From assembly GCA_027075275.1 (NCBI GenBank), contig JALTBO010000001.1, positions 1-46,959 on the forward strand: DNA of 46,959 bases. Reading direction: 5' to 3'. Source of the DNA: Desulfurobacteriaceae bacterium (GTDB taxonomy: Bacteria > Aquificota > Aquificia > Desulfurobacteriales > Desulfurobacteriaceae). The notes below the pieces were generated by a model. It made no database searches. It was not told the DNA's origin and saw nothing but the letters and a program-made list of their open reading frames with translations. This document shows, one piece after another, positions 1-46,959 of this stretch. The first letter of the stretch is position 1. Every line of letters starts with the position of its first letter. Position numbers and translations under genes: made by a program.

Positions 1-285
1 CCTGCGTATCAGGACTATAAAGACCTTGAGGGCTTTGAGGAGGAGGCAAAAGCCGAGAGAGAGATGGGATTTGCAGGAAAGATGTGCATCTCTGTTAAAC
101 AGGTTGATGTTGCAAACAGGGTCTTCTCTCCAGCGGAAGAGGAGATAGAGGAGGCAAGGGAGATAGTTAGAGTTTACGAAGAGGCGCTGAAAGAGGGAAA
201 AGGAGGAGTGGCCTACAAAGGGAAGTTCATAGACCAGCCTATCTACAAAAGTGCCCTTAACACTCTCCGTTTCTTCCGTTCTTAA
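1..285 (+). CDS. CoA-ester lyase of the HpcH/HpaI (CitE/citryl-CoA lyase) family, 3' end only
   Basis: The first 94 codons of the window are an open frame without a start, so this is the C-terminal end of a gene that begins upstream. The motif GFAGKMCISVKQVDVANRVF is the typical ending of CitE, malyl-CoA lyase and citryl-CoA lyase proteins, close to the acyl-CoA site. After it comes an acidic helix (EEEIEEAREIVRVYEEALKEG) and a VAYKGKFIDQPIYKSA segment, also usual for the family. In Aquificota a member of this family cleaves citryl-CoA to acetyl-CoA and oxaloacetate in the reductive TCA cycle, which is the role I would infer, but citrate-lyase beta or malyl-CoA lyase cannot be excluded because the catalytic N-terminal part is missing. 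The stop lies inside the 3' end of the convergent LysR gene (29-nt tail-to-tail overlap). Confidence 0.72.
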   Translation, partial: PAYQDYKDLEGFEEEAKAEREMGFAGKMCISVKQVDVANRVFSPAEEEIEEAREIVRVYEEALKEGKGGVAYKGKFIDQPIYKSALNTLRFFRS

Positions 286-1171
286 AAAGCTTGTCTAACT
301 TCTCCCACAGCGTTCTTACTACCGGCAGAGGGGTAATGTCCTTTCTCCTTACGGCGAAGAAACACCTCTTTATTGAGAGCCCTTTGACCTTCAGAACCTT
401 CAGCTTTCCGCACTGAACCTCATCTTCAACGGAGTATTTGGAAACCAAACCGTAGCCGGCTCCTCGCTTTACGGCCTCTTTGATTGCCGTGTTGCTTCCA
501 AGGTAGGCAGCAATATTCAGGGTTCTCGGGTCAATTCCTGCTTTTTTCAGCTCCTCCTCAACGGTTCTCCTTGTTCCGGAGTCTGCCTCACGGAATATGA
601 GGGGAAGTTTAGGGAGCTCCTCAAGGTCTACCGAATTGCCCTTGTGGTAGGGTGGAGCTATCAAAACTATCTCGTCGTCGTGAATCTTCTTTGACTCAAG
701 CTTTGGATCTTTAACCTCAAGGCCAACGAACCCTATGTCAAAAGCTGGAAGCTGCTCTTTCAGCATTCCTATAACCTTGTTTGAGTCAAATATCTCAACA
801 ACAAACGTTACTTCCGGGAAGATATCTCTCAGTCTTCTTAAAACGTGAGGAATCAGATAGTCTCCAGGAATGTTGCTGGCTGCAATCTTCACAGTTCCCG
901 TGTGTGGTTTCTTGTCTAACGAAAGGAGCTCCGCTAAAGCCTCTTCCCTCTTCTTCAGTATCTCAACGGCGTGGCGGTAGAGTATTCTGGCTTCTGCTGT
1001 AGGAATAACCCTTCTACCAACTCTGTCAAAGAGCTTCTTTCCTAAGATGTCCTCAAGGTGCTGAATGTGGGTGCTCACAGTGGGTTGAGATAGACCCAAC
1101 TGCTGTGCAGCCTTAGAAAAGCTCTGGTTCTCAAAAACCCTTGCAAAGACTTCTAACTGTTTAATATCCAT
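257..1171 (-). CDS. LysR-family transcriptional regulator
   Basis: 304 residues, the standard LysR length. The N-terminal winged helix-turn-helix spans about residues 1-60, with the typical SFSKAAQQLGLSQPTVSTHI recognition region followed by LEDILGKKLFDR. Residues about 90-290 form the periplasmic-binding-protein-like effector domain (TVKIAASNIPGDYLIPHVL, then DIGFVG and a GYGLVSKYSVEDE segment). Its effector is unknown. It resembles the CysB/CbbR-like group, so a carbon- or sulfur-assimilation signal is possible, but this is a guess. It faces the citryl-CoA-lyase-like gene and overlaps its end, and it is only 3 nt downstream of a small membrane protein with which it probably forms one transcript. 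LysR proteins often regulate a divergent neighbour; here no such divergent neighbour is directly adjacent. Confidence 0.88.
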   Translation of the reverse strand: MDIKQLEVFARVFENQSFSKAAQQLGLSQPTVSTHIQHLEDILGKKLFDRVGRRVIPTAEARILYRHAVEILKKREEALAELLSLDKKPHTGTVKIAASNIPGDYLIPHVLRRLRDIFPEVTFVVEIFDSNKVIGMLKEQLPAFDIGFVGLEVKDPKLESKKIHDDEIVLIAPPYHKGNSVDLEELPKLPLIFREADSGTRRTVEEELKKAGIDPRTLNIAAYLGSNTAIKEAVKRGAGYGLVSKYSVEDEVQCGKLKVLKVKGLSIKRCFFAVRRKDITPLPVVRTLWEKLDKLFKNGRNGEC

Positions 1172-1174
1172 TTT

Positions 1175-1498
1175 TTACTCTAACCCCAAAATCTTTAGAA
1201 CTACATCAACTGTTACAAAGAAGAGAACACCAGACATAATTATTGAAATCATTGCACCGAATCCCCAGACAATAGGAGAAAGCTTCAGGCTCTTAACGTA
1301 GCGGATGTAGTAGAGGAAAGTTATGAGTGAGAAAATGGCAGCAAGTCCGATTTTCAGTCCGAAATAATCTTTAAGGTCTAAAACCTTTGAGAAGATACCA
1401 AGTGGAAGGAGAGAGAACATTGTCATCATATAGAGCCCTACGATTGTTGCTCCTATTCCGAGACCTTTGGCAAGGCCGTCGCTGAAACTTCTGGCCAT
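1175..1498 (-). CDS. Small membrane protein of unknown function
   Basis: I do not recognise this 107-residue protein. It has three hydrophobic segments, about residues 15-38, 45-65 and 76-102, separated by short charged loops (DLKDYFGLK and RYVKSLKLS), so it is predicted to be an integral inner-membrane protein with three helices. The start is supported by a strong Shine-Dalgarno sequence, GGAGGTG, just upstream on the minus strand (in the reverse complement of 1501-1510). It is the first gene of a two-gene minus-strand unit with the LysR regulator, 3 nt apart. No conserved catalytic residues are visible and no function is proposed. Confidence 0.75.
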   Translation of the reverse strand: MARSFSDGLAKGLGIGATIVGLYMMTMFSLLPLGIFSKVLDLKDYFGLKIGLAAIFSLITFLYYIRYVKSLKLSPIVWGFGAMISIIMSGVLFFVTVDVVLKILGLE

Positions 1499-1605
1499 TG
1501 TTCACCTCCGTTAAATTGTCTGAACTTATATTCTATCAAGTTTCTATTGTTTTGCATTTTTAAACTTTGAACAGATTGTCTTGCTTAGATTTAAAATGTT
1601 GCCTA

Positions 1606-1634
1606 TTGACGGTTGTTTTTTAAAGTGTTAAATT
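1606..1634 (+). promoter_or_regulatory. Candidate promoter of the cold-shock gene
   Basis: TTGACG at 1606-1611 as -35 and TTAAAT/TAAATT at 1628-1634 as -10 are separated by 16-17 bp. Transcription would start near 1641, giving a leader of about 110 nt before the csp start codon. This is a sequence-only prediction. Confidence 0.5.
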
Positions 1635-1647
1635 AGCTCTCCAGATA

Positions 1648-1716
1648 CAGAAGGCAGCACGACGGAAACTGAGTAAGGCCCCAGAAGGCATGCCGTTTCT
1701 GCCTTCTGGGGCTTTT
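1648..1716 (+). promoter_or_regulatory. Two-state structured leader of the cold-shock mRNA (terminator-like hairpin plus competing upstream repeat)
   Basis: Bases 1678-1690 and 1700-1712 form a perfect 13-bp stem with a 9-nt loop (1691-1699, TGCCGTTTC), followed by TTTT, so it looks like an intrinsic terminator or attenuator upstream of csp. The 5' arm core CAGAAGGCA (1682-1690) is exactly duplicated at 1648-1656, so the 3' arm TGCCTTCTG (1700-1708) can pair with either copy. GAAAC at 1665-1669 can further pair with GTTTC at 1695-1699 in the alternative fold. The gene upstream is divergent, so the hairpin cannot be the terminator of a preceding gene. Cold-shock genes commonly have long regulatory 5' UTRs; that this one switches with temperature is inference. 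A free small RNA ending near 1716 is the alternative. Confidence 0.6.
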
Positions 1717-1749
1717 AACTTTTTAAGAAACTTTAGAGAGGTAGGAAAC

Positions 1750-1956
1750 ATGGAAAAGCTCACAGGAACAGTGAAGTGGTTTGACTCAAAGAAAGGTTAC
1801 GGCTTCATCACAGCCGACAACGGTCAGGACGTTTTCGTCCACTACACAGGCATCAACGGAGAAGGGTTCAGAACCCTTGAAGAAGGAGAGAGAGTTTCCT
1901 TCAACGTAACAGAGAGCGATAAAGGTCTTAAAGCCGTAGACGTAGAAAGGCTTTAA
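1750..1956 (+). CDS. CspA-family cold-shock protein
   Basis: 68 residues, the normal size of a single cold-shock domain. It begins [20 protein letters not shown] and contains both RNA-binding motifs, KGYGFI (RNP1) and VFVHY (RNP2), on an OB-fold that binds single-stranded RNA and DNA in the cytoplasm. It acts as an RNA chaperone in the known family. An upstream in-frame ATG at 1690 was not used because it lies inside the leader hairpin and lacks homology; the ATG at 1750 has AGGTAGGA just before it and gives the canonical N-terminus. The gene has its own candidate promoter, a structured leader and a strong terminator, and is followed by a DEAD-box RNA helicase, the usual partner in cold-shock RNA remodelling. 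Confidence 0.95.
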
Positions 1957-1983
1957 CTTAGAGCTTAAATTTAATTAGAATAG

Positions 1984-2031
1984 TTGCCACGGTTTCCGTC
2001 TGAAACGGCGGCGGGAATCGTGGCAATTTTT
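1984..2031 (+). terminator. Intrinsic terminator after csp
   Basis: Bases 1984-2000 and 2010-2026 form a 17-bp stem (three G-U pairs) with a 9-nt loop TGAAACGGC (2001-2009), followed by TTTTT. The loop is complementary over 8 nt to the loop of the csp leader hairpin (see findings). Confidence 0.88.
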
Positions 2032-2065
2032 ATTTAAAACCATACAGTTAAAAGAGGAGAGACAC

Positions 2066-3316
2066 ATGGAGTTCAGTTTTAACCAGTTAGATGAGAGAAT
2101 TCAGAAATCTCTGGAAGAGATGGGTTTTGAGTCTCCAACACCTATCCAGAAAGAGGCCATTCCTGTTGCACTTAAAGGTGAAGACATCGTTGGGCAGGCA
2201 CAGACGGGAACGGGAAAGACAGCTGCATTCGGTATTCCCATAGTTGAAGGGATAAGCCCAAGGGAGAGGGGTGTTAAGGCGATAATCCTTACTCCTACGA
2301 GGGAGCTTGCCATTCAGGTTGCCCACGAGATTTCACTTATAGGGAAGAACAAGGGAGTTTCAGCCTATCCTATCTACGGGGGAGTTTCCATAGAGAGGCA
2401 GGCAAACATTCTGAGAAGGGGAAGAAATCAGATAATTGTTGGAACTCCCGGAAGGGTGAAGGACCTTATAAACAGGGGGATTTTAAAGCTTGATAAGGTT
2501 CGCTATGCTGTTTTAGACGAAGCAGACCAGATGTTAGATATGGGATTCATTGAGGATATTGAGGAGATTCTCTCAAAAACGCCTAAAGAGAAACAGACGA
2601 TGCTCTTTTCGGCAACTATGCCCTACGAGATAAGGAAGCTGATAGACAGCTACCTGAAGCCCGGCTATAAGTTCATCAAGGTCAGCAAGCAGCTTATCAC
2701 TCCGAAGGTTAAACAGAGGGTTTTGCTTGTCAGGAGTGAGGATAAGCTGAAAGCCCTTGAGAAGATTCTGAAGGAGAACGAGGGAACGGCAACAATTGTT
2801 TTCGTTAAGACAAAGAGGGACGCTGCCGATATTGAGAGGGAGCTCCAGCGCCGGGGCATAAACGCAAGGGCCATTCACGGAGACCTGTCTCAGAGGCAGA
2901 GGGAGAACGTTTTAAGGGCCTTCCGCGAGGGAAAGGTAAAGGTTCTTGTTGCCACAGATGTTGCGGCCAGAGGCCTTGACATTAAAGACGTTGGCCTTGT
3001 TATTAACTACGAGCTTCCCGAAAACCCCGAGAGCTACGTCCACCGTATCGGTAGGACTGGAAGGGCCGGAAGGGAAGGAACGGCAATAAGCCTCGTTGCC
3101 GAGCCTGAAAAGAGGAGAATGTATAGGATTAAGGGACTTAAAGGCATAAGGCCTGAGCGTTTCAGGGTTAACGACGTTAAAGAGCTGAAAGAGAAACTTC
3201 TCTCTGAAGATGCCAGCAGGGTTCCGGAGAGAATTAGGAAGCTGGCAGGGGAGCTCCTTCAGGAGAGACCTGCAGAGGAGATTGTTTCCCTTTTACTCTC
3301 AAAAATTATGAGGTAG
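2066..3316 (+). CDS. DEAD-box ATP-dependent RNA helicase
   Basis: 416 residues, a compact two-domain helicase. Visible motifs in order: Q motif (TPIQ, about 25-28), Walker A AQTGTGKT (45-52), PTREL (77-81), GG (105-106), TPGR (127-130), DEAD (151-154), SAT (182-184), then in domain 2 ARGLD (301-305) and HRIGRTGR (326-333). All catalytic motifs are intact. It unwinds short RNA duplexes using ATP in the cytoplasm. There is only a short basic/acidic C-terminal extension after the helicase core, so it resembles the minimal RhlE/CshA/DeaD type; I cannot tell which. Position directly after a cold-shock gene suggests a role in RNA or ribosome remodelling at lower temperature. Start supported by AAGAGGAGAG before the ATG. 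The csp terminator precedes it, so expression needs read-through or a separate promoter. Confidence 0.95.
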   Translation: MEFSFNQLDERIQKSLEEMGFESPTPIQKEAIPVALKGEDIVGQAQTGTGKTAAFGIPIVEGISPRERGVKAIILTPTRELAIQVAHEISLIGKNKGVSAYPIYGGVSIERQANILRRGRNQIIVGTPGRVKDLINRGILKLDKVRYAVLDEADQMLDMGFIEDIEEILSKTPKEKQTMLFSATMPYEIRKLIDSYLKPGYKFIKVSKQLITPKVKQRVLLVRSEDKLKALEKILKENEGTATIVFVKTKRDAADIERELQRRGINARAIHGDLSQRQRENVLRAFREGKVKVLVATDVAARGLDIKDVGLVINYELPENPESYVHRIGRTGRAGREGTAISLVAEPEKRRMYRIKGLKGIRPERFRVNDVKELKEKLLSEDASRVPERIRKLAGELLQERPAEEIVSLLLSKIMR

Positions 3317-3332
3317 GCCCTTTGCCTGCCTC
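3300..3332 (-). terminator. Terminator of the dnaE-accA unit, inside the 3' end of the helicase gene
   Basis: On the minus strand the stem formed by 3332-3324 and 3318-3310 (9 bp, one G-U, 5-nt loop) is followed by ATAATTTTT. It covers the helicase stop codon and lies directly after the accA stop. In the plus direction there is no T-run, so it mainly serves accA. Confidence 0.65.
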
Positions 3333-3333
3333 T

Positions 3334-4269
3334 CTAAAAAGCTCCAATCTTTCTGAATTTCTGATACCTATTCTCAACAAGTTCTTCAGGTGAGAGTTTT
3401 TTAAGGTCATCAAGGTGTTTCTTAACGTAGTTTCTGAAGTTCTCAAAGGTTGTTTCCCAATCTCTGTGGGCACCCTCTAAGGGTTCAGGAATTATCTCAT
3501 CAACGATTCCCAATTTTTTGAGTTCTTCAGCAGTTAATTTTAGAGCCTCTGCCGCCTCTTTCACTTTGTCCTGAGACTGCCAGAGGATTGCTGCGCAGCC
3601 TTCAGGGGAAATTACTGAATAGATAGAGTTCTCAAACATTAAAAGCCTGTTTGCAACTGAAATTGCCAGAGCTCCTCCGCTTCCTCCTTCTCCAATAACA
3701 ACGCTGACAACGGGAACTTTCAGTTTAGACATCTCAAGGAGGTTCCTTGCAATGGCTTCAGACTGACCGTGCTCCTCTGCTTCTATTCCGGGAAAGGCTC
3801 CGGGGGTATCAACTAAGGTGATGATGGGCTTTCTGAACTTCTCGGCCAGTTTCATAACCCTTAGGGCCTTTCTGTAGTCTTCGGGAAGGGGCATTCCGAA
3901 GTTCCTCTCTATCTTCTCCTTTGTCTCCCTTCCCTTTTCCTGTCCGATTACACATACGCTTTCACCTTCAAACTTTGCAAACCCTGCAACTATTGCCTTT
4001 CCGTCTCCGCAGTGGCGGTCGCCGTGGAGCTCTACAAAGTCCTCAAAAACAGCCCTTATGTAGTCAACGGCGTGGGGGCGGTTGGGATGGCGGGCTATTT
4101 GAACCCTATCCCAGGCGGAGAGGTTCCTGTAGAACTCCTCAATCTTCTTCTGGAACTTCCTCTCTATCTCCTCAATTACGGCAGGGTCGTGTTTTCCCAT
4201 CTGTTTCAGTTCCTCAATTTTCTTTCTGAGCCTGTCTACCTGAAGTTCAAACTCGTGCAGTCCGGCCAT
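3334..4269 (-). CDS. accA: Acetyl-CoA carboxylase carboxyltransferase subunit alpha
   Basis: 311 residues, close to the usual 315-320. It transfers the carboxyl group from carboxybiotin to acetyl-CoA, making malonyl-CoA for fatty-acid synthesis, in complex with AccD. Visible family features: an N-terminal helical region (residues 1-55), ARHPNRPHAVDYI (59-71), LHGDRHCGDGKAIVAG (81-96), ETKEKIERNFGMP (115-127), the DTPGAFPG segment (154-161) and the oxyanion-hole EGGSGGALAI region (194-203). It starts 10 nt after the dnaE stop on the same strand, and the dnaE-accA order is the same as in Escherichia coli. accD, accB and accC are not in this window. The start ATG has a purine-rich upstream sequence inside the dnaE 3' end. 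Confidence 0.96.
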   Translation of the reverse strand: MAGLHEFELQVDRLRKKIEELKQMGKHDPAVIEEIERKFQKKIEEFYRNLSAWDRVQIARHPNRPHAVDYIRAVFEDFVELHGDRHCGDGKAIVAGFAKFEGESVCVIGQEKGRETKEKIERNFGMPLPEDYRKALRVMKLAEKFRKPIITLVDTPGAFPGIEAEEHGQSEAIARNLLEMSKLKVPVVSVVIGEGGSGGALAISVANRLLMFENSIYSVISPEGCAAILWQSQDKVKEAAEALKLTAEELKKLGIVDEIIPEPLEGAHRDWETTFENFRNYVKKHLDDLKKLSPEELVENRYQKFRKIGAF

Positions 4270-4279
4270 TTTTTCAACC

Positions 4280-7200
4280 TCAGTTTACTTTTATCTTCTT
4301 CAGGTTCAGGTTTTCCTGAAGGGTCTTAAGGATATGTGCATCAAGGGGTAACTTCAAGTCCGGGTCTATTTGCAATTTTACAAAACAGTCGGGGAGCTCC
4401 GCCTCAACAACAACCGGCTTTCCGTCTGGCGAGGAGTTCTCCTCTATGAAGCTCCTGAGCCTTGAGAGGGTCTCCTCTGTTATCCGGCTTCCGTCTATCG
4501 TTATAACGATTTCGTTTACCTGCCCCGAAACCGCTTCGCGGACTGAGACAATCTCCCTTGCTATAACGCTTTTGCTCTCCTCCTCTTCCCTTACCTGTCC
4601 TCTGATGGCTATCAGGTTTCCTTCAGTGAGGAGCTCCGAAACCTCCCTGTAAACGTTGGGAAAGACCAGAACGGATACGGTTCCGTCAAGGTCTGTAAGT
4701 TCTAAGGTTGCCCAGAGCTCTCCCCTCTGAGTCCTCCTAAGCTTCACTTCAGTTATGGCTCCTGCAAGGAAAACCTCCTCTCCATCCTTCCACTCCTCCT
4801 TCTCAGATGAGGAGTTGAACTTCAGCTCAACAACTCCTTTATACTCCTCTAACGGATGGCCAGAGAGGTAGAAGCCTATAGCCTGCCTCTCGTACTCCCA
4901 CTTTATCCTGTCGTTCCACTCTGGAATGTCGGGGAATTCCTTATCAACAACAGCTGTCTCATCTCCAAAGAGGCTCATAAGTCCCTTACTCTTTGACTTC
5001 TGAATGCTCTGGGCTGCGTTCATTGCCCTGTCTAAAACTTCGTAGTTTGCGGCTCTTGATATTCCTGTGGAATCAAAGGCTCCAGCCTTTATAAGGGCTT
5101 CAATGACCTTCCTGTTCACAATTTTCAGGTCAACCCTTTGGCAGAAGTCGTAGAGGTCCTTAAACTCTCCTCCTTCTTTCCTTACTTCCTCAATGTGCAG
5201 AGCTGCCTTCTCTCCAACGCCCTTAATACCTGCAAGGCCAAACCTTATTCCCTCACCTTCAATCTCAAAGTAGGCTCCGCTTTTATTGATATCCGGCGGA
5301 AATACCGGAATTCCGTTCTCCTTACAGTCTTTCATGAACTTTACAATCTCATCGGTTTTATCAAAGTCAATAGACATCATCGTTGCCATCAGCTCTTTAG
5401 GGTAGTGGGCCTTCAGGTAGGCAGTTACGTAGGCAAGGAACCCGTAGGCAGCAGAGTGGGACTTGTTGAAGCCGTACTCTGCAAATTTTGCAATGTCGTC
5501 AAAGAGCTTCTCTATTTTCTCTTTCGGATAACCTCTCTCAACAGCCCTTGAGACGAAGAATCCCCTCTGTTCCTCCATTATCTCCTTCTTCTTTTTACCC
5601 ATTGCCCGCCTTAAGAGGTCTGCCTCTCCTAAAGAGTAGCCTGCAAGTATGTTGGCGATTTGCATTATTTGTTCCTGATAGATAAAGAGGCCGTAGGTCT
5701 CTTTGAGAACCGGCTCAAGCTCAGGGAAGATGTAGTCAACCTCTTCCTCTCCGTGTTTCCTCTTTATGTAGCTTTCCGCCATTCCGGAGTTAAGGGGACC
5801 GGGCCTGTAGAGGGCAACGAGGGCGATGATGTCCTCAAAAACGCTGGGCTTGAGCCTCTTCATCAGGTTTCTCATGCCCCTTGATTCTAGCTGGAAGACG
5901 CCGATTGTGTTTCCTTCCTGAAGGAGCTTAAAGGTCTTCTCGTCGTCTAAAGGAAGTTTTGTCGGAACTATCTCAACGCCGTGCCTCTCTTTTATGAGCT
6001 TTATGGTTCTGTCTATGATAGTGAGAGTTTTGAGGCCTAAAAAGTCCATCTTCAGAAGGCCTAAGGACTCAACCTGACCCATGTCGTACTGTGTTGTGAT
6101 GTCTCCGTCTTTGCTCTTTGCCAGCGGTATGTAGTCTGTGAGGGTTTCAGGGGCGATAACAACGCCTGCAGCGTGGACTCCCGTTTGGCGGGCAAGCCCT
6201 TGAAGCCTTTTAGCTATCTTTATGAGCCTTTCAACTGTTGGGTCTTTCTCCATAAGGTCTTTGATTTCGGGAGCTCTCTCTACAGCATCCTCAACAGACT
6301 TCGCATCGTTTGGAATGAGCTTTGCTAACTTGTCAACCTCTTTCGGCGGAATTCCGAGAACCCTTCCTACATCCCTGACAACCATCTTTGTTTTCATGGT
6401 TCCGAAGGTTATGATCTGGCAGACCTTGTCCTCTCCGTACTTATCCCGAACGTACTGAATAACCCTGTCCCTTCCCTCCTGACAGATGTCAACGTCAATA
6501 TCGGGCATCGTTACCCTTTCAGGGTTTAAGAACCTCTCAAAGAGGAGGTTGAACCTTAATGGGTCTATGTCTGTAATGCCTATGGCGTATGCAACTAAAG
6601 AGCCTGCTGCTGAACCCCTGCCGGGGCCGACGGGAATTCCGTTTCTCTTTGCCCAGTTGATAAAGTCCCAGACGATCAGGAAGTATCCCGGGAATCCCAT
6701 ATCGCTGATTATCTTCAGCTCGTGGTTGAGTCTTTCGTAGTACTTCTGTTTTTTCTCTCCGTCTATAATTCCCTGCTCTTTAAACCTCCTTTCAAGGCCT
6801 TCCTCTGCAAGTTTTCTTAAGTAGCTCTCGTAGGTGTATCCTTCAGGAACTTCATACTTTGGAAGGAGGTATCCTCTGTTCTCAAAAGTTTCTAACCTAT
6901 CTTCAATCTTCTCGGCAATTTTTAGAGTGTTGAAGATGGCCTGGGGAACTTCACTGAAAACTTCCATCATCTCCTGAGCGTTCTTGAAGTAGAACTCCTT
7001 GCTTGGGAACCTCATTCGCTTTTCGTCGGCAAGTTTTTTGCCTGTTTGAAGACATAGAAGAACGTCGTGGGCTTCCCAGTCCTCTCTGTTGAGGTAATGG
7101 GCGTCGTTTGTTGCAACAAGGTCTATGTCAAGTTTTCTGGAGAGCTCTATCAAAAATCTGTTAGCCTTTTCCTGCTCTTTAATTCCGTGGTACTGGATTT

Positions 7201-7732
7201 CTAAGTAGAAGTCGTCTCCGAAGAGTTCCTTGTACCACTTTGCAGCCTCCTCGGCCTCCTTCTCTTTTCCCATCAGATAGAGGAGAGGTATTTCTCCCTG
7301 AATACAGGCAGAGAGGGCAATCAAGCCTTCGCTGTACTTTTCCAAAACCTCTTTGTCTATTCTCGGCTTGTAGTAAAAACCTTCAATGAACCCGATTGAG
7401 CTGAGCTTCATGAGGTTCTTGAGGCCTGTGTCGTTCTTTGCAAGGAGTATCAGGTGGTAACTTCCCTTTTCTCCCTCTTTTCCTTTGCTCTTATCAAACC
7501 GGGAGCCTTTGGCTATGTAGAACTCCTGTCCAATTATGGGCTTTATCCCTTTCTCTTTGCAAGTTTTGTAGAGCTCGTAGGAGGCGAACATGTTTCCGTG
7601 GTCTGTTACGGCAACTGCTGGCATTCCATACTCTACGGCTTTGTCAACAAGGTCTTTTACCTTTATCGCTCCGTCTAAGATGGAGTACTGAGAGTGGAGA
7701 TGAAGGTGGACAAACTCTCCCGGCTTAACCAT
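4280..7732 (-). CDS. dnaE: DNA polymerase III alpha subunit (replicative polymerase)
   Basis: 1150 residues, the standard DnaE1 length. The N-terminal PHP domain shows HLHSQYSILDG (about 11-21) and VTDHGNMFASY (42-52). The polymerase core has GPGRGSAAGSLVAY (369-382), catalytic aspartates in PDIDVD (410-415) and KMDFLG (561-566). Further on are the SHSAAYG(F)LAYVTAYLKAHYP fingers motif and, near residues 970-1060, an OB-fold typical of DnaE1. The gene encodes the catalytic subunit for chromosomal replication; proofreading is probably supplied by a separate DnaQ. No intein interrupts it. The start ATG is preceded by AAGGAG. It is the first gene of the dnaE-accA unit and is divergent from pstC. 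Confidence 0.97.
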   Translation of the reverse strand: MVKPGEFVHLHLHSQYSILDGAIKVKDLVDKAVEYGMPAVAVTDHGNMFASYELYKTCKEKGIKPIIGQEFYIAKGSRFDKSKGKEGEKGSYHLILLAKNDTGLKNLMKLSSIGFIEGFYYKPRIDKEVLEKYSEGLIALSACIQGEIPLLYLMGKEKEAEEAAKWYKELFGDDFYLEIQYHGIKEQEKANRFLIELSRKLDIDLVATNDAHYLNREDWEAHDVLLCLQTGKKLADEKRMRFPSKEFYFKNAQEMMEVFSEVPQAIFNTLKIAEKIEDRLETFENRGYLLPKYEVPEGYTYESYLRKLAEEGLERRFKEQGIIDGEKKQKYYERLNHELKIISDMGFPGYFLIVWDFINWAKRNGIPVGPGRGSAAGSLVAYAIGITDIDPLRFNLLFERFLNPERVTMPDIDVDICQEGRDRVIQYVRDKYGEDKVCQIITFGTMKTKMVVRDVGRVLGIPPKEVDKLAKLIPNDAKSVEDAVERAPEIKDLMEKDPTVERLIKIAKRLQGLARQTGVHAAGVVIAPETLTDYIPLAKSKDGDITTQYDMGQVESLGLLKMDFLGLKTLTIIDRTIKLIKERHGVEIVPTKLPLDDEKTFKLLQEGNTIGVFQLESRGMRNLMKRLKPSVFEDIIALVALYRPGPLNSGMAESYIKRKHGEEEVDYIFPELEPVLKETYGLFIYQEQIMQIANILAGYSLGEADLLRRAMGKKKKEIMEEQRGFFVSRAVERGYPKEKIEKLFDDIAKFAEYGFNKSHSAAYGFLAYVTAYLKAHYPKELMATMMSIDFDKTDEIVKFMKDCKENGIPVFPPDINKSGAYFEIEGEGIRFGLAGIKGVGEKAALHIEEVRKEGGEFKDLYDFCQRVDLKIVNRKVIEALIKAGAFDSTGISRAANYEVLDRAMNAAQSIQKSKSKGLMSLFGDETAVVDKEFPDIPEWNDRIKWEYERQAIGFYLSGHPLEEYKGVVELKFNSSSEKEEWKDGEEVFLAGAITEVKLRRTQRGELWATLELTDLDGTVSVLVFPNVYREVSELLTEGNLIAIRGQVREEEESKSVIAREIVSVREAVSGQVNEIVITIDGSRITEETLSRLRSFIEENSSPDGKPVVVEAELPDCFVKLQIDPDLKLPLDAHILKTLQENLNLKKIKVN

Positions 7733-7796
7733 AGTGAGCTCCTTTTAGTTTTTGATGGTTTTACAGTGGAAGATAAATTATTCTCGGCTGTTGTTT

Positions 7797-7829
7797 TTAA
7801 CAAACTCTTAACAGTTTACCTGATAAATT
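7797..7829 (+). promoter_or_regulatory. Pho-box-like direct repeat and candidate promoter of pstCAB
   Basis: TTAACA at 7797-7802 and TTAACA at 7808-7813 are separated by 5 bp (11-bp period). This matches the TTAACA-N5-TTAACA pattern known for PhoP boxes of Bacillus and, in spacing, OmpR-family response regulators in general. There is no consensus -35; TAAATT at 7824-7829 could be a -10, so the repeat would sit where a -35 element belongs, as in activator-dependent Pho promoters. A second possible -10, TAAAAT, is at 7841-7846. Regulation by phosphate starvation is inference from this pattern and the downstream genes. Confidence 0.55.
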
Positions 7830-7875
7830 ACCTACTCTGATAAAATTGGCCTGCATAAAGGCTTGGAGTTGGGGT

Positions 7876-8805
7876 ATGGCCAAAAGCCGTGGATTCTGGG
7901 CAGACTGGACTTTCGGTAAGGTTGCAGCCCTTTCGGCACTTCTGGTTGTTGTTATACTGATAGCTCTTGCAGTGGTTCTCTACGGTGAATCTGAGCTTGC
8001 CATTAAGACCTTTGGCGTCTGGAAGTTTATAACCTCAACGGTGTGGAACCCTCCAATGAATAAGTTTGGGGGAGCTCCCGCCATCTTCGGAAGCGTCGTC
8101 AGCACCATCATATCCATTCTGATAGCCGTTCCCGTTGCCATCGGCGTTGCCATCTTCCTCACAGAAATTGCTCCCCACTACTTAAGAGCACCTGTTGGTG
8201 TAGCAATAGAGCTCCTTGCGGCCATTCCCAGCATCATCTACGGAATGTGGGGGCTCTTCTTCTTTGCACCCTTTATGAGAGATAAGCTCCAGCCGGTAAT
8301 CCACGCCACTTTAGGAAAACTTCCCTTAATCGGCCAGTGGTTTGAGGGATACACCCCAGGTATCGGCCTTCTAACGGCTTCAATTGTCCTTTCAATAATG
8401 ATACTTCCCTACACAGCGGCCATATCCCGGGATTCTTTTAAGATGGTTCCAGATATCCTGAAAGAGTCTGCCTACGCCCTGGGAGCTACAAAGTGGGACG
8501 TTATGAAAGACGTTGTTATCCCTTACGCAAAGTTAGGCGTTGTAGGTGGAGTGATCCTCTCTTTAGGAAGAGCTTTAGGCGAAACGATGGCGGTAACCTT
8601 TGTTATGGGTAACCAGCCGGTAATTCCCCACTCCCTTTTAGAACCGGCAACCTCTATTACTGTTACTCTGGCAAACGAGTTTACAGAGGCAGATTCCGAT
8701 ATCTACCTGTCAAGCCTGTTCTACCTGGCTTTTATTCTCTTCGTTATGAGCTTCTTTGTGATAGTTATTGGGAAGTTCCTTTTCCTTAAAAAAGTGGAGA
8801 GGTAA
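7876..8805 (+). CDS. pstC: Phosphate ABC transporter permease PstC
   Basis: 309 residues from the ATG at 7876, which has GGAG 7 nt upstream; an upstream in-frame TTG at 7846 has no ribosome site and is less likely. The protein has six hydrophobic segments (first at about 15-40) and the binding-protein-dependent permease domain with the EAA loop: [21 protein letters not shown]. The G(R)ALGETMAV sequence after it is characteristic of PstC/PstA. With PstA it forms the inner-membrane channel for inorganic phosphate, powered by PstB. The stop is followed after 3 nt by pstA. A Pho-box-like repeat lies upstream. No pstS gene for the periplasmic binding protein is present in the window. Confidence 0.92.
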   Translation: MAKSRGFWADWTFGKVAALSALLVVVILIALAVVLYGESELAIKTFGVWKFITSTVWNPPMNKFGGAPAIFGSVVSTIISILIAVPVAIGVAIFLTEIAPHYLRAPVGVAIELLAAIPSIIYGMWGLFFFAPFMRDKLQPVIHATLGKLPLIGQWFEGYTPGIGLLTASIVLSIMILPYTAAISRDSFKMVPDILKESAYALGATKWDVMKDVVIPYAKLGVVGGVILSLGRALGETMAVTFVMGNQPVIPHSLLEPATSITVTLANEFTEADSDIYLSSLFYLAFILFVMSFFVIVIGKFLFLKKVER

Positions 8806-8808
8806 GAC

Positions 8809-9651
8809 TTGGACGCAGTAAAAAGGAGAAAGCTTGTTAACGGCATAGTTCTTATCCTCTCAACCCTTGCTGCCTTTTTTGGCCTTCTGTGGCTTTTCTG
8901 GATTTTGGGAACCTTGCTCTACAAAGGTTTAGGCTCTCTTTCCTGGGAAGTATTCGTTGGAGATCCTCCTGCTCCCGGAGACAACACAGGAGGGCTGAAA
9001 CACGCAATAGTCGGCCAGACGATAATCGTTTTTCTTGCAACAGTTATAGGAATTCCAATAGGAATCCTTGCAGGAACGTACCTTTCGGAATACGGAAAGG
9101 GAAGCAGATGGGCAAACTTTATAAGAGATCTGTCTGACGTTATGATGAGTATTCCCTCAATAGTTGTGGGCACCTTTATCTACGCAATTATGGTTAAGCC
9201 CTTCGGACACTTTATGGGATTAGCCGGTTCAGTCTCTCTGGCGATAATGATGATTCCCATAATTCTCAGAACGACAGACGATATGCTGAGAATGGTTCCG
9301 CCGGAGCTCCGTGAGGCCGCCTATGCCCTCGGAGCAACAAAGTTCAAGGTTATAAAAGACGTTGTCTACAGGGCAGCAATAACGGGAATAGTAACTGGCG
9401 TAATTCTTTCCGTTGCGAGAATTGGTGGAGAGACAGCACCCCTCCTCTTTACATCTTTCAACAACAACTTCTTCACACTAAACATCTTCCAACCGATGGC
9501 CTCTTTAACCGTTACCATGTACGACTACGCAATGAGTCCCTACAAATACTGGCAGGACCTTGCCTGGGCGGCGGCTATAATCCTTACGTTCGGCGTTTTA
9601 GGAGCCAACATTTTAGGCAGAGTTATTGCCCACTACAAGTTTAAGAAGTAG
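8809..9651 (+). CDS. pstA: Phosphate ABC transporter permease PstA
   Basis: 280 residues from a TTG start. The start is chosen because GGAGAGG lies 6 nt upstream, overlapping the pstC stop, and no better ATG is near. It has six predicted membrane helices, the SLSWEVF and D(N)[11 protein letters not shown] segments usual for PstA, and the EAA loop [22 protein letters not shown]. The [13 protein letters not shown] motif is diagnostic of PstA. It pairs with PstC to form the transmembrane pore for phosphate import. Translation is probably coupled to pstC (3-nt gap) and pstB follows after 8 nt. Confidence 0.92.
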
Positions 9652-9659
9652 GAGGAGTT

Positions 9660-10439
9660 ATGGCCTTTATCATAGAGCCTGTTGAACCTGTAAAAATCGT
9701 AGTTGACAACTTAAAGTTCTACTACGGGAAGAATCTCGTTCTTAAGGGTATTTCATTCAAAGTACCTGAAAAGAGGATAACCGCTCTAATAGGTCCTTCT
9801 GGTTGTGGAAAAACTACTCTTTTAAGGTGTTTTAACAGGATACACGACCTTTACCCCGGTAACCGTTACGAGGGAAAAATACTCCTTGACGGAGAGAACA
9901 TACTTGACCCCAACTACGACGTTATAAAACTGAGAATAAGGGTTGGAATGGTTTTCCAGAAGCCTACAGCTTTTCCTATGTCCATTTTTGACAACGTTGC
10001 TTACGGTTTAAGACTTCAGGGAATAAAGAATAAGACTGAGCTTGCAGACAGAGTTGAAAAAGCCTTAAAAGATGCAGCTTTGTGGGACGAAGTAAAGGAT
10101 AAGCTTAATAAACCGGCTACGGCTCTTTCCGGTGGTCAGCAGCAGAGGCTCTGTATAGCAAGGGCGATAGCTGTTGAACCTGAAGTTCTCCTCTTTGACG
10201 AACCTACTTCAGCTTTAGATCCCATTTCAACTGCAAAGATAGAGGAGCTTGTTGTCAGCTTCAGAGACAGGTTAACGGTAATAATTGTGACCCACAATAT
10301 GCAGCAGGCTGCAAGGGTTTCAGACTACACCGCTTTTATGTACCTGGGAGAACTGATAGAGTTCAACAAAACAGAGGAGCTGTTCGTTAAGCCAAAAGAG
10401 AAGCTAACAGAGGACTACATAACTGGAAGGTTCGGCTAA
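9660..10439 (+). CDS. pstB: Phosphate ABC transporter ATP-binding protein PstB
   Basis: 259 residues, the usual length. Walker [10 protein letters not shown] starts near residue 45, the PstB-type [12 protein letters not shown] segment follows, then a Q-loop in [15 protein letters not shown] (diagnostic of PstB), signature [15 protein letters not shown], Walker [14 protein letters not shown] and switch histidine in [10 protein letters not shown]. It hydrolyses ATP on the cytoplasmic face to power phosphate import through PstC-PstA. It ends the pst unit; phoU, which often follows pstB, is absent, and the nuo promoter region comes next. Ribosome site GGAGGAG precedes the ATG. Confidence 0.96.
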
Positions 10440-10464
10440 AGAAAAGATAAGAATTTCATAATTC

Positions 10465-10551
10465 TTGACCTTTCGCCCTTCTCTATCTTAAAATAGTTTT
10501 AAATCCTGCCTTTTACAGATTGTTTACAAAATTTTTACAGTTTGGTAATAT
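10465..10551 (+). promoter_or_regulatory. nuo operon promoter region with three TTTACA boxes at 11-bp period
   Basis: TTTACA occurs at 10512-10517, 10523-10528 and 10534-10539, exactly 11 bp apart. The middle copy is also a good -35, 17 bp from TAATAT (10546-10551), giving a start near 10558. An additional upstream candidate is TTGACC (10465-10470) with TAAAAT (10489-10494), spacer 18. The repeat array resembles OmpR/PhoB-family operators and is related to the TTAACA pair before pstC. An AT-rich 7-bp inverted repeat (10449-10455 and 10460-10466) lies just after pstB but has no T-run. Confidence 0.6.
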
Positions 10552-10579
10552 TAACCAAAAGACGAGCAGGAGAGGAGAA

Positions 10580-10915
10580 ATGCTATACAGTTTTATAGTC
10601 TTTATAGTCGTTATGGCCCTTGCCGGAATTCTCCTGTGGGTAATGTCAGTTGCCGTTGCTCCCAGGGATCCCCACCCCGTAAAAGAAGACACCTACGAGT
10701 GTGGTCTTCCAGCTCCTGAACCTATTATCTCAAGTGTTAACTTTCAGTATTACTTCTACGCAATTATCTTTATCGCAATGGATATAGCCGGCGTATTCTT
10801 CGTTCTCTACTCCATTGGAAAGGGTGACCCAAAATTCGGCTGGATATTCATCCTCTTCTCACTCCTCTTAATGATTCCACTTACCTACGTAATGGTTGGA
10901 GGAAACAGGCGATGA
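10580..10915 (+). CDS. nuoA: NADH-quinone oxidoreductase (complex I) subunit A
   Basis: 111 residues from the ATG at 10580, which has GGAGAGGAG just upstream; an in-frame TTG at 10520 would lie inside the promoter array and is rejected. Three membrane helices are visible (about residues 4-26, 53-77 and 83-105). The loop between helices 1 and 2 has the conserved KEDTYECGLP motif whose cysteine lies next to the quinone-binding site. The protein anchors the peripheral arm to the membrane arm of complex I. It is the first of eleven nuo genes; its stop overlaps the nuoB start (ATGA). Confidence 0.95.
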   Translation: MLYSFIVFIVVMALAGILLWVMSVAVAPRDPHPVKEDTYECGLPAPEPIISSVNFQYYFYAIIFIAMDIAGVFFVLYSIGKGDPKFGWIFILFSLLLMIPLTYVMVGGNRR

Positions 10916-11382
10916 TACTTAAGTTCTTTGACTGGTCAAGGTCAAACTCCCCCTGGGGAGTTCATTTCTGTAGCGGTTGCTGCTCCTTGGAAGTTCTGGC
11001 CCTTATGGGACCCCGTTTTGATTGGGAAAGGTACGGTTTTATGATGGTTCCAAGTCCCCGTCAGGCAGATTTCATAATTGTTACAGGGCTTGTTTCAAGG
11101 AAAGTTCTTCCAGTTCTCTTAAGGGTTTACCAGCAGATGCCTGAACCGAGGTACGTTTTCGGTATGGGGGCCTGTGCCGGTGGTGGAGGTCCTTACTGGG
11201 ATTCAGACTTCGTTGCAGTTGACGTTTCCCAGTACATTCCGTTTGACGTTTTCGTTGCTGGATGTCCTCCAAACCCTGAGGCAACTCTTGAAGGTTTCTT
11301 AAGGCTTAAGGAGATAATTCTAAGAGACAGGGAAAACGCTGCTAAGAAACACCCAAACCGTATGGAAGAAATAGAGTATTAA
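10912..11382 (+). CDS. nuoB: Complex I subunit B (binds Fe-S cluster N2)
   Basis: 156 residues. The four ligands of the terminal [4Fe-4S] cluster N2 are visible: adjacent Cys23-Cys24 (in SGCCSLE), Cys88 (GMGACAGGGG) and Cys118 (VAGCPPNPEA). SPRQADFIIVTG and QMPEPRYV are also standard family motifs. The subunit passes electrons to quinone at the membrane interface together with NuoD. An extra cysteine, Cys20, precedes the tandem pair. Start overlaps the nuoA stop by ATGA. The length is typical of a short NuoB without the C-terminal extension. Confidence 0.96.
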   Translation: MILKFFDWSRSNSPWGVHFCSGCCSLEVLALMGPRFDWERYGFMMVPSPRQADFIIVTGLVSRKVLPVLLRVYQQMPEPRYVFGMGACAGGGGPYWDSDFVAVDVSQYIPFDVFVAGCPPNPEATLEGFLRLKEIILRDRENAAKKHPNRMEEIEY

Positions 11383-11391
11383 GGGGTAGTT

Positions 11392-11859
11392 ATGCTTGAG
11401 GAGATAAAGGAAAAAGTGAAGGCTGAGTTTGGCCTGGAATCAAAGGGATACGATACAAACATTCTTCTTATTGAGTGTGAAAGGGAACGGTTAAGGGATT
11501 TGGTAAAGTTTTTGAAAAATAACGGTTTCAGCTACCCCCATACTGTTTCGGTTGTTGACTATACCCCTAAAGGTGGGGGGTTTCAGGTTAACTACATTCT
11601 GGAAAACCTTAACGAAAAAAAGTTTGTTATGGTAAGGGTTAACCTCTCTTCTGAGGATTTAACAGTTCCTACTGTTTCGGACATATTTCCTCCTCTCCAG
11701 CCCCATGAAAGAGAGGCGTGGGAGATGTTCGGCGTTGAGTTTATAGGGAATCCGCGCCTTGAGGTTATGCTCCTTCCAGATTGGGCAGAGGGACTGTTCC
11801 CTCTTAGAAAGTCTTACGATTTTGAAAAACACAGGAAGCCCTCTAAGGAGAAGAAGTAA
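11392..11859 (+). CDS. nuoC: Complex I subunit C (30-kDa-type)
   Basis: 155 residues, a separate NuoC (not fused with NuoD as in enteric bacteria). The conserved 30-kDa motif is present near the C-terminus: PPLQPHEREAWEMFGVEFIGNPRLEVMLLPDW, broken here into its parts HEREAWEMFG and LLPDW. It is a peripheral-arm subunit without cofactors that helps dock NuoB and NuoD. The divergent N-terminal half is normal for this subunit. GGGG lies a few bases before the ATG, and the stop overlaps the nuoD start (TAATG). Confidence 0.9.
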   Translation: MLEEIKEKVKAEFGLESKGYDTNILLIECERERLRDLVKFLKNNGFSYPHTVSVVDYTPKGGGFQVNYILENLNEKKFVMVRVNLSSEDLTVPTVSDIFPPLQPHEREAWEMFGVEFIGNPRLEVMLLPDWAEGLFPLRKSYDFEKHRKPSKEKK

Positions 11860-13028
11860 TGGGAAACAGCATCTCTTTAGCAGGATACACGTTTGTTGTT
11901 GAAGAATCAAAGGAGATTTCCGGAGAGGATTTAGGGCTCTTACAGGAGAAGCTCCTTCAGCTTAACTGGGGTGTTCAGCACCCTGCTTCTGGTCCTATGA
12001 GGCTGAAGCTCTGGGTTGATGGAGATGAAGTCGTAAAAGTTGATCCGGACATCGGTTACGTTCTGAGGCTTCTTGAGAAGTTGGTTGAGTATAGAACCTG
12101 GATAAACGCCGTTGTTAACGTTGAAAGAGCCTGTTTCATGGATGACTTTGGAACTATGGCCGGCTACTCAATAGCTGCAGAGAAGATTGCAGGGGTTGAG
12201 GTTCCTAAAAAGGCTGACTATGTAAGGACTATTCTCTGTGAAGGCGGAAGAATTGTCAGCCATCTTATAGGTCTGGGTAGTTTTGTAGGGGTTATGGGTG
12301 TCCATACTCCTATGCAGTGGGCCCTCATAGCCCGTGAGAAGTTCCTTGATGCCTTTGAGGTTTACTCCGGTCAGAGGATTGCAACTGCTTCTATTATCCC
12401 TGGCGGTGTCAGGTATGAACCGACAGGAAAGTTTATAGAGAAGATGATTTCAGCTGTTGATTTCCTTGAAAAAGAGTTTATTCCAAGGTATGCGGAAGTT
12501 TTTATTGATAACCCAACATTAAAACTCCGTTCTCAGGGGATTGGTGTTGTTCCAAAGGAGAAAGCTGTAGAACTCGGTCTTGCGGGTCCTGCTCTCAGGG
12601 CTTCTGGCGTTGCTTCAGATGTTAGGAAAGACTACCCGTATGCTGCTTACGGTGAGCTTGACTTTAAGGTTGTAACAAAAGAGGAAGGTGATGCCTACGC
12701 AAGGTATCTCGTTCTGTGGGAGGAGCTTATAGAGTCTGCAAAGATTATCAGACAGGCAATTGAGGGATTACCTGAAGGAGAGTGGAGAACCAAGTTCCCG
12801 ATAAAAGTTCCTCCTGGAGAGGCTTACGTTAACGTTGAGTGGGCCCGTGGTTGTTTCGGTTTTCACCTTATCAGTGATGGAGGGACAGGGCCTTACAGGT
12901 TGAAAATGAGAGCTCCCTCCTTTGCCAATGTCTGGGCACTTCCAGAGATTATGAAGAACGTTAAGCTTGCAGATGTTCCAGTTATCTTTGCATCACTTTA
13001 CATGTGTCACGGCGATATAGATAGGTAG
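11859..13028 (+). CDS. nuoD: Complex I subunit D (49-kDa-type, quinone site)
   Basis: 389 residues. This is the hydrogenase-large-subunit-like protein that forms the quinone cavity with NuoB. Family motifs: LNWGVQHPASGPMRLKLWVDG region (HPASGPM about 42-48), DIGYVLRLLEKLVEYRTW, VERACFMDDFG and the C-terminal MKNVKLADVPVIFASL...GDIDR end. In the usual HP(A/S)xG(V/A)LR motif the Arg/Leu portion reads GPMRL here. The canonical HRG near residue 60 reads HRx in many homologs; here the region reads LEKLVEYRTW, a modest departure. Coupled to nuoC by TAATG and followed after 10 nt by nuoH. Confidence 0.93.
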   Translation: MGNSISLAGYTFVVEESKEISGEDLGLLQEKLLQLNWGVQHPASGPMRLKLWVDGDEVVKVDPDIGYVLRLLEKLVEYRTWINAVVNVERACFMDDFGTMAGYSIAAEKIAGVEVPKKADYVRTILCEGGRIVSHLIGLGSFVGVMGVHTPMQWALIAREKFLDAFEVYSGQRIATASIIPGGVRYEPTGKFIEKMISAVDFLEKEFIPRYAEVFIDNPTLKLRSQGIGVVPKEKAVELGLAGPALRASGVASDVRKDYPYAAYGELDFKVVTKEEGDAYARYLVLWEELIESAKIIRQAIEGLPEGEWRTKFPIKVPPGEAYVNVEWARGCFGFHLISDGGTGPYRLKMRAPSFANVWALPEIMKNVKLADVPVIFASLYMCHGDIDR

Positions 13029-13038
13029 GAGGCCTGGA

Positions 13039-13983
13039 ATGGAAGCCTGGATTAAAGCAATATTTTTCCCCGGTTTTCTCTTTCTCCTGGTGGTTTTCCT
13101 TACGATTTTTTACCTTGAAAGGAAAGTTCTTGCCGATGTTCACCTGAGAACAGGTCCTTACTACGTTGGTAAGTGGGGAATCCTTCAGACAACTGCCGAT
13201 GTTTTTAAGCTTCTTCAGAAAGAGTTTGTTATTCAGAGGAGGGCCAACAAGCTCCTGTTTTCTCTGATTCCCTTTGTTGCCTTTTTAATGGTTGCAATTC
13301 TCATAGCCTTTATTCCTTTTTCTGAACATAGTTACATAGTGAGTACCAGCTTTGACCTTCTTGTAATACTTGCCCTTGTTACCGGTATGCCTCCGGTCTT
13401 CTTCTACGCAGGTTGGGCTTCAAAGAGTAAGTACTCCTTCATTGGTGGTTTAAGGGTTGTTAACCAGATGATTTCCGGTGAAATTCCTCTTTGGCTTTCA
13501 GCACTTGCTGCAGCAGTCTTTTACGGAACTCTTAACCACCTTCAGATAGTTCACGAGAGCTCCTGGCTTGGTTTCTTTATCCTTCTTCCCGCTTTCCTGA
13601 TATTCATTACAGCGACGTTAATAGTTACCGACAGGCCACCTTTTGACATACCTGAAGCGGAGCAGGAGGTTGTTTACGGTTTCCTTACAGAGTTTGGAGG
13701 ATTTAACTACGCGATTCTTGCCGTAGCAAAGCTTATTGAACTCTTTGCTCTTTTCTCTGTTGCCGTTATCCTTTTCCTTGGAGGCTTTAAAGGACCTATT
13801 TTACCGGGAATTGTCTGGTTCTTTGTGAAGGTAGCAGTTCTTTATCTGTTTACTTTCGTTGTTAGAGCTTCAACACCCCGTATCAGAATGGATCAGCTTT
13901 TAAGGTTCTGCTGGAAGGTTTTAACACCGGTGGCACTTCTGAACCTTGCTTTCATAATTCTCGTCAAAATGTTTATCTCTTAG
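13039..13983 (+). CDS. nuoH: Complex I subunit H
   Basis: 314 residues, about eight membrane helices. It contains the family motifs YLERKVLADVHLRTGP (about 26-41), DVFKLLQKE (54-62) and the acidic loop DRPPFDIPEAEQE(V)VYGFLTEFGG that lines the quinone entry path and the start of the proton channel. The subunit connects quinone reduction to proton pumping. It sits directly after nuoD, where E. coli would have nuoE, nuoF and nuoG between D and H; these three genes are absent. Ribosome site TAGGAGG before the ATG. Confidence 0.95.
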   Translation: MEAWIKAIFFPGFLFLLVVFLTIFYLERKVLADVHLRTGPYYVGKWGILQTTADVFKLLQKEFVIQRRANKLLFSLIPFVAFLMVAILIAFIPFSEHSYIVSTSFDLLVILALVTGMPPVFFYAGWASKSKYSFIGGLRVVNQMISGEIPLWLSALAAAVFYGTLNHLQIVHESSWLGFFILLPAFLIFITATLIVTDRPPFDIPEAEQEVVYGFLTEFGGFNYAILAVAKLIELFALFSVAVILFLGGFKGPILPGIVWFFVKVAVLYLFTFVVRASTPRIRMDQLLRFCWKVLTPVALLNLAFIILVKMFIS

Positions 13984-13991
13984 GAGGTTAG

Positions 13992-14573
13992 ATGGAGGCT
14001 AAAGAAGCTTTAAAGATACCTTTTGAAGCAACTAAGAAAGTTCTCAGGGTTACGAAGGCACTCTTTGCACCAAAGGCTACCGAGATCTGGTGGGATAAGG
14101 GGATAAAGAGGGAGCTCCACTACCGTGGCAAACACATCATCAATGCGGAGCTCTGTATCGGCTGTTCAATGTGTGCAAGGGCCTGCCCTGTTAACTGTAT
14201 AGACATGGTTCCCACTGGTGTTAAGAAGCCGAGGGCTGTTCCAAAAGTAAGGGCTAACGAGTGTATTTTCTGTGGCCTCTGCGAGGACGCCTGCCCTACG
14301 AAGCCTGAAAAGGCAATAAAGCTTACAGACCACTACTCAATGATCCTTGAAGATGTTACCTGGGACAGGTTGACAGAGTACGTTTTTGAGCCTGAGAACC
14401 TTGAGGAAGCCCTTGAGAAGGCGAAGAAGATGGAGGAGCTCCTTGAGAAGAAAAAGCAGGAAGCTCTGAAGAAGAAGCAACAGGCTCAGCAGGCAAAAGC
14501 TGAAGCCAAAAAGGAGCAGCCGTCTCCGGAAAAGGAATCCAACCCTCAGAAAGGCAGTAAAGGAGAGGAGTAA
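13992..14573 (+). CDS. nuoI: Complex I subunit I (two [4Fe-4S] clusters) with a charged C-terminal tail
   Basis: 193 residues. Two ferredoxin motifs are intact: Cys55, 58, 61, 65 (CIGCSMCARACP) and Cys91, 94, 97, 101 (CIFCGLCEDACP), which hold clusters N6a and N6b. These carry electrons toward NuoB. After about residue 140 the protein continues with a roughly 50-residue Lys/Glu/Gln/Ala-rich tail (EKKKQEALKKKQQAQQAKAE, ending PEKESNPQKGSKGEE). This is longer than the compact NuoI of model complexes and is probably helical or disordered. Because NuoE, F and G are missing, this tail or the exposed face of NuoI may be the docking site for an alternative electron donor (inference). TAATG overlap with nuoJ. 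Confidence 0.93.
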   Translation: MEAKEALKIPFEATKKVLRVTKALFAPKATEIWWDKGIKRELHYRGKHIINAELCIGCSMCARACPVNCIDMVPTGVKKPRAVPKVRANECIFCGLCEDACPTKPEKAIKLTDHYSMILEDVTWDRLTEYVFEPENLEEALEKAKKMEELLEKKKQEALKKKQQAQQAKAEAKKEQPSPEKESNPQKGSKGEE

Positions 14574-15052
14574 TGGGGAACGTCTACTTCTGGATTATCT
14601 ACGCCGTTGTTATAGGAAGTGCCATAATAGCCCTTGAGGCGACTTCACTTCTCTGGGCAGCCGTCTCGTTTGTTGTTCTCCTTTCAGAGATAGCCCTTGT
14701 CTACTTCGGTCTGAATATGCCCGTTTTGGGTGGTGTTCAGCTTGCCATCTACGCAGGTGGCGTAACAATTCTTGTCCTCTTTGCAATAATGATGATTGGT
14801 GAAAGCTACAAAAAGCCTGAAGGGAAAGCTGTTAAAGCTATAGTCTTGAGCTTGCTTCTCCTTATTCTGGGAACCTTTTTCTCCTTCCTGAGTGCTATAG
14901 ATACCTTGCCGTTTAAAACCTTTTCAACTGAAGTTCTTGGAACGGTTTTTGTTGAGAAATATTCATTCTTTACCATAGTTCTGGGCTTTATCGTTTCAGC
15001 CCTCCTTTACATGGCAAACGCCATCATTACGAAGAAAAAGGAGGCTAAGTAA
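14573..15052 (+). CDS. nuoJ: Complex I subunit J
   Basis: 159 residues with five hydrophobic segments. The conserved motif GGVQLAIYAGGVTILVLFAIMM (split: GGVQLAIYAG and VTILVLFAIMM) marks the third helix with its pi-bulge, which takes part in coupling quinone chemistry to proton pumping. Start overlaps the nuoI stop by TAATG; its own stop overlaps the nuoK start in the same way. Location between nuoI and nuoK is canonical. Confidence 0.92.
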   Translation: MGNVYFWIIYAVVIGSAIIALEATSLLWAAVSFVVLLSEIALVYFGLNMPVLGGVQLAIYAGGVTILVLFAIMMIGESYKKPEGKAVKAIVLSLLLLILGTFFSFLSAIDTLPFKTFSTEVLGTVFVEKYSFFTIVLGFIVSALLYMANAIITKKKEAK

Positions 15053-15360
15053 TGCTTCTTGAGGCAGATGTTCACGCTTACCTGTTTCTATCCTTTTCTC
15101 TCCTTGCAGTGGGGATTTACGGCCTTCTCTCAAGGAGGTCTGTTATTAGGATGCTCTTTGCCGTTGAGATGGTTATCAACGCTGCAAACCTGAACCTTGC
15201 CATCTTCTCGGCTCAGAGAAACGTTGACGGTGAGATATTTGCATTCTTCACCATAGGCCTTGCTGCCCTTGAGGCTGCCGTTGGTCTGGCCATAGTCATC
15301 GTCTTCTATAAACGGTTCGGTGAGGTTATTCCCTCAAAAATCAGGAACCTGAGGTGGTAG
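15052..15360 (+). CDS. nuoK: Complex I subunit K
   Basis: 102 residues, three membrane helices, the standard size. Family residues are visible: Glu in MLFAVEMVINAANLNL (about residues 35-50) and Glu in GLAALEAAVGLAIVIVFYK (about 72-90), both needed for proton transfer in the membrane arm. It overlaps nuoJ by TAATG and ends just before nuoL. Confidence 0.95.
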   Translation: MLLEADVHAYLFLSFSLLAVGIYGLLSRRSVIRMLFAVEMVINAANLNLAIFSAQRNVDGEIFAFFTIGLAALEAAVGLAIVIVFYKRFGEVIPSKIRNLRW

Positions 15361-15362
15361 GT

Positions 15363-17198
15363 ATGGAGAAGTTAGTCTGGATAACTTATCTGACAATTGG
15401 AATCTTCTTCGTAGGTAGTATTACTGCTTTTCTGATAGGTAAGTTTACAGAGAAGTGGAACTCTTTCTGGGTGGCTGCTCTAACAGGTTTAACAGGTTTT
15501 ATCCTTACCTGCTACATTGCACTTAACCTCGGGGAGCATCCGATAGTTCATAAGTTCAACTGGTTTACCTTCGGTTCCTTTAAAGTTCCTCTTGGAATTT
15601 ACGTTGATAGCCTTTCTGTTGTTATGGCTTTAATTGCTACAGGGATCGGTTTCTTAGATATCGTCTTCTCCAAAGGCTACATGGAAGACGATGAGTCACC
15701 ACACAGGTACTACTTTGAAAAGCTCTTCTTCATCGGTTCTATGGTTGGTCTTGTTTTTGTCAGCAACCTCGTTGGTCTTTATATCTTCTGGGAAGGTGTT
15801 GGTCTCTGCTCGTACCTCCTCATCGGTTACTGGTACTGGAAGAAGAGCGCTGCGGAGGCTGCCCTTAAAGCCTTTGTTATGACCCGGTTCGGCGATGTAT
15901 TTATGCTTGCTGGAATAATCGTCGCCTGGGTTCTACTTGGAACAATTAACTTTCAGGAGCTAAATGCTCTTGCTCTTGCCGGAGCCTTTTCTGTGAAGTT
16001 GGGGCTCTTAATTGCAATTCTCATCTTCATTGGAGCAGTTGGAAAGTCAGCCCAGTTTCCTCTCTTCCCTTGGCTCCTTGATGCTATGGAAGGTCCGACA
16101 ACCGTTTCAGCCCTTATCCACGCTGCTACAATGGTTAACGCAGGTGTTTACCTTGTCGCGAGGATGTTCCCGTTCTTTGACTACTCCCACGCTCTTATTG
16201 TTGTTGGATTTGTGGGAGCTCTCTCCGCCTTCATTGCTGCTACGGGAGCTCTCGCCCACACGGAAATCAAGAAGATCCTTGCTTTCTCTACAATGGAGCA
16301 CCTTGCTCTGATGTTCGTTGCCCTTGGAGTCGGTTCGGCTGCAGCCGGAATTTTCCACCTTATGAACCACGCAATCTTTAAGGCGCTCCTCTTTCTCTCT
16401 GCAGGTGCCGTTATCCACATGACTCACCAGAAGGATGCCTTTAAGCTTGGAGGGCTCTACAGGTATATGCCTCAAACTGCTCTCCTTTTCCTTGTAGGTA
16501 TTCTTGCTCTGGCAGGTGTTCCTCCGTTTAACGGTTTCTTCAGTAAAGACTGGATAATTTCAGCAACTTACGAGTACGGAAACCCTCTCATTTTTGGTCT
16601 TACCTTTGTTGCTGCCGTTCTCTGTATTGCTTACGGTTTCAGGCTCTGGTTCGTTGTTTTCACAGGAGAGCCTTCAGAGTATTCAAAGAAGGCCAGAGAA
16701 GCTTACCCTGTAATGCTGGTTCCTCTCTACGTTTTGGCAGTTTTAACCATTTTAGTTCCCTTCTTCAAAGAGCAGATTATCCATTTCCTCTTTGGAGAGG
16801 TCCATGAGCCTTTCTTCCTCAACCTTTTAGTTGCTACTCTTACTGTGATGTTCATACTGTTTGGCATCGTTTTCCTCATCTACTACAAAAGGATTATCAG
16901 TACTGCTAAATTCCTTGCACACCCATTAGGTAAAGGTTTAAACGAGTTTCTTTACAACGGCTGGTACGTTGACGCTGCAATAAAGTGGATCTGCCGTCAC
17001 GTCTTCTACGGTTCTATCGCTAAAGCAGTTGAGTGGATAGATACAAATGTTGTTGACGGTGCTGTTAATGGAACTGCAAGGCTTTCACTTGCCTGCTGGG
17101 ATAGGTGCAGGAAAATTCAAACCGGCGATGTTATAGATTACCTGACCTACTTTGTTGCCGGTGTAATAACGCTTGTTTTACTCATTCTCTTTGTTTAG
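15363..17198 (+). CDS. nuoL: Complex I subunit L (antiporter-like proton pump)
   Basis: 611 residues from the ATG at 15363; GAGGTGG lies 5 nt upstream, so this is preferred over an in-frame GTG at 15354 inside nuoK. The protein is a Mrp-antiporter-like subunit with about 14-16 helices. Motifs: WEGVGLCSYLLIGYWY (key Glu), GKSAQFPLFPWLLDAMEGPTTVSALIHAATMV (split here as GKSAQFPLFPWLLDAMEG and PTTVSALIHAATMV) and GVPPFNGFFSKDWI. It ends with the long lateral helix and a final membrane anchor (LTYFVAGVITLVLLILFV). It is the most distal pump of the membrane arm. Confidence 0.95.
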   Translation: MEKLVWITYLTIGIFFVGSITAFLIGKFTEKWNSFWVAALTGLTGFILTCYIALNLGEHPIVHKFNWFTFGSFKVPLGIYVDSLSVVMALIATGIGFLDIVFSKGYMEDDESPHRYYFEKLFFIGSMVGLVFVSNLVGLYIFWEGVGLCSYLLIGYWYWKKSAAEAALKAFVMTRFGDVFMLAGIIVAWVLLGTINFQELNALALAGAFSVKLGLLIAILIFIGAVGKSAQFPLFPWLLDAMEGPTTVSALIHAATMVNAGVYLVARMFPFFDYSHALIVVGFVGALSAFIAATGALAHTEIKKILAFSTMEHLALMFVALGVGSAAAGIFHLMNHAIFKALLFLSAGAVIHMTHQKDAFKLGGLYRYMPQTALLFLVGILALAGVPPFNGFFSKDWIISATYEYGNPLIFGLTFVAAVLCIAYGFRLWFVVFTGEPSEYSKKAREAYPVMLVPLYVLAVLTILVPFFKEQIIHFLFGEVHEPFFLNLLVATLTVMFILFGIVFLIYYKRIISTAKFLAHPLGKGLNEFLYNGWYVDAAIKWICRHVFYGSIAKAVEWIDTNVVDGAVNGTARLSLACWDRCRKIQTGDVIDYLTYFVAGVITLVLLILFV

Positions 17199-17207
17199 GA
17201 GGAGTAG

Positions 17208-18653
17208 ATGGTTCTGCTGAGTATGATTCTGCTCCCTGTTGTTGTGGCTCCCTTAGCCTGGATAGGTGAGAAGTTCAACAGGGACTTTCCCAAATACCTT
17301 TCCCTGGCTGTTGGTGTATTTCTGGCATTCTGCACAGCCTTTCTAATTGCAAAATATCCCGGTAACGGTTTTGCGTTCCACGAGTTCTACAGGATTTACT
17401 CTCCTTTTGACTTTAACCTTCACCTTGCCGTTGACGGTATCTCTCTTGTTCTTTTGGGGATTGTGGCCTTTCTTGCCATTACAGTTACCCTCTCTTCCTG
17501 GCACATTGAGAGGCCGGGTGCTTACTTCTTCCTGATACTTATCTTTTTGGGACCGATGGTTGGAGTCTTTGTCTCACTGAACCTTCTCTGGTTCTTTATC
17601 TTCTGGGAGTTTACCCTCGTTCCTATGTTTTTCCACATCGGTATATGGGGAGCAGAAAACAGGATATACGCTGCGATGAAGTTCTTTATCTATACACACC
17701 TTGCAAGTATTTTCCTTCTTTTGGGAATTATCGTTCTCTACCTCTCTACCCACACCTTTGAGTTTGGAAAGCTCTTGAACGTTCAGCTGGATCCTTCTGT
17801 TGCAAAACTTGTCTGGGTACTGATGTTTATAGGTTTTGCCGTTAAGATGCCGGTTGTTCCTTTCCACACCTGGCTTCCAGATGCTCACGTTCAGGCTCCC
17901 TCTCCAATTTCCGTTTTCCTTGCCGGGCTGCTTCTAAAAATGGGGGCTTACGGTCTTTTAAGGTGGGAAATATTCCTCTTTCCTCAGACAAGCAAGTTCT
18001 TTGCTCCGCTGATGGCCTTTATTGCTGTTCTTACAATCTTTTATGCTGGTTTTAGGGCTCTGGCTGAAGACCACATTAAGAGGATGGTTGCCTACTCCAG
18101 TATTAACCACATGGGATTTGTCCTTTTAGGCCTTTCTGCCCTTACAGCTGCAGGTATTTCTGCTGCCGTTTACGAGATGGTGGGACACGCCCTTGTTATT
18201 TCCCTTCTCTTTATGATTGCAGGTTATATTCACCACAAAACCCACACCTGGTACATTTCAGAGCTCGGCGGGATAATGAAGAAGATTCCCGGGCTTATGA
18301 CGATGTTCGTTATAGGTGTTCTGGCTGCCGTTGGTCTTCCCGGAACTGCTGGTTTTGTAGGGGAGCTCTCCGTTATGCTTGCAGCCTTTGACTACTACGG
18401 CTGGCTGATGATTATCGTTCCACTTGCCAGTGCCTTAAGTGCCGGTTTCTTTATGTGGATGCTCCAGAGGGCGGTGTTTGGTCCTTTAAGGGAGGAGTTT
18501 AAGAACCTGAAATCTCTTACGGAGCTCCCTCTAATTGAGAATATTCCACTTGCCCTTTACATAGGGGCTTTTATACTGGTCGGAGTTGTTCCGTCCCTTG
18601 TGTTTAACCTCTATAACCCTGTTGTTAACGCTTTTGCACAACTCTTTCAGTAG
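17208..18653 (+). CDS. nuoM: Complex I subunit M (antiporter-like proton pump)
   Basis: 481 residues, about 14 helices. Diagnostic segments are WFFIFWEFTLVPMFFHIGIWG (catalytic Glu in FWEFTLVPM), KMPVVPFHTWLPDAHVQAP and GLPGTAGFVGEL. It is one of three antiporter-like proton channels in the membrane arm. Ribosome site AGGAGGAG before the ATG, 9 nt after nuoL. Length and motif order are standard. Confidence 0.95.
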   Translation: MVLLSMILLPVVVAPLAWIGEKFNRDFPKYLSLAVGVFLAFCTAFLIAKYPGNGFAFHEFYRIYSPFDFNLHLAVDGISLVLLGIVAFLAITVTLSSWHIERPGAYFFLILIFLGPMVGVFVSLNLLWFFIFWEFTLVPMFFHIGIWGAENRIYAAMKFFIYTHLASIFLLLGIIVLYLSTHTFEFGKLLNVQLDPSVAKLVWVLMFIGFAVKMPVVPFHTWLPDAHVQAPSPISVFLAGLLLKMGAYGLLRWEIFLFPQTSKFFAPLMAFIAVLTIFYAGFRALAEDHIKRMVAYSSINHMGFVLLGLSALTAAGISAAVYEMVGHALVISLLFMIAGYIHHKTHTWYISELGGIMKKIPGLMTMFVIGVLAAVGLPGTAGFVGELSVMLAAFDYYGWLMIIVPLASALSAGFFMWMLQRAVFGPLREEFKNLKSLTELPLIENIPLALYIGAFILVGVVPSLVFNLYNPVVNAFAQLFQ

Positions 18654-18663
18654 GGGGTAACAG

Positions 18664-20079
18664 GTGAACATTAACTACCTTGCAGCAACGATGGTTCTGG
18701 CCTTAACGGGAGCTTTTCTTCCCGTCATTAACAGGCTTTTCAGGATATCCGGTATTCAGGGAGCTCTTATCTCCTCAATCGGATACGTGGTCTCCCTCTT
18801 TTTGGTTCTCATATCGGATAAGGGAAGGCACGTTTTAAAAGGTTTCTTTACAACGGATCCGGTCTCCATTTTAGTGGGAGCTCTTATTTTAGTTGCTTCC
18901 TGGATGGTTATGTTGGTTGTTTACTGGATTACGGAGAAGGACAAGTTTGTGAATGAGCTGATATCGGCCCTTATGATATCTACAGCTGGAGCTCTCCTCC
19001 TTCTCAGCGCCAACAACTTTGTTTCTCTTGCCATTTCAATGGAGCTGATGACAATGCCAACCTACCTTATGGTTCTGTTTGCCTTTGACGATAAGTCTTT
19101 TGAGGCAGGTGTTAAATATTTCTTCAACGGAGCTCTTGCAGTAGGTTTCATGCTCTTTGGAATCTCTCTCCTCTACGGAATGACCGGGAGCTTTGAGTTT
19201 TCTGCTCTTGTTAAGAACCTGTTTGCAGATCCTCTTGTTGCCCTTGCTGCAGTTTTCATATTTGCCGGTTTTGGGTTTAAGATTACGGCATTTCCCTTCC
19301 ACTTCTGGGGGCCTGACGTTTACGACGGAACCTGTCCGGGCGTTGCCGCTCTCCTTACAGGTATCTCTAAAAGTGCTGCGTTCATCGGTCTTATGAGGAT
19401 TGTCTATGAAGCCATTCCTGTAGTTGCAGGCCACTTTACACTCATACTTGCCATAATTGCTGCCCTTACAATGACAGTTGGAAACCTTCTTGCCCTTGCA
19501 CAGAAAAGGGTTTCAAGGATACTTGCCTACTCCTCCGTTGCCCATGCGGGATATACGCTGGTAGCCTTTGCGGCCCTTTCTGTTCCTCTTAGCGTTACCG
19601 GTATTATCTACCACTCCGTTGCCTACGTCTTTATGAAAACGGCTGCTTTCCTCTGTTTTGCCGTTTTCCTCTTTGTCTGGGGTGCCAGAACTATGGATGA
19701 CTATAAAGGGCTCGGTAAGAGGGAGCCTCTCCTTGGAGCTCTCTTCCTCATCTTCCTCCTTTCACTTGCAGGTGTTCCTCCCATGGCAGGTTTTATAAGT
19801 AAGGTTTTCGTTTTTACTGCTGCCGTTGATGCCGGAATGACCTGGCTGGCCCTTATCGGTCTTCTTAACAGTGCTTTCTCCGTTGCCTACTACATCTGGA
19901 TTGCTAAACAGATGTACCTTGAGGAACCCACACTTGAAAAGCCGGTTAACGACTCTCCTAATAAGAACTGGATACTTCTTCCTTTGGCGGTTATGGCTGT
20001 CCTTCTTATAGTCTTTGGTATCTGGATCAGTCCGGTTGTTGACACCTCTGCTTTCTACGCTGCTAAGGTTGGGTTTTAG
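18664..20079 (+). CDS. nuoN: Complex I subunit N (antiporter-like proton pump)
   Basis: 471 residues from a GTG start with GGGGGTAACAG upstream. It has about 14 helices. Motifs: SLAISMELMTMPTYLMVLF (key Glu in SMELMTMPTY), GFGFKITAFPFHFWGPDVY (conserved Lys and PFHFW.PDVY) and GVPPMAGFISK. It is the proximal antiporter-like pump next to NuoK. It is the last gene of the nuo operon and is followed by a short terminator-like hairpin. Confidence 0.95.
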   Translation: MNINYLAATMVLALTGAFLPVINRLFRISGIQGALISSIGYVVSLFLVLISDKGRHVLKGFFTTDPVSILVGALILVASWMVMLVVYWITEKDKFVNELISALMISTAGALLLLSANNFVSLAISMELMTMPTYLMVLFAFDDKSFEAGVKYFFNGALAVGFMLFGISLLYGMTGSFEFSALVKNLFADPLVALAAVFIFAGFGFKITAFPFHFWGPDVYDGTCPGVAALLTGISKSAAFIGLMRIVYEAIPVVAGHFTLILAIIAALTMTVGNLLALAQKRVSRILAYSSVAHAGYTLVAFAALSVPLSVTGIIYHSVAYVFMKTAAFLCFAVFLFVWGARTMDDYKGLGKREPLLGALFLIFLLSLAGVPPMAGFISKVFVFTAAVDAGMTWLALIGLLNSAFSVAYYIWIAKQMYLEEPTLEKPVNDSPNKNWILLPLAVMAVLLIVFGIWISPVVDTSAFYAAKVGF

Positions 20080-20080
20080 T

Positions 20081-20103
20081 GGGAGCTCCGCTCCCTTTCG
20101 TTT
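20081..20103 (+). terminator. Short terminator-like hairpin after nuoN
   Basis: GGGAGC (20081-20086) and GCTCCC (20090-20095) form a 6-bp GC-rich stem with a 3-nt loop, followed by TTTCGTTT. The 5' part contains the window-wide palindrome GGAGCTCC (20082-20089). A perfect -10 hexamer, TATAAT, follows at 20103-20108 and could start the next operon, but no -35 is visible. Confidence 0.55.
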
Positions 20104-20140
20104 ATAATTCCCGATACCTACCTTTTCTCAGGGAGAAGCT

Positions 20141-21115
20141 GTGCTTGTCAGAGACATCTATAAGCTTCCGGTGGGAGCTCCCTTTGAAGGTTACTTCGTC
20201 GTTGAACATGTGGAAATAAGAAAACACAGGACTGGAGAGCCCTTTTTAAGACTTGTCCTTTCAGATAAAACGGGAACTTTTCAGGCCCTCTGGTGGAAGC
20301 CCCCTAAAGATGCAGACCTTACCATTTTTAAAAAGGGAGACGTTGTATTTGTTAAGGGAAATGTGGAGTACTTCAACGGCAACCTTCAGCCCAAGTTAAC
20401 AGAAATAAGAATTGCTTCTGAAGGGGAGTACGACCCTAAAAAGTTCATCTCAGAGAGCCGTTTCCCGATAGAAGACCAGTTTACAAAGCTCCTTGAAGTT
20501 ATAGAGACAGTTCAGAATCCCTACCTGAGAAAACTCCTTGAAGCCTTCTTCTACGACGATGAGTTTGTTGAGAGGTTCCTCAGAGCTCCCGGCGGTAAAA
20601 CCATCCACCACGCCTGCATCGGTGGTCTTCTTGAACATACTTTAGGAGTTGCCGAAATCTGCGAAACTGTGGCAAAACGCTATAAAAGTCTGGACAGAGA
20701 CCTTCTCATCACCGCCGCAATTCTCCACGATATAGGTAAGGTTTACGAATACAGTGTAGAGACGTCAATTGACAGGACAGACAGGGGAATACTCCTTGGC
20801 CACCTCTACATGAGTTGCGAGATGGTTGCGTTCAAAATAGCTGAGATTGACGGATTTCCTGAAGATTTAAAGACAAAACTGCTTCACTGCATACTGGCCC
20901 ACCACGGTCAGTATGAGCACGGTTCGCCTAAAAAACCAAAAACCCTTGAGGCAGTTGCCCTTGCCTATGCCGATGCTCTTGATTCAAAAGTGAAAGGTTT
21001 TGAGGAGTTTATAGAGAGAGAGCTGGGGGGAGGAACTGGCTGGACAAAGCGCCACTTCGCATACGAAGTTCCAATCTACTTTGACGGTAAAATTGACTAC
21101 GGAGAGGAAGAATGA
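20141..21115 (+). CDS. YhaM-type 3'-5' exoribonuclease (OB-fold plus HD domain)
   Basis: 324 residues from a GTG start with CAGGGAGA upstream. Residues about 15-95 form an OB-fold ([35 protein letters not shown]). Residues about 150-300 form an HD phosphohydrolase domain: [11 protein letters not shown] (156-166), HDIGK (196-200), HH (254-255) and D278 in YADALDS as metal ligands. This order matches YhaM of Bacillus subtilis (314 residues), a 3'-5' exonuclease acting on RNA and single-stranded DNA in the cytoplasm. It is the first gene of a long plus-strand unit and overlaps purM by ATGA. Known family; substrate here is inferred. Confidence 0.85.
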
Positions 21116-22146
21116 AGGAGAGAAAGCTTACCTACAAAGATGCTGGTGTTGATATAGAAGCCGGAGAGAAGCTTGTAGACAGGATAAAGCTGTTTGCGAA
21201 GAAGACTTTTGATGAAAACGTTCTGGCCGGGATAGGAGGGTTTGGAGCAGGTTATCTCCTTCCCAAAGGTTACTCCGAGCCCGTTCTGGTTTCAGGAACC
21301 GACGGCGTTGGAACAAAACTGAAAGTGGCCCAGATGGCAAACGTTCATGATACGGTAGGCATTGACCTTGTTGCCATGTGTGTGAACGACATACTGACAG
21401 TCGGGGCAAAACCTCTCTTTTTCCTTGATTACTTCGCTACTGGAAAACTCTCTGTTGACGTTGCAGCAGACGTTGTTAAGGGAATCGCAAAGGGCTGTGA
21501 AATTGCAGGCTGTTCCCTTATAGGTGGAGAAACGGCAGAGATGCCTGACTTCTACCCTGAAGGGGAGTACGACCTTGCCGGCTTTGTCGTGGGAATTGTT
21601 GACAGGAAAGAGTACATAACCGGAGAGGGGATAAGACCGGGAGACGTGGTTTTAGGCCTTGCCTCGTCTGGTATTCACAGTAATGGTTACTCCCTTGTGA
21701 GGAAGCTTTTCTTTGAAATTTTAGATCTCAGGATTGACGACTACGTTGAGGAACTTGGAGGTAAGGTCTATGAGGTTCTTCTAACTCCTACAAAAATTTA
21801 CGTTAAAAGCGTTCTTAACCTGCTGAAAGAGGTAAGGGTAAAGGGGATGGCCCACATTACTGGTGGCGGTATTCCCGGCAACCTTGTGAGAGTTCTTCCA
21901 AAGAGCGTTGATGCAGTTATTAAAAAGGGAACCTGGGAAGTACCTGCTGTTTTCAGGTTTATTGAAAGAGAGGGAAACGTTCCCGAGAGTGAGATGTTCA
22001 GAACTTTTAATATGGGAATTGGTTATATTCTTGTTGTTTCACCTGAAGACGCTGATAGAGCTGTTTCCATGCTGGAGTGTTCCGGTGAAAAGGTTTACAG
22101 GATAGGTGAAATTACAGAAGGGGAGGGAAAGGTAGTTATAGAATGA
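21112..22146 (+). CDS. purM: Phosphoribosylformylglycinamidine cyclo-ligase (AIR synthetase)
   Basis: 344 residues, the usual length. It closes the imidazole ring of purines, converting FGAM and ATP to AIR. It starts with the family's [15 protein letters not shown] motif, then [12 protein letters not shown] (about 63-74), [26 protein letters not shown] (conserved NDIL and DYFATGKL), [11 protein letters not shown] and [16 protein letters not shown]. The glycine-rich [11 protein letters not shown] segment is also canonical. Overlaps the preceding nuclease gene and purN by ATGA at both ends, so translation is coupled. Confidence 0.96.
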
Positions 22147-22790
22147 GAGTGGTTGTTTTAGCCAGCGGAAGGGGGAGCAACTTTGAAGCTATTGCAAGGG
22201 CTTTTCTGGAAGGGAAGATAAAAGGGGAGCTTGTAGCTCTTATTGTTAACAGGAGAAGTGCTGGTGCTGTTGATAGAGCCCGGAAGTTAGGCGTTAACTG
22301 GCTGTTTGTTGATCCTTTCTCTTTTCCCAGCCGTGAAGACTACGATAGGCGCCTCGTTGAGATACTGAAACACCTTAAAGTTGACCTCGTCTGTCTGGCC
22401 GGTTATAAGCTTATCGTTTCTGAAGTTTTCATTGAGGCCTTTCCCAACAGGATATTGAACATTCACCCTTCACTTCTTCCTTCCTTTCCCGGCTTAAAAC
22501 CCCACTGGCAGGCCGTTACCTACGGGGTGAAGATTTCGGGAGCTACTGTCCACATTGTTGATAAAGGAGTGGATACGGGGCCGGTTGTGATTCAGGCCGC
22601 TGTCCCTGTTTCTCCCGACGATACTCCGGAAAGCCTTTCTGAGAAAATTTTGAGGTGGGAGCACAGGATATACCCTCAGGCCGTTAAGTGGTTTGTAGAT
22701 GGTAGGGTAAGGGTAGAGGGGAGGAGGGTTATCGTTGAGGGGGCAGACTATAATCGGCTTCCAGTAGTTCCCTCTTTAGAGGATTTCTGA
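22143..22790 (+). CDS. purN: Phosphoribosylglycinamide formyltransferase
   Basis: 215 residues, the usual size. It transfers a formyl group from 10-formyltetrahydrofolate to GAR, the third step of purine synthesis. Motifs: the nucleotide-binding loop [12 protein letters not shown] at the N-terminus, the catalytic [20 protein letters not shown] (Asn and His) and VDTGPVV with the catalytic Asp. The purM-purN pair is a common arrangement. It is followed by an M16-like gene at TGATG. Confidence 0.95.
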
Positions 22791-24007
22791 TGGTCAAAGA
22801 GGTTGTTCTCTCTAACGGCCTTAAGGTATTGCTGAAAGAGGAGAAGGGGTTTGAGATACTTTCGGGAGCTCTCTTTATGCCGGGTGGTTCTTCCCTCGAT
22901 CCGGTTGGAGGGATCACCCTTCTTACGCTTAGAACAGCTTTTAAGAGGAGCTTAAAGAGAGCGGCTGATGAGTTCTACTCGCTGCAGGAGCAGATGGGAA
23001 CTCCCTTCTCTCCAGAGGTATCTGTTGACTACTCACAGCTCCGGTTCCAGTCTGTTTCCCATTTCTCGTCAGACTACATCTCTCTGCTTACAGAAACCGT
23101 TTTAAATCCCGGTTTTCTCGCAGAGAGCTTTGAGGTTGAAAAGGCATCACTTCTTGCTTCTATTAGGGCAAAAAGGGAGAGCTCCTTTACCCTTGCCTAC
23201 GAAACGATGATGAAGTTGACCTACGGAGGAGCTCCCTACAGCAGGATGCCTTACGGAAGTGAGGAGAGTGTTTCTTCACTTACCGTTGACACGTGTTCAG
23301 AGTGGTTCAGGACGGCTTTTGTACCAGAGGGTTCTGTTGTTTCCTTCTGTGGAGACCTGAGAGGAGTTGATGCAGTTTTAAAGGAGTTGGAAACAGTTCT
23401 CCTTAAGCCTGTAAAGGTAGGGCAGTTTGACTGTCAGATAACTGAGCCTAAAACGGAGATTGTTCACAGAAAAGGTTCTGCTCAGAGCTTTATCCTTATT
23501 GCTGTTAATGCTCCTTCGGTTCTGAACTCTCAATATCCCGTCTACAAACTGCTGAACACGGTTCTTGGTGAAGGGATAGGGTCGGTGCTCTTTCAGGAGC
23601 TCCGTGAGAAAAGGGGGTTCGCCTACTCAACAGGTTCCCTCTATCCTTCAAGGAGAAATACCGGCAGACTCCTCATCTACATAGGAACTTCTCCTGAAAA
23701 AGAGGAGGTGGTAAGGGGGGAGCTCCGCAGGATTATTTCCCGTCTTCACTCTTTCATTACAGAGGAGCTTATAGAGAGGGGAAAGCACTACTTCAGGGGG
23801 ACCTACTTGCTTGACCACGAGACGAGAGGGAAAAAAGCCTGGTATTTGGGTTTCTGGGAGATCTTAGGGAAGGGTTACAGTTACGATTTGGAGTTCCTTA
23901 AAGAGATAGAAAATGTGGAACTTAAGGATATTTTAGAAGTTGCAGAAAAGTTATCACAAGAGCCGTTTCACGAGGTAGTTGTAAGAGATGAAAAGAGTGA
24001 TAGTTAG
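22790..24007 (+). CDS. M16-family peptidase-like protein lacking the HxxEH zinc motif
   Basis: 405 residues, the length of a single M16B peptidase chain. It begins VVLSNGLKVLLKEE and FMPGGSSLDP as active M16 enzymes do, but where the HxxEH zinc motif is expected (about residues 43-60) the sequence reads GGITLLTLRTAFKRS, with no histidine or HxxEH. The second M16 domain (residues about 210-400) is present, with the conserved ELREKRGFAYSTGSLYPSRR segment. Such proteins usually form a heterodimer with an active M16 partner and bind substrate through the C-terminal R/Y motif. No active partner gene lies in this window. It overlaps the DUF523 gene by 20 nt. The non-peptidase assignment is from the missing motif. 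Confidence 0.82.
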   Translation: MVKEVVLSNGLKVLLKEEKGFEILSGALFMPGGSSLDPVGGITLLTLRTAFKRSLKRAADEFYSLQEQMGTPFSPEVSVDYSQLRFQSVSHFSSDYISLLTETVLNPGFLAESFEVEKASLLASIRAKRESSFTLAYETMMKLTYGGAPYSRMPYGSEESVSSLTVDTCSEWFRTAFVPEGSVVSFCGDLRGVDAVLKELETVLLKPVKVGQFDCQITEPKTEIVHRKGSAQSFILIAVNAPSVLNSQYPVYKLLNTVLGEGIGSVLFQELREKRGFAYSTGSLYPSRRNTGRLLIYIGTSPEKEEVVRGELRRIISRLHSFITEELIERGKHYFRGTYLLDHETRGKKAWYLGFWEILGKGYSYDLEFLKEIENVELKDILEVAEKLSQEPFHEVVVRDEKSDS

Positions 24008-24482
24008 CGCCTGTCTTTTAGGAATTAACTGCAAATATAACGGAGGGAACAACAGAGATCCTCTTATAGTTGAGCTTTTTAAAAAAGGAGCTGCTGTTCC
24101 TGTGTGCCCGGAGCAGCTCGGAGGACTTCCAACTCCAAGACCTCCTGCCAAAATTACAGAAGGAGATGGATTTTCGGTTATTTCCGGAAAAGCGAAGGTT
24201 AAAACGGTTGACGGTTCAGATTTAGACGTAACCGAGAACTTTCTCAGAGGGGCCTATGAGACCCTTTATGTGGCGGAGCTCCTCAGAGAAAGCTGTATAG
24301 CTTGTATTCTGAAAGAGAAAAGTCCCTCCTGTGGCGTAAAGAAAATATACCGTTTTGAGGGCGACGACTTGAAAGATGGAATGGGAGTTACCGCTGCGCT
24401 TTTAAGTTCTAAAGGGTTTAAAATTCTATCTTCAGATGATAGAGAAAGTATAGAAAAACTGATAGAGGAGATTGATGAGTAG
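23988..24482 (+). CDS. DUF523 family protein
   Basis: 164 residues. The family is recognised from VSACLLGINCKYNG at the N-terminus, VCPEQLGGLPTPRPP and the later CIACILKEKSPSCG. The conserved cysteines (Cys9, Cys16, Cys41 and a CxxC...C group near 105-117) suggest metal or Fe-S binding, but the function of DUF523 (YbbK-like) is not established. It starts inside the M16-like gene and its end overlaps the start of the next gene, so it is translated as part of the same operon. Start ATG at 23988 gives the normal N-terminus. Confidence 0.85.
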   Translation: MKRVIVSACLLGINCKYNGGNNRDPLIVELFKKGAAVPVCPEQLGGLPTPRPPAKITEGDGFSVISGKAKVKTVDGSDLDVTENFLRGAYETLYVAELLRESCIACILKEKSPSCGVKKIYRFEGDDLKDGMGVTAALLSSKGFKILSSDDRESIEKLIEEIDE

Positions 24483-25548
24483 ACTTCCGAAACTCAGAAT
24501 TAAACACCTTGAACCTAAGTATCCCATCATTCAAGGTGGGATGGGAGCAAAAGTTTCCCTCCACAGGCTTGCCTCTGCAGTTGCCAACGCTGGAGGAATA
24601 GGTGTAATCTCTGCAGTTCTCCTTCACGAGAAGGACAGGTCAAAGCCTAAAAAGACAACCTGTAAAGGGATTGAGGTAGAAAAAGTTGGGCTTAAACCCT
24701 ACCACTACGCCCACGAGCTTGCAGAGGAGATAAGAAAGGCAAAAGAGCTTGCTCCCAACGGAATAATTGGCGTTAACATAATGTATGCCCTTACCCACTT
24801 CTACGAGCTTCTTATGACTGCCATAGATGCTGGGGCAGATCTGATAATTCAGGGAGCGGGCTTTGGGAAAGATGTTTTTAAAATCTGCAATACCTTTGAT
24901 ATGCCTTTAGTAGAAATAGTTGCGACACCTAAGGGGGCAAAGCTTTCAGAGAGGCTGGGAGCTGCCGCAGTGATAGTTGAAAGTGGAGACGCCGGCGGAC
25001 ACCTTGGAACGATGGATAACCTCTGGGATATCCTACCTTCAATAGTTGAAGCCGTTGATATTCCAGTTATAGCTGCAGGTGGAATTTTTGACGGTAAAGA
25101 CATGGCGAGAGCTTTTGAAATGGGGGCAAAGGGTGTTCAGATAGCTACCCGCTTCATAGCCACCTACGAGTGTGACGCTGCTCAGGAGTTCAAAGATTAC
25201 ATAATTAAGGCGAAACCGGAAGATTCCATCTACATAAAGAGCCCTGTAGGAATGCCTGCCCACGCCGTCAGGAATCCGTTTACAGAAAGGCTTGAAAGGG
25301 AAGGCAGAATCCCTCATAAGTGTCCCTTTAACTGTTTAAAAACCTGTTCGGGTGAGGATTCTATATACTGTATTGCAGACGTCCTTCTCAAGTCTGTTTC
25401 CGGAGATGTAGAGAGAGGTCTGGTCTTTTCCGGAAGCAACGTTGGAAGAGTTAACAGAATGTACAGCGTTAAGGAGCTCATAGATGAGCTCGTTAGGGAG
25501 TGTGAGGAAGAACTTGAGAGAAAAAACCTTAATTTTGGGGAGGAGTAG
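24475..25548 (+). CDS. Nitronate monooxygenase-like flavin oxidoreductase
   Basis: 357 residues from the ATG at 24475, which has AGAGGAG 4 nt upstream; a TTG just before it is less well spaced. It is a TIM-barrel FMN protein: PIIQGGMGAKVS at the N-terminus binds FMN, SGDAGGHLG carries the family's catalytic histidine, and IPVIAAGGIFDG and GAKGVQIATRFIATYE bind the FMN phosphate. The C-terminal region contains a cysteine group, HKCPFNCLKTCSGEDSIYC, seen in a subset of these proteins. Substrate may be nitronates or an enoyl-type compound (FabK is a relative), so the reaction is not assigned. Overlaps the DUF523 gene; CpoB-like gene starts immediately after its stop. Confidence 0.85.
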   Translation: MSRLPKLRIKHLEPKYPIIQGGMGAKVSLHRLASAVANAGGIGVISAVLLHEKDRSKPKKTTCKGIEVEKVGLKPYHYAHELAEEIRKAKELAPNGIIGVNIMYALTHFYELLMTAIDAGADLIIQGAGFGKDVFKICNTFDMPLVEIVATPKGAKLSERLGAAAVIVESGDAGGHLGTMDNLWDILPSIVEAVDIPVIAAGGIFDGKDMARAFEMGAKGVQIATRFIATYECDAAQEFKDYIIKAKPEDSIYIKSPVGMPAHAVRNPFTERLEREGRIPHKCPFNCLKTCSGEDSIYCIADVLLKSVSGDVERGLVFSGSNVGRVNRMYSVKELIDELVRECEEELERKNLNFGEE

Positions 25549-26241
25549 ATGAGAAAACTTATTGGAATAGCCCTTCTGTCACTTGCCTCTTTTAGCTGTG
25601 CAACTGTCCAGCAGCAAACAACGGATGTTTCCTCTTTAAAGGCTGAAGTTGAAGCCCTTAAGGCAGAGGTCTCTCAGAACGAGAAAAGAGTGAACGGCCT
25701 TGATGAGAGGGTCTCAAAGGTAGAAGACAGGGTCGCCACTAACGAACAGAACATTTACGACTTGAAGAAAGAAGTTGAACAGCTGAAAAGTGTTGTTTCT
25801 CAGGTTACAGTGGGAGCTCCCTCTACCCAGCAGAAACAGCAGGAGGTCCAGCCGGTTGTTCAGGCCGGTGCTAAAGACCTTTACCGTCAGGCCTTCAACG
25901 CCATGGAAGCTGGAGATTTTGATAAAGCAGAGCAGCTCTTTCAGCAGTTGGTTCAGCAGTATCCGGACAGCGACCTTGCAGACAACGCCCTCTACTGGAT
26001 AGGAGAGATATACTACTCCCACAACGACTACGAAACTGCAGCAAAGTACTTCCAGCAGGTAATAGATAAGTACCCTGATGGAAACAAAGTTCCTGCTGCT
26101 ATGCTCAAGCTTGCCCTCTGCTACAGGGGAATGGGAGATATGAACAAAGCTAAGCAGATACTACAGGAAGTTATTCAGAAATACCCGGGAACTCCTGAGG
26201 CAGGTATAGCTAAAGTAAAACTAATGGAGCTGGAGCAGTAG
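25549..26241 (+). CDS. cpoB: CpoB/YbgF-like Tol-Pal accessory protein (lipoprotein signal, coiled coil, TPR)
   Basis: 230 residues. The N-terminus is a lipoprotein-like signal ending LASFSC, with the acylated cysteine likely Cys17. Residues about 25-85 form a coiled coil rich in Val/Leu heptads (VSSLKAEVEALKAEVSQN, VEDRVATNEQNIYDLKK). Residues about 105-228 hold TPR-like repeats of the YbgF type: AFNAMEAGDFDKAEQLFQQL, ALYWIGEIYYSHNDYETAAK and MLKLALCYRGMGDMNKAKQI. CpoB coordinates outer-membrane constriction and peptidoglycan synthesis with Tol-Pal. The tol and pal genes are not in this window. Its start follows the previous stop with no gap. Confidence 0.85.
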   Translation: MRKLIGIALLSLASFSCATVQQQTTDVSSLKAEVEALKAEVSQNEKRVNGLDERVSKVEDRVATNEQNIYDLKKEVEQLKSVVSQVTVGAPSTQQKQQEVQPVVQAGAKDLYRQAFNAMEAGDFDKAEQLFQQLVQQYPDSDLADNALYWIGEIYYSHNDYETAAKYFQQVIDKYPDGNKVPAAMLKLALCYRGMGDMNKAKQILQEVIQKYPGTPEAGIAKVKLMELEQ

Positions 26242-26242
26242 A

Positions 26243-26626
26243 ATGGAGATTGACGAGAAAGGGATAAAAGGGCTTGCCTGTAGGGCTGCAGACCTGTGGC
26301 TTAACCTTGAGCTTGGAAGGTGCAGGCCCGACAGTAACTACCAGCAGGTTGTTGAGTTTTTAAAGCAGAGGTTTAAGGCAGATGAGATTAATCCTCTTCT
26401 CCTTACCCTTGGGCTCCTTGAGATGGCCCTCATAGAAGATGCGCTTAAAAACAGAAAATACCTTTCCGATGAGGAGAGGGAACAGGTTATCCACGATGTA
26501 GTAGAATCTCTTGCTGAGAACTTTCCGAAGATAGTTGATGAGATGATTCCGATTCTTGATCTGTTAGAGAGGAAAATAGGAGAGTTTAAGGAGCTCTCCA
26601 AAAAGTACCGTTCGGGAGGAGAGTAA
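26243..26626 (+). CDS. Hypothetical helical protein
   Basis: I do not recognise this 127-residue protein. It is soluble and predicted mostly helical, with acidic C-terminal helices (VESLAENFPKIVDEMIPIL, LLERKIGEFKELSKKYR). Two cysteines are present (in GLACRAAD and GRCRPDS). It starts 1 nt after the CpoB-like stop and ends directly at the start of the inositol-phosphate synthase gene, so the three are likely one transcript. No motif suggests an activity. Confidence 0.75.
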   Translation: MEIDEKGIKGLACRAADLWLNLELGRCRPDSNYQQVVEFLKQRFKADEINPLLLTLGLLEMALIEDALKNRKYLSDEEREQVIHDVVESLAENFPKIVDEMIPILDLLERKIGEFKELSKKYRSGGE

Positions 26627-27724
26627 ATGTCTAAGAAGGTAAAACTGGCCGTTGTGGGAGTAGGGAACTGTGCAAGCTCGCTGATACAGGGGATCTACTA
26701 CTACAGAAATAAGAGCGAGAAAGAGATAACCGGCCTTATGCACTACGACATTGGGGGTTATAAGCCCTGGGACATAGAAGTTGTTGCGGCTTTTGACATA
26801 GACGCCAGAAAGGTTGGAAAAGACGTTAGCAAAGCCATTTTTGAGAAGCCTAACTGTACGAAAGTTTTCTATCCTGATGTTCCAGAGATGGGTGTTGAAG
26901 TTCAGATGGGCCCCGTTATGGACGGTTTTGCAGAGCATATGCTTGAGTATCCTGAAGACCAGAGGTTTGTTCCTGCCGACAGGGAACCTGTTGACGTTGT
27001 TAAAGTGCTGAAGGAGAGCGGAGCTGAAGTTGTTGTCAACTACCTACCCGTTGGTTCCGAGGAGGCTACCCGCTACTACGCTCAGTGTGCATTAGAGGCG
27101 GGATGTGCTTTTGTTAACTGCATTCCTGTGTTTATAGCTTCAGATGAGGAGTGGGCGCAGAAGTTTAAAGAGAAAGGTCTTCCTATAGTTGGTGATGACA
27201 TAAAGTCTCAGGTTGGCGCAACTATAACCCACAGGGTTCTTGCAACCCTTATGGCAGATAGGGGTGTTCCAGTAGACAGAACCTACCAGCTTAATTTCGG
27301 TGGAAATACAGACTTCCTCAACATGCTTGAGAGGAGGAGGCTTAAAACTAAAAAGGTTTCAAAGACAGAGGCTGTCCGTTCCCTCATTCCTTACCCAATA
27401 GACGACAACAATATCCACATTGGCCCCAGTGACTACGTTCCCTGGCTGAAGGACAACAAAATTGCGTACATCAGGCTTGAAGGAAGGCTCTTTGGCGACG
27501 TTCCCATGTACATAGAGCTGAAACTTTCTGTTGAAGACTCTCCAAACAGTGCCGGTTCGGCTATAGATGCTATAAGATGTGCAAAACTTGCTATGGACAG
27601 AGGGATTTCAGGTCCTCTCTACTCAATTTCTTCCTACACTATGAAGCACCCACCTATTCAGTATCCCGACTGGAAAGCTAAAGAGCTGGTTGATAAGTTC
27701 ATATCTGGAGAGATTGAAAGGTAG
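26627..27724 (+). CDS. ino1: Inositol-phosphate synthase
   Basis: 365 residues, the short prokaryotic form. It converts glucose 6-phosphate to inositol phosphate using NAD. Visible family features: the NAD-binding loop [14 protein letters not shown] (about residues 9-22), [48 protein letters not shown] (conserved Lys) and the [12 protein letters not shown] segment. In thermophiles this enzyme supplies inositol for phospholipids or for the compatible solute di-myo-inositol phosphate, the role I would infer here; the downstream enzymes for that solute are not in the window. Last gene of the plus-strand unit starting at 20141, followed by a GC-rich hairpin. Confidence 0.93.
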
Positions 27725-27727
27725 TTC

Positions 27728-27748
27728 GGGGCTTCGCGCCCCCTTCTT
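27728..27748. terminator. GC-rich hairpin between convergent ino1 and panD
   Basis: GGGGC (27728-27732) and GCCCC (27738-27742) with a 5-nt loop, followed by CTTCTT. It lies between two convergent genes and could stop both transcripts, but the T-run is weak on each strand. Confidence 0.45.
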
Positions 27749-28127
27749 AAACTAAAAGTCCTCCCGACGTTTTGCTCACCTTAACAGGCCTGTTTTCCTC
27801 ATCTACCAGAACTACAGTTGGAGAGAACTCCTTTATCTCCTCCTCTGTAAGTTCACAGTAGCTTACAATTATTACCACATCTCCCTTCTGAACTTTCCTT
27901 GCAGCCGCTCCATTCAGACATATTTCTCCGCTTCCCGGCTCTCCCGGTATTACGTAGGTTGAGAATCTCTCTCCGTTTGTCACGTTGTATATGTCAACCT
28001 TCTCGTAGGGATAGATGTCTGCAAGTTTTAAGAGCTCACTGTCTATGGTTATGCTTCCTTCGTAGTTGAGGTCGGCACCGGTTACCGTAGCCCTGTGGAT
28101 CTTTGACTTGAACATTATCCTTCTCAT
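27747..28127 (-). CDS. panD: Aspartate 1-decarboxylase
   Basis: 126 residues from the ATG at 28127 (minus), which has AAAGGAG 7 nt upstream. With this start the self-cleavage site Gly24-Ser25 (YEGSITID) falls at exactly the numbering of the E. coli enzyme, and the N-terminus [20 protein letters not shown] is canonical. An upstream in-frame start at 28157 is rejected. The proenzyme cleaves itself to form a pyruvoyl group and makes beta-alanine from aspartate for pantothenate and coenzyme A. Other family residues: Lys9, Tyr22, Tyr58-like FSTYVIPG, and NGAAAR. Monocistronic and divergent from the MEMO1-family gene. Confidence 0.95.
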
Positions 28128-28157
28128 AAGACACTCCTTTAGGGGAGTTTGCACCAC

Positions 28158-28202
28158 TAAATATAGTTTGGCAGATTTGGTAAAGGAAGATAACTATATT
28201 TA
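28158..28202. promoter_or_regulatory. Divergent promoter region with an 11-bp inverted repeat
   Basis: TAAATATAGTT (28158-28168) and AACTATATTTA (28192-28202) are perfect inverted repeats separated by 23 bp, between panD (minus) and the MEMO1-family gene (plus). Each arm contains a TATATT -10-like element pointing toward its own gene, so the symmetry may simply be two back-to-back promoters; a shared operator is the alternative. Confidence 0.5.
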
Positions 28203-28236
28203 AGAATCGGAAAGATAAAGGTTAAAGGAGGGAGAG

Positions 28237-29040
28237 ATGGTAAGGTATCCGGCAGTAGCGGGTCAGTTCTACCCTGGAACGGCTGAGGAGCTCCGCCTCT
28301 ATTTAGACTCCTTCTGCAGGAGGGAGCTCCCCAAGGTAAAGGCAAAGGCCGTTATCGTTCCTCACGCAGGTTACATCTACTCGGGTAAAGTTGCTGGAGA
28401 GACTTACAGTAGAGTGGAGATACCGGCAGACTGCGTTGTTATGGGTCCAAACCATACAGGCCTTGGGAAACCTGCTTCCGTATTTCCTGAAGGTGTTTGG
28501 CTTACCCCTCTTGGAGAGGTTCCGGTAAACGGCGAAATTGTCTCTGAGCTTGTTGAACGCTACCCTTACGAGCCGGATCCAACTGCCCACATCTACGAGC
28601 ACTCTTTAGAAGTTCAGGTTCCGTTTCTGCAGCACTGTTCCGGCTACAGAGAAGACCTCTCTATCGTTCCGGTTGTCTTTCAGCACCTTCCCTACTCAGA
28701 CTGCGTGGCCGCAGGAGAGGCCCTTGCAGAAGTCCTGAAGGAGAGAGATTCGCTCATAGTAATCAGCACAGACTTTTCCCACTACGTTTCACAGCAGACG
28801 GCAGAGAAACTTGATTCCCTCGCAATAGATGCAATACTGAACCTTGACCCGGAGGAACTCTACAGAAGGGTTCACAGCTATAACATTTCAATGTGCGGTG
28901 TCATTCCGGCCACCGTTGGTATTGTTGCAGCGAAACTCCTCGGAGCAAAGGGAGCTGAGCTGGTTATGTACAGGACTTCCGGAGACGTAACGGGCGACTA
29001 CAGTCAGGTTGTAGGGTATGCAGGAATCATCATATATTAA
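28237..29040 (+). CDS. MEMO1-family protein (AmmeMemoRadiSam system protein B)
   Basis: 267 residues. Conserved segments are YPAVAGQFYPG at the N-terminus, VVPHAGYIYSG, VVMGPNHTG, HSLEVQVPFLQH, STDFSHY and the C-terminal DVTGDYSQVVGYAGI. These carry the histidines and cysteine of the nonheme-iron dioxygenase-like fold. In prokaryotes the gene often accompanies an AMMECR1 protein and a radical-SAM enzyme (AmmeMemoRadiSam), whose role is unclear; neither is visible within this window. It has its own promoter region and a strong ribosome site (GGAGGGAG). The activity is not assigned. Confidence 0.9.
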   Translation: MVRYPAVAGQFYPGTAEELRLYLDSFCRRELPKVKAKAVIVPHAGYIYSGKVAGETYSRVEIPADCVVMGPNHTGLGKPASVFPEGVWLTPLGEVPVNGEIVSELVERYPYEPDPTAHIYEHSLEVQVPFLQHCSGYREDLSIVPVVFQHLPYSDCVAAGEALAEVLKERDSLIVISTDFSHYVSQQTAEKLDSLAIDAILNLDPEELYRRVHSYNISMCGVIPATVGIVAAKLLGAKGAELVMYRTSGDVTGDYSQVVGYAGIIIY

Positions 29041-29074
29041 CTATGATACAATTCGCTCAAACTTTGAGAGGAGG
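29033..29074 (+). promoter_or_regulatory. Promoter and candidate ArsR operator before the trx operon
   Basis: A -10-like TATATT lies at 29033-29038 with TTGTAG 18 bp upstream (29009-29014), inside the end of the preceding gene. CTCAAA-C-TTTGAG at 29056-29068 is a perfect 6-1-6 palindrome directly before the ArsR-family gene and overlaps its ribosome-binding purines (29066-29074). ArsR regulators usually bind such palindromes in their own promoters, so autoregulation is inferred. Confidence 0.5.
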
Positions 29075-29079
29075 CATTT

Positions 29080-29367
29080 TTGGGGAAGGAGGAGCAGTTA
29101 GCCGAAATTTTTAAAGCCCTGTCACACCCTACCCGTGTGAAGATCGTTGAGTACCTTTCAGACGGTGAGAAGTGTGTGAAAGACATTTGGCAGGAGCTTG
29201 GTGTTCCTCAACCTACAGTATCTCAGCACATTAACATACTGAAGACTGCAGGTATCATTTCTTACAGAAAAGACGGTGTAAAAACCTGTTATAAGATAGA
29301 GAAGCCGATAGTTATTAAAATAATGCAACTTTTAAAAGAGGAGGTTGATAATGGCTCAAGAGATTAG
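29080..29367 (+). CDS. ArsR-family regulator, first gene of a thioredoxin operon
   Basis: 95 residues from a TTG start with GAGAGGAGG upstream. A winged helix-turn-helix fills the protein: FKALSHPTRVKIVEYL (helix 2 region), then the DNA-reading segment QPTVSQHINILKTAG and the wing YRKDGVKTCYKI. The metal motif of classical ArsR (ELCVCDL) is replaced by GEKCVKDI with only one cysteine, Cys32; a second cysteine, Cys70, is in the wing. This fits a thiol- or redox-sensing rather than a metal-sensing member, which is inference. It overlaps thioredoxin by 17 nt and is divergent from nothing, so its likely target is its own operon. Confidence 0.88.
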   Translation: MGKEEQLAEIFKALSHPTRVKIVEYLSDGEKCVKDIWQELGVPQPTVSQHINILKTAGIISYRKDGVKTCYKIEKPIVIKIMQLLKEEVDNGSRD

Positions 29368-29677
29368 AACTGTAGAGGAGTTTGAAAGGGAAGTTCTCCA
29401 GTCAGATATTCCCGTTCTAGTTGACTTCTGGGCACCCTGGTGTGGACCCTGCAGAATGCTCGCTCCAACAATTGAGGAGCTTGCAGAGGAATATGCCGGA
29501 AAAGTTAAAGTTGTTAAGGTAAACACAGATGAACTTCCAATGGTTGCAATGCAGTACGGTATCAGGGGAATTCCTACCGTTATGCTCTTTGTTAACGGAG
29601 ACGTTGCAGACGTAAAAGTTGGCCTTCAGCCAAAGGCTGTTTTTGAAAACATGATTCAACGTGTTATCGGGGAGTAA
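29351..29677 (+). CDS. trxA: Thioredoxin
   Basis: 108 residues, standard. The active site WCGPC is at residues 30-34 and the cis-proline in GIPTVMLF near residue 75. It reduces protein disulfides in the cytoplasm using electrons from thioredoxin reductase, which is the next gene. The start is the ATG at 29351 with GAGGAGG 6 nt upstream, inside the end of the ArsR gene; an in-frame TTG 6 nt earlier lacks spacing. The N-terminus DIPVLVDFWAPWCGPC is canonical. Confidence 0.95.
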   Translation: MAQEIRTVEEFEREVLQSDIPVLVDFWAPWCGPCRMLAPTIEELAEEYAGKVKVVKVNTDELPMVAMQYGIRGIPTVMLFVNGDVADVKVGLQPKAVFENMIQRVIGE

Positions 29678-29680
29678 TTG

Positions 29681-30604
29681 ATGGTAAAAGACGTTCTGAT
29701 AGTCGGAGCCGGTCCTGCAGGGCTGGCTGCCGCCATTTACTCTGGCCGTTCACAGCTTGATACTCTGGTTTTAGACCAGATGATGCCGGGCGGCCAGCTT
29801 CTCATAACGGAGATGATAGAGAACTACCCCGGTTTCTATGAGGGGATTACCGGTTTTGAGCTTTCTGAGAAGTTCCGCCAGCACGCTGAGAAGTTCGGAG
29901 CCAGAATAGAAAACGGTAAACCTGTTGAATCTGTTGATTTAGACGGAGAGATTTTCGTTGTTAAGGCAGCTGGAGAGGAGTTTAGAGGAAAGACCCTCAT
30001 CTGGGCTGCCGGTTCAACTCCAAGAAGACTGAACGTTCCAGGCGAGGCAGAGTTTGTAGGGAGAGGAGTTTCTTACTGTGCTGTCTGTGACGGTGCCTTC
30101 TTTAAAGATAGAACCGTTGCAGTGGTTGGCGGAGGAGACTCTGCCCTAGAAGAAGCCCTCTACTTGACGAAGTTTGCAAGTAAGGTTTACCTGATACACA
30201 GGCGGGATAAGTTTAGAGCTGTAAAAATTATTCAGGATAGAGTTAGGAGAAACGAGAAGATAGAGCCGGTTCTTAACAAAGTTGTCGTTTCCATTAACGG
30301 AAAAGATTTTGTTGAGTCTGTTACTCTAAAAGATACAGTCACAGGGGAAGAGAGCGTTCTTCCGGTAGACGGTGTTTTTATCTTTATCGGCAATGAACCC
30401 AATGTGGCTCCTGTTGCTCACCTTGTTGAGACAACAGAGCAAGGTTTTATAGTTACAGATGAGGAGATGAAGACGAAGACTCCCGGCCTCTTTGCCGCCG
30501 GAGATGTAAGATATAAGCCGTTAAAACAGGTTGTAACTGCAGCTTCCGATGGTGCCGTTGCTGCGATGTCTGCAACCAAATACCTTGAGGAGAAGGAAGG
30601 GTAA
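29681..30604 (+). CDS. trxB: Thioredoxin reductase
   Basis: 307 residues from the ATG at 29681 (GGGGAG 6 nt upstream). FAD-binding GAGPAG is at residues 9-14; GGQLLITEMIENYPGF is the TrxB flavin-site motif; the redox-active CAVC (in SYCAVCDGAFF) is intact; NAD(P)H-binding GGGDSALEEA follows and HRRDKFRA suggests NADPH use; the C-terminal GLFAAGDVRYK motif binds FAD. It reduces the adjacent thioredoxin. Electron donor preference cannot be fixed from sequence alone. Located between trxA and a TlpA-like gene, with 1-3 nt gaps. Confidence 0.95.
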   Translation: MVKDVLIVGAGPAGLAAAIYSGRSQLDTLVLDQMMPGGQLLITEMIENYPGFYEGITGFELSEKFRQHAEKFGARIENGKPVESVDLDGEIFVVKAAGEEFRGKTLIWAAGSTPRRLNVPGEAEFVGRGVSYCAVCDGAFFKDRTVAVVGGGDSALEEALYLTKFASKVYLIHRRDKFRAVKIIQDRVRRNEKIEPVLNKVVVSINGKDFVESVTLKDTVTGEESVLPVDGVFIFIGNEPNVAPVAHLVETTEQGFIVTDEEMKTKTPGLFAAGDVRYKPLKQVVTAASDGAVAAMSATKYLEEKEG

Positions 30605-30605
30605 G

Positions 30606-31172
30606 ATGAGAAAGCTTCTAACCGCCACTCTTGTTTTTTCACTTTTGGCCTTTTCCGGCTGTCAGAAGGAGTCTACAAATGTAAAGCCTGTTGAAAAGAG
30701 CACTGTGAGCTCCAAAAAGGCTGAAAATCAGGGTGTTAAAGCTTACGATTTTACTTTCACAGACGTAAACGGTAAGGTTCACCACCTTTCTGACTTTAAG
30801 GGAAAGGTTGTTGTTGTTCAATTTTTTGGAACCTACTGTCCTCCCTGTAGGGCAGAGATGCCCATTCTTGACGGAATCTACAAAGACTACAAAGGGAAGG
30901 TTATTGTTATCGGCCTGTCTGTTGACTACGCGGGAGCTCCCCCCCAAAAGCTAAAGCCCTTCGTTGAACAGATGGGAGTCAGCTACCTTGTTGGGCCTTC
31001 AACTGAAAAGGCCTGGGATGAGTATGCGGGAAGGATTACAGGCCTTGATTCAATTCCTCAGACCTTCATAATAGATAAAAAAGGCTTTATCCGCTACTAC
31101 GAAGTGGGGTTTGCCCCCTCCTATGAAGGGCTTTTCAGGAAGGCTATAGATCAGCTCCTCAAAGAGGGGTAA
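30606..31172 (+). CDS. TlpA/ResA-like thiol-disulfide oxidoreductase lipoprotein
   Basis: 188 residues from the ATG at 30606, 1 nt after the trxB stop. The N-terminus is a lipoprotein signal (lysines, hydrophobic stretch, then AFSGC with Cys19 as the likely lipidated residue), so the protein faces outside the inner membrane. The thioredoxin-like domain has GKVVVVQFFGTYCPPCRAEMP, with the CPPC active site, and IPQTFIIDKKGFI with the cis-proline. Proteins of this kind reduce disulfides in exported proteins such as cytochromes c. Upstream starts inside trxB are rejected because they would destroy the signal peptide. TAATG overlap with engB. Confidence 0.9.
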   Translation: MRKLLTATLVFSLLAFSGCQKESTNVKPVEKSTVSSKKAENQGVKAYDFTFTDVNGKVHHLSDFKGKVVVVQFFGTYCPPCRAEMPILDGIYKDYKGKVIVIGLSVDYAGAPPQKLKPFVEQMGVSYLVGPSTEKAWDEYAGRITGLDSIPQTFIIDKKGFIRYYEVGFAPSYEGLFRKAIDQLLKEG

Positions 31173-31756
31173 TGAAGATAAAGAAGGTTAAACTCTACAG
31201 GACTGTCTACAGGCCTGAAGATCTTCCCCAGACTCCCTACAACGAGGTGGCCTTTGTTGGCCGTTCAAACGTGGGGAAGTCTTCTCTGCTTAATACTCTA
31301 GTTAACAACTTTAAACTTGCAAAAGTGAGCTCAGAACCGGGGAAGACCCGTTCTGTTAACTTCTACCTCGTTAACAACCGTTTCTTTTTGGTTGATCTTC
31401 CCGGTTACGGTTTTGCCAAGGTTCCGTTTGAGGAGCAGAAAAGGTGGAGGGAACTGATAGAGGGATACCTGAAAGAGAGGGATAGGCTTAAAGGGGTATT
31501 TCTTCTTGTAGATTCACGGGTCGGACCTACCGAAAAAGACGTTCAGATGAAAGATTGGCTTGACTTTTACGGAATTCCTTACGTTGTTGTTGCAACAAAA
31601 GTTGATAAGCTGAAGAAGAGAGAGAGAGCGAAGTTGGAGGAGAAGATAAGAGAGGCATTTAAAGACTCGTCGGTTAAAGTGATACCTTTTTCCTCAAAAA
31701 CCCGGGAAGGTAGAGACCAGCTCCTTAGAGAGATAAGGAACTTCGTAGAGTCCTGA
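31172..31756 (+). CDS. engB: Ribosome biogenesis GTP-binding protein EngB (YihA/YsxC)
   Basis: 194 residues, the usual size. G-motifs are visible: G1 GRSNVGKSS (30-38), G2 threonine region SSEPGKTRSVNFY, G3 DLPGYG, G4 TKVDK and G5-like SSKTREG. The protein is an essential GTPase needed for assembly of the large ribosomal subunit. It overlaps the TlpA-like gene by TAATG and is followed by recN after 1 nt. Confidence 0.95.
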   Translation: MKIKKVKLYRTVYRPEDLPQTPYNEVAFVGRSNVGKSSLLNTLVNNFKLAKVSSEPGKTRSVNFYLVNNRFFLVDLPGYGFAKVPFEEQKRWRELIEGYLKERDRLKGVFLLVDSRVGPTEKDVQMKDWLDFYGIPYVVVATKVDKLKKRERAKLEEKIREAFKDSSVKVIPFSSKTREGRDQLLREIRNFVES

Positions 31757-31757
31757 T

Positions 31758-33320
31758 ATGCTTGAGGAACTCCGCCTTCATAACTTTGGAGCAATTTCAG
31801 GTGAGCTTTTACTCTCAGAGGGCTTTAACGTTATTGTTGGGGAAACCGGAACGGGAAAGTCCCTTCTTCTATCTTCCATAAACTTCCTTACAGGTCATAG
31901 GCTTCCTTTTGTTTCTGATGGAACCTTTGTTGAGGCCGTTTTTCGTCTGAACGGTGATGAAATTTGTGTCAGGCGGGAGATTTGCGGAGGTCGTTCCCGC
32001 TACTTTCTCAACGGTATGAGAGTTCCGCAGGAGAAGGTTAAAGCGGTTGTTTCTCCTCTTTTCGTCTTTCAGTCTCAGAGACAGGGAATAACTCTCCTTA
32101 AATCTTCTGTTCAACTTCAGCTCCTTGATACCTTTTCAGAGAACGATGAGTTGCTTTCGGAGTACAGAGAGGTTTACTCCCGTTATACTGAATCTCTGGC
32201 TGAGCTTGAGAAACTTCGCGAGGAGGAGAGGCTTAGAGACAGGGAGATTGATGTTCTTAAGTTTCAGATTGATGAAATAGAGAGAGTTAACCTTCAGCCC
32301 GGTGAAGAGGAGGAACTGCGACAGCTGAAAGAGAAAGTTGAGAGGGTTGACCAGATAAGGGAGCTCCGGTCAAAATCCCTCTGCCTTCTCTACGAGTGTG
32401 AGGGCTCCGTTTTAGACAGGTTAGCGGAAGTTATCAGAGAGTTTGAGAAGAGCAGTCTCTACCCTGGGATACTTGATAGGCTCAACACTGCTTACTTTGA
32501 GATAGAGAGTATCGTTTCCGAAATAGAGAGGGAGGTTGAGCCTCCGGAGACTGAGCTCTCTTTAGAGGAGATTGAGAACCGGCTTTACCAGATAGAGCGT
32601 TTAAAGAGGAAGTACGGTTCAAATTACGATGAGGTAAATGCGTTTTTAAGAAATGCCAGGGAGAAGCTTGAAAGGCTTGAGAATATTACCTTTGAGCTTG
32701 AGCAGGCAGAGAAAAGGGTAAAGGAGCTTGAAGGGGCTCTCTATAGGTTGGGAAGGGAGCTCTCTGAGAGGAGGAGAAAGGGGGCTGAAAAACTCAAGGA
32801 GTACCTGAAAAACTCCTTCTCCGAGCTGGGTCTTGAAAGTGCCCGGTTTGAAGTAAGCTTTGAGGAGCTCGGGAAACCTTCTCCCTCCGGGCTTGAAAGG
32901 ATTTCTTTCCTGTTTTCCGGCAACCCGAAACTGCCTCTTTCTCCACTTTCAGAGTCAATTTCTGGTGGGGAGCTCTCCCGTTTTCTCCTCTCGGTTCTCA
33001 GCTTCATCTCTTTTCCCGACATAACAATGGTTTTTGATGAAATAGATGCAGGAATGTCGGGTAAAATACTACGGAAGGTTGCCGGAAAGCTGAGGGAGAT
33101 ATCTAAAAGGCAGCAGGTTCTTGCCGTCAGCCACTCGCCTCAGGTTGTTGCGGCAGCAGATAGAGTATTTAAGTTAGAGAGAAACTCTAAAGGAGACGTA
33201 AACATCAGGGTTCTGGAGAGAGATGAATTAGTAAGGGAGCTCTCTGTTATGCTCTCGGGAGAGGTTACAGAGAGCGGAGTTAAAACTGCCCGAGACCTAC
33301 TAAAGAGCTGGGAGGAGTGA
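31758..33320 (+). CDS. recN: DNA repair ATPase RecN
   Basis: 520 residues, slightly shorter than the usual 550. SMC-like architecture: N-terminal Walker A GETGTGKS (28-35) in ELRLHNFGAISG context, a long coiled-coil middle (about 130-365, with runs such as ELRQLKEKVERVDQ and EQAEKRVKELEGALYRLG), then the ABC signature SISGGELSRFLLS and Walker B MVFDEIDAGMSG, and AVSHSPQVVAAA. RecN acts in double-strand break repair. The RecN-type shortened coiled coil explains the length. Stop overlaps the next start (TGATG). Confidence 0.93.
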   Translation: MLEELRLHNFGAISGELLLSEGFNVIVGETGTGKSLLLSSINFLTGHRLPFVSDGTFVEAVFRLNGDEICVRREICGGRSRYFLNGMRVPQEKVKAVVSPLFVFQSQRQGITLLKSSVQLQLLDTFSENDELLSEYREVYSRYTESLAELEKLREEERLRDREIDVLKFQIDEIERVNLQPGEEEELRQLKEKVERVDQIRELRSKSLCLLYECEGSVLDRLAEVIREFEKSSLYPGILDRLNTAYFEIESIVSEIEREVEPPETELSLEEIENRLYQIERLKRKYGSNYDEVNAFLRNAREKLERLENITFELEQAEKRVKELEGALYRLGRELSERRRKGAEKLKEYLKNSFSELGLESARFEVSFEELGKPSPSGLERISFLFSGNPKLPLSPLSESISGGELSRFLLSVLSFISFPDITMVFDEIDAGMSGKILRKVAGKLREISKRQQVLAVSHSPQVVAAADRVFKLERNSKGDVNIRVLERDELVRELSVMLSGEVTESGVKTARDLLKSWEE

Positions 33321-34690
33321 TGGAGCACGGAAGTGAGGCTGCAAAGACGGTAGGGGGACTGTTAGAGGCTTTTCACATCCACGTAACTAAAACAGAACTT
33401 GCGGAGCTCTCGGTTCTTCTTTTCATCTTAACCTACGCCATGATACTCCTTGAAAAGTTTTTCCACAGAACCATTGCAGCCCTTATAGGAGCTTCTTTGG
33501 CTCTGGTCATCGGCGTTATAACCCCTGAAAAAGCCTGGGAGTCTATAGACCAGAACACTATCCTGCTTCTCTTTGGAATGATGAACATCGTTACCGTTAT
33601 GGGTAAAAGCGGTTTCTTCCACCTCGTTGCGGCAAAAGCTGTTCAGATAACGAAAGGTTCACCAACACGGGTTCTCTGGGTTTTCTCTCTTCTTACAGCT
33701 TTCTTTTCAGCCTTCCTTGACAACGTTACAACCGTTCTCTTTATGGCTCCTGTTATGATAAACATTGCCGAAAGGTTGAAACTCAATCCCATTCCCTACC
33801 TTATAGCCATAGTTCTTGCATCTAACACAGGCGGTACTGCAACTTTAATCGGTGACCCGCCCAACATTATCATTGGAAGTATTGCCGGAAAAACATTTAA
33901 CGATTTCCTTGAAGAAGTTGCTCCTTACGCCATTTTGGCTTTCCTTTTAGGCCTTGCCGTTATGCACTTTATGATGGCTAAGGGCGGGTTTCTGAAGGCT
34001 CAGGCAACTGCAGAGGAGCTTGAAGATATACTCTCTGGAAAGGTTGATGAAAAGCTCCTAGATAGGAAGCTTATGAAAAAGTCGGTAAGTATCTTTTTAA
34101 TAACGATTGTTCTCTTTATCGTAGGTCACGATATCGGCCTTGAGCCGGGAGTTATTGCTTTAATGATGGCTACGATTCTTGCCTTTATCAGCGGTCTCTC
34201 TCCCGCCTGGATACTGGAAAAGGTTGAGTGGACAACCCTCATCTTCTTCATGGGTCTCTTTATGGTTGTTGGTGCCCTTGAAGTTAACGGCGTTTTTGAT
34301 ATAGCCGCAAAGTGGTTAATAGAGGCCATTGGCAACAATATCCACGAAGGGATAATCCTCGTCGGTTTCGTTTCTGCCCTTATTTCAGGGTTTGTTGACA
34401 ACATTCCCTTTACCATGTCTATGGCTTTTGTTCTGAAGGGAATGGAGATGCAGATGGGTTCTGTGATGGACCCTCTCTGGTGGGCCCTCTCTTTAGGTGC
34501 CTGTTTGGGAGGTAACCTTACCCTTATAGGTGCCTCTGCGAACATTGTAACTGCTGATATCGCAGAGAGAAACGGCTACAAAATAGACTTCTTCAGGTTT
34601 ATGAAGTACGGAACTCCTGTTGCAGCTGTTACAGTTATAACGGCTATACTCCTTTTCTACGTTGAGCACGCAGTTTTTGGAGGATTCTAA
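33320..34690 (+). CDS. ArsB/NhaD-type ion transporter
   Basis: 456 residues with about 11-12 membrane helices. Two internal inverted repeats are visible: FSAFLDNVTTVLFMAPVM with the following NTGGTATLIGDPPNII, and ISGFVDNIPFTMSMAFVL with GGNLTLIGASANIV. The D-N and GDPPN motifs are signatures of the ArsB/NhaD/citrate-transporter superfamily. It may exchange sodium for protons or export arsenite; the sequence does not decide. The start is the ATG at 33320 that overlaps the recN stop; an in-frame GTG lies 3 nt earlier. UPF0114 gene follows. Confidence 0.85.
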   Translation: MEHGSEAAKTVGGLLEAFHIHVTKTELAELSVLLFILTYAMILLEKFFHRTIAALIGASLALVIGVITPEKAWESIDQNTILLLFGMMNIVTVMGKSGFFHLVAAKAVQITKGSPTRVLWVFSLLTAFFSAFLDNVTTVLFMAPVMINIAERLKLNPIPYLIAIVLASNTGGTATLIGDPPNIIIGSIAGKTFNDFLEEVAPYAILAFLLGLAVMHFMMAKGGFLKAQATAEELEDILSGKVDEKLLDRKLMKKSVSIFLITIVLFIVGHDIGLEPGVIALMMATILAFISGLSPAWILEKVEWTTLIFFMGLFMVVGALEVNGVFDIAAKWLIEAIGNNIHEGIILVGFVSALISGFVDNIPFTMSMAFVLKGMEMQMGSVMDPLWWALSLGACLGGNLTLIGASANIVTADIAERNGYKIDFFRFMKYGTPVAAVTVITAILLFYVEHAVFGGF

Positions 34691-34693
34691 GTA

Positions 34694-35200
34694 ATGAAAA
34701 TAGTTGAAAGGTTTTTTGAGGGTTTCCTGTGGCGAACCCGTTGGATGGTTATTATTGCTGTTCTCTTCTCTCTTCTTGCCTCTTTTGGTCTGTTTGTTGT
34801 TGCCTCTTACGAGATATACGAACCTATTCGTAGTATGTTTTCCCATGGTTTTCACCTGAGTAAACAGGAACATGAAGAACTGGTAGGAGCTATTGTTGGT
34901 GCTATTGACCTCTACCTTATTGCAACGGTTCTTATCATTTTCTCTCTGGGGCTTTACGAGCTCTTTATCAGCAAGATAGATGAAGCTGAGAACGATGAAA
35001 ACTCAAGCAAGATTCTGGCGATCCACAACCTTGACGATTTGAAGGAGAAACTGGCCAAAGTTGTTTTAATGGTTCTTATCGTTACCTTTTTCAAGTACGC
35101 AATTCACATTAGGTATGAAACTCCCATTCAGACTTTGTACCTTGCTGCCGGCGTTTTGATGCTGGCTTTAGCTCTCTACTTCAGCCATAAAAAGGACTGA
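34694..35200 (+). CDS. UPF0114/YqhA family membrane protein
   Basis: 168 residues with four predicted helices. The family motif is AIDLYLIATVLIIFSLGLYELFISKID (split: AIDLYLIATVLIIF and LYELFISKID), followed by an acidic stretch and the L(D)DLKEKLAKVVLMVLIV segment. The function of this family is unknown. It follows the transporter after 3 nt and precedes fliG by 7 nt, so it could be transcribed into the flagellar genes. Confidence 0.85.
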   Translation: MKIVERFFEGFLWRTRWMVIIAVLFSLLASFGLFVVASYEIYEPIRSMFSHGFHLSKQEHEELVGAIVGAIDLYLIATVLIIFSLGLYELFISKIDEAENDENSSKILAIHNLDDLKEKLAKVVLMVLIVTFFKYAIHIRYETPIQTLYLAAGVLMLALALYFSHKKD

Positions 35201-35207
35201 CTGAGTT

Positions 35208-36245
35208 ATGGCTAAGAAAGGAGAAGAAAAACACAGGACGGAGAGGATTACAGGAGCTCAGAAGGCTGCGATACTTATTCTCTCTTTGCCTGAGGACGTT
35301 GCCGTTAACGTTATAAAAAACCTGAGGGAGCATGAGCTTACCCGTATTGCCAAAACGATTCTTTCTTTAGGAACTATTAAGAAGGATATGGTGAAGCTTG
35401 TTATTAAGGAAGCTTACGACGAACTCTCTGAGATTGCACCTTTGAGGACAGCTCCCGATGAACTGAGAAAACTCCTTGAGAAAGCTCTGCCACCTGATAA
35501 GCTACAGGAGCTCCTTGAAGAGACCATGCTCTCTGAGTCTGGCAAAGTTGTATTTGAAGAACTGAAGAAGATGGATGCCAAGTTTATAGCAAAGCTTATA
35601 GAGAAAGAGCACCCGCAGATAATTGCCATTATTCTTTCCCAGCTTCCCCCCATGAAGGCTGCTGAGGTTATCCAGTACCTTCCGAAACGGTTGGGAGTTA
35701 CGAACGTTAGAGAGGAAGTAATAAAAAGACTTGCCCAGCTTGAAAAGATTTCAATGAAAACTTTACGGATTGTTACGGAAGCCCTTGAAGAGGAGCTTGC
35801 AAGTATCGGTGCCGGAAAAGAGCAGACCTTGAGCGGTTTGGACATTGCAGCTGAAATTGTTAACAACCTGCCTAAAGAGGTTGCTCAGGAGCTCCTTGAC
35901 GAGATAAGGAAGGAGAACCCATCCCTTGCCGATTCAATTGAAGAGAGGATGTTCAAGTTTGAAGATATTATTAAGCTTGACAACAGGGCGATTATAGAGA
36001 TACTCAAAGCTGTTGATAAGAACGACCTGCTTCTGGCCCTTAAGGGAGCTCCCCAGGAAATCCTTGACAAATTCCTCTCCAACATGTCAAAACGTGCTGC
36101 CCAGATGTTCCTTGAGGATCTTGAAGCCCTTGGACCGGTTAAAAAGTCTGACGTAGAAAGGGCCCGTAAGAAGGTCATTGCTATAATCAAGAAACTGGCA
36201 GAAGAAGGGAAAATAGAGTTAGGCGGCTCTGAAGAGCTCATTTAG
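35208..36245 (+). CDS. fliG: Flagellar motor switch protein FliG
   Basis: 345 residues. Starts with a basic/acidic tail then GAQKAAILILSLPEDVAVNVIKNL, the FliG-N region that docks to FliF. The middle has the EHPQIIAIILSQL motif (EHPQ) and the C-terminal domain, about residues 240-340, carries the charged helix facing MotA (LDNRAIIEILKAVDKNDLLLAL and KRAAQMFLEDLEALGPVK). FliG generates torque with the stator and is part of the cytoplasmic switch with FliM and FliN, the next two genes. It is the first flagellar gene of the run; no separate promoter is obvious immediately upstream. Confidence 0.95.
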   Translation: MAKKGEEKHRTERITGAQKAAILILSLPEDVAVNVIKNLREHELTRIAKTILSLGTIKKDMVKLVIKEAYDELSEIAPLRTAPDELRKLLEKALPPDKLQELLEETMLSESGKVVFEELKKMDAKFIAKLIEKEHPQIIAIILSQLPPMKAAEVIQYLPKRLGVTNVREEVIKRLAQLEKISMKTLRIVTEALEEELASIGAGKEQTLSGLDIAAEIVNNLPKEVAQELLDEIRKENPSLADSIEERMFKFEDIIKLDNRAIIEILKAVDKNDLLLALKGAPQEILDKFLSNMSKRAAQMFLEDLEALGPVKKSDVERARKKVIAIIKKLAEEGKIELGGSEELI

Positions 36246-36253
36246 GAGGCTCT

Positions 36254-37339
36254 GTGGCAGAGGAGTTCCTCTCTCAGGAGGAGATAGACGCCCTTTTAGG
36301 TGGCGGTAAAAAAGAGAAAAAAGAGGAGAAAAAGGTAGCCCCCTTTGACTTTGACCAGGTAGAGCACATAAAGAAAGGGGGCGTTCCAGGTCTTGAACTC
36401 CTCTTTGAACGGTGGGTCAAGATTTACAGGGAGCGGGTGAGGGGGCTCGTTCCCCAGATAGGTATGGTGACAAAAGATTCCGTTTACATAACCCGTTTCC
36501 AGTCATTTATGGCGAAAATTCCCATGCCTGCAAGCTACAGCATAGTTGCAATGAGGCCCTTTAAGGAGAACTTCCTCTTTGTTCTTGATTCCCGTCTGGT
36601 TTTTGTCATTATCAGCGTTATGTTCGGAGGTCCTGCAGAGCCTTTCAAGATAGAGGGGCGTGAGTTTACAAAACTTGAGATGAGAGTTATTCAGGATATT
36701 GTTAAGCTCTCTTTAGACACCTTTGAACAGGTATGGCAGGACGTTTACCCTGTTACGTTGGAACTTCGTGGAATAGAGCTGAACCCTGCCCTTGCCAGAA
36801 TAGTTTCGGGAAACGAGAAGGTTATTGTTGTTGAATGCAGTATGGATATTGACGGTTATGAGGCTCCCTTTTTCTTCTGCTTCCCTCAGGGGCTCTTTAT
36901 GCCGATAAAGGAGCTCATCTTTTCAGAATCCCTCTTTGCAGAAAAAGATCCGGTCTGGGAAGAACACCTTCAGAAGAAGCTACTTAAAACGAAGTTAAGA
37001 GTTTCCCTTGAGCTTGCCAAAAAGATTTTCCAGATGAAAGAGGTACTCTCCTGGAAGGTGGGAGATAGGATAGACCTGGGAGTGAGCAGAGAAGACCTGT
37101 TGAAGCTCTACGTTGAAGACAGTCCTAAGTTTCTGGCGAAGATGGGAAAGGTTAAGGATAGGTACGCTGCCCTTGTCTACAAATTCATAAACGGAGAGGA
37201 AGATGGCAGAGGAGGAGAAGAACCAGGAGGAGCTGGCGAAGGAGTGGGAGGAAGCCCTGAAGCAGCAGGAAGGGGAGAAGAGTCAGGAGGAACTGGCGAA
37301 AGAGTGGGAAGAGGCCCTGAAACAGCAGGAGGAGAGTAA
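36254..37339 (+). CDS. fliM: Flagellar motor switch protein FliM, with a Gly-rich tail overprinted on fliN
   Basis: 361 residues from a GTG start with TAGGAGG upstream. The N-terminus FLSQEEIDALLGGG is the CheY-P binding peptide; the middle CheC-like domain and the C-terminal SpoA domain (WKVGDRIDLGVSREDLLKLYVED) are intact. The usual protein would end near YKFINGEE (about residue 315). Here the frame continues for about 46 more residues of Gly/Glu/Arg-rich sequence because it reads in another frame through the repeat that begins fliN; it stops at TAA 37337-37339. The tail has no counterpart in the family as I know it and is probably a by-product of the overlap. It conveys chemotactic signals to FliG. 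Confidence 0.93.
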   Translation: MAEEFLSQEEIDALLGGGKKEKKEEKKVAPFDFDQVEHIKKGGVPGLELLFERWVKIYRERVRGLVPQIGMVTKDSVYITRFQSFMAKIPMPASYSIVAMRPFKENFLFVLDSRLVFVIISVMFGGPAEPFKIEGREFTKLEMRVIQDIVKLSLDTFEQVWQDVYPVTLELRGIELNPALARIVSGNEKVIVVECSMDIDGYEAPFFFCFPQGLFMPIKELIFSESLFAEKDPVWEEHLQKKLLKTKLRVSLELAKKIFQMKEVLSWKVGDRIDLGVSREDLLKLYVEDSPKFLAKMGKVKDRYAALVYKFINGEEDGRGGEEPGGAGEGVGGSPEAAGRGEESGGTGERVGRGPETAGGE

Positions 37340-37715
37340 AGAGGGAGAAAAGGGTCAGGAAGATCTGGCAAAAGAGTGGGAGGAGGCTCTGAAGCAGCAG
37401 GGAGCTCCCTCCGAAACAGAAGCCCCTTCCTCTGAAAAGGGAGAGAACTGTGATAAGGAATTTGAACTTTTAAAGGACATTCCCCTTGAAATAAGCGTTG
37501 AGATAGGTTCTGCGAAGCTGACACTTGAAGAGATACTGAGGCTTCACTCAAACAGCGTTGTTGAGCTTGACAGGTTTGTAGATGAGCCGGTAGACATAAA
37601 GATAAACGGAAAATTGGTTGCAAAGGGCAGGCTTTACCAAGTTGAGGATAACTACGGCGTTGAGATAGTTCAGATAATAACGCCGGAGGAGAGACTGAAA
37701 CTTATTGAGGAGTAG
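37203..37715 (+). CDS. fliN: Flagellar motor switch protein FliN, with an N-terminal repeat extension
   Basis: 170 residues, longer than the roughly 110-140 usual. The C-terminal SpoA domain (about residues 87-168) is clear: LLKDIPLEISVEIGSAKLTL, LRLHSNSVVELDR, EPVDIKINGKLVAKGRLYQV and GVEIVQII. The first about 68 residues are three copies of a repeat of the type QEELAKEWEEALKQQ, predicted to be acidic amphipathic helices. The ATG at 37203 has GGAGAGGA before it. Its first 137 nt lie inside fliM in the +1 frame. FliN forms the lower ring of the switch and binds the export ATPase regulator FliH; the extension could be a docking tether (inference). Confidence 0.92.
   Translation: MAEEEKNQEELAKEWEEALKQQEGEKSQEELAKEWEEALKQQEESKEGEKGQEDLAKEWEEALKQQGAPSETEAPSSEKGENCDKEFELLKDIPLEISVEIGSAKLTLEEILRLHSNSVVELDRFVDEPVDIKINGKLVAKGRLYQVEDNYGVEIVQIITPEERLKLIEE
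37218..37409 (+). repeat. Three tandem repeats encoding the FliN N-terminus and, out of frame, the FliM tail
   Basis: Units of 60, 72 and 60 nt (37218-37277, 37278-37349, 37350-37409) each encode the core xQE(E/D)LAKEWEEALKQQ in the fliN frame. The units differ at many third positions, so this is an old or selected repeat and not recent slippage. In the fliM frame units 1 and 2 read as Gly-rich sequence, and the extra 12 nt in unit 2 provide the fliM stop. Confidence 0.85.
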
Positions 37716-37717
37716 TT

Positions 37718-38434
37718 ATGGCGCTTACGGTTCAACCTCTCTACGTACTTGCCTCAGGGAGCGAGAGGGCCAAAGAACAGCTTGACATCGTTACAAACAA
37801 CATAGCGAACGTCAACACTCCCGGGTTTAAGAGAATCCTTATGGAGGAGTTTTCCCAGCACATTCCCAGGAACAGAGGAGACAGCTATAACCTGCTCATT
37901 TTCCCCCGGTTCAAGAGGACAGACGTTGTGCTGGAGCAGGGAGCTCTCAGGAAAACAGGGAACCCGTTAGACGTTGCTCTGAAAGGCAGAGGTTTCTTTG
38001 CAGTGAAAACCAAGGCCGGTGAAGTTTATACGAGGAACGGCCACTTTTTCATAGGGCCGGACGGAACACTTGTTGATGCAAACGGCAATCCGGTTTTAGA
38101 TATATCCGATAGGGAGATAGTTTTAAGGGGTGAGTCAAAAGTAACCATTACGGAAGACGGAGTTGTTTACGATGGAGATAGAAAGGTAGGTGTTTTAAAG
38201 ATAGTTGATTTCTCCTCTGTAAAACCTTTAGGAAACTCCTACTACGCCGGAAATGGGCAGCCAATGGCTACAGATGCTGCAGTTCTTCAGGGTTATTTAG
38301 AGGATTCAAACGTGAACCCTGTAAAGGAGATGGTTAGGCTCATAGAGGCCCAGAGGAGGTTTGAGATATACGGGAATCTCATAAGAGGTCTTGATCAGTT
38401 GAACCTTAAGAGCAACGAGATAGGAAAAGTTTAA
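37718..38434 (+). CDS. flgF: Flagellar basal-body rod protein FlgF
   Basis: 238 residues. The N-terminal LDIVTNNIANVNTPGFKR motif is shared by rod and hook proteins; DVALKGRGFFAVKT and YTRNGHFFIGPDG are typical of the FlgF/FlgG group; the C-terminus has the family's NVNPVKEMVRLIEAQRRFEIY helix. It is assigned as FlgF, the proximal rod subunit, because of its length and because a clear FlgG follows 11 nt downstream, but a second FlgG-like protein cannot be ruled out. No signal peptide, since it is exported by the flagellar type III system. Confidence 0.87.
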   Translation: MALTVQPLYVLASGSERAKEQLDIVTNNIANVNTPGFKRILMEEFSQHIPRNRGDSYNLLIFPRFKRTDVVLEQGALRKTGNPLDVALKGRGFFAVKTKAGEVYTRNGHFFIGPDGTLVDANGNPVLDISDREIVLRGESKVTITEDGVVYDGDRKVGVLKIVDFSSVKPLGNSYYAGNGQPMATDAAVLQGYLEDSNVNPVKEMVRLIEAQRRFEIYGNLIRGLDQLNLKSNEIGKV

Positions 38435-38445
38435 AGGAGGGAGAT

Positions 38446-39246
38446 ATGCTTAGAGCTCTCTGGACTTCAGCTTCTGGAATGGAAGCTCAGCAGACAAACC
38501 TTGATGTTATCTCAAACAACATAGCAAACGTTAACACCGTAGGTTTTAAGAAATCAAGGGCTAACTTTGAGGACCTGATATACCAGGACATCAGAGACCC
38601 GGGGGTTATGAGTTCCGACGAAAACAGGGTACCTTCAGGAATTCAGATAGGCCTTGGTGTAAAGCTTTCAGACGTCAGCAAGATATTTACTCAGGGAAGC
38701 TTAATAAAGACAGACAAACCGTTGGACATTGCCATTCAGGGACACGGCTTTTTCAAGATAGAGCTCCCCGGAGGCGGAGAAGCCTACACGAGGGCTGGAA
38801 ACTTTCAGCTTGACGATCAGGGCTACTTCGTTACTCCAGAAGGTTACAGGCTCTCTCCAAACATTCAGATCTCATCTCCAGAAACGGTTGTGAGCATCTC
38901 AATTTCACCCAGCGGAAAGGTTTACGTTGTTAGGAATTCCGGTGGTCAGGAGGTAACCGAAGAGGTGGGCCAGATAAAGCTCTACAGGTTTATGAACCCG
39001 GCCGGCCTGAAGGCTATAGGTGGAAACCTCTTTGTTCAGACCGACGCTTCCGGAGAGCCGATAGAGGGAGATCCCAACACAGACGGCTTTGGAAAGCTTA
39101 CTCAGGGCTTTTTAGAGGCGTCAAACGTAAACATTGTTGAGGAGATGGTCAACCTTATAGTTGCTCAAAGAGCCTACGAGATAAACTCTAAAGGGATAAT
39201 AGCTGCCGATGAGATGCTTAGAACTGTTGCCAGCCTTAAGAGTTAA
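38446..39246 (+). CDS. flgG: Flagellar distal rod protein FlgG
   Basis: 266 residues, the standard length. Begins MLRALWTSASGMEAQQTNLD and NNIANVNTVGFKKSRANFEDLIYQ, both diagnostic of FlgG, and includes GIQIGLGVKL and TQGSL typical segments. It ends with the NVNIVEEMVNLIVAQRAYEINSKGI helix. FlgG forms the distal rod that crosses the periplasm. Exported by the flagellar system, so no signal peptide. Ribosome site AAGGAGGGAG precedes the ATG; its 3' end overlaps flgA by about 38 nt. Confidence 0.95.
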   Translation: MLRALWTSASGMEAQQTNLDVISNNIANVNTVGFKKSRANFEDLIYQDIRDPGVMSSDENRVPSGIQIGLGVKLSDVSKIFTQGSLIKTDKPLDIAIQGHGFFKIELPGGGEAYTRAGNFQLDDQGYFVTPEGYRLSPNIQISSPETVVSISISPSGKVYVVRNSGGQEVTEEVGQIKLYRFMNPAGLKAIGGNLFVQTDASGEPIEGDPNTDGFGKLTQGFLEASNVNIVEEMVNLIVAQRAYEINSKGIIAADEMLRTVASLKS

Positions 39247-40177
39247 CCTGTTTTTCCTTTTTCTCTTCTTTCTGCTCTCTCCTGTCTCTTTCGGGGCAGA
39301 GGTTTTTCTTAGGGGCCATTCCCGTGTTTCCGGTCAGGAAGTAACACTGGGAGAAATTGCAGATATTAAGGGAACTTCTGTTGAGAAGGAGCTCCTTTCT
39401 TCCATAAGAGTTGTCGATTCACCACCTCCCTGCAGAGAGAGGGTTATCTCAAAGGAGGATATTGCAAGGGAAATAGCCGATTACCTGAGGGAGAACGGTA
39501 TCTCTGTAAAGGAGATAGCTATAAAAGGGGCAGAGAGGGTTTCAATAACTTCTGTCTGTTTGGTTATTGACGGAGACCACATCAGGAAGCTGATAGAGAA
39601 CTTTTTTAAAAAGAACTATCCTCAGTACGAGGTGATTTCCGTTCCCGACTTAAACGTAAAACTTCCCTACAACAGGTATGAGGAGCATCTGTCTCTTGAT
39701 TACCTGGGCCGGAATTCCGCCCGGTTTGTCTACGAGATAACAGTTAACGGGAAGACTGTAAAGAAGTTCTGGATTCCAGTCAGGGTTGAGAGAAAGGTAA
39801 AGGTGGTTGTTGCCGTGAAACCCATTCCACGGGGAAGTGTTATTACTTCTGATGAGGTTTCACTGAAAAGTGTGGTTGAGAGTAAGGCCAGAGGAGGAAC
39901 AGACAACATTTCCTCTATCGTTGGAGCTACGGCAAGGAGAGATTTCCTGCCGGGAGACGTTATAACAAAAAGCGGAATTATTCCTAACTTTGCCGTAAGG
40001 AGAAATCAGCCTGTTAGAGTGGTTTACAGGAGTGGAGCTATAAGGGTGGAGCTCCTTGGAATAGCACTACAGGACGGCGTTGTGGGGAATATAATAAAGG
40101 TGAAAAACCCATCTACCGGAAAAGTTTTGCTATGCAGAGTTACTGGAAATGGATTGGTGGAGTTTGTATCCCGTTAG
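39209..40177 (+). CDS. flgA: Flagellar P-ring assembly chaperone FlgA
   Basis: 322 residues if started at the ATG at 39209; the true start is uncertain, with a TTG at 39227 as alternative, and neither has a good ribosome site. A signal peptide follows (VNLFFLFLFFLLSPVSFGA) so it is periplasmic. The C-terminal SAF domain begins near VVAVKPIPRGSVITSDEVSL, with PGDVITKSGI and VVYRSGAIRVELLGIALQDG, as in FlgA, the chaperone for P-ring subunit FlgI. The N-terminal half is variable as expected. The overlaps with flgG and flgH (46 nt) indicate very compact packing. The position before flgH and flgI fits. Confidence 0.88.
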   Translation: MRCLELLPALRVNLFFLFLFFLLSPVSFGAEVFLRGHSRVSGQEVTLGEIADIKGTSVEKELLSSIRVVDSPPPCRERVISKEDIAREIADYLRENGISVKEIAIKGAERVSITSVCLVIDGDHIRKLIENFFKKNYPQYEVISVPDLNVKLPYNRYEEHLSLDYLGRNSARFVYEITVNGKTVKKFWIPVRVERKVKVVVAVKPIPRGSVITSDEVSLKSVVESKARGGTDNISSIVGATARRDFLPGDVITKSGIIPNFAVRRNQPVRVVYRSGAIRVELLGIALQDGVVGNIIKVKNPSTGKVLLCRVTGNGLVEFVSR

Positions 40178-40812
40178 TTCTCCTTTTCTCGTGCGGTGAG
40201 GAAAAAAAGGAGGTAGTTGTCTTTCCTAAAGAGCCGAAGCCCATTGCTCAGGAGCGAATAGTGTCTCCCGGTTCACTCTTTACCGGGAGCGGCAATCTGT
40301 TTTCCGATCCCAAGGCCCACAGCGTTGGAGATGTTGTTACCATTGCTGTTTACGAGAACCTTTCAGGGGTCGGCTCTGCAAAAACCAGTTCCGGTAAGAA
40401 AAGCTCTTACAACATAAATCTCAACAAACCTAAAGTCTTTGGAAAACCCTTTCCCGGTAAGAGCAAAGATCCCCTCTTAGGTTTTTCCACCTCTCCTTCT
40501 ACAAGTTTCAGTGGTAAGAGTTCTACCAGCAGGAACGCCAAACTTATAGCCACAATTTCTGCAAGAGTTGTAAAGGTTTACCCTAATGGGGATCTTTTTG
40601 TGGTAGGAGAGAAAACTATAAGGATAAACGACGACGTTCAGGTATTAAGGATATCCGGAATTGTCCGTCCCAGTGATATAGGTCCCGACAACACTGTTCC
40701 TTCTTCCAAAGTGGCCGATATGTACGTTGAGTACAACGGGAAAGGCTACTTTAACAATTCCCAGAGACCGGGCTGGCTGGCAAGACTCCTTGAGAAAATA
40801 TGGCCGTTTTAG
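40132..40812 (+). CDS. flgH: Flagellar L-ring lipoprotein FlgH
   Basis: 226 residues. The N-terminus is a lipoprotein signal ending VLLFSC (Cys21). Family motifs: SPGSLF, LFSDPKAHSVGDVVTIAVYENLSG, and the Gly/Ser/Lys-rich loop (SGKKSSYN...SFSGKSSTSRN). LIATISARVVKVYPNGDLFVVGEKTIRIN and the ISGIVRPSDIGPDNTVPSSKVAD segment are diagnostic. FlgH forms the outer-membrane ring of the flagellar bushing, indicating a diderm cell. It overlaps flgA by 46 nt and flgI's real start is about 9 nt after its stop. Confidence 0.94.
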   Translation: MQSYWKWIGGVCIPLVLLFSCGEEKKEVVVFPKEPKPIAQERIVSPGSLFTGSGNLFSDPKAHSVGDVVTIAVYENLSGVGSAKTSSGKKSSYNINLNKPKVFGKPFPGKSKDPLLGFSTSPSTSFSGKSSTSRNAKLIATISARVVKVYPNGDLFVVGEKTIRINDDVQVLRISGIVRPSDIGPDNTVPSSKVADMYVEYNGKGYFNNSQRPGWLARLLEKIWPF

Positions 40813-40820
40813 GAGTTAAC

Positions 40821-41912
40821 ATGGCTGTTTTAAAGTTTCTGCTTCTCTTTTTCCTCTTTACAGCCGTTTCGCTGGGGGCAGAGGTAAAGATAGGAACGCT
40901 GGTTAACGTTGAAGGAGTAAGGCCTAACTACCTTACTGGTTATGGAATTGTTGTCGGTTTAAACGGTAGTGGAGATGGGACTACCAGCGTTTTTACCCTC
41001 CAGAGTATTGCAAACATGCTCAGGAAGATGGGAATCTATATAGACCCTAAAGCTATAAAAACAAAAAACGCTGCTGCCGTTATCGTGACAGCAAAACTTC
41101 CCCCTTTTGCAAAGCCGGGAATGACCTTTGACGTTGAGGTAGCCTCTTTGGGAGATGCAAAGAGCATAGCCAACGGAGTTCTTATCAGAACCCCACTTAT
41201 GGGTCCCGACGGGAGAATTTACGCCTTTGCTCAGGGTCCTGTGTCAACTGGTGGAGGTTACAGCGAGTCAAACAGGGGCGGTAAGGTTCAGAAGAACTTC
41301 CCCACGGCTGGTATTGTTCCAAACGGAGGTATTGTTGAGAGGCCTCTTCCCTTTGAACTATCTCAGCTTAAAGATTTAACTCTTACTTTAAACTCTCCCG
41401 ATTTCTCCATTGCCAGTGAGATAGCTGAAAAGATAAACAGCCACTTTAAGATGAAAATTGCAAAGGCAGTAGATTCTGCAACTGTTAAGGTTAACTATCC
41501 TCCAGGGGTTGATAAGGTTCAGTTTATCTCTGAGGTCTTAAACCTAAAAGTGGATACAAATCCTGAACCAACTGTTGTTATCTACGAGAAAACAGGCACG
41601 GTGATAATGAGCGGTGACGTTAAGATTGACCCTCCTGTTTACGTTTCCCACGGGAACATTTACGTTTCTGTTACAAAGACTCCCGTTATTTCCCAGCCTC
41701 CTCCACTCTCCGGCGGTCAGACTAAAGTCGTTCAAAACGTTCAAACTCAGGTTGTTGAGGAACACGGCAGAATATTTGCCATTAACTCCCCTTCCCTTAA
41801 AGACCTTGTAAAGGCCTTAAATCAGTTGGGTGTTTCCCCGGGCGACCTTATAGCGATCATTCAGGCAATAAAGGCTGCAGGAAAGCTTCACGCGAAACTG
41901 ATAGTTATGTAG
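40821..41912 (+). CDS. flgI: Flagellar P-ring protein FlgI
   Basis: 363 residues from the ATG at 40821 (AGGAG 5 nt upstream); an earlier in-frame ATG at 40800 lies inside flgH and is less likely. A cleavable signal is visible (LLLFFLFTAVSLGA). Canonical segments: LTGYGIVVGLNGSGDGT, NAAAVIVTAKLPPFAKPG, FDVEVASLGDAKSIANGVLI and GGIVERPLPFEL. FlgI forms the peptidoglycan-level ring of the flagellum. Length is standard. Confidence 0.95.
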   Translation: MAVLKFLLLFFLFTAVSLGAEVKIGTLVNVEGVRPNYLTGYGIVVGLNGSGDGTTSVFTLQSIANMLRKMGIYIDPKAIKTKNAAAVIVTAKLPPFAKPGMTFDVEVASLGDAKSIANGVLIRTPLMGPDGRIYAFAQGPVSTGGGYSESNRGGKVQKNFPTAGIVPNGGIVERPLPFELSQLKDLTLTLNSPDFSIASEIAEKINSHFKMKIAKAVDSATVKVNYPPGVDKVQFISEVLNLKVDTNPEPTVVIYEKTGTVIMSGDVKIDPPVYVSHGNIYVSVTKTPVISQPPPLSGGQTKVVQNVQTQVVEEHGRIFAINSPSLKDLVKALNQLGVSPGDLIAIIQAIKAAGKLHAKLIVM

Positions 41913-41920
41913 GGTGGGAG

Positions 41921-42217
41921 ATGATAGACGGAGTTGGTAAAGCAGAGGTTTACTGGGACCTTGCTCAGATTGAGGGTATAAAGAGTGGAAAAGAGGCGGT
42001 TAAACAGTTTGAAGTTTACCTTGTTAACCAGTTCCTCAAAGAGGCAGAAAAGTCTATGCCGGAAGGTCTTTTCTCTCCTGAGGGGAGTTTCGCATCAAGG
42101 CTCTATCACGACCTGTTCAGTATGGAGCTCTCCCAGAAGATAGGTGAGGAGTTAGGAAAGAGCCTTGAACCGATGTTTAGCAGGGTTTTGAAAGCTTACG
42201 GGAGAGAGGGAGGTTAA
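41921..42217 (+). CDS. flgJ: Rod-binding protein (FlgJ N-terminal domain only)
   Basis: 98 residues. It matches the N-terminal rod-capping domain of FlgJ: KQFEVYLVNQFLKEAEKSMP then SFASRLYHDLFSMELSQKIGE. The muramidase domain of the enterobacterial FlgJ (about 310 residues) is absent, as in many other phyla, so a separate peptidoglycan hydrolase would be needed. It helps rod assembly in the periplasm. ATG at 41921, ribosome site GGTGGGAG, and TAATG overlap with flhA. Confidence 0.85.
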   Translation: MIDGVGKAEVYWDLAQIEGIKSGKEAVKQFEVYLVNQFLKEAEKSMPEGLFSPEGSFASRLYHDLFSMELSQKIGEELGKSLEPMFSRVLKAYGREGG

Positions 42218-44295
42218 TGAAAGACTCGTTAACCCTGTACTACTCGCGGGTTTATAAGTACTCCGACCTTATTTTTGTTATTCTCCTTCTGGCTATTCTG
42301 GCCAGCATGATACTTCCCATTCCACCGCTTCTTCTGGACATTCTCCTTACTTTTAGTATCTCTTTCTCTTTAGTTATTCTTATGACAACGGTTTACGTTA
42401 AGCACCCGTTGGAGCTCTCCTCATTCCCTTCCCTTCTCCTCCTTGCAACCCTTCTCCGCCTCTCCCTCAACGTGGCTACAACCAGAAGAATTCTTCTCCA
42501 CGGGAACGAGGGACCAGATGCAGCCGGTAGTGTTATAAAGGCTTTCGGTCAGTTTGTTGTTGGCGGCAACTACGTTGTGGGAATTATCGTCTTTGCCATT
42601 TTAGTCGTAATAAACTACATCGTTGTTACAAAAGGAACGGAAAGGATTTCAGAAGTCGCTGCACGCTTTGTTTTAGATGCAATGCCCGGTAAACAGATGA
42701 GCATAGATGCAGACCTGAATGCCGGCCTTATAGATGAGGAGGAGGCCAGAAGAAGGAGAGAGGAGATAGCCCGTGAGGCTGACTTCTACGGAGCTATGGA
42801 CGGTGCTTCAAAGTTTATCCGTGGAGATGCTGTAGCCGGTATCATTATTACCTTAATAAACATTATCGGCGGTTTAATAATAGGTATGGTTCAACACCAT
42901 ATGAGTTTCTCTGATGCCCTTAAAACCTTCACAATTCTTACAGTTGGAGACGGCCTCGTTTCTCAAATTCCTTCTCTTATTACCTCAACAGCTGCAGGTC
43001 TTATGGTTACCCGAGCTGCAGCAGAGACAGACCTCGGTCACGAGATATTCAAACAGCTGACCAAGTACCACAAACCACTGTTTATGGCCGCCCTGATTTT
43101 ACTTATTATCGGTATAGTTCCGGGAATGCCTACACTTCCCTTTGCTCTCCTTTCAGCTCTTGTTGCTGCTGTTGGTTATATGGTCTATAAGTACGAAACT
43201 GTTAAGGAGTTTGAGGAGGCTCAGCAGAAGGCCAGGGAGCTTATAGAAAAAGGGAAAGAGGAGAAACCGGAGGATCTGATAGTTCAGCCTGAGCCTATAA
43301 CCCTTGAGATAGGTTATTCGCTGATTCCTTATGTTGATGAGAGTCAGGGAGGGGAGATCGTTGAAAAGATTAAGAACCTAAGAAAACAGCTTGCTAAAGA
43401 GCTGGGAATAGTTATTCCCCTTGTTCATATAAGGGATAACCTTGAGCTGAAGCCCAACGAGTACAGGATTCTTCTAAGGGACGTTGAGGTTGCAAAGGGT
43501 GAGGTAGAGCCTGGCAAGTTCCTTGCAATTGATACTGGAGGTGTAAGGGGAGAGGTAAAGGGCAAGCCTACCAAGGAACCGGCATTTGGCCTTACTGCAT
43601 ACTGGGTTGATGACTCTGAGAAAGACAGGGCAAAGCTTTTAGGTTATACGGTCGTAGATGTTCCTACCGTTATAGTTACCCACTTATCTGAAGTTATTAA
43701 AAAACACGCTCACGAGATTGTCAGCCGTGCAGACATTAAAGAGATGGTTACAAAACTGGCCTCCCGATATCCTGTTGTTAGGGATATGGTTCCGGAACCT
43801 GTTTCTTACGGAATTCTGACAAAGGTTGTTCAGAACCTTCTGAAAGAGGGGATTCCCGTTAAGGATCTTCTAACAATCATTGAGTCTGTTGCAGACAACA
43901 TTGAGAAGACGCAGGATCCTGACGTTCTTACAGAGTTTGCAAGGCAGTCTCTTTCCCGTCTGATTACCAGTCTCTACGCTCAAAACGGCGTTCTAACAGC
44001 CCTTTCTCTCTCTCCTGAAGCTGAGGAGTATATAATGAAGAAAGTTAAGGAAAACGACGGTTATCTTCCTCCTTTAGATCCGGTCTTTGTCCAGAACCTT
44101 GTTAAGAGCGTTTCAGAGGGGATTGGTCACTTTTTGGGACAGCAGCTCATTCCTGTTATCCTTACGTCTCCTGCTGTAAGGCGTTTTGTCAGAATGATTC
44201 TTGAGCCTTATCTTCCCAACGTTGCAGTTCTCTCTTACGCTGAAGTTGAGCCGGGAGTTCAGTTAAACATTGTTGGGGTGGTTGACGGAAAATGA
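42217..44295 (+). CDS. flhA: Flagellar type III export gate protein FlhA
   Basis: 692 residues, standard. About eight N-terminal membrane helices (residues about 18-320) include RLSLNVATTRRIL, the conserved MPGKQMSIDADLNAGLIDEEEARRRR loop and GDGLVSQIPSLITSTAAGLMVTR, all signatures of the FHIPEP family. The C-terminal half (about 350-690) is the cytoplasmic ring that binds export chaperones. It is the main export-gate component that converts proton flow to protein secretion. TAATG and ATGA overlaps join it to flgJ and flhF. Confidence 0.96.
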   Translation: MKDSLTLYYSRVYKYSDLIFVILLLAILASMILPIPPLLLDILLTFSISFSLVILMTTVYVKHPLELSSFPSLLLLATLLRLSLNVATTRRILLHGNEGPDAAGSVIKAFGQFVVGGNYVVGIIVFAILVVINYIVVTKGTERISEVAARFVLDAMPGKQMSIDADLNAGLIDEEEARRRREEIAREADFYGAMDGASKFIRGDAVAGIIITLINIIGGLIIGMVQHHMSFSDALKTFTILTVGDGLVSQIPSLITSTAAGLMVTRAAAETDLGHEIFKQLTKYHKPLFMAALILLIIGIVPGMPTLPFALLSALVAAVGYMVYKYETVKEFEEAQQKARELIEKGKEEKPEDLIVQPEPITLEIGYSLIPYVDESQGGEIVEKIKNLRKQLAKELGIVIPLVHIRDNLELKPNEYRILLRDVEVAKGEVEPGKFLAIDTGGVRGEVKGKPTKEPAFGLTAYWVDDSEKDRAKLLGYTVVDVPTVIVTHLSEVIKKHAHEIVSRADIKEMVTKLASRYPVVRDMVPEPVSYGILTKVVQNLLKEGIPVKDLLTIIESVADNIEKTQDPDVLTEFARQSLSRLITSLYAQNGVLTALSLSPEAEEYIMKKVKENDGYLPPLDPVFVQNLVKSVSEGIGHFLGQQLIPVILTSPAVRRFVRMILEPYLPNVAVLSYAEVEPGVQLNIVGVVDGK

Positions 44296-45437
44296 GTGTA
44301 AAGGTTTACGAAGGAGAGGATTTAGATGCCCTTATTGAGAGGGCAAAGAAAGAGCTTGGAGATGTTGAGATACTCTACTACGAGGTTGAGAAGGTTCCAG
44401 GGATAATTCCCTTCTTTAAGAGGAGGCGTTATAAACTCTTTGTAACAAAGAGGGAGGAGAAAGAGGAGAAGAATAAAGAGGTTGAGAGACTTGAGGAGGA
44501 GTTGAGGGAGGTTAAGGAACTCCTTCTAACCCTCAAAGAGAACGTTTCAAAAATCCCGGCTCAACAGCACATTCACGTTCCTTCTGTTCCTGAACACCTT
44601 GAGGATAGAGCTCCCTGCATAATTCCTCAGCTTGACGAGTTTACCGGAGATGCTGTTGAGCTTATCAACCTGCTGGTTAAGAAGGGAGTTGAACCAGATA
44701 TAGCAGTTGAGCTGGTTAAATCTTCCTGCGGTCTGGATATAGAGACAGAAAAACTTGACCTCAACACCAATACCTTTAAAGAGGCCCTTATAAATGCCTT
44801 TAACGAGAGGCTCTCCTTTACCGGAGAGCTCAAAGTTGAGAGAGGAAAACAGAGGATTTTTGCCTTTATAGGTCCTACGGGAGTCGGGAAGACTACAAAC
44901 CTGTTCAAGCTTGCCAGTAAGTTTGTCATAGAGCAGGAGCTTAAAGTTGGCGTTATCTCTACAGATACCTTTAAAGTTGGGGGAACCCAGCAGGCGAGAA
45001 TTTACGCTTCAATACTTAACGTTCCTTTCTACGTTGCCACAGACCAGAGAAAATTGAAGGAGATAGTGGAGAACCTATCGGATTTAGACGTTATACTGAT
45101 AGACACGGTAGGCAGAAGCCACTACGACTACTTTAGACTGGGAGAGATAAAGGCTACTCTCTCCGTTTTGGGAGCTTCTATAGAGTACGTTCTTCTGGTT
45201 TCATGTAATTACGATACAAAAGAGGCTATGGAGGTTGTAAACAGGTACAGGAGCTTTTTCCCGGTAGATTTTCTCCTCTTTACCAAAATAGATGAATCTT
45301 CAAGACCTGGCGTTATGGTTAACGTGGGAGTGAAATCGGGACTTCCTCTTTCTTATGTGAGCACGGGCCAGAGAGTTCCTGAAGATATTAAGCTTTTGAC
45401 ACCTTCGGTAATAGCTGATATTTTACTGGGAGGCTGA
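44292..45437 (+). CDS. flhF: Signal-recognition-particle-like GTPase FlhF
   Basis: 381 residues. N-terminal basic/acidic region (about 1-85) with a coiled stretch, then the SRP-type NG domain: G1 GPTGVGKTTN (about 196-205), DTFKVGGTQQARIYA, DTVGRS (in place of the usual DTAGR) and TKIDESSRPG. FlhF fixes the position and number of flagella, normally at the cell pole, together with FlhG (next gene). It is the regular flhA-flhF-flhG order. ATGA overlap with flhA, TGATG with flhG. Confidence 0.95.
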   Translation: MSVKVYEGEDLDALIERAKKELGDVEILYYEVEKVPGIIPFFKRRRYKLFVTKREEKEEKNKEVERLEEELREVKELLLTLKENVSKIPAQQHIHVPSVPEHLEDRAPCIIPQLDEFTGDAVELINLLVKKGVEPDIAVELVKSSCGLDIETEKLDLNTNTFKEALINAFNERLSFTGELKVERGKQRIFAFIGPTGVGKTTNLFKLASKFVIEQELKVGVISTDTFKVGGTQQARIYASILNVPFYVATDQRKLKEIVENLSDLDVILIDTVGRSHYDYFRLGEIKATLSVLGASIEYVLLVSCNYDTKEAMEVVNRYRSFFPVDFLLFTKIDESSRPGVMVNVGVKSGLPLSYVSTGQRVPEDIKLLTPSVIADILLGG

Positions 45438-46291
45438 TGGAGAAGCAGGCAGAGAAGTTAATAGAGCTTGTGAGGGAGAAGAACAGAAGTAGTAGGTGTA
45501 AGGTCCTTTCCTTTGTCAGCGGTAAGGGAGGTGTTGGGAAAACAAGCGTTTCAACCTCCTTTGCCTATACCCTTGCCAACGTTTTCAGGAAAAGAGTTCT
45601 ACTTCTTGACTGTGACATAGGGCTGGGGAACGTTCACCTTCTGCTGGGGCTTGATCCTTCAAAGAACCTGAAGGCGGTTTTGAGGGGGAGCTCCCTCAAA
45701 GAGGTCATTCAGAGTGTTTACAACTTTGACGTTGTTTTAGGCTTTTCCGGAATAGACTCTTTAGAGGAGTTAGAGTCCTACGAGGCCGCAAACTTACTGG
45801 TTCAGTTAGATAGGGTTATGGACAGCTACGATTTCATCATTTTAGACAACTCAGCAGGCATTTCCCGTTTTACAGTTAACTTCACAAGAGCAGCTTCAGA
45901 AACCTACGTCGTAACTACTCCTGAACCTACAGCTCTTACAGACGCCTACGCATTCATAAAGAGCGTTTACAAGGTTTACGGATACTCATCTTTCAAAGTT
46001 ATTATTAACTCTGCCTTGTCAAAGAGCGAAGGTTTTGAAACCTTTGAGAGACTCAGGACCTCAGTTGAAAGGTTTTTAGGGTTCCGGCTAAAGCTTGCAG
46101 GTATTCTTCCCCATTCCTGCAGGTTAAAAGAGGCTTTAAATTCCGGGAAACCTGTGGTTCACCTCTACCCTTCAGATCCGTTTTCCCTTGAACTCAGGAA
46201 GATAGTTCAGCTGGAGACGGGAGAGGCTCTTTTAGAGGAGAAGGAGAGCTTTATAAAGAGACTAATTCGTTTCTTCAAGGAAGGTAGTTAA
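45437..46291 (+). CDS. flhG: MinD-like ATPase FlhG (YlxH/FleN)
   Basis: 284 residues. The deviant Walker A SGKGGVGKTS (28-37) and LLDCDIGLGNVHLLLG are MinD/ParA features; an N-terminal KQAEKLIELV segment resembles the DQAxxLR motif by which FlhG activates FlhF. DNSAGIS and TTPEPTALTDAYAFIK complete the ATPase core. It limits flagellar number and works with FlhF at the pole. The C-terminus ends in a basic amphipathic helix (SFIKRLIRFFKEG) probably binding the membrane. TGATG and TAATG overlaps on both sides. Confidence 0.95.
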   Translation: MEKQAEKLIELVREKNRSSRCKVLSFVSGKGGVGKTSVSTSFAYTLANVFRKRVLLLDCDIGLGNVHLLLGLDPSKNLKAVLRGSSLKEVIQSVYNFDVVLGFSGIDSLEELESYEAANLLVQLDRVMDSYDFIILDNSAGISRFTVNFTRAASETYVVTTPEPTALTDAYAFIKSVYKVYGYSSFKVIINSALSKSEGFETFERLRTSVERFLGFRLKLAGILPHSCRLKEALNSGKPVVHLYPSDPFSLELRKIVQLETGEALLEEKESFIKRLIRFFKEGS

Positions 46292-46902
46292 TGTACACAA
46301 AATCAAAAAAAGACCTTGTAATAGAGCATCTTCCCCTTGTGAAGAAAGTTGCAAATAAGATATTCAGAAGGCTCCCTGAAGGGGTTGTGGAATTTGACGA
46401 GCTGGTCAATACCGGAGTTATAGGTCTCATAAAGGCCATAGAGAGGTACGACTCAAACAGAGCAAAGTTCTCAACCTATGCTTACATAAAAATAAGGGGT
46501 GAAATCTTAGACTACCTTAGAAAACTTGATTTCCTTCCAAGAAGCGTAAGGGAGAAACTGAAAAACGGGGAAGTCTCTGAACTGAAAGAGGAGGTTGCCA
46601 CTCTCATCTCTATAGAGGAGAAGCTCTTTGGAAACTCTGAGAGGTACTTTGTAAAGGATACGCTTATCTCTGACCTTCCGGATCCTGAAGATTTAGTTAT
46701 GAAAGATGAGGCAAAACAGATTTTGGCTTCTGCCATATCTCAGCTTTCAGAAAAGGAACAGCTGGTTCTTCAGCTTATTTTTGTTGAGGAGCTTGACCTT
46801 AAGTCTATAAGTGAAATTCTGGGGGTTTCTGTTTCAAGGGTTTCTCAGATAAAAACGGGAGCTTTAAAGAAATTAAGGAAAACCCTTGAACATCAGTTAT
46901 AA
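46291..46902 (+). CDS. fliA: Flagellar sigma-28 factor FliA, short form
   Basis: 203 residues, shorter than the usual 230-260. Region 2 is clear: EHLPLVKKVANKI, EFDELVNTGVIGLIKAIERYD and FSTYAYIKIRGEILDYLRKLDFLPRSVR, the last typical of sigma-28. Region 4 is clear: LSEKEQLVLQLIFVEELDLK and ISEILGVSVSRVSQIKTGALKKLR, the helix-turn-helix reading the -35. Between them (about residues 90-130) region 3 is reduced and partly unlike FliA. It directs transcription of late flagellar genes. It is the last gene of the flagellar run, TAATG-coupled to flhG. A different minor sigma is possible but the location makes FliA likely. Confidence 0.88.
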   Translation: MYTKSKKDLVIEHLPLVKKVANKIFRRLPEGVVEFDELVNTGVIGLIKAIERYDSNRAKFSTYAYIKIRGEILDYLRKLDFLPRSVREKLKNGEVSELKEEVATLISIEEKLFGNSERYFVKDTLISDLPDPEDLVMKDEAKQILASAISQLSEKEQLVLQLIFVEELDLKSISEILGVSVSRVSQIKTGALKKLRKTLEHQL

Positions 46903-46930
46903 TTGGCAGTGTAAGCTTTAAGAGGGAGAG

Positions 46931-46959
46931 ATGAATATCTTCAGTGCTCTGTTATTTGT
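46931..46959 (+). CDS. Start of a further gene, cut by the window edge
   Basis: An ATG at 46931 is preceded by AGAGGGAGAG and opens a frame reading MNIFSALLF before the sequence ends. The hydrophobic start suggests a membrane protein or signal peptide. Too short to identify; given its place it may be another motility gene. Confidence 0.5.

Follow-up and report, generated by a model that had tools for sequence, protein, structure and literature searches.

The window, a 46,959-nt stretch from a 1.48-Mb draft genome of the Desulfurobacteriaceae, harbors 29 exact copies of the palindromic octamer GGAGCTCC, with starts running from 613 to 45687 (Table 1). Because the window contains 75 GAGCTC in all, these copies are accompanied by 46 further cores, the same numbers that an earlier note on this DNA had reported; 31 of the 46 are other RGAGCTCY forms, for a total of 60 RGAGCTCY, and 15 have other flanks. 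Base composition predicts 0.5 copies of the octamer and simple arithmetic with equal bases 0.72, hence the note's agreeing figure of about 40 times expectation. The over-representation is in fact stronger than was stated. Dinucleotide shuffles of the window (n = 100) gave 1.33 ± 1.08 copies (maximum 4), and genome-wide the draft contains 1290 copies compared to 2 of the reversed word. The runner-up 8-mer palindrome in the window has 9 copies.

The copies fall in the several codon contexts that had been described: 20 read GAG CTC, seven GGA GCT and one AGC TCC (45687), while one is noncoding (20082). A codon-preserving shuffle, named in the earlier note as the refuting test, failed to reproduce the excess, giving 2.18 copies (maximum 6, n = 60) for the 28 coding copies observed; a shuffle that also fixed the bases across codon boundaries gave 3.75 (maximum 7, n = 60). 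The noncoding copy starts just beyond the stop of a nuoN-like gene (gene end 20079), within a predicted hairpin (6 bp) with TTT after it. Its assignment to a terminator is plausible only, because the surrounding 75-nt stretch folds no significantly better than shuffles (z -1.13). The absence of CTCGAG, which had been offered as a contrast, was also borne out (0 copies in the window). However, CTCGAG is a poor control because its centre, TCGA, occurs only twice in the window and is depleted relative to synonymous shuffles in all genus groups of the family, with strong depletion in g1, g4, g6, and g7 without Thermovibrio ammonificans (g1 is the window's own genus; g2, g4, g5, g6, and g7 are other genus groups).

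Table 1 RGAGCTCY words in the window.
Word	Position	Strand	Context	Basis
GGAGCTCC	613..620	.		exact match
GGAGCTCC	925..932	.		exact match
GGAGCTCC	2839..2846	.		exact match
GGAGCTCC	3250..3257	.		exact match
GGAGCTCC	4393..4400	.		exact match
GGAGCTCC	4630..4637	.		exact match
GGAGCTCC	8071..8078	.	GGA GCT CC	exact match, frame from ORF
GGAGCTCC	9303..9310	.	GAG CTC	exact match, frame from ORF
GGAGCTCC	14111..14118	.		exact match
GGAGCTCC	14435..14442	.	GAG CTC	exact match, frame from ORF
GGAGCTCC	18521..18528	.		exact match
GGAGCTCC	20082..20089	.	noncoding, terminator-like hairpin after nuoN-like gene	exact match, hairpin prediction
GGAGCTCC	20174..20181	.	GGA GCT CC	exact match, frame from ORF
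GGAGCTCC	23228..23235	.		exact match
GGAGCTCC	23596..23603	.		exact match
GGAGCTCC	23719..23726	.		exact match
GGAGCTCC	24275..24282	.		exact match
GGAGCTCC	25813..25820	.		exact match
GGAGCTCC	28287..28294	.	GAG CTC	exact match, frame from ORF
GGAGCTCC	28323..28330	.		exact match
GGAGCTCC	30933..30940	.	GGA GCT CC	exact match, frame from ORF
GGAGCTCC	32360..32367	.		exact match
GGAGCTCC	35507..35514	.		exact match
GGAGCTCC	35888..35895	.		exact match
GGAGCTCC	36045..36052	.		exact match
GGAGCTCC	37401..37408	.		exact match
GGAGCTCC	39388..39395	.		exact match
GGAGCTCC	40048..40055	.		exact match
GGAGCTCC	45687..45694	.	AGC TCC	exact match, frame from ORF
AGAGCTCC	3668..3675	+	RGAGCTCY	match
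AGAGCTCC	8208..8215	+	RGAGCTCY	match
AGAGCTCC	12909..12916	+	RGAGCTCY	match
AGAGCTCC	13556..13563	+	RGAGCTCY	match
AGAGCTCC	20582..20589	+	RGAGCTCY	match
AGAGCTCC	23178..23185	+	RGAGCTCY	match
AGAGCTCC	38760..38767	+	RGAGCTCY	match
AGAGCTCC	44607..44614	+	RGAGCTCY	match
GGAGCTCT	4026..4033	+	RGAGCTCY	match
GGAGCTCT	6270..6277	+	RGAGCTCY	match
GGAGCTCT	14147..14154	+	RGAGCTCY	match
GGAGCTCT	16215..16222	+	RGAGCTCY	match
GGAGCTCT	16245..16252	+	RGAGCTCY	match
GGAGCTCT	18362..18369	+	RGAGCTCY	match
GGAGCTCT	18760..18767	+	RGAGCTCY	match
GGAGCTCT	18877..18884	+	RGAGCTCY	match
GGAGCTCT	18988..18995	+	RGAGCTCY	match
GGAGCTCT	19129..19136	+	RGAGCTCY	match
GGAGCTCT	19735..19742	+	RGAGCTCY	match
GGAGCTCT	22865..22872	+	RGAGCTCY	match
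GGAGCTCT	26590..26597	+	RGAGCTCY	match
GGAGCTCT	32756..32763	+	RGAGCTCY	match
GGAGCTCT	32969..32976	+	RGAGCTCY	match
GGAGCTCT	33236..33243	+	RGAGCTCY	match
GGAGCTCT	33403..33410	+	RGAGCTCY	match
GGAGCTCT	37940..37947	+	RGAGCTCY	match
GGAGCTCT	42124..42131	+	RGAGCTCY	match
GGAGCTCT	42411..42418	+	RGAGCTCY	match
AGAGCTCT	4714..4721	.	RGAGCTCY	match
AGAGCTCT	7141..7148	.	RGAGCTCY	match
AGAGCTCT	38452..38459	.	RGAGCTCY	match

The enriched unit is RGAGCTCY and is close to saturation

The octamer had been taken as the exact unit; GGAGCTCC is instead only the commonest member of RGAGCTCY. In g1, enrichment over a context shuffle was 6.2-fold for GGAGCTCC, 2.9-fold for AGAGCTCC and 1.8-fold for AGAGCTCT, and the seven remaining flank classes of GAGCTC were unenriched (0.2–0.9-fold). 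Once the core is fixed, the two flanks vary almost independently, as a symmetric reader would produce. Some other-flank forms are mildly raised outside g1 (in g7, GGAGCTCA 25 vs 16.0). For single substitutions inside the core in g1, eight of nine classes reach at most 1.5-fold and GGAGCTAC 2.2-fold, compared to the 2.9-fold of the end variant AGAGCTCC. Measured against the context shuffle, no 8-mer in g1 ranks above GGAGCTCC (193 vs 27.5), and GAGCTC ranks first or second among 6-mers in g1, g2, g6, and g7 without T. ammonificans.

RGAGCTCY is scattered randomly over resident DNA, with near-random spacing (mean 704 bp, CV 1.09) and densities in g1 of 1.33/kb in coding and 0.93/kb in noncoding DNA. 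The log-odds favoring it in g1 are similar, ~2.3 to 3.1, across three frames that encode different amino acids. The word fills 418/702 of the amino-acid-permissible positions in g1, 169/240 in g6 and 192/333 in g7 without T. ammonificans, a saturation of 0.58–0.70 compared to 0.08 for neutral; g2 is weaker (88/283, 0.31). Noncoding DNA also shows an excess (13 vs 1.6 in g1, 6 vs 0.66 in g6), in small counts and at a level (ln ratio 1.1–1.9) below the coding one. Saturation in R-M loci is 133/232 (0.57) vs 779/1275 (0.61) in other genes. Five R-M loci have just 2 of 24 permissible positions filled.

Synonymous conservation of RGAGCTCY within g1 is 1.38-fold, compared to 0.92–1.17-fold for eleven control words. 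Between genera the excess is 1.31-fold and is equalled by two of the eleven (TTGCAA, 1.31-fold; RGAATTCY, 1.30-fold, n = 80), the pairwise comparisons being non-independent since they share sequences. Amino-acid contexts that permit the word occur at 1.11–1.56 times the level of within-protein shuffles in 13/13 positive genomes and at 0.53–1.10 times in 7/7 negative genomes.

Distribution across the family and replacing words

Of 22 family genomes, 13 are enriched in RGAGCTCY (2.3–4.1-fold over the context shuffle, z 4.5–17.8). Enrichment is unclear in G120, one of three g2 genomes (4 vs 1.8), and two lineages hold the core below expectation (G129, 14 vs 122; G127, 8 vs 31). In T. ammonificans the word is close to context-shuffle expectation (1.12-fold); there and in genus g5, GAGCTTC stands in for it, a replacement that could be placed on the tree. 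The replacing words, GAGCTTC (3.0-fold in G132, 2.3-fold in G129) and AAAATCCYC (8.5-fold in G127), are non-palindromic. In T. ammonificans, both orientations of GAGCTTC are enriched to the same degree, no strong strand bias was found in 13 stretches of 20 kb (21/13 to 15/22; origin not located), and its density is 2.78/kb on the plasmid, which encodes a TraC/TraG-type ATPase, vs 1.80/kb on the sampled chromosome.

A cell-wide force as the probable driver of the word

These data are best read as showing a word of the HIP class that either a genome-wide substitution bias or uniform weak selection has spread, and we consider it somewhat probable that RGAGCTCY is a highly iterated palindrome of this class in the Desulfurobacteriaceae, driven by a cell-wide, location-independent force. 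Such a force would act on each site with a population-scaled strength of ~3. Its simplest agent would be a protein that binds or repairs DNA sequence-specifically and tilts mismatch repair or gene conversion toward its own site, a drive that could operate with or without benefit to the cell. Were the protein lost or its specificity changed, the old word would decay and another could rise, as GAGCTTC may have done in T. ammonificans and g5. No effector gene for drive was found. The argument for drive is therefore built on uniformity and saturation, both of which would likewise follow from uniform weak selection for a binding site. A broader proposal, tentative and rather doubtful as it stands, is that HIP-type words in general reflect methylation-independent substitution drive, whereby a DNA-reading repair or recombination protein would convert near-misses to its own site on all replicons, stopping only where the encoded protein leaves no room; it would even shift amino acids slightly and would switch word as its specificity drifts; the Desulfurobacteriaceae and cyanobacteria would then be two instances of one mechanism.

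Direct weak selection on a functional binding site, for nucleoid organisation or as an orientation-free (Chi-like) recombination signal, is unlikely. The excess synonymous conservation, the amino-acid shifts and the even treatment of a palindromic word across contexts would all be expected of it, and HIP1 was judged to be selection-maintained, perhaps structural, as reported in a citing paper (PMC6604393). However, thousands of near-equal, near-randomly spaced sites that press to saturation are hard to fit to a density-only function, the replacing GAGCTTC is still denser on the plasmid, and G129 and G127 hold the core under expectation.

We regard as improbable the methylation-coupled model of Elhai, whereby an orphan methyltransferase modifies a cytosine within the word and mismatch repair, directed by the methyl mark, moves sequences stepwise toward it. 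According to Elhai 2015 (PMC4390886), HIP density is ~1 per kb, the proposed repair signal is G-mC and, wherever a cyanobacterial genome has a highly over-represented word, it also encodes a putative methyltransferase that could modify that word. G-mC could come from the AGCT at the centre of RGAGCTCY, and 12/13 positive genomes have some PF01555 match. Clustering of 37 genes taken from loci with PF00145, PF01555 or PF02086 matches gave, at 30% identity with single linkage, a loose PF01555-type cluster spanning 10/13 positive genomes and one negative genome; at 45% identity, however, the broadest cluster covers only 4/13 positive genomes and a negative one. PF00145 (m5C) is present in 0/6 genomes of g1 and 3/13 positive genomes, and G117 (99% complete, 1309 copies) has no PF00145, PF01555 or PF02086 match. 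G117 does contain one gene resembling type I enzymes, at the end of a contig. The set-point of the model also predicts a halt near 1 per kb, while here the ceiling looks like amino-acid permissibility, and Elhai himself records HIP1-rich genomes without a CGATCG methyltransferase (PMC4390886). With no methyltransferase common to the 13 positive genomes found among these three type II families, the methylation target suggested in the earlier note is so far unsupported.

That the word is an uptake signal, enriched by transformation as competence machinery favors word-bearing DNA, with GAGCTTC and the like as dialects, is quite improbable. ComEC-type PF03772 is present in 20/24 genomes, including 17/17 near-complete ones, and the equal enrichment of GAGCTTC in both orientations and the different words in different lineages resemble DUS dialects (PMC3630211). 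Yet competence genes do not follow the word: they are present in 7/7 negative genomes, and PF03772 is unmatched in 3/13 positive genomes including the window's draft (drafts 62–89% complete). The plasmid and accessory-gene results further disfavor this role, which the note had also listed, as GAGCTTC is denser on the plasmid and R-M loci are saturated, while in the Neisseriaceae DUS distribution served to spot horizontally acquired elements (PMC7371117). The lower noncoding density of RGAGCTCY is opposite to the description, in PMC3630211, of intergenic regions as particularly permissive for DUS. The word is also palindromic, which DUS are not known to be.

That the word is an artefact, whether of codon usage, of dipeptide bias or of base composition, has a negligible chance of being correct. 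Codon usage could explain why GAGCTC and CTCGAG are both frequent in many family f3 genomes, and the near-shuffle level in T. ammonificans would suit such an artefact. Against it stand both codon-preserving shuffles, the excess in three frames and in noncoding DNA, the sister genera that are negative and the control words, and it is refuted for the 13 genomes by their enrichment over the context shuffle.

HIP1, for which one published model invokes DNA methylation, dates back to a 1995 description (as cited in PMC4390886). A second HIP-like case from another phylum, in heat-loving bacteria and without a common methyltransferase found, offers a second route to the function of such repeats, and sister genera in which RGAGCTCY has been lost, is avoided or has given way to another word provide a new comparative contrast. 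Cultured, sequenced carriers exist, D. thermolithotrophum with RGAGCTCY and T. ammonificans with a replacement, and therefore tests of binding, methylation and mutation would be direct. Being simple and calibrated, the saturation measure can be used to seek such words elsewhere.

Comparison with known systems

GAGCTC is a SacI-type restriction site, and RGAGCTCY has the same core hexamer; restriction, however, predicts avoidance, which is seen in G129 and G127 and reversed in the 13 positive genomes. Chi sites of RecBCD/AddAB are likewise short words over-represented genome-wide, but they show orientation bias along replichores, whereas RGAGCTCY is a palindrome without orientation and GAGCTTC, able to have one, lacks strong strand bias in the T. 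ammonificans stretches. The DUS of Neisseriaceae/Pasteurellaceae share with it a short word present at least 1000 times, dialects that differ by lineage and, in near-complete genomes, competence genes; they differ from RGAGCTCY in its palindromy, its lower noncoding than coding density and its saturation of R-M loci, and in the enrichment, rather than depletion, of GAGCTTC on a plasmid.

The parallel to HIP1 drawn in the earlier note, whose interpretation as a whole is partly supported, is the closest. HIP1 (GCGATCGC) is itself not the word here: its sequence and phylum are other, RGAGCTCY has degenerate R..Y ends and no common methyltransferase found, and its replacing words are non-palindromic. 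According to Elhai 2015 (PMC4390886), the HIP class comprises over-represented palindromic 6–10-mers at ~0.5–2.5 per kb, with variants mostly at the first and last positions and sporadic loss with the rise of another dominant word. RGAGCTCY is a top-ranked palindrome of this density, with outer-position variants, loss and replacement, and near-saturation, the latter criterion being calibrated in the present analysis and not taken from Elhai 2015. Like HIP1 and alternate HIPs, it is a dominant palindromic octamer at ~1 per kb, present in all frames and in noncoding DNA and conserved at synonymous sites, and its ~60% saturation matches that of HIP1 on two cyanobacterial plasmids by the same measure (26/43 and 54/90, 0.60).

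Counts and shuffle tests

The earlier note had reported 29 copies of the octamer GGAGCTCC in the window, a number that our exact count returned, the total for its core GAGCTC being 75. Dinucleotide shuffles of the window gave an expectation of 1.33 copies with a maximum of 4 (100 shuffles). For the 28 coding copies, shuffles of the 50 called window genes (60 each) gave 2.18 (maximum 6) when synonymous codons were exchanged and 3.75 (maximum 7) in a context shuffle, which preserves codons and also retains bases across codon boundaries. The whole draft genome (136 contigs, 1,481,592 bases, 87% complete) contains 1290 copies vs 2 of the reversed word. Hence the over-representation withstood both the codon-preserving shuffles and the genome-wide count that had been proposed to refute it, and the two gene shuffles rule out codon usage or dipeptide bias as the cause of the excess. 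CTCGAG, the palindrome of the same composition that the note did not see in the window, was dropped as a control because its centre, TCGA, is depleted. CTCGAG is found in 3-8 copies in four of the six genomes of the window's genus (g1) and in 962-2797 copies in genomes of two other families (G006, G008, G014, G021 and G023 of f3; G109 of f5), where its abundance is possibly a matter of codon usage. The gene content of the window is ordinary (positions 2066-46291: DEAD-box helicase, accA, dnaE, pst genes, nuo cluster, purM, inositol-phosphate synthase, thioredoxin reductase, recN and a flagellar cluster from fliG to flhF).

The repeated unit

Flanks of GAGCTC were analyzed in stretches from every genome of the order except G113, G114 and G120 (21 of 24), with long non-overlapping ORFs taken as genes. 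In the six g1 genomes, three forms exceeded the context shuffle, GGAGCTCC (193 vs 31.2), AGAGCTCC (168 vs 57.3) and AGAGCTCT (58 vs 31.8), and the seven remaining flank classes reached 0.22-0.93 of expectation. By the same shuffle, the three R..Y forms were raised about equally (2.8-3.4x) in AT-rich genus g2, 3.6-5.1x in g6, and 2.8, 2.8 and 1.2x in g7 without Thermovibrio ammonificans, where GGAGCTCA was also mildly up (1.6x). Once the core is fixed, the bases on its two sides vary almost independently of each other (g1: GGAGCTCC 206 vs 183.9). Therefore, the unit is the degenerate palindrome RGAGCTCY, with 60 copies in the window (29 + 8 + 20 + 3). One of the nine core single-substitution classes exceeds 1.5x in g1 (GGAGCTAC, 2.2x, and likewise 1.8x in the negative genomes defined below), and GGAGCCCC is almost missing there (1 vs 13.7 expected).

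Distribution over genomes and tree

Of the 22 genomes in the family, 13 hold more RGAGCTCY than the context shuffle predicts (2.3-4.1x, z 4.5-17.8); these are termed positives here. By this measure G120 of g2 showed no clear enrichment (4 vs 1.8), T. ammonificans HB-1 (G132, g7) was near expectation (1.12x), and the seven genomes of g3, g4 and g5, termed negatives, were without enrichment (0.03-1.14x). Whole-genome counts of GGAGCTCC agree, with 100-1451 in the positives, 4-17 in the negatives, 44 in G120, 327 in T. ammonificans, and 14 and 18 in the two genomes of the neighboring family f2, whose sequence was too scant for an enrichment call. Concatenating 13 orthologs of window genes from 21 genomes, with three data-poor genomes omitted, gave a tree that, rooted on f2, resolved the genera as (g3,(g2,(g4,(g6,(g5,(g7,g1)))))). 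RGAGCTCY was therefore probably already present in the ancestor of the clade beside g3, and g4, g5 and T. ammonificans would have lost it later.

RGAGCTCY by genus
Group	Enriched genomes	Permissible positions filled	Noncoding copies, observed vs expected
g1	6/6	418/702 (0.60; neutral 0.077 by synonymous shuffle)	13 vs 1.6
g2	2/3	88/283 (G121, G122)	4 vs 0.68
g6	2/2	169/240	6 vs 0.66
g7	3/4	192/333 (without G132)	3 vs 0.71 (without G132)
G132		132/557 (neutral 0.12)	4 vs 1.9
g3	none	14/437	0
g4	none	5/245	0
g5	none	1/407	0

Elsewhere in the class, G044 of family f3 shows AGAGCTCC 42 vs 13.2, AGAGCTCT 28 vs 11.6 and GGAGCTCC 19 vs 9.5; the RGAGCTCY excess is weak in G041 and absent from four further sampled f3 genomes (G016, G009, G001 and G020). 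Among the matches listed, no publication dealt with RGAGCTCY in Aquificota, which is not a claim of its absence from print. A weaker word, AACGGCA, is up 1.5-3.7x in most family samples, including the window's genome.

Other palindromes are avoided. Relative to the synonymous shuffle, GATC was seen 0 vs 147 times in T. ammonificans coding sequence (57 kb; 11 in 260 kb), TCGA 3 vs 249 in g6, GGCC 3 vs 58 in g4, and CTAG 5 vs 259 in g3; relative to the context shuffle, g6 has CCAGGA 0 vs 42 and CCTGGA 0 vs 37 (samples G132, G130-G131, G127-G128 and G123-G126). These extreme palindrome depletions look like strong restriction-site avoidance.

Saturation and conservation

Of the positions at which the amino acids permit RGAGCTCY, more than half are filled in g1, and T. 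ammonificans retains a residual excess by this measure. The log-odds in g1 are 2.96 ± 0.32, 2.34 ± 0.43 and 3.07 ± 0.20 in the three frames, and spacing there is near random (mean 704, CV 1.09). Synonymous codons within RGAGCTCY are identical between g1 genomes at 909 of 1085 sites vs 657 expected (1.38x; eleven control words, 0.92-1.17x) and between genera at 463 of 671 (1.31x; controls reach 0.90-1.31x). In many pairs, a site in one genome predicts a site in another beyond permissibility (G000 vs G131, 19/23 against 4/13), and in some pairs it fails to do so (G000 vs G133, 7/17 against 4/10). Permissive amino-acid contexts exceed within-protein shuffles (five each) by 1.11-1.56x in 13 of 13 positives, compared to 0.53-1.10x in the seven negatives, 1.19x in T. 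ammonificans and 0.87x in G120, an excess that may stem from lineage differences in dipeptide preference.

R-M loci are about as saturated (133/232) as other genes (779/1275). In five of them (G135 L075; G133 L002, L007, L021 and L046), most of which are AT-rich and which may be recent, RGAGCTCY occupies 2 of 24 permissible positions.

REPLACEMENTS

T. ammonificans has an excess of the non-palindromic word GAGCTTC on the coding strand (203 vs 73.9) and the other strand (231 vs 79.2), with 3095 copies in total. GAGCTTC is also frequent in G129 of g5 (236 vs 103), where GAGCTC is scarce (14 vs 122); the two genomes are non-sisters on the tree. A separate word, AAAATCCYC (GRGGATTTT), dominates in G127 of g4 (48 vs 5.6, both orientations; e.g. 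L157-L162).

The T. ammonificans plasmid (NC_014917.1) carries 213 copies of GAGCTTC (2.78/kb), and the 260 kb chromosome sample is sparser (469 copies, 1.80/kb). The plasmid encodes a TraG-type ATPase, annotated as TraC family, and is typed by PLSDB as non-mobilizable. Its genes in stretches L170-L173 also contain a repeated word specific to the plasmid, counted as TGCCCGCA (41 vs 1.8) and CTGCCCGC (33 vs 3.0).

METHYLTRANSFERASES

Five methyltransferase families were searched with working controls (PF00145, PF01555, PF02086, PF02384 and PF07669), and no methyltransferase common to the positives was found in them. PF00145 had matches in none of the six g1 genomes and in three of 13 positives, one a fragment; PF02086 matched in five. 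PF01555 matched in 12 of 13 positives, split among several groups: in a clustering of 37 genes (24 PF01555, 9 PF02086 and 4 PF00145 loci; weaker or fragmentary matches left out), the widest group at 45% identity comprised G000, G116, G119, G122 and the negative G126, and single linkage at 30% gave a loose cluster of 10 positives plus G126, although several picked frames lacked a catalytic motif and are possibly the wrong frame. G117 (99% complete, 1309 copies) had no match to PF00145, PF01555 or PF02086 and carries a type I-like gene. Those PF02384 and PF07669 matches across genomes that measure about 250-300 aa are, given this length, probably RNA or protein methyltransferases. One PF01555 enzyme, L010 (G000:C98), recurs in G116 and G119 at 95-97% identity, and the region of its motifs may resemble that of GATC-type, DpnA-like enzymes.

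The PF00145, PF01555 and PF02086 patterns, together with G117, thus do not support for RGAGCTCY the methyltransferase coupling of Elhai's model (PMC4390886); unknown, divergent or convergent enzymes are possible, and several genomes are incomplete drafts. For Desulfurobacterium thermolithotrophum DSM 11699 (the species of positive G122), the part of the SMRT report available to us gives only CACC (PMC8259958).

Mechanism and comparison with known systems

In the reading that we favor, RGAGCTCY would be raised by a cell-wide substitution drive exerted by a putative sequence-reading DNA protein. The similar force in three frames, outside genes, towards saturation and in R-M loci, together with GAGCTTC on a plasmid, argues that such a drive, or uniform weak selection, fits the evidence better than an uptake signal. 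Methyl-directed repair and a selected binding site stand as rivals to this drive. DNA uptake is a rival as well, against which weigh the R-M loci and the plasmid. The distribution of DNA uptake sequences (DUS) in Neisseriaceae served to detect acquired DNA (PMC7371117), and intergenic DNA is described as permissive for DUS (PMC3630211).

The closer likeness is to HIP1, the highly iterated palindrome of cyanobacteria. By our saturation measure, HIP1 fills 26 of 43 permissible positions (0.60; neutral 0.05) on Synechocystis pSYSM (50 kb) and 54 of 90 (0.60; neutral 0.03) on a conjugative plasmid of Trichormus variabilis (100 kb). Plasmid-borne copies are thus seen for HIP1 and likewise for the replacing word GAGCTTC, the two words to which the plasmid data apply. 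Filled to 0.60 in g1, as HIP1 is on both cyanobacterial plasmids, RGAGCTCY therefore shares the statistical anatomy of HIP1.
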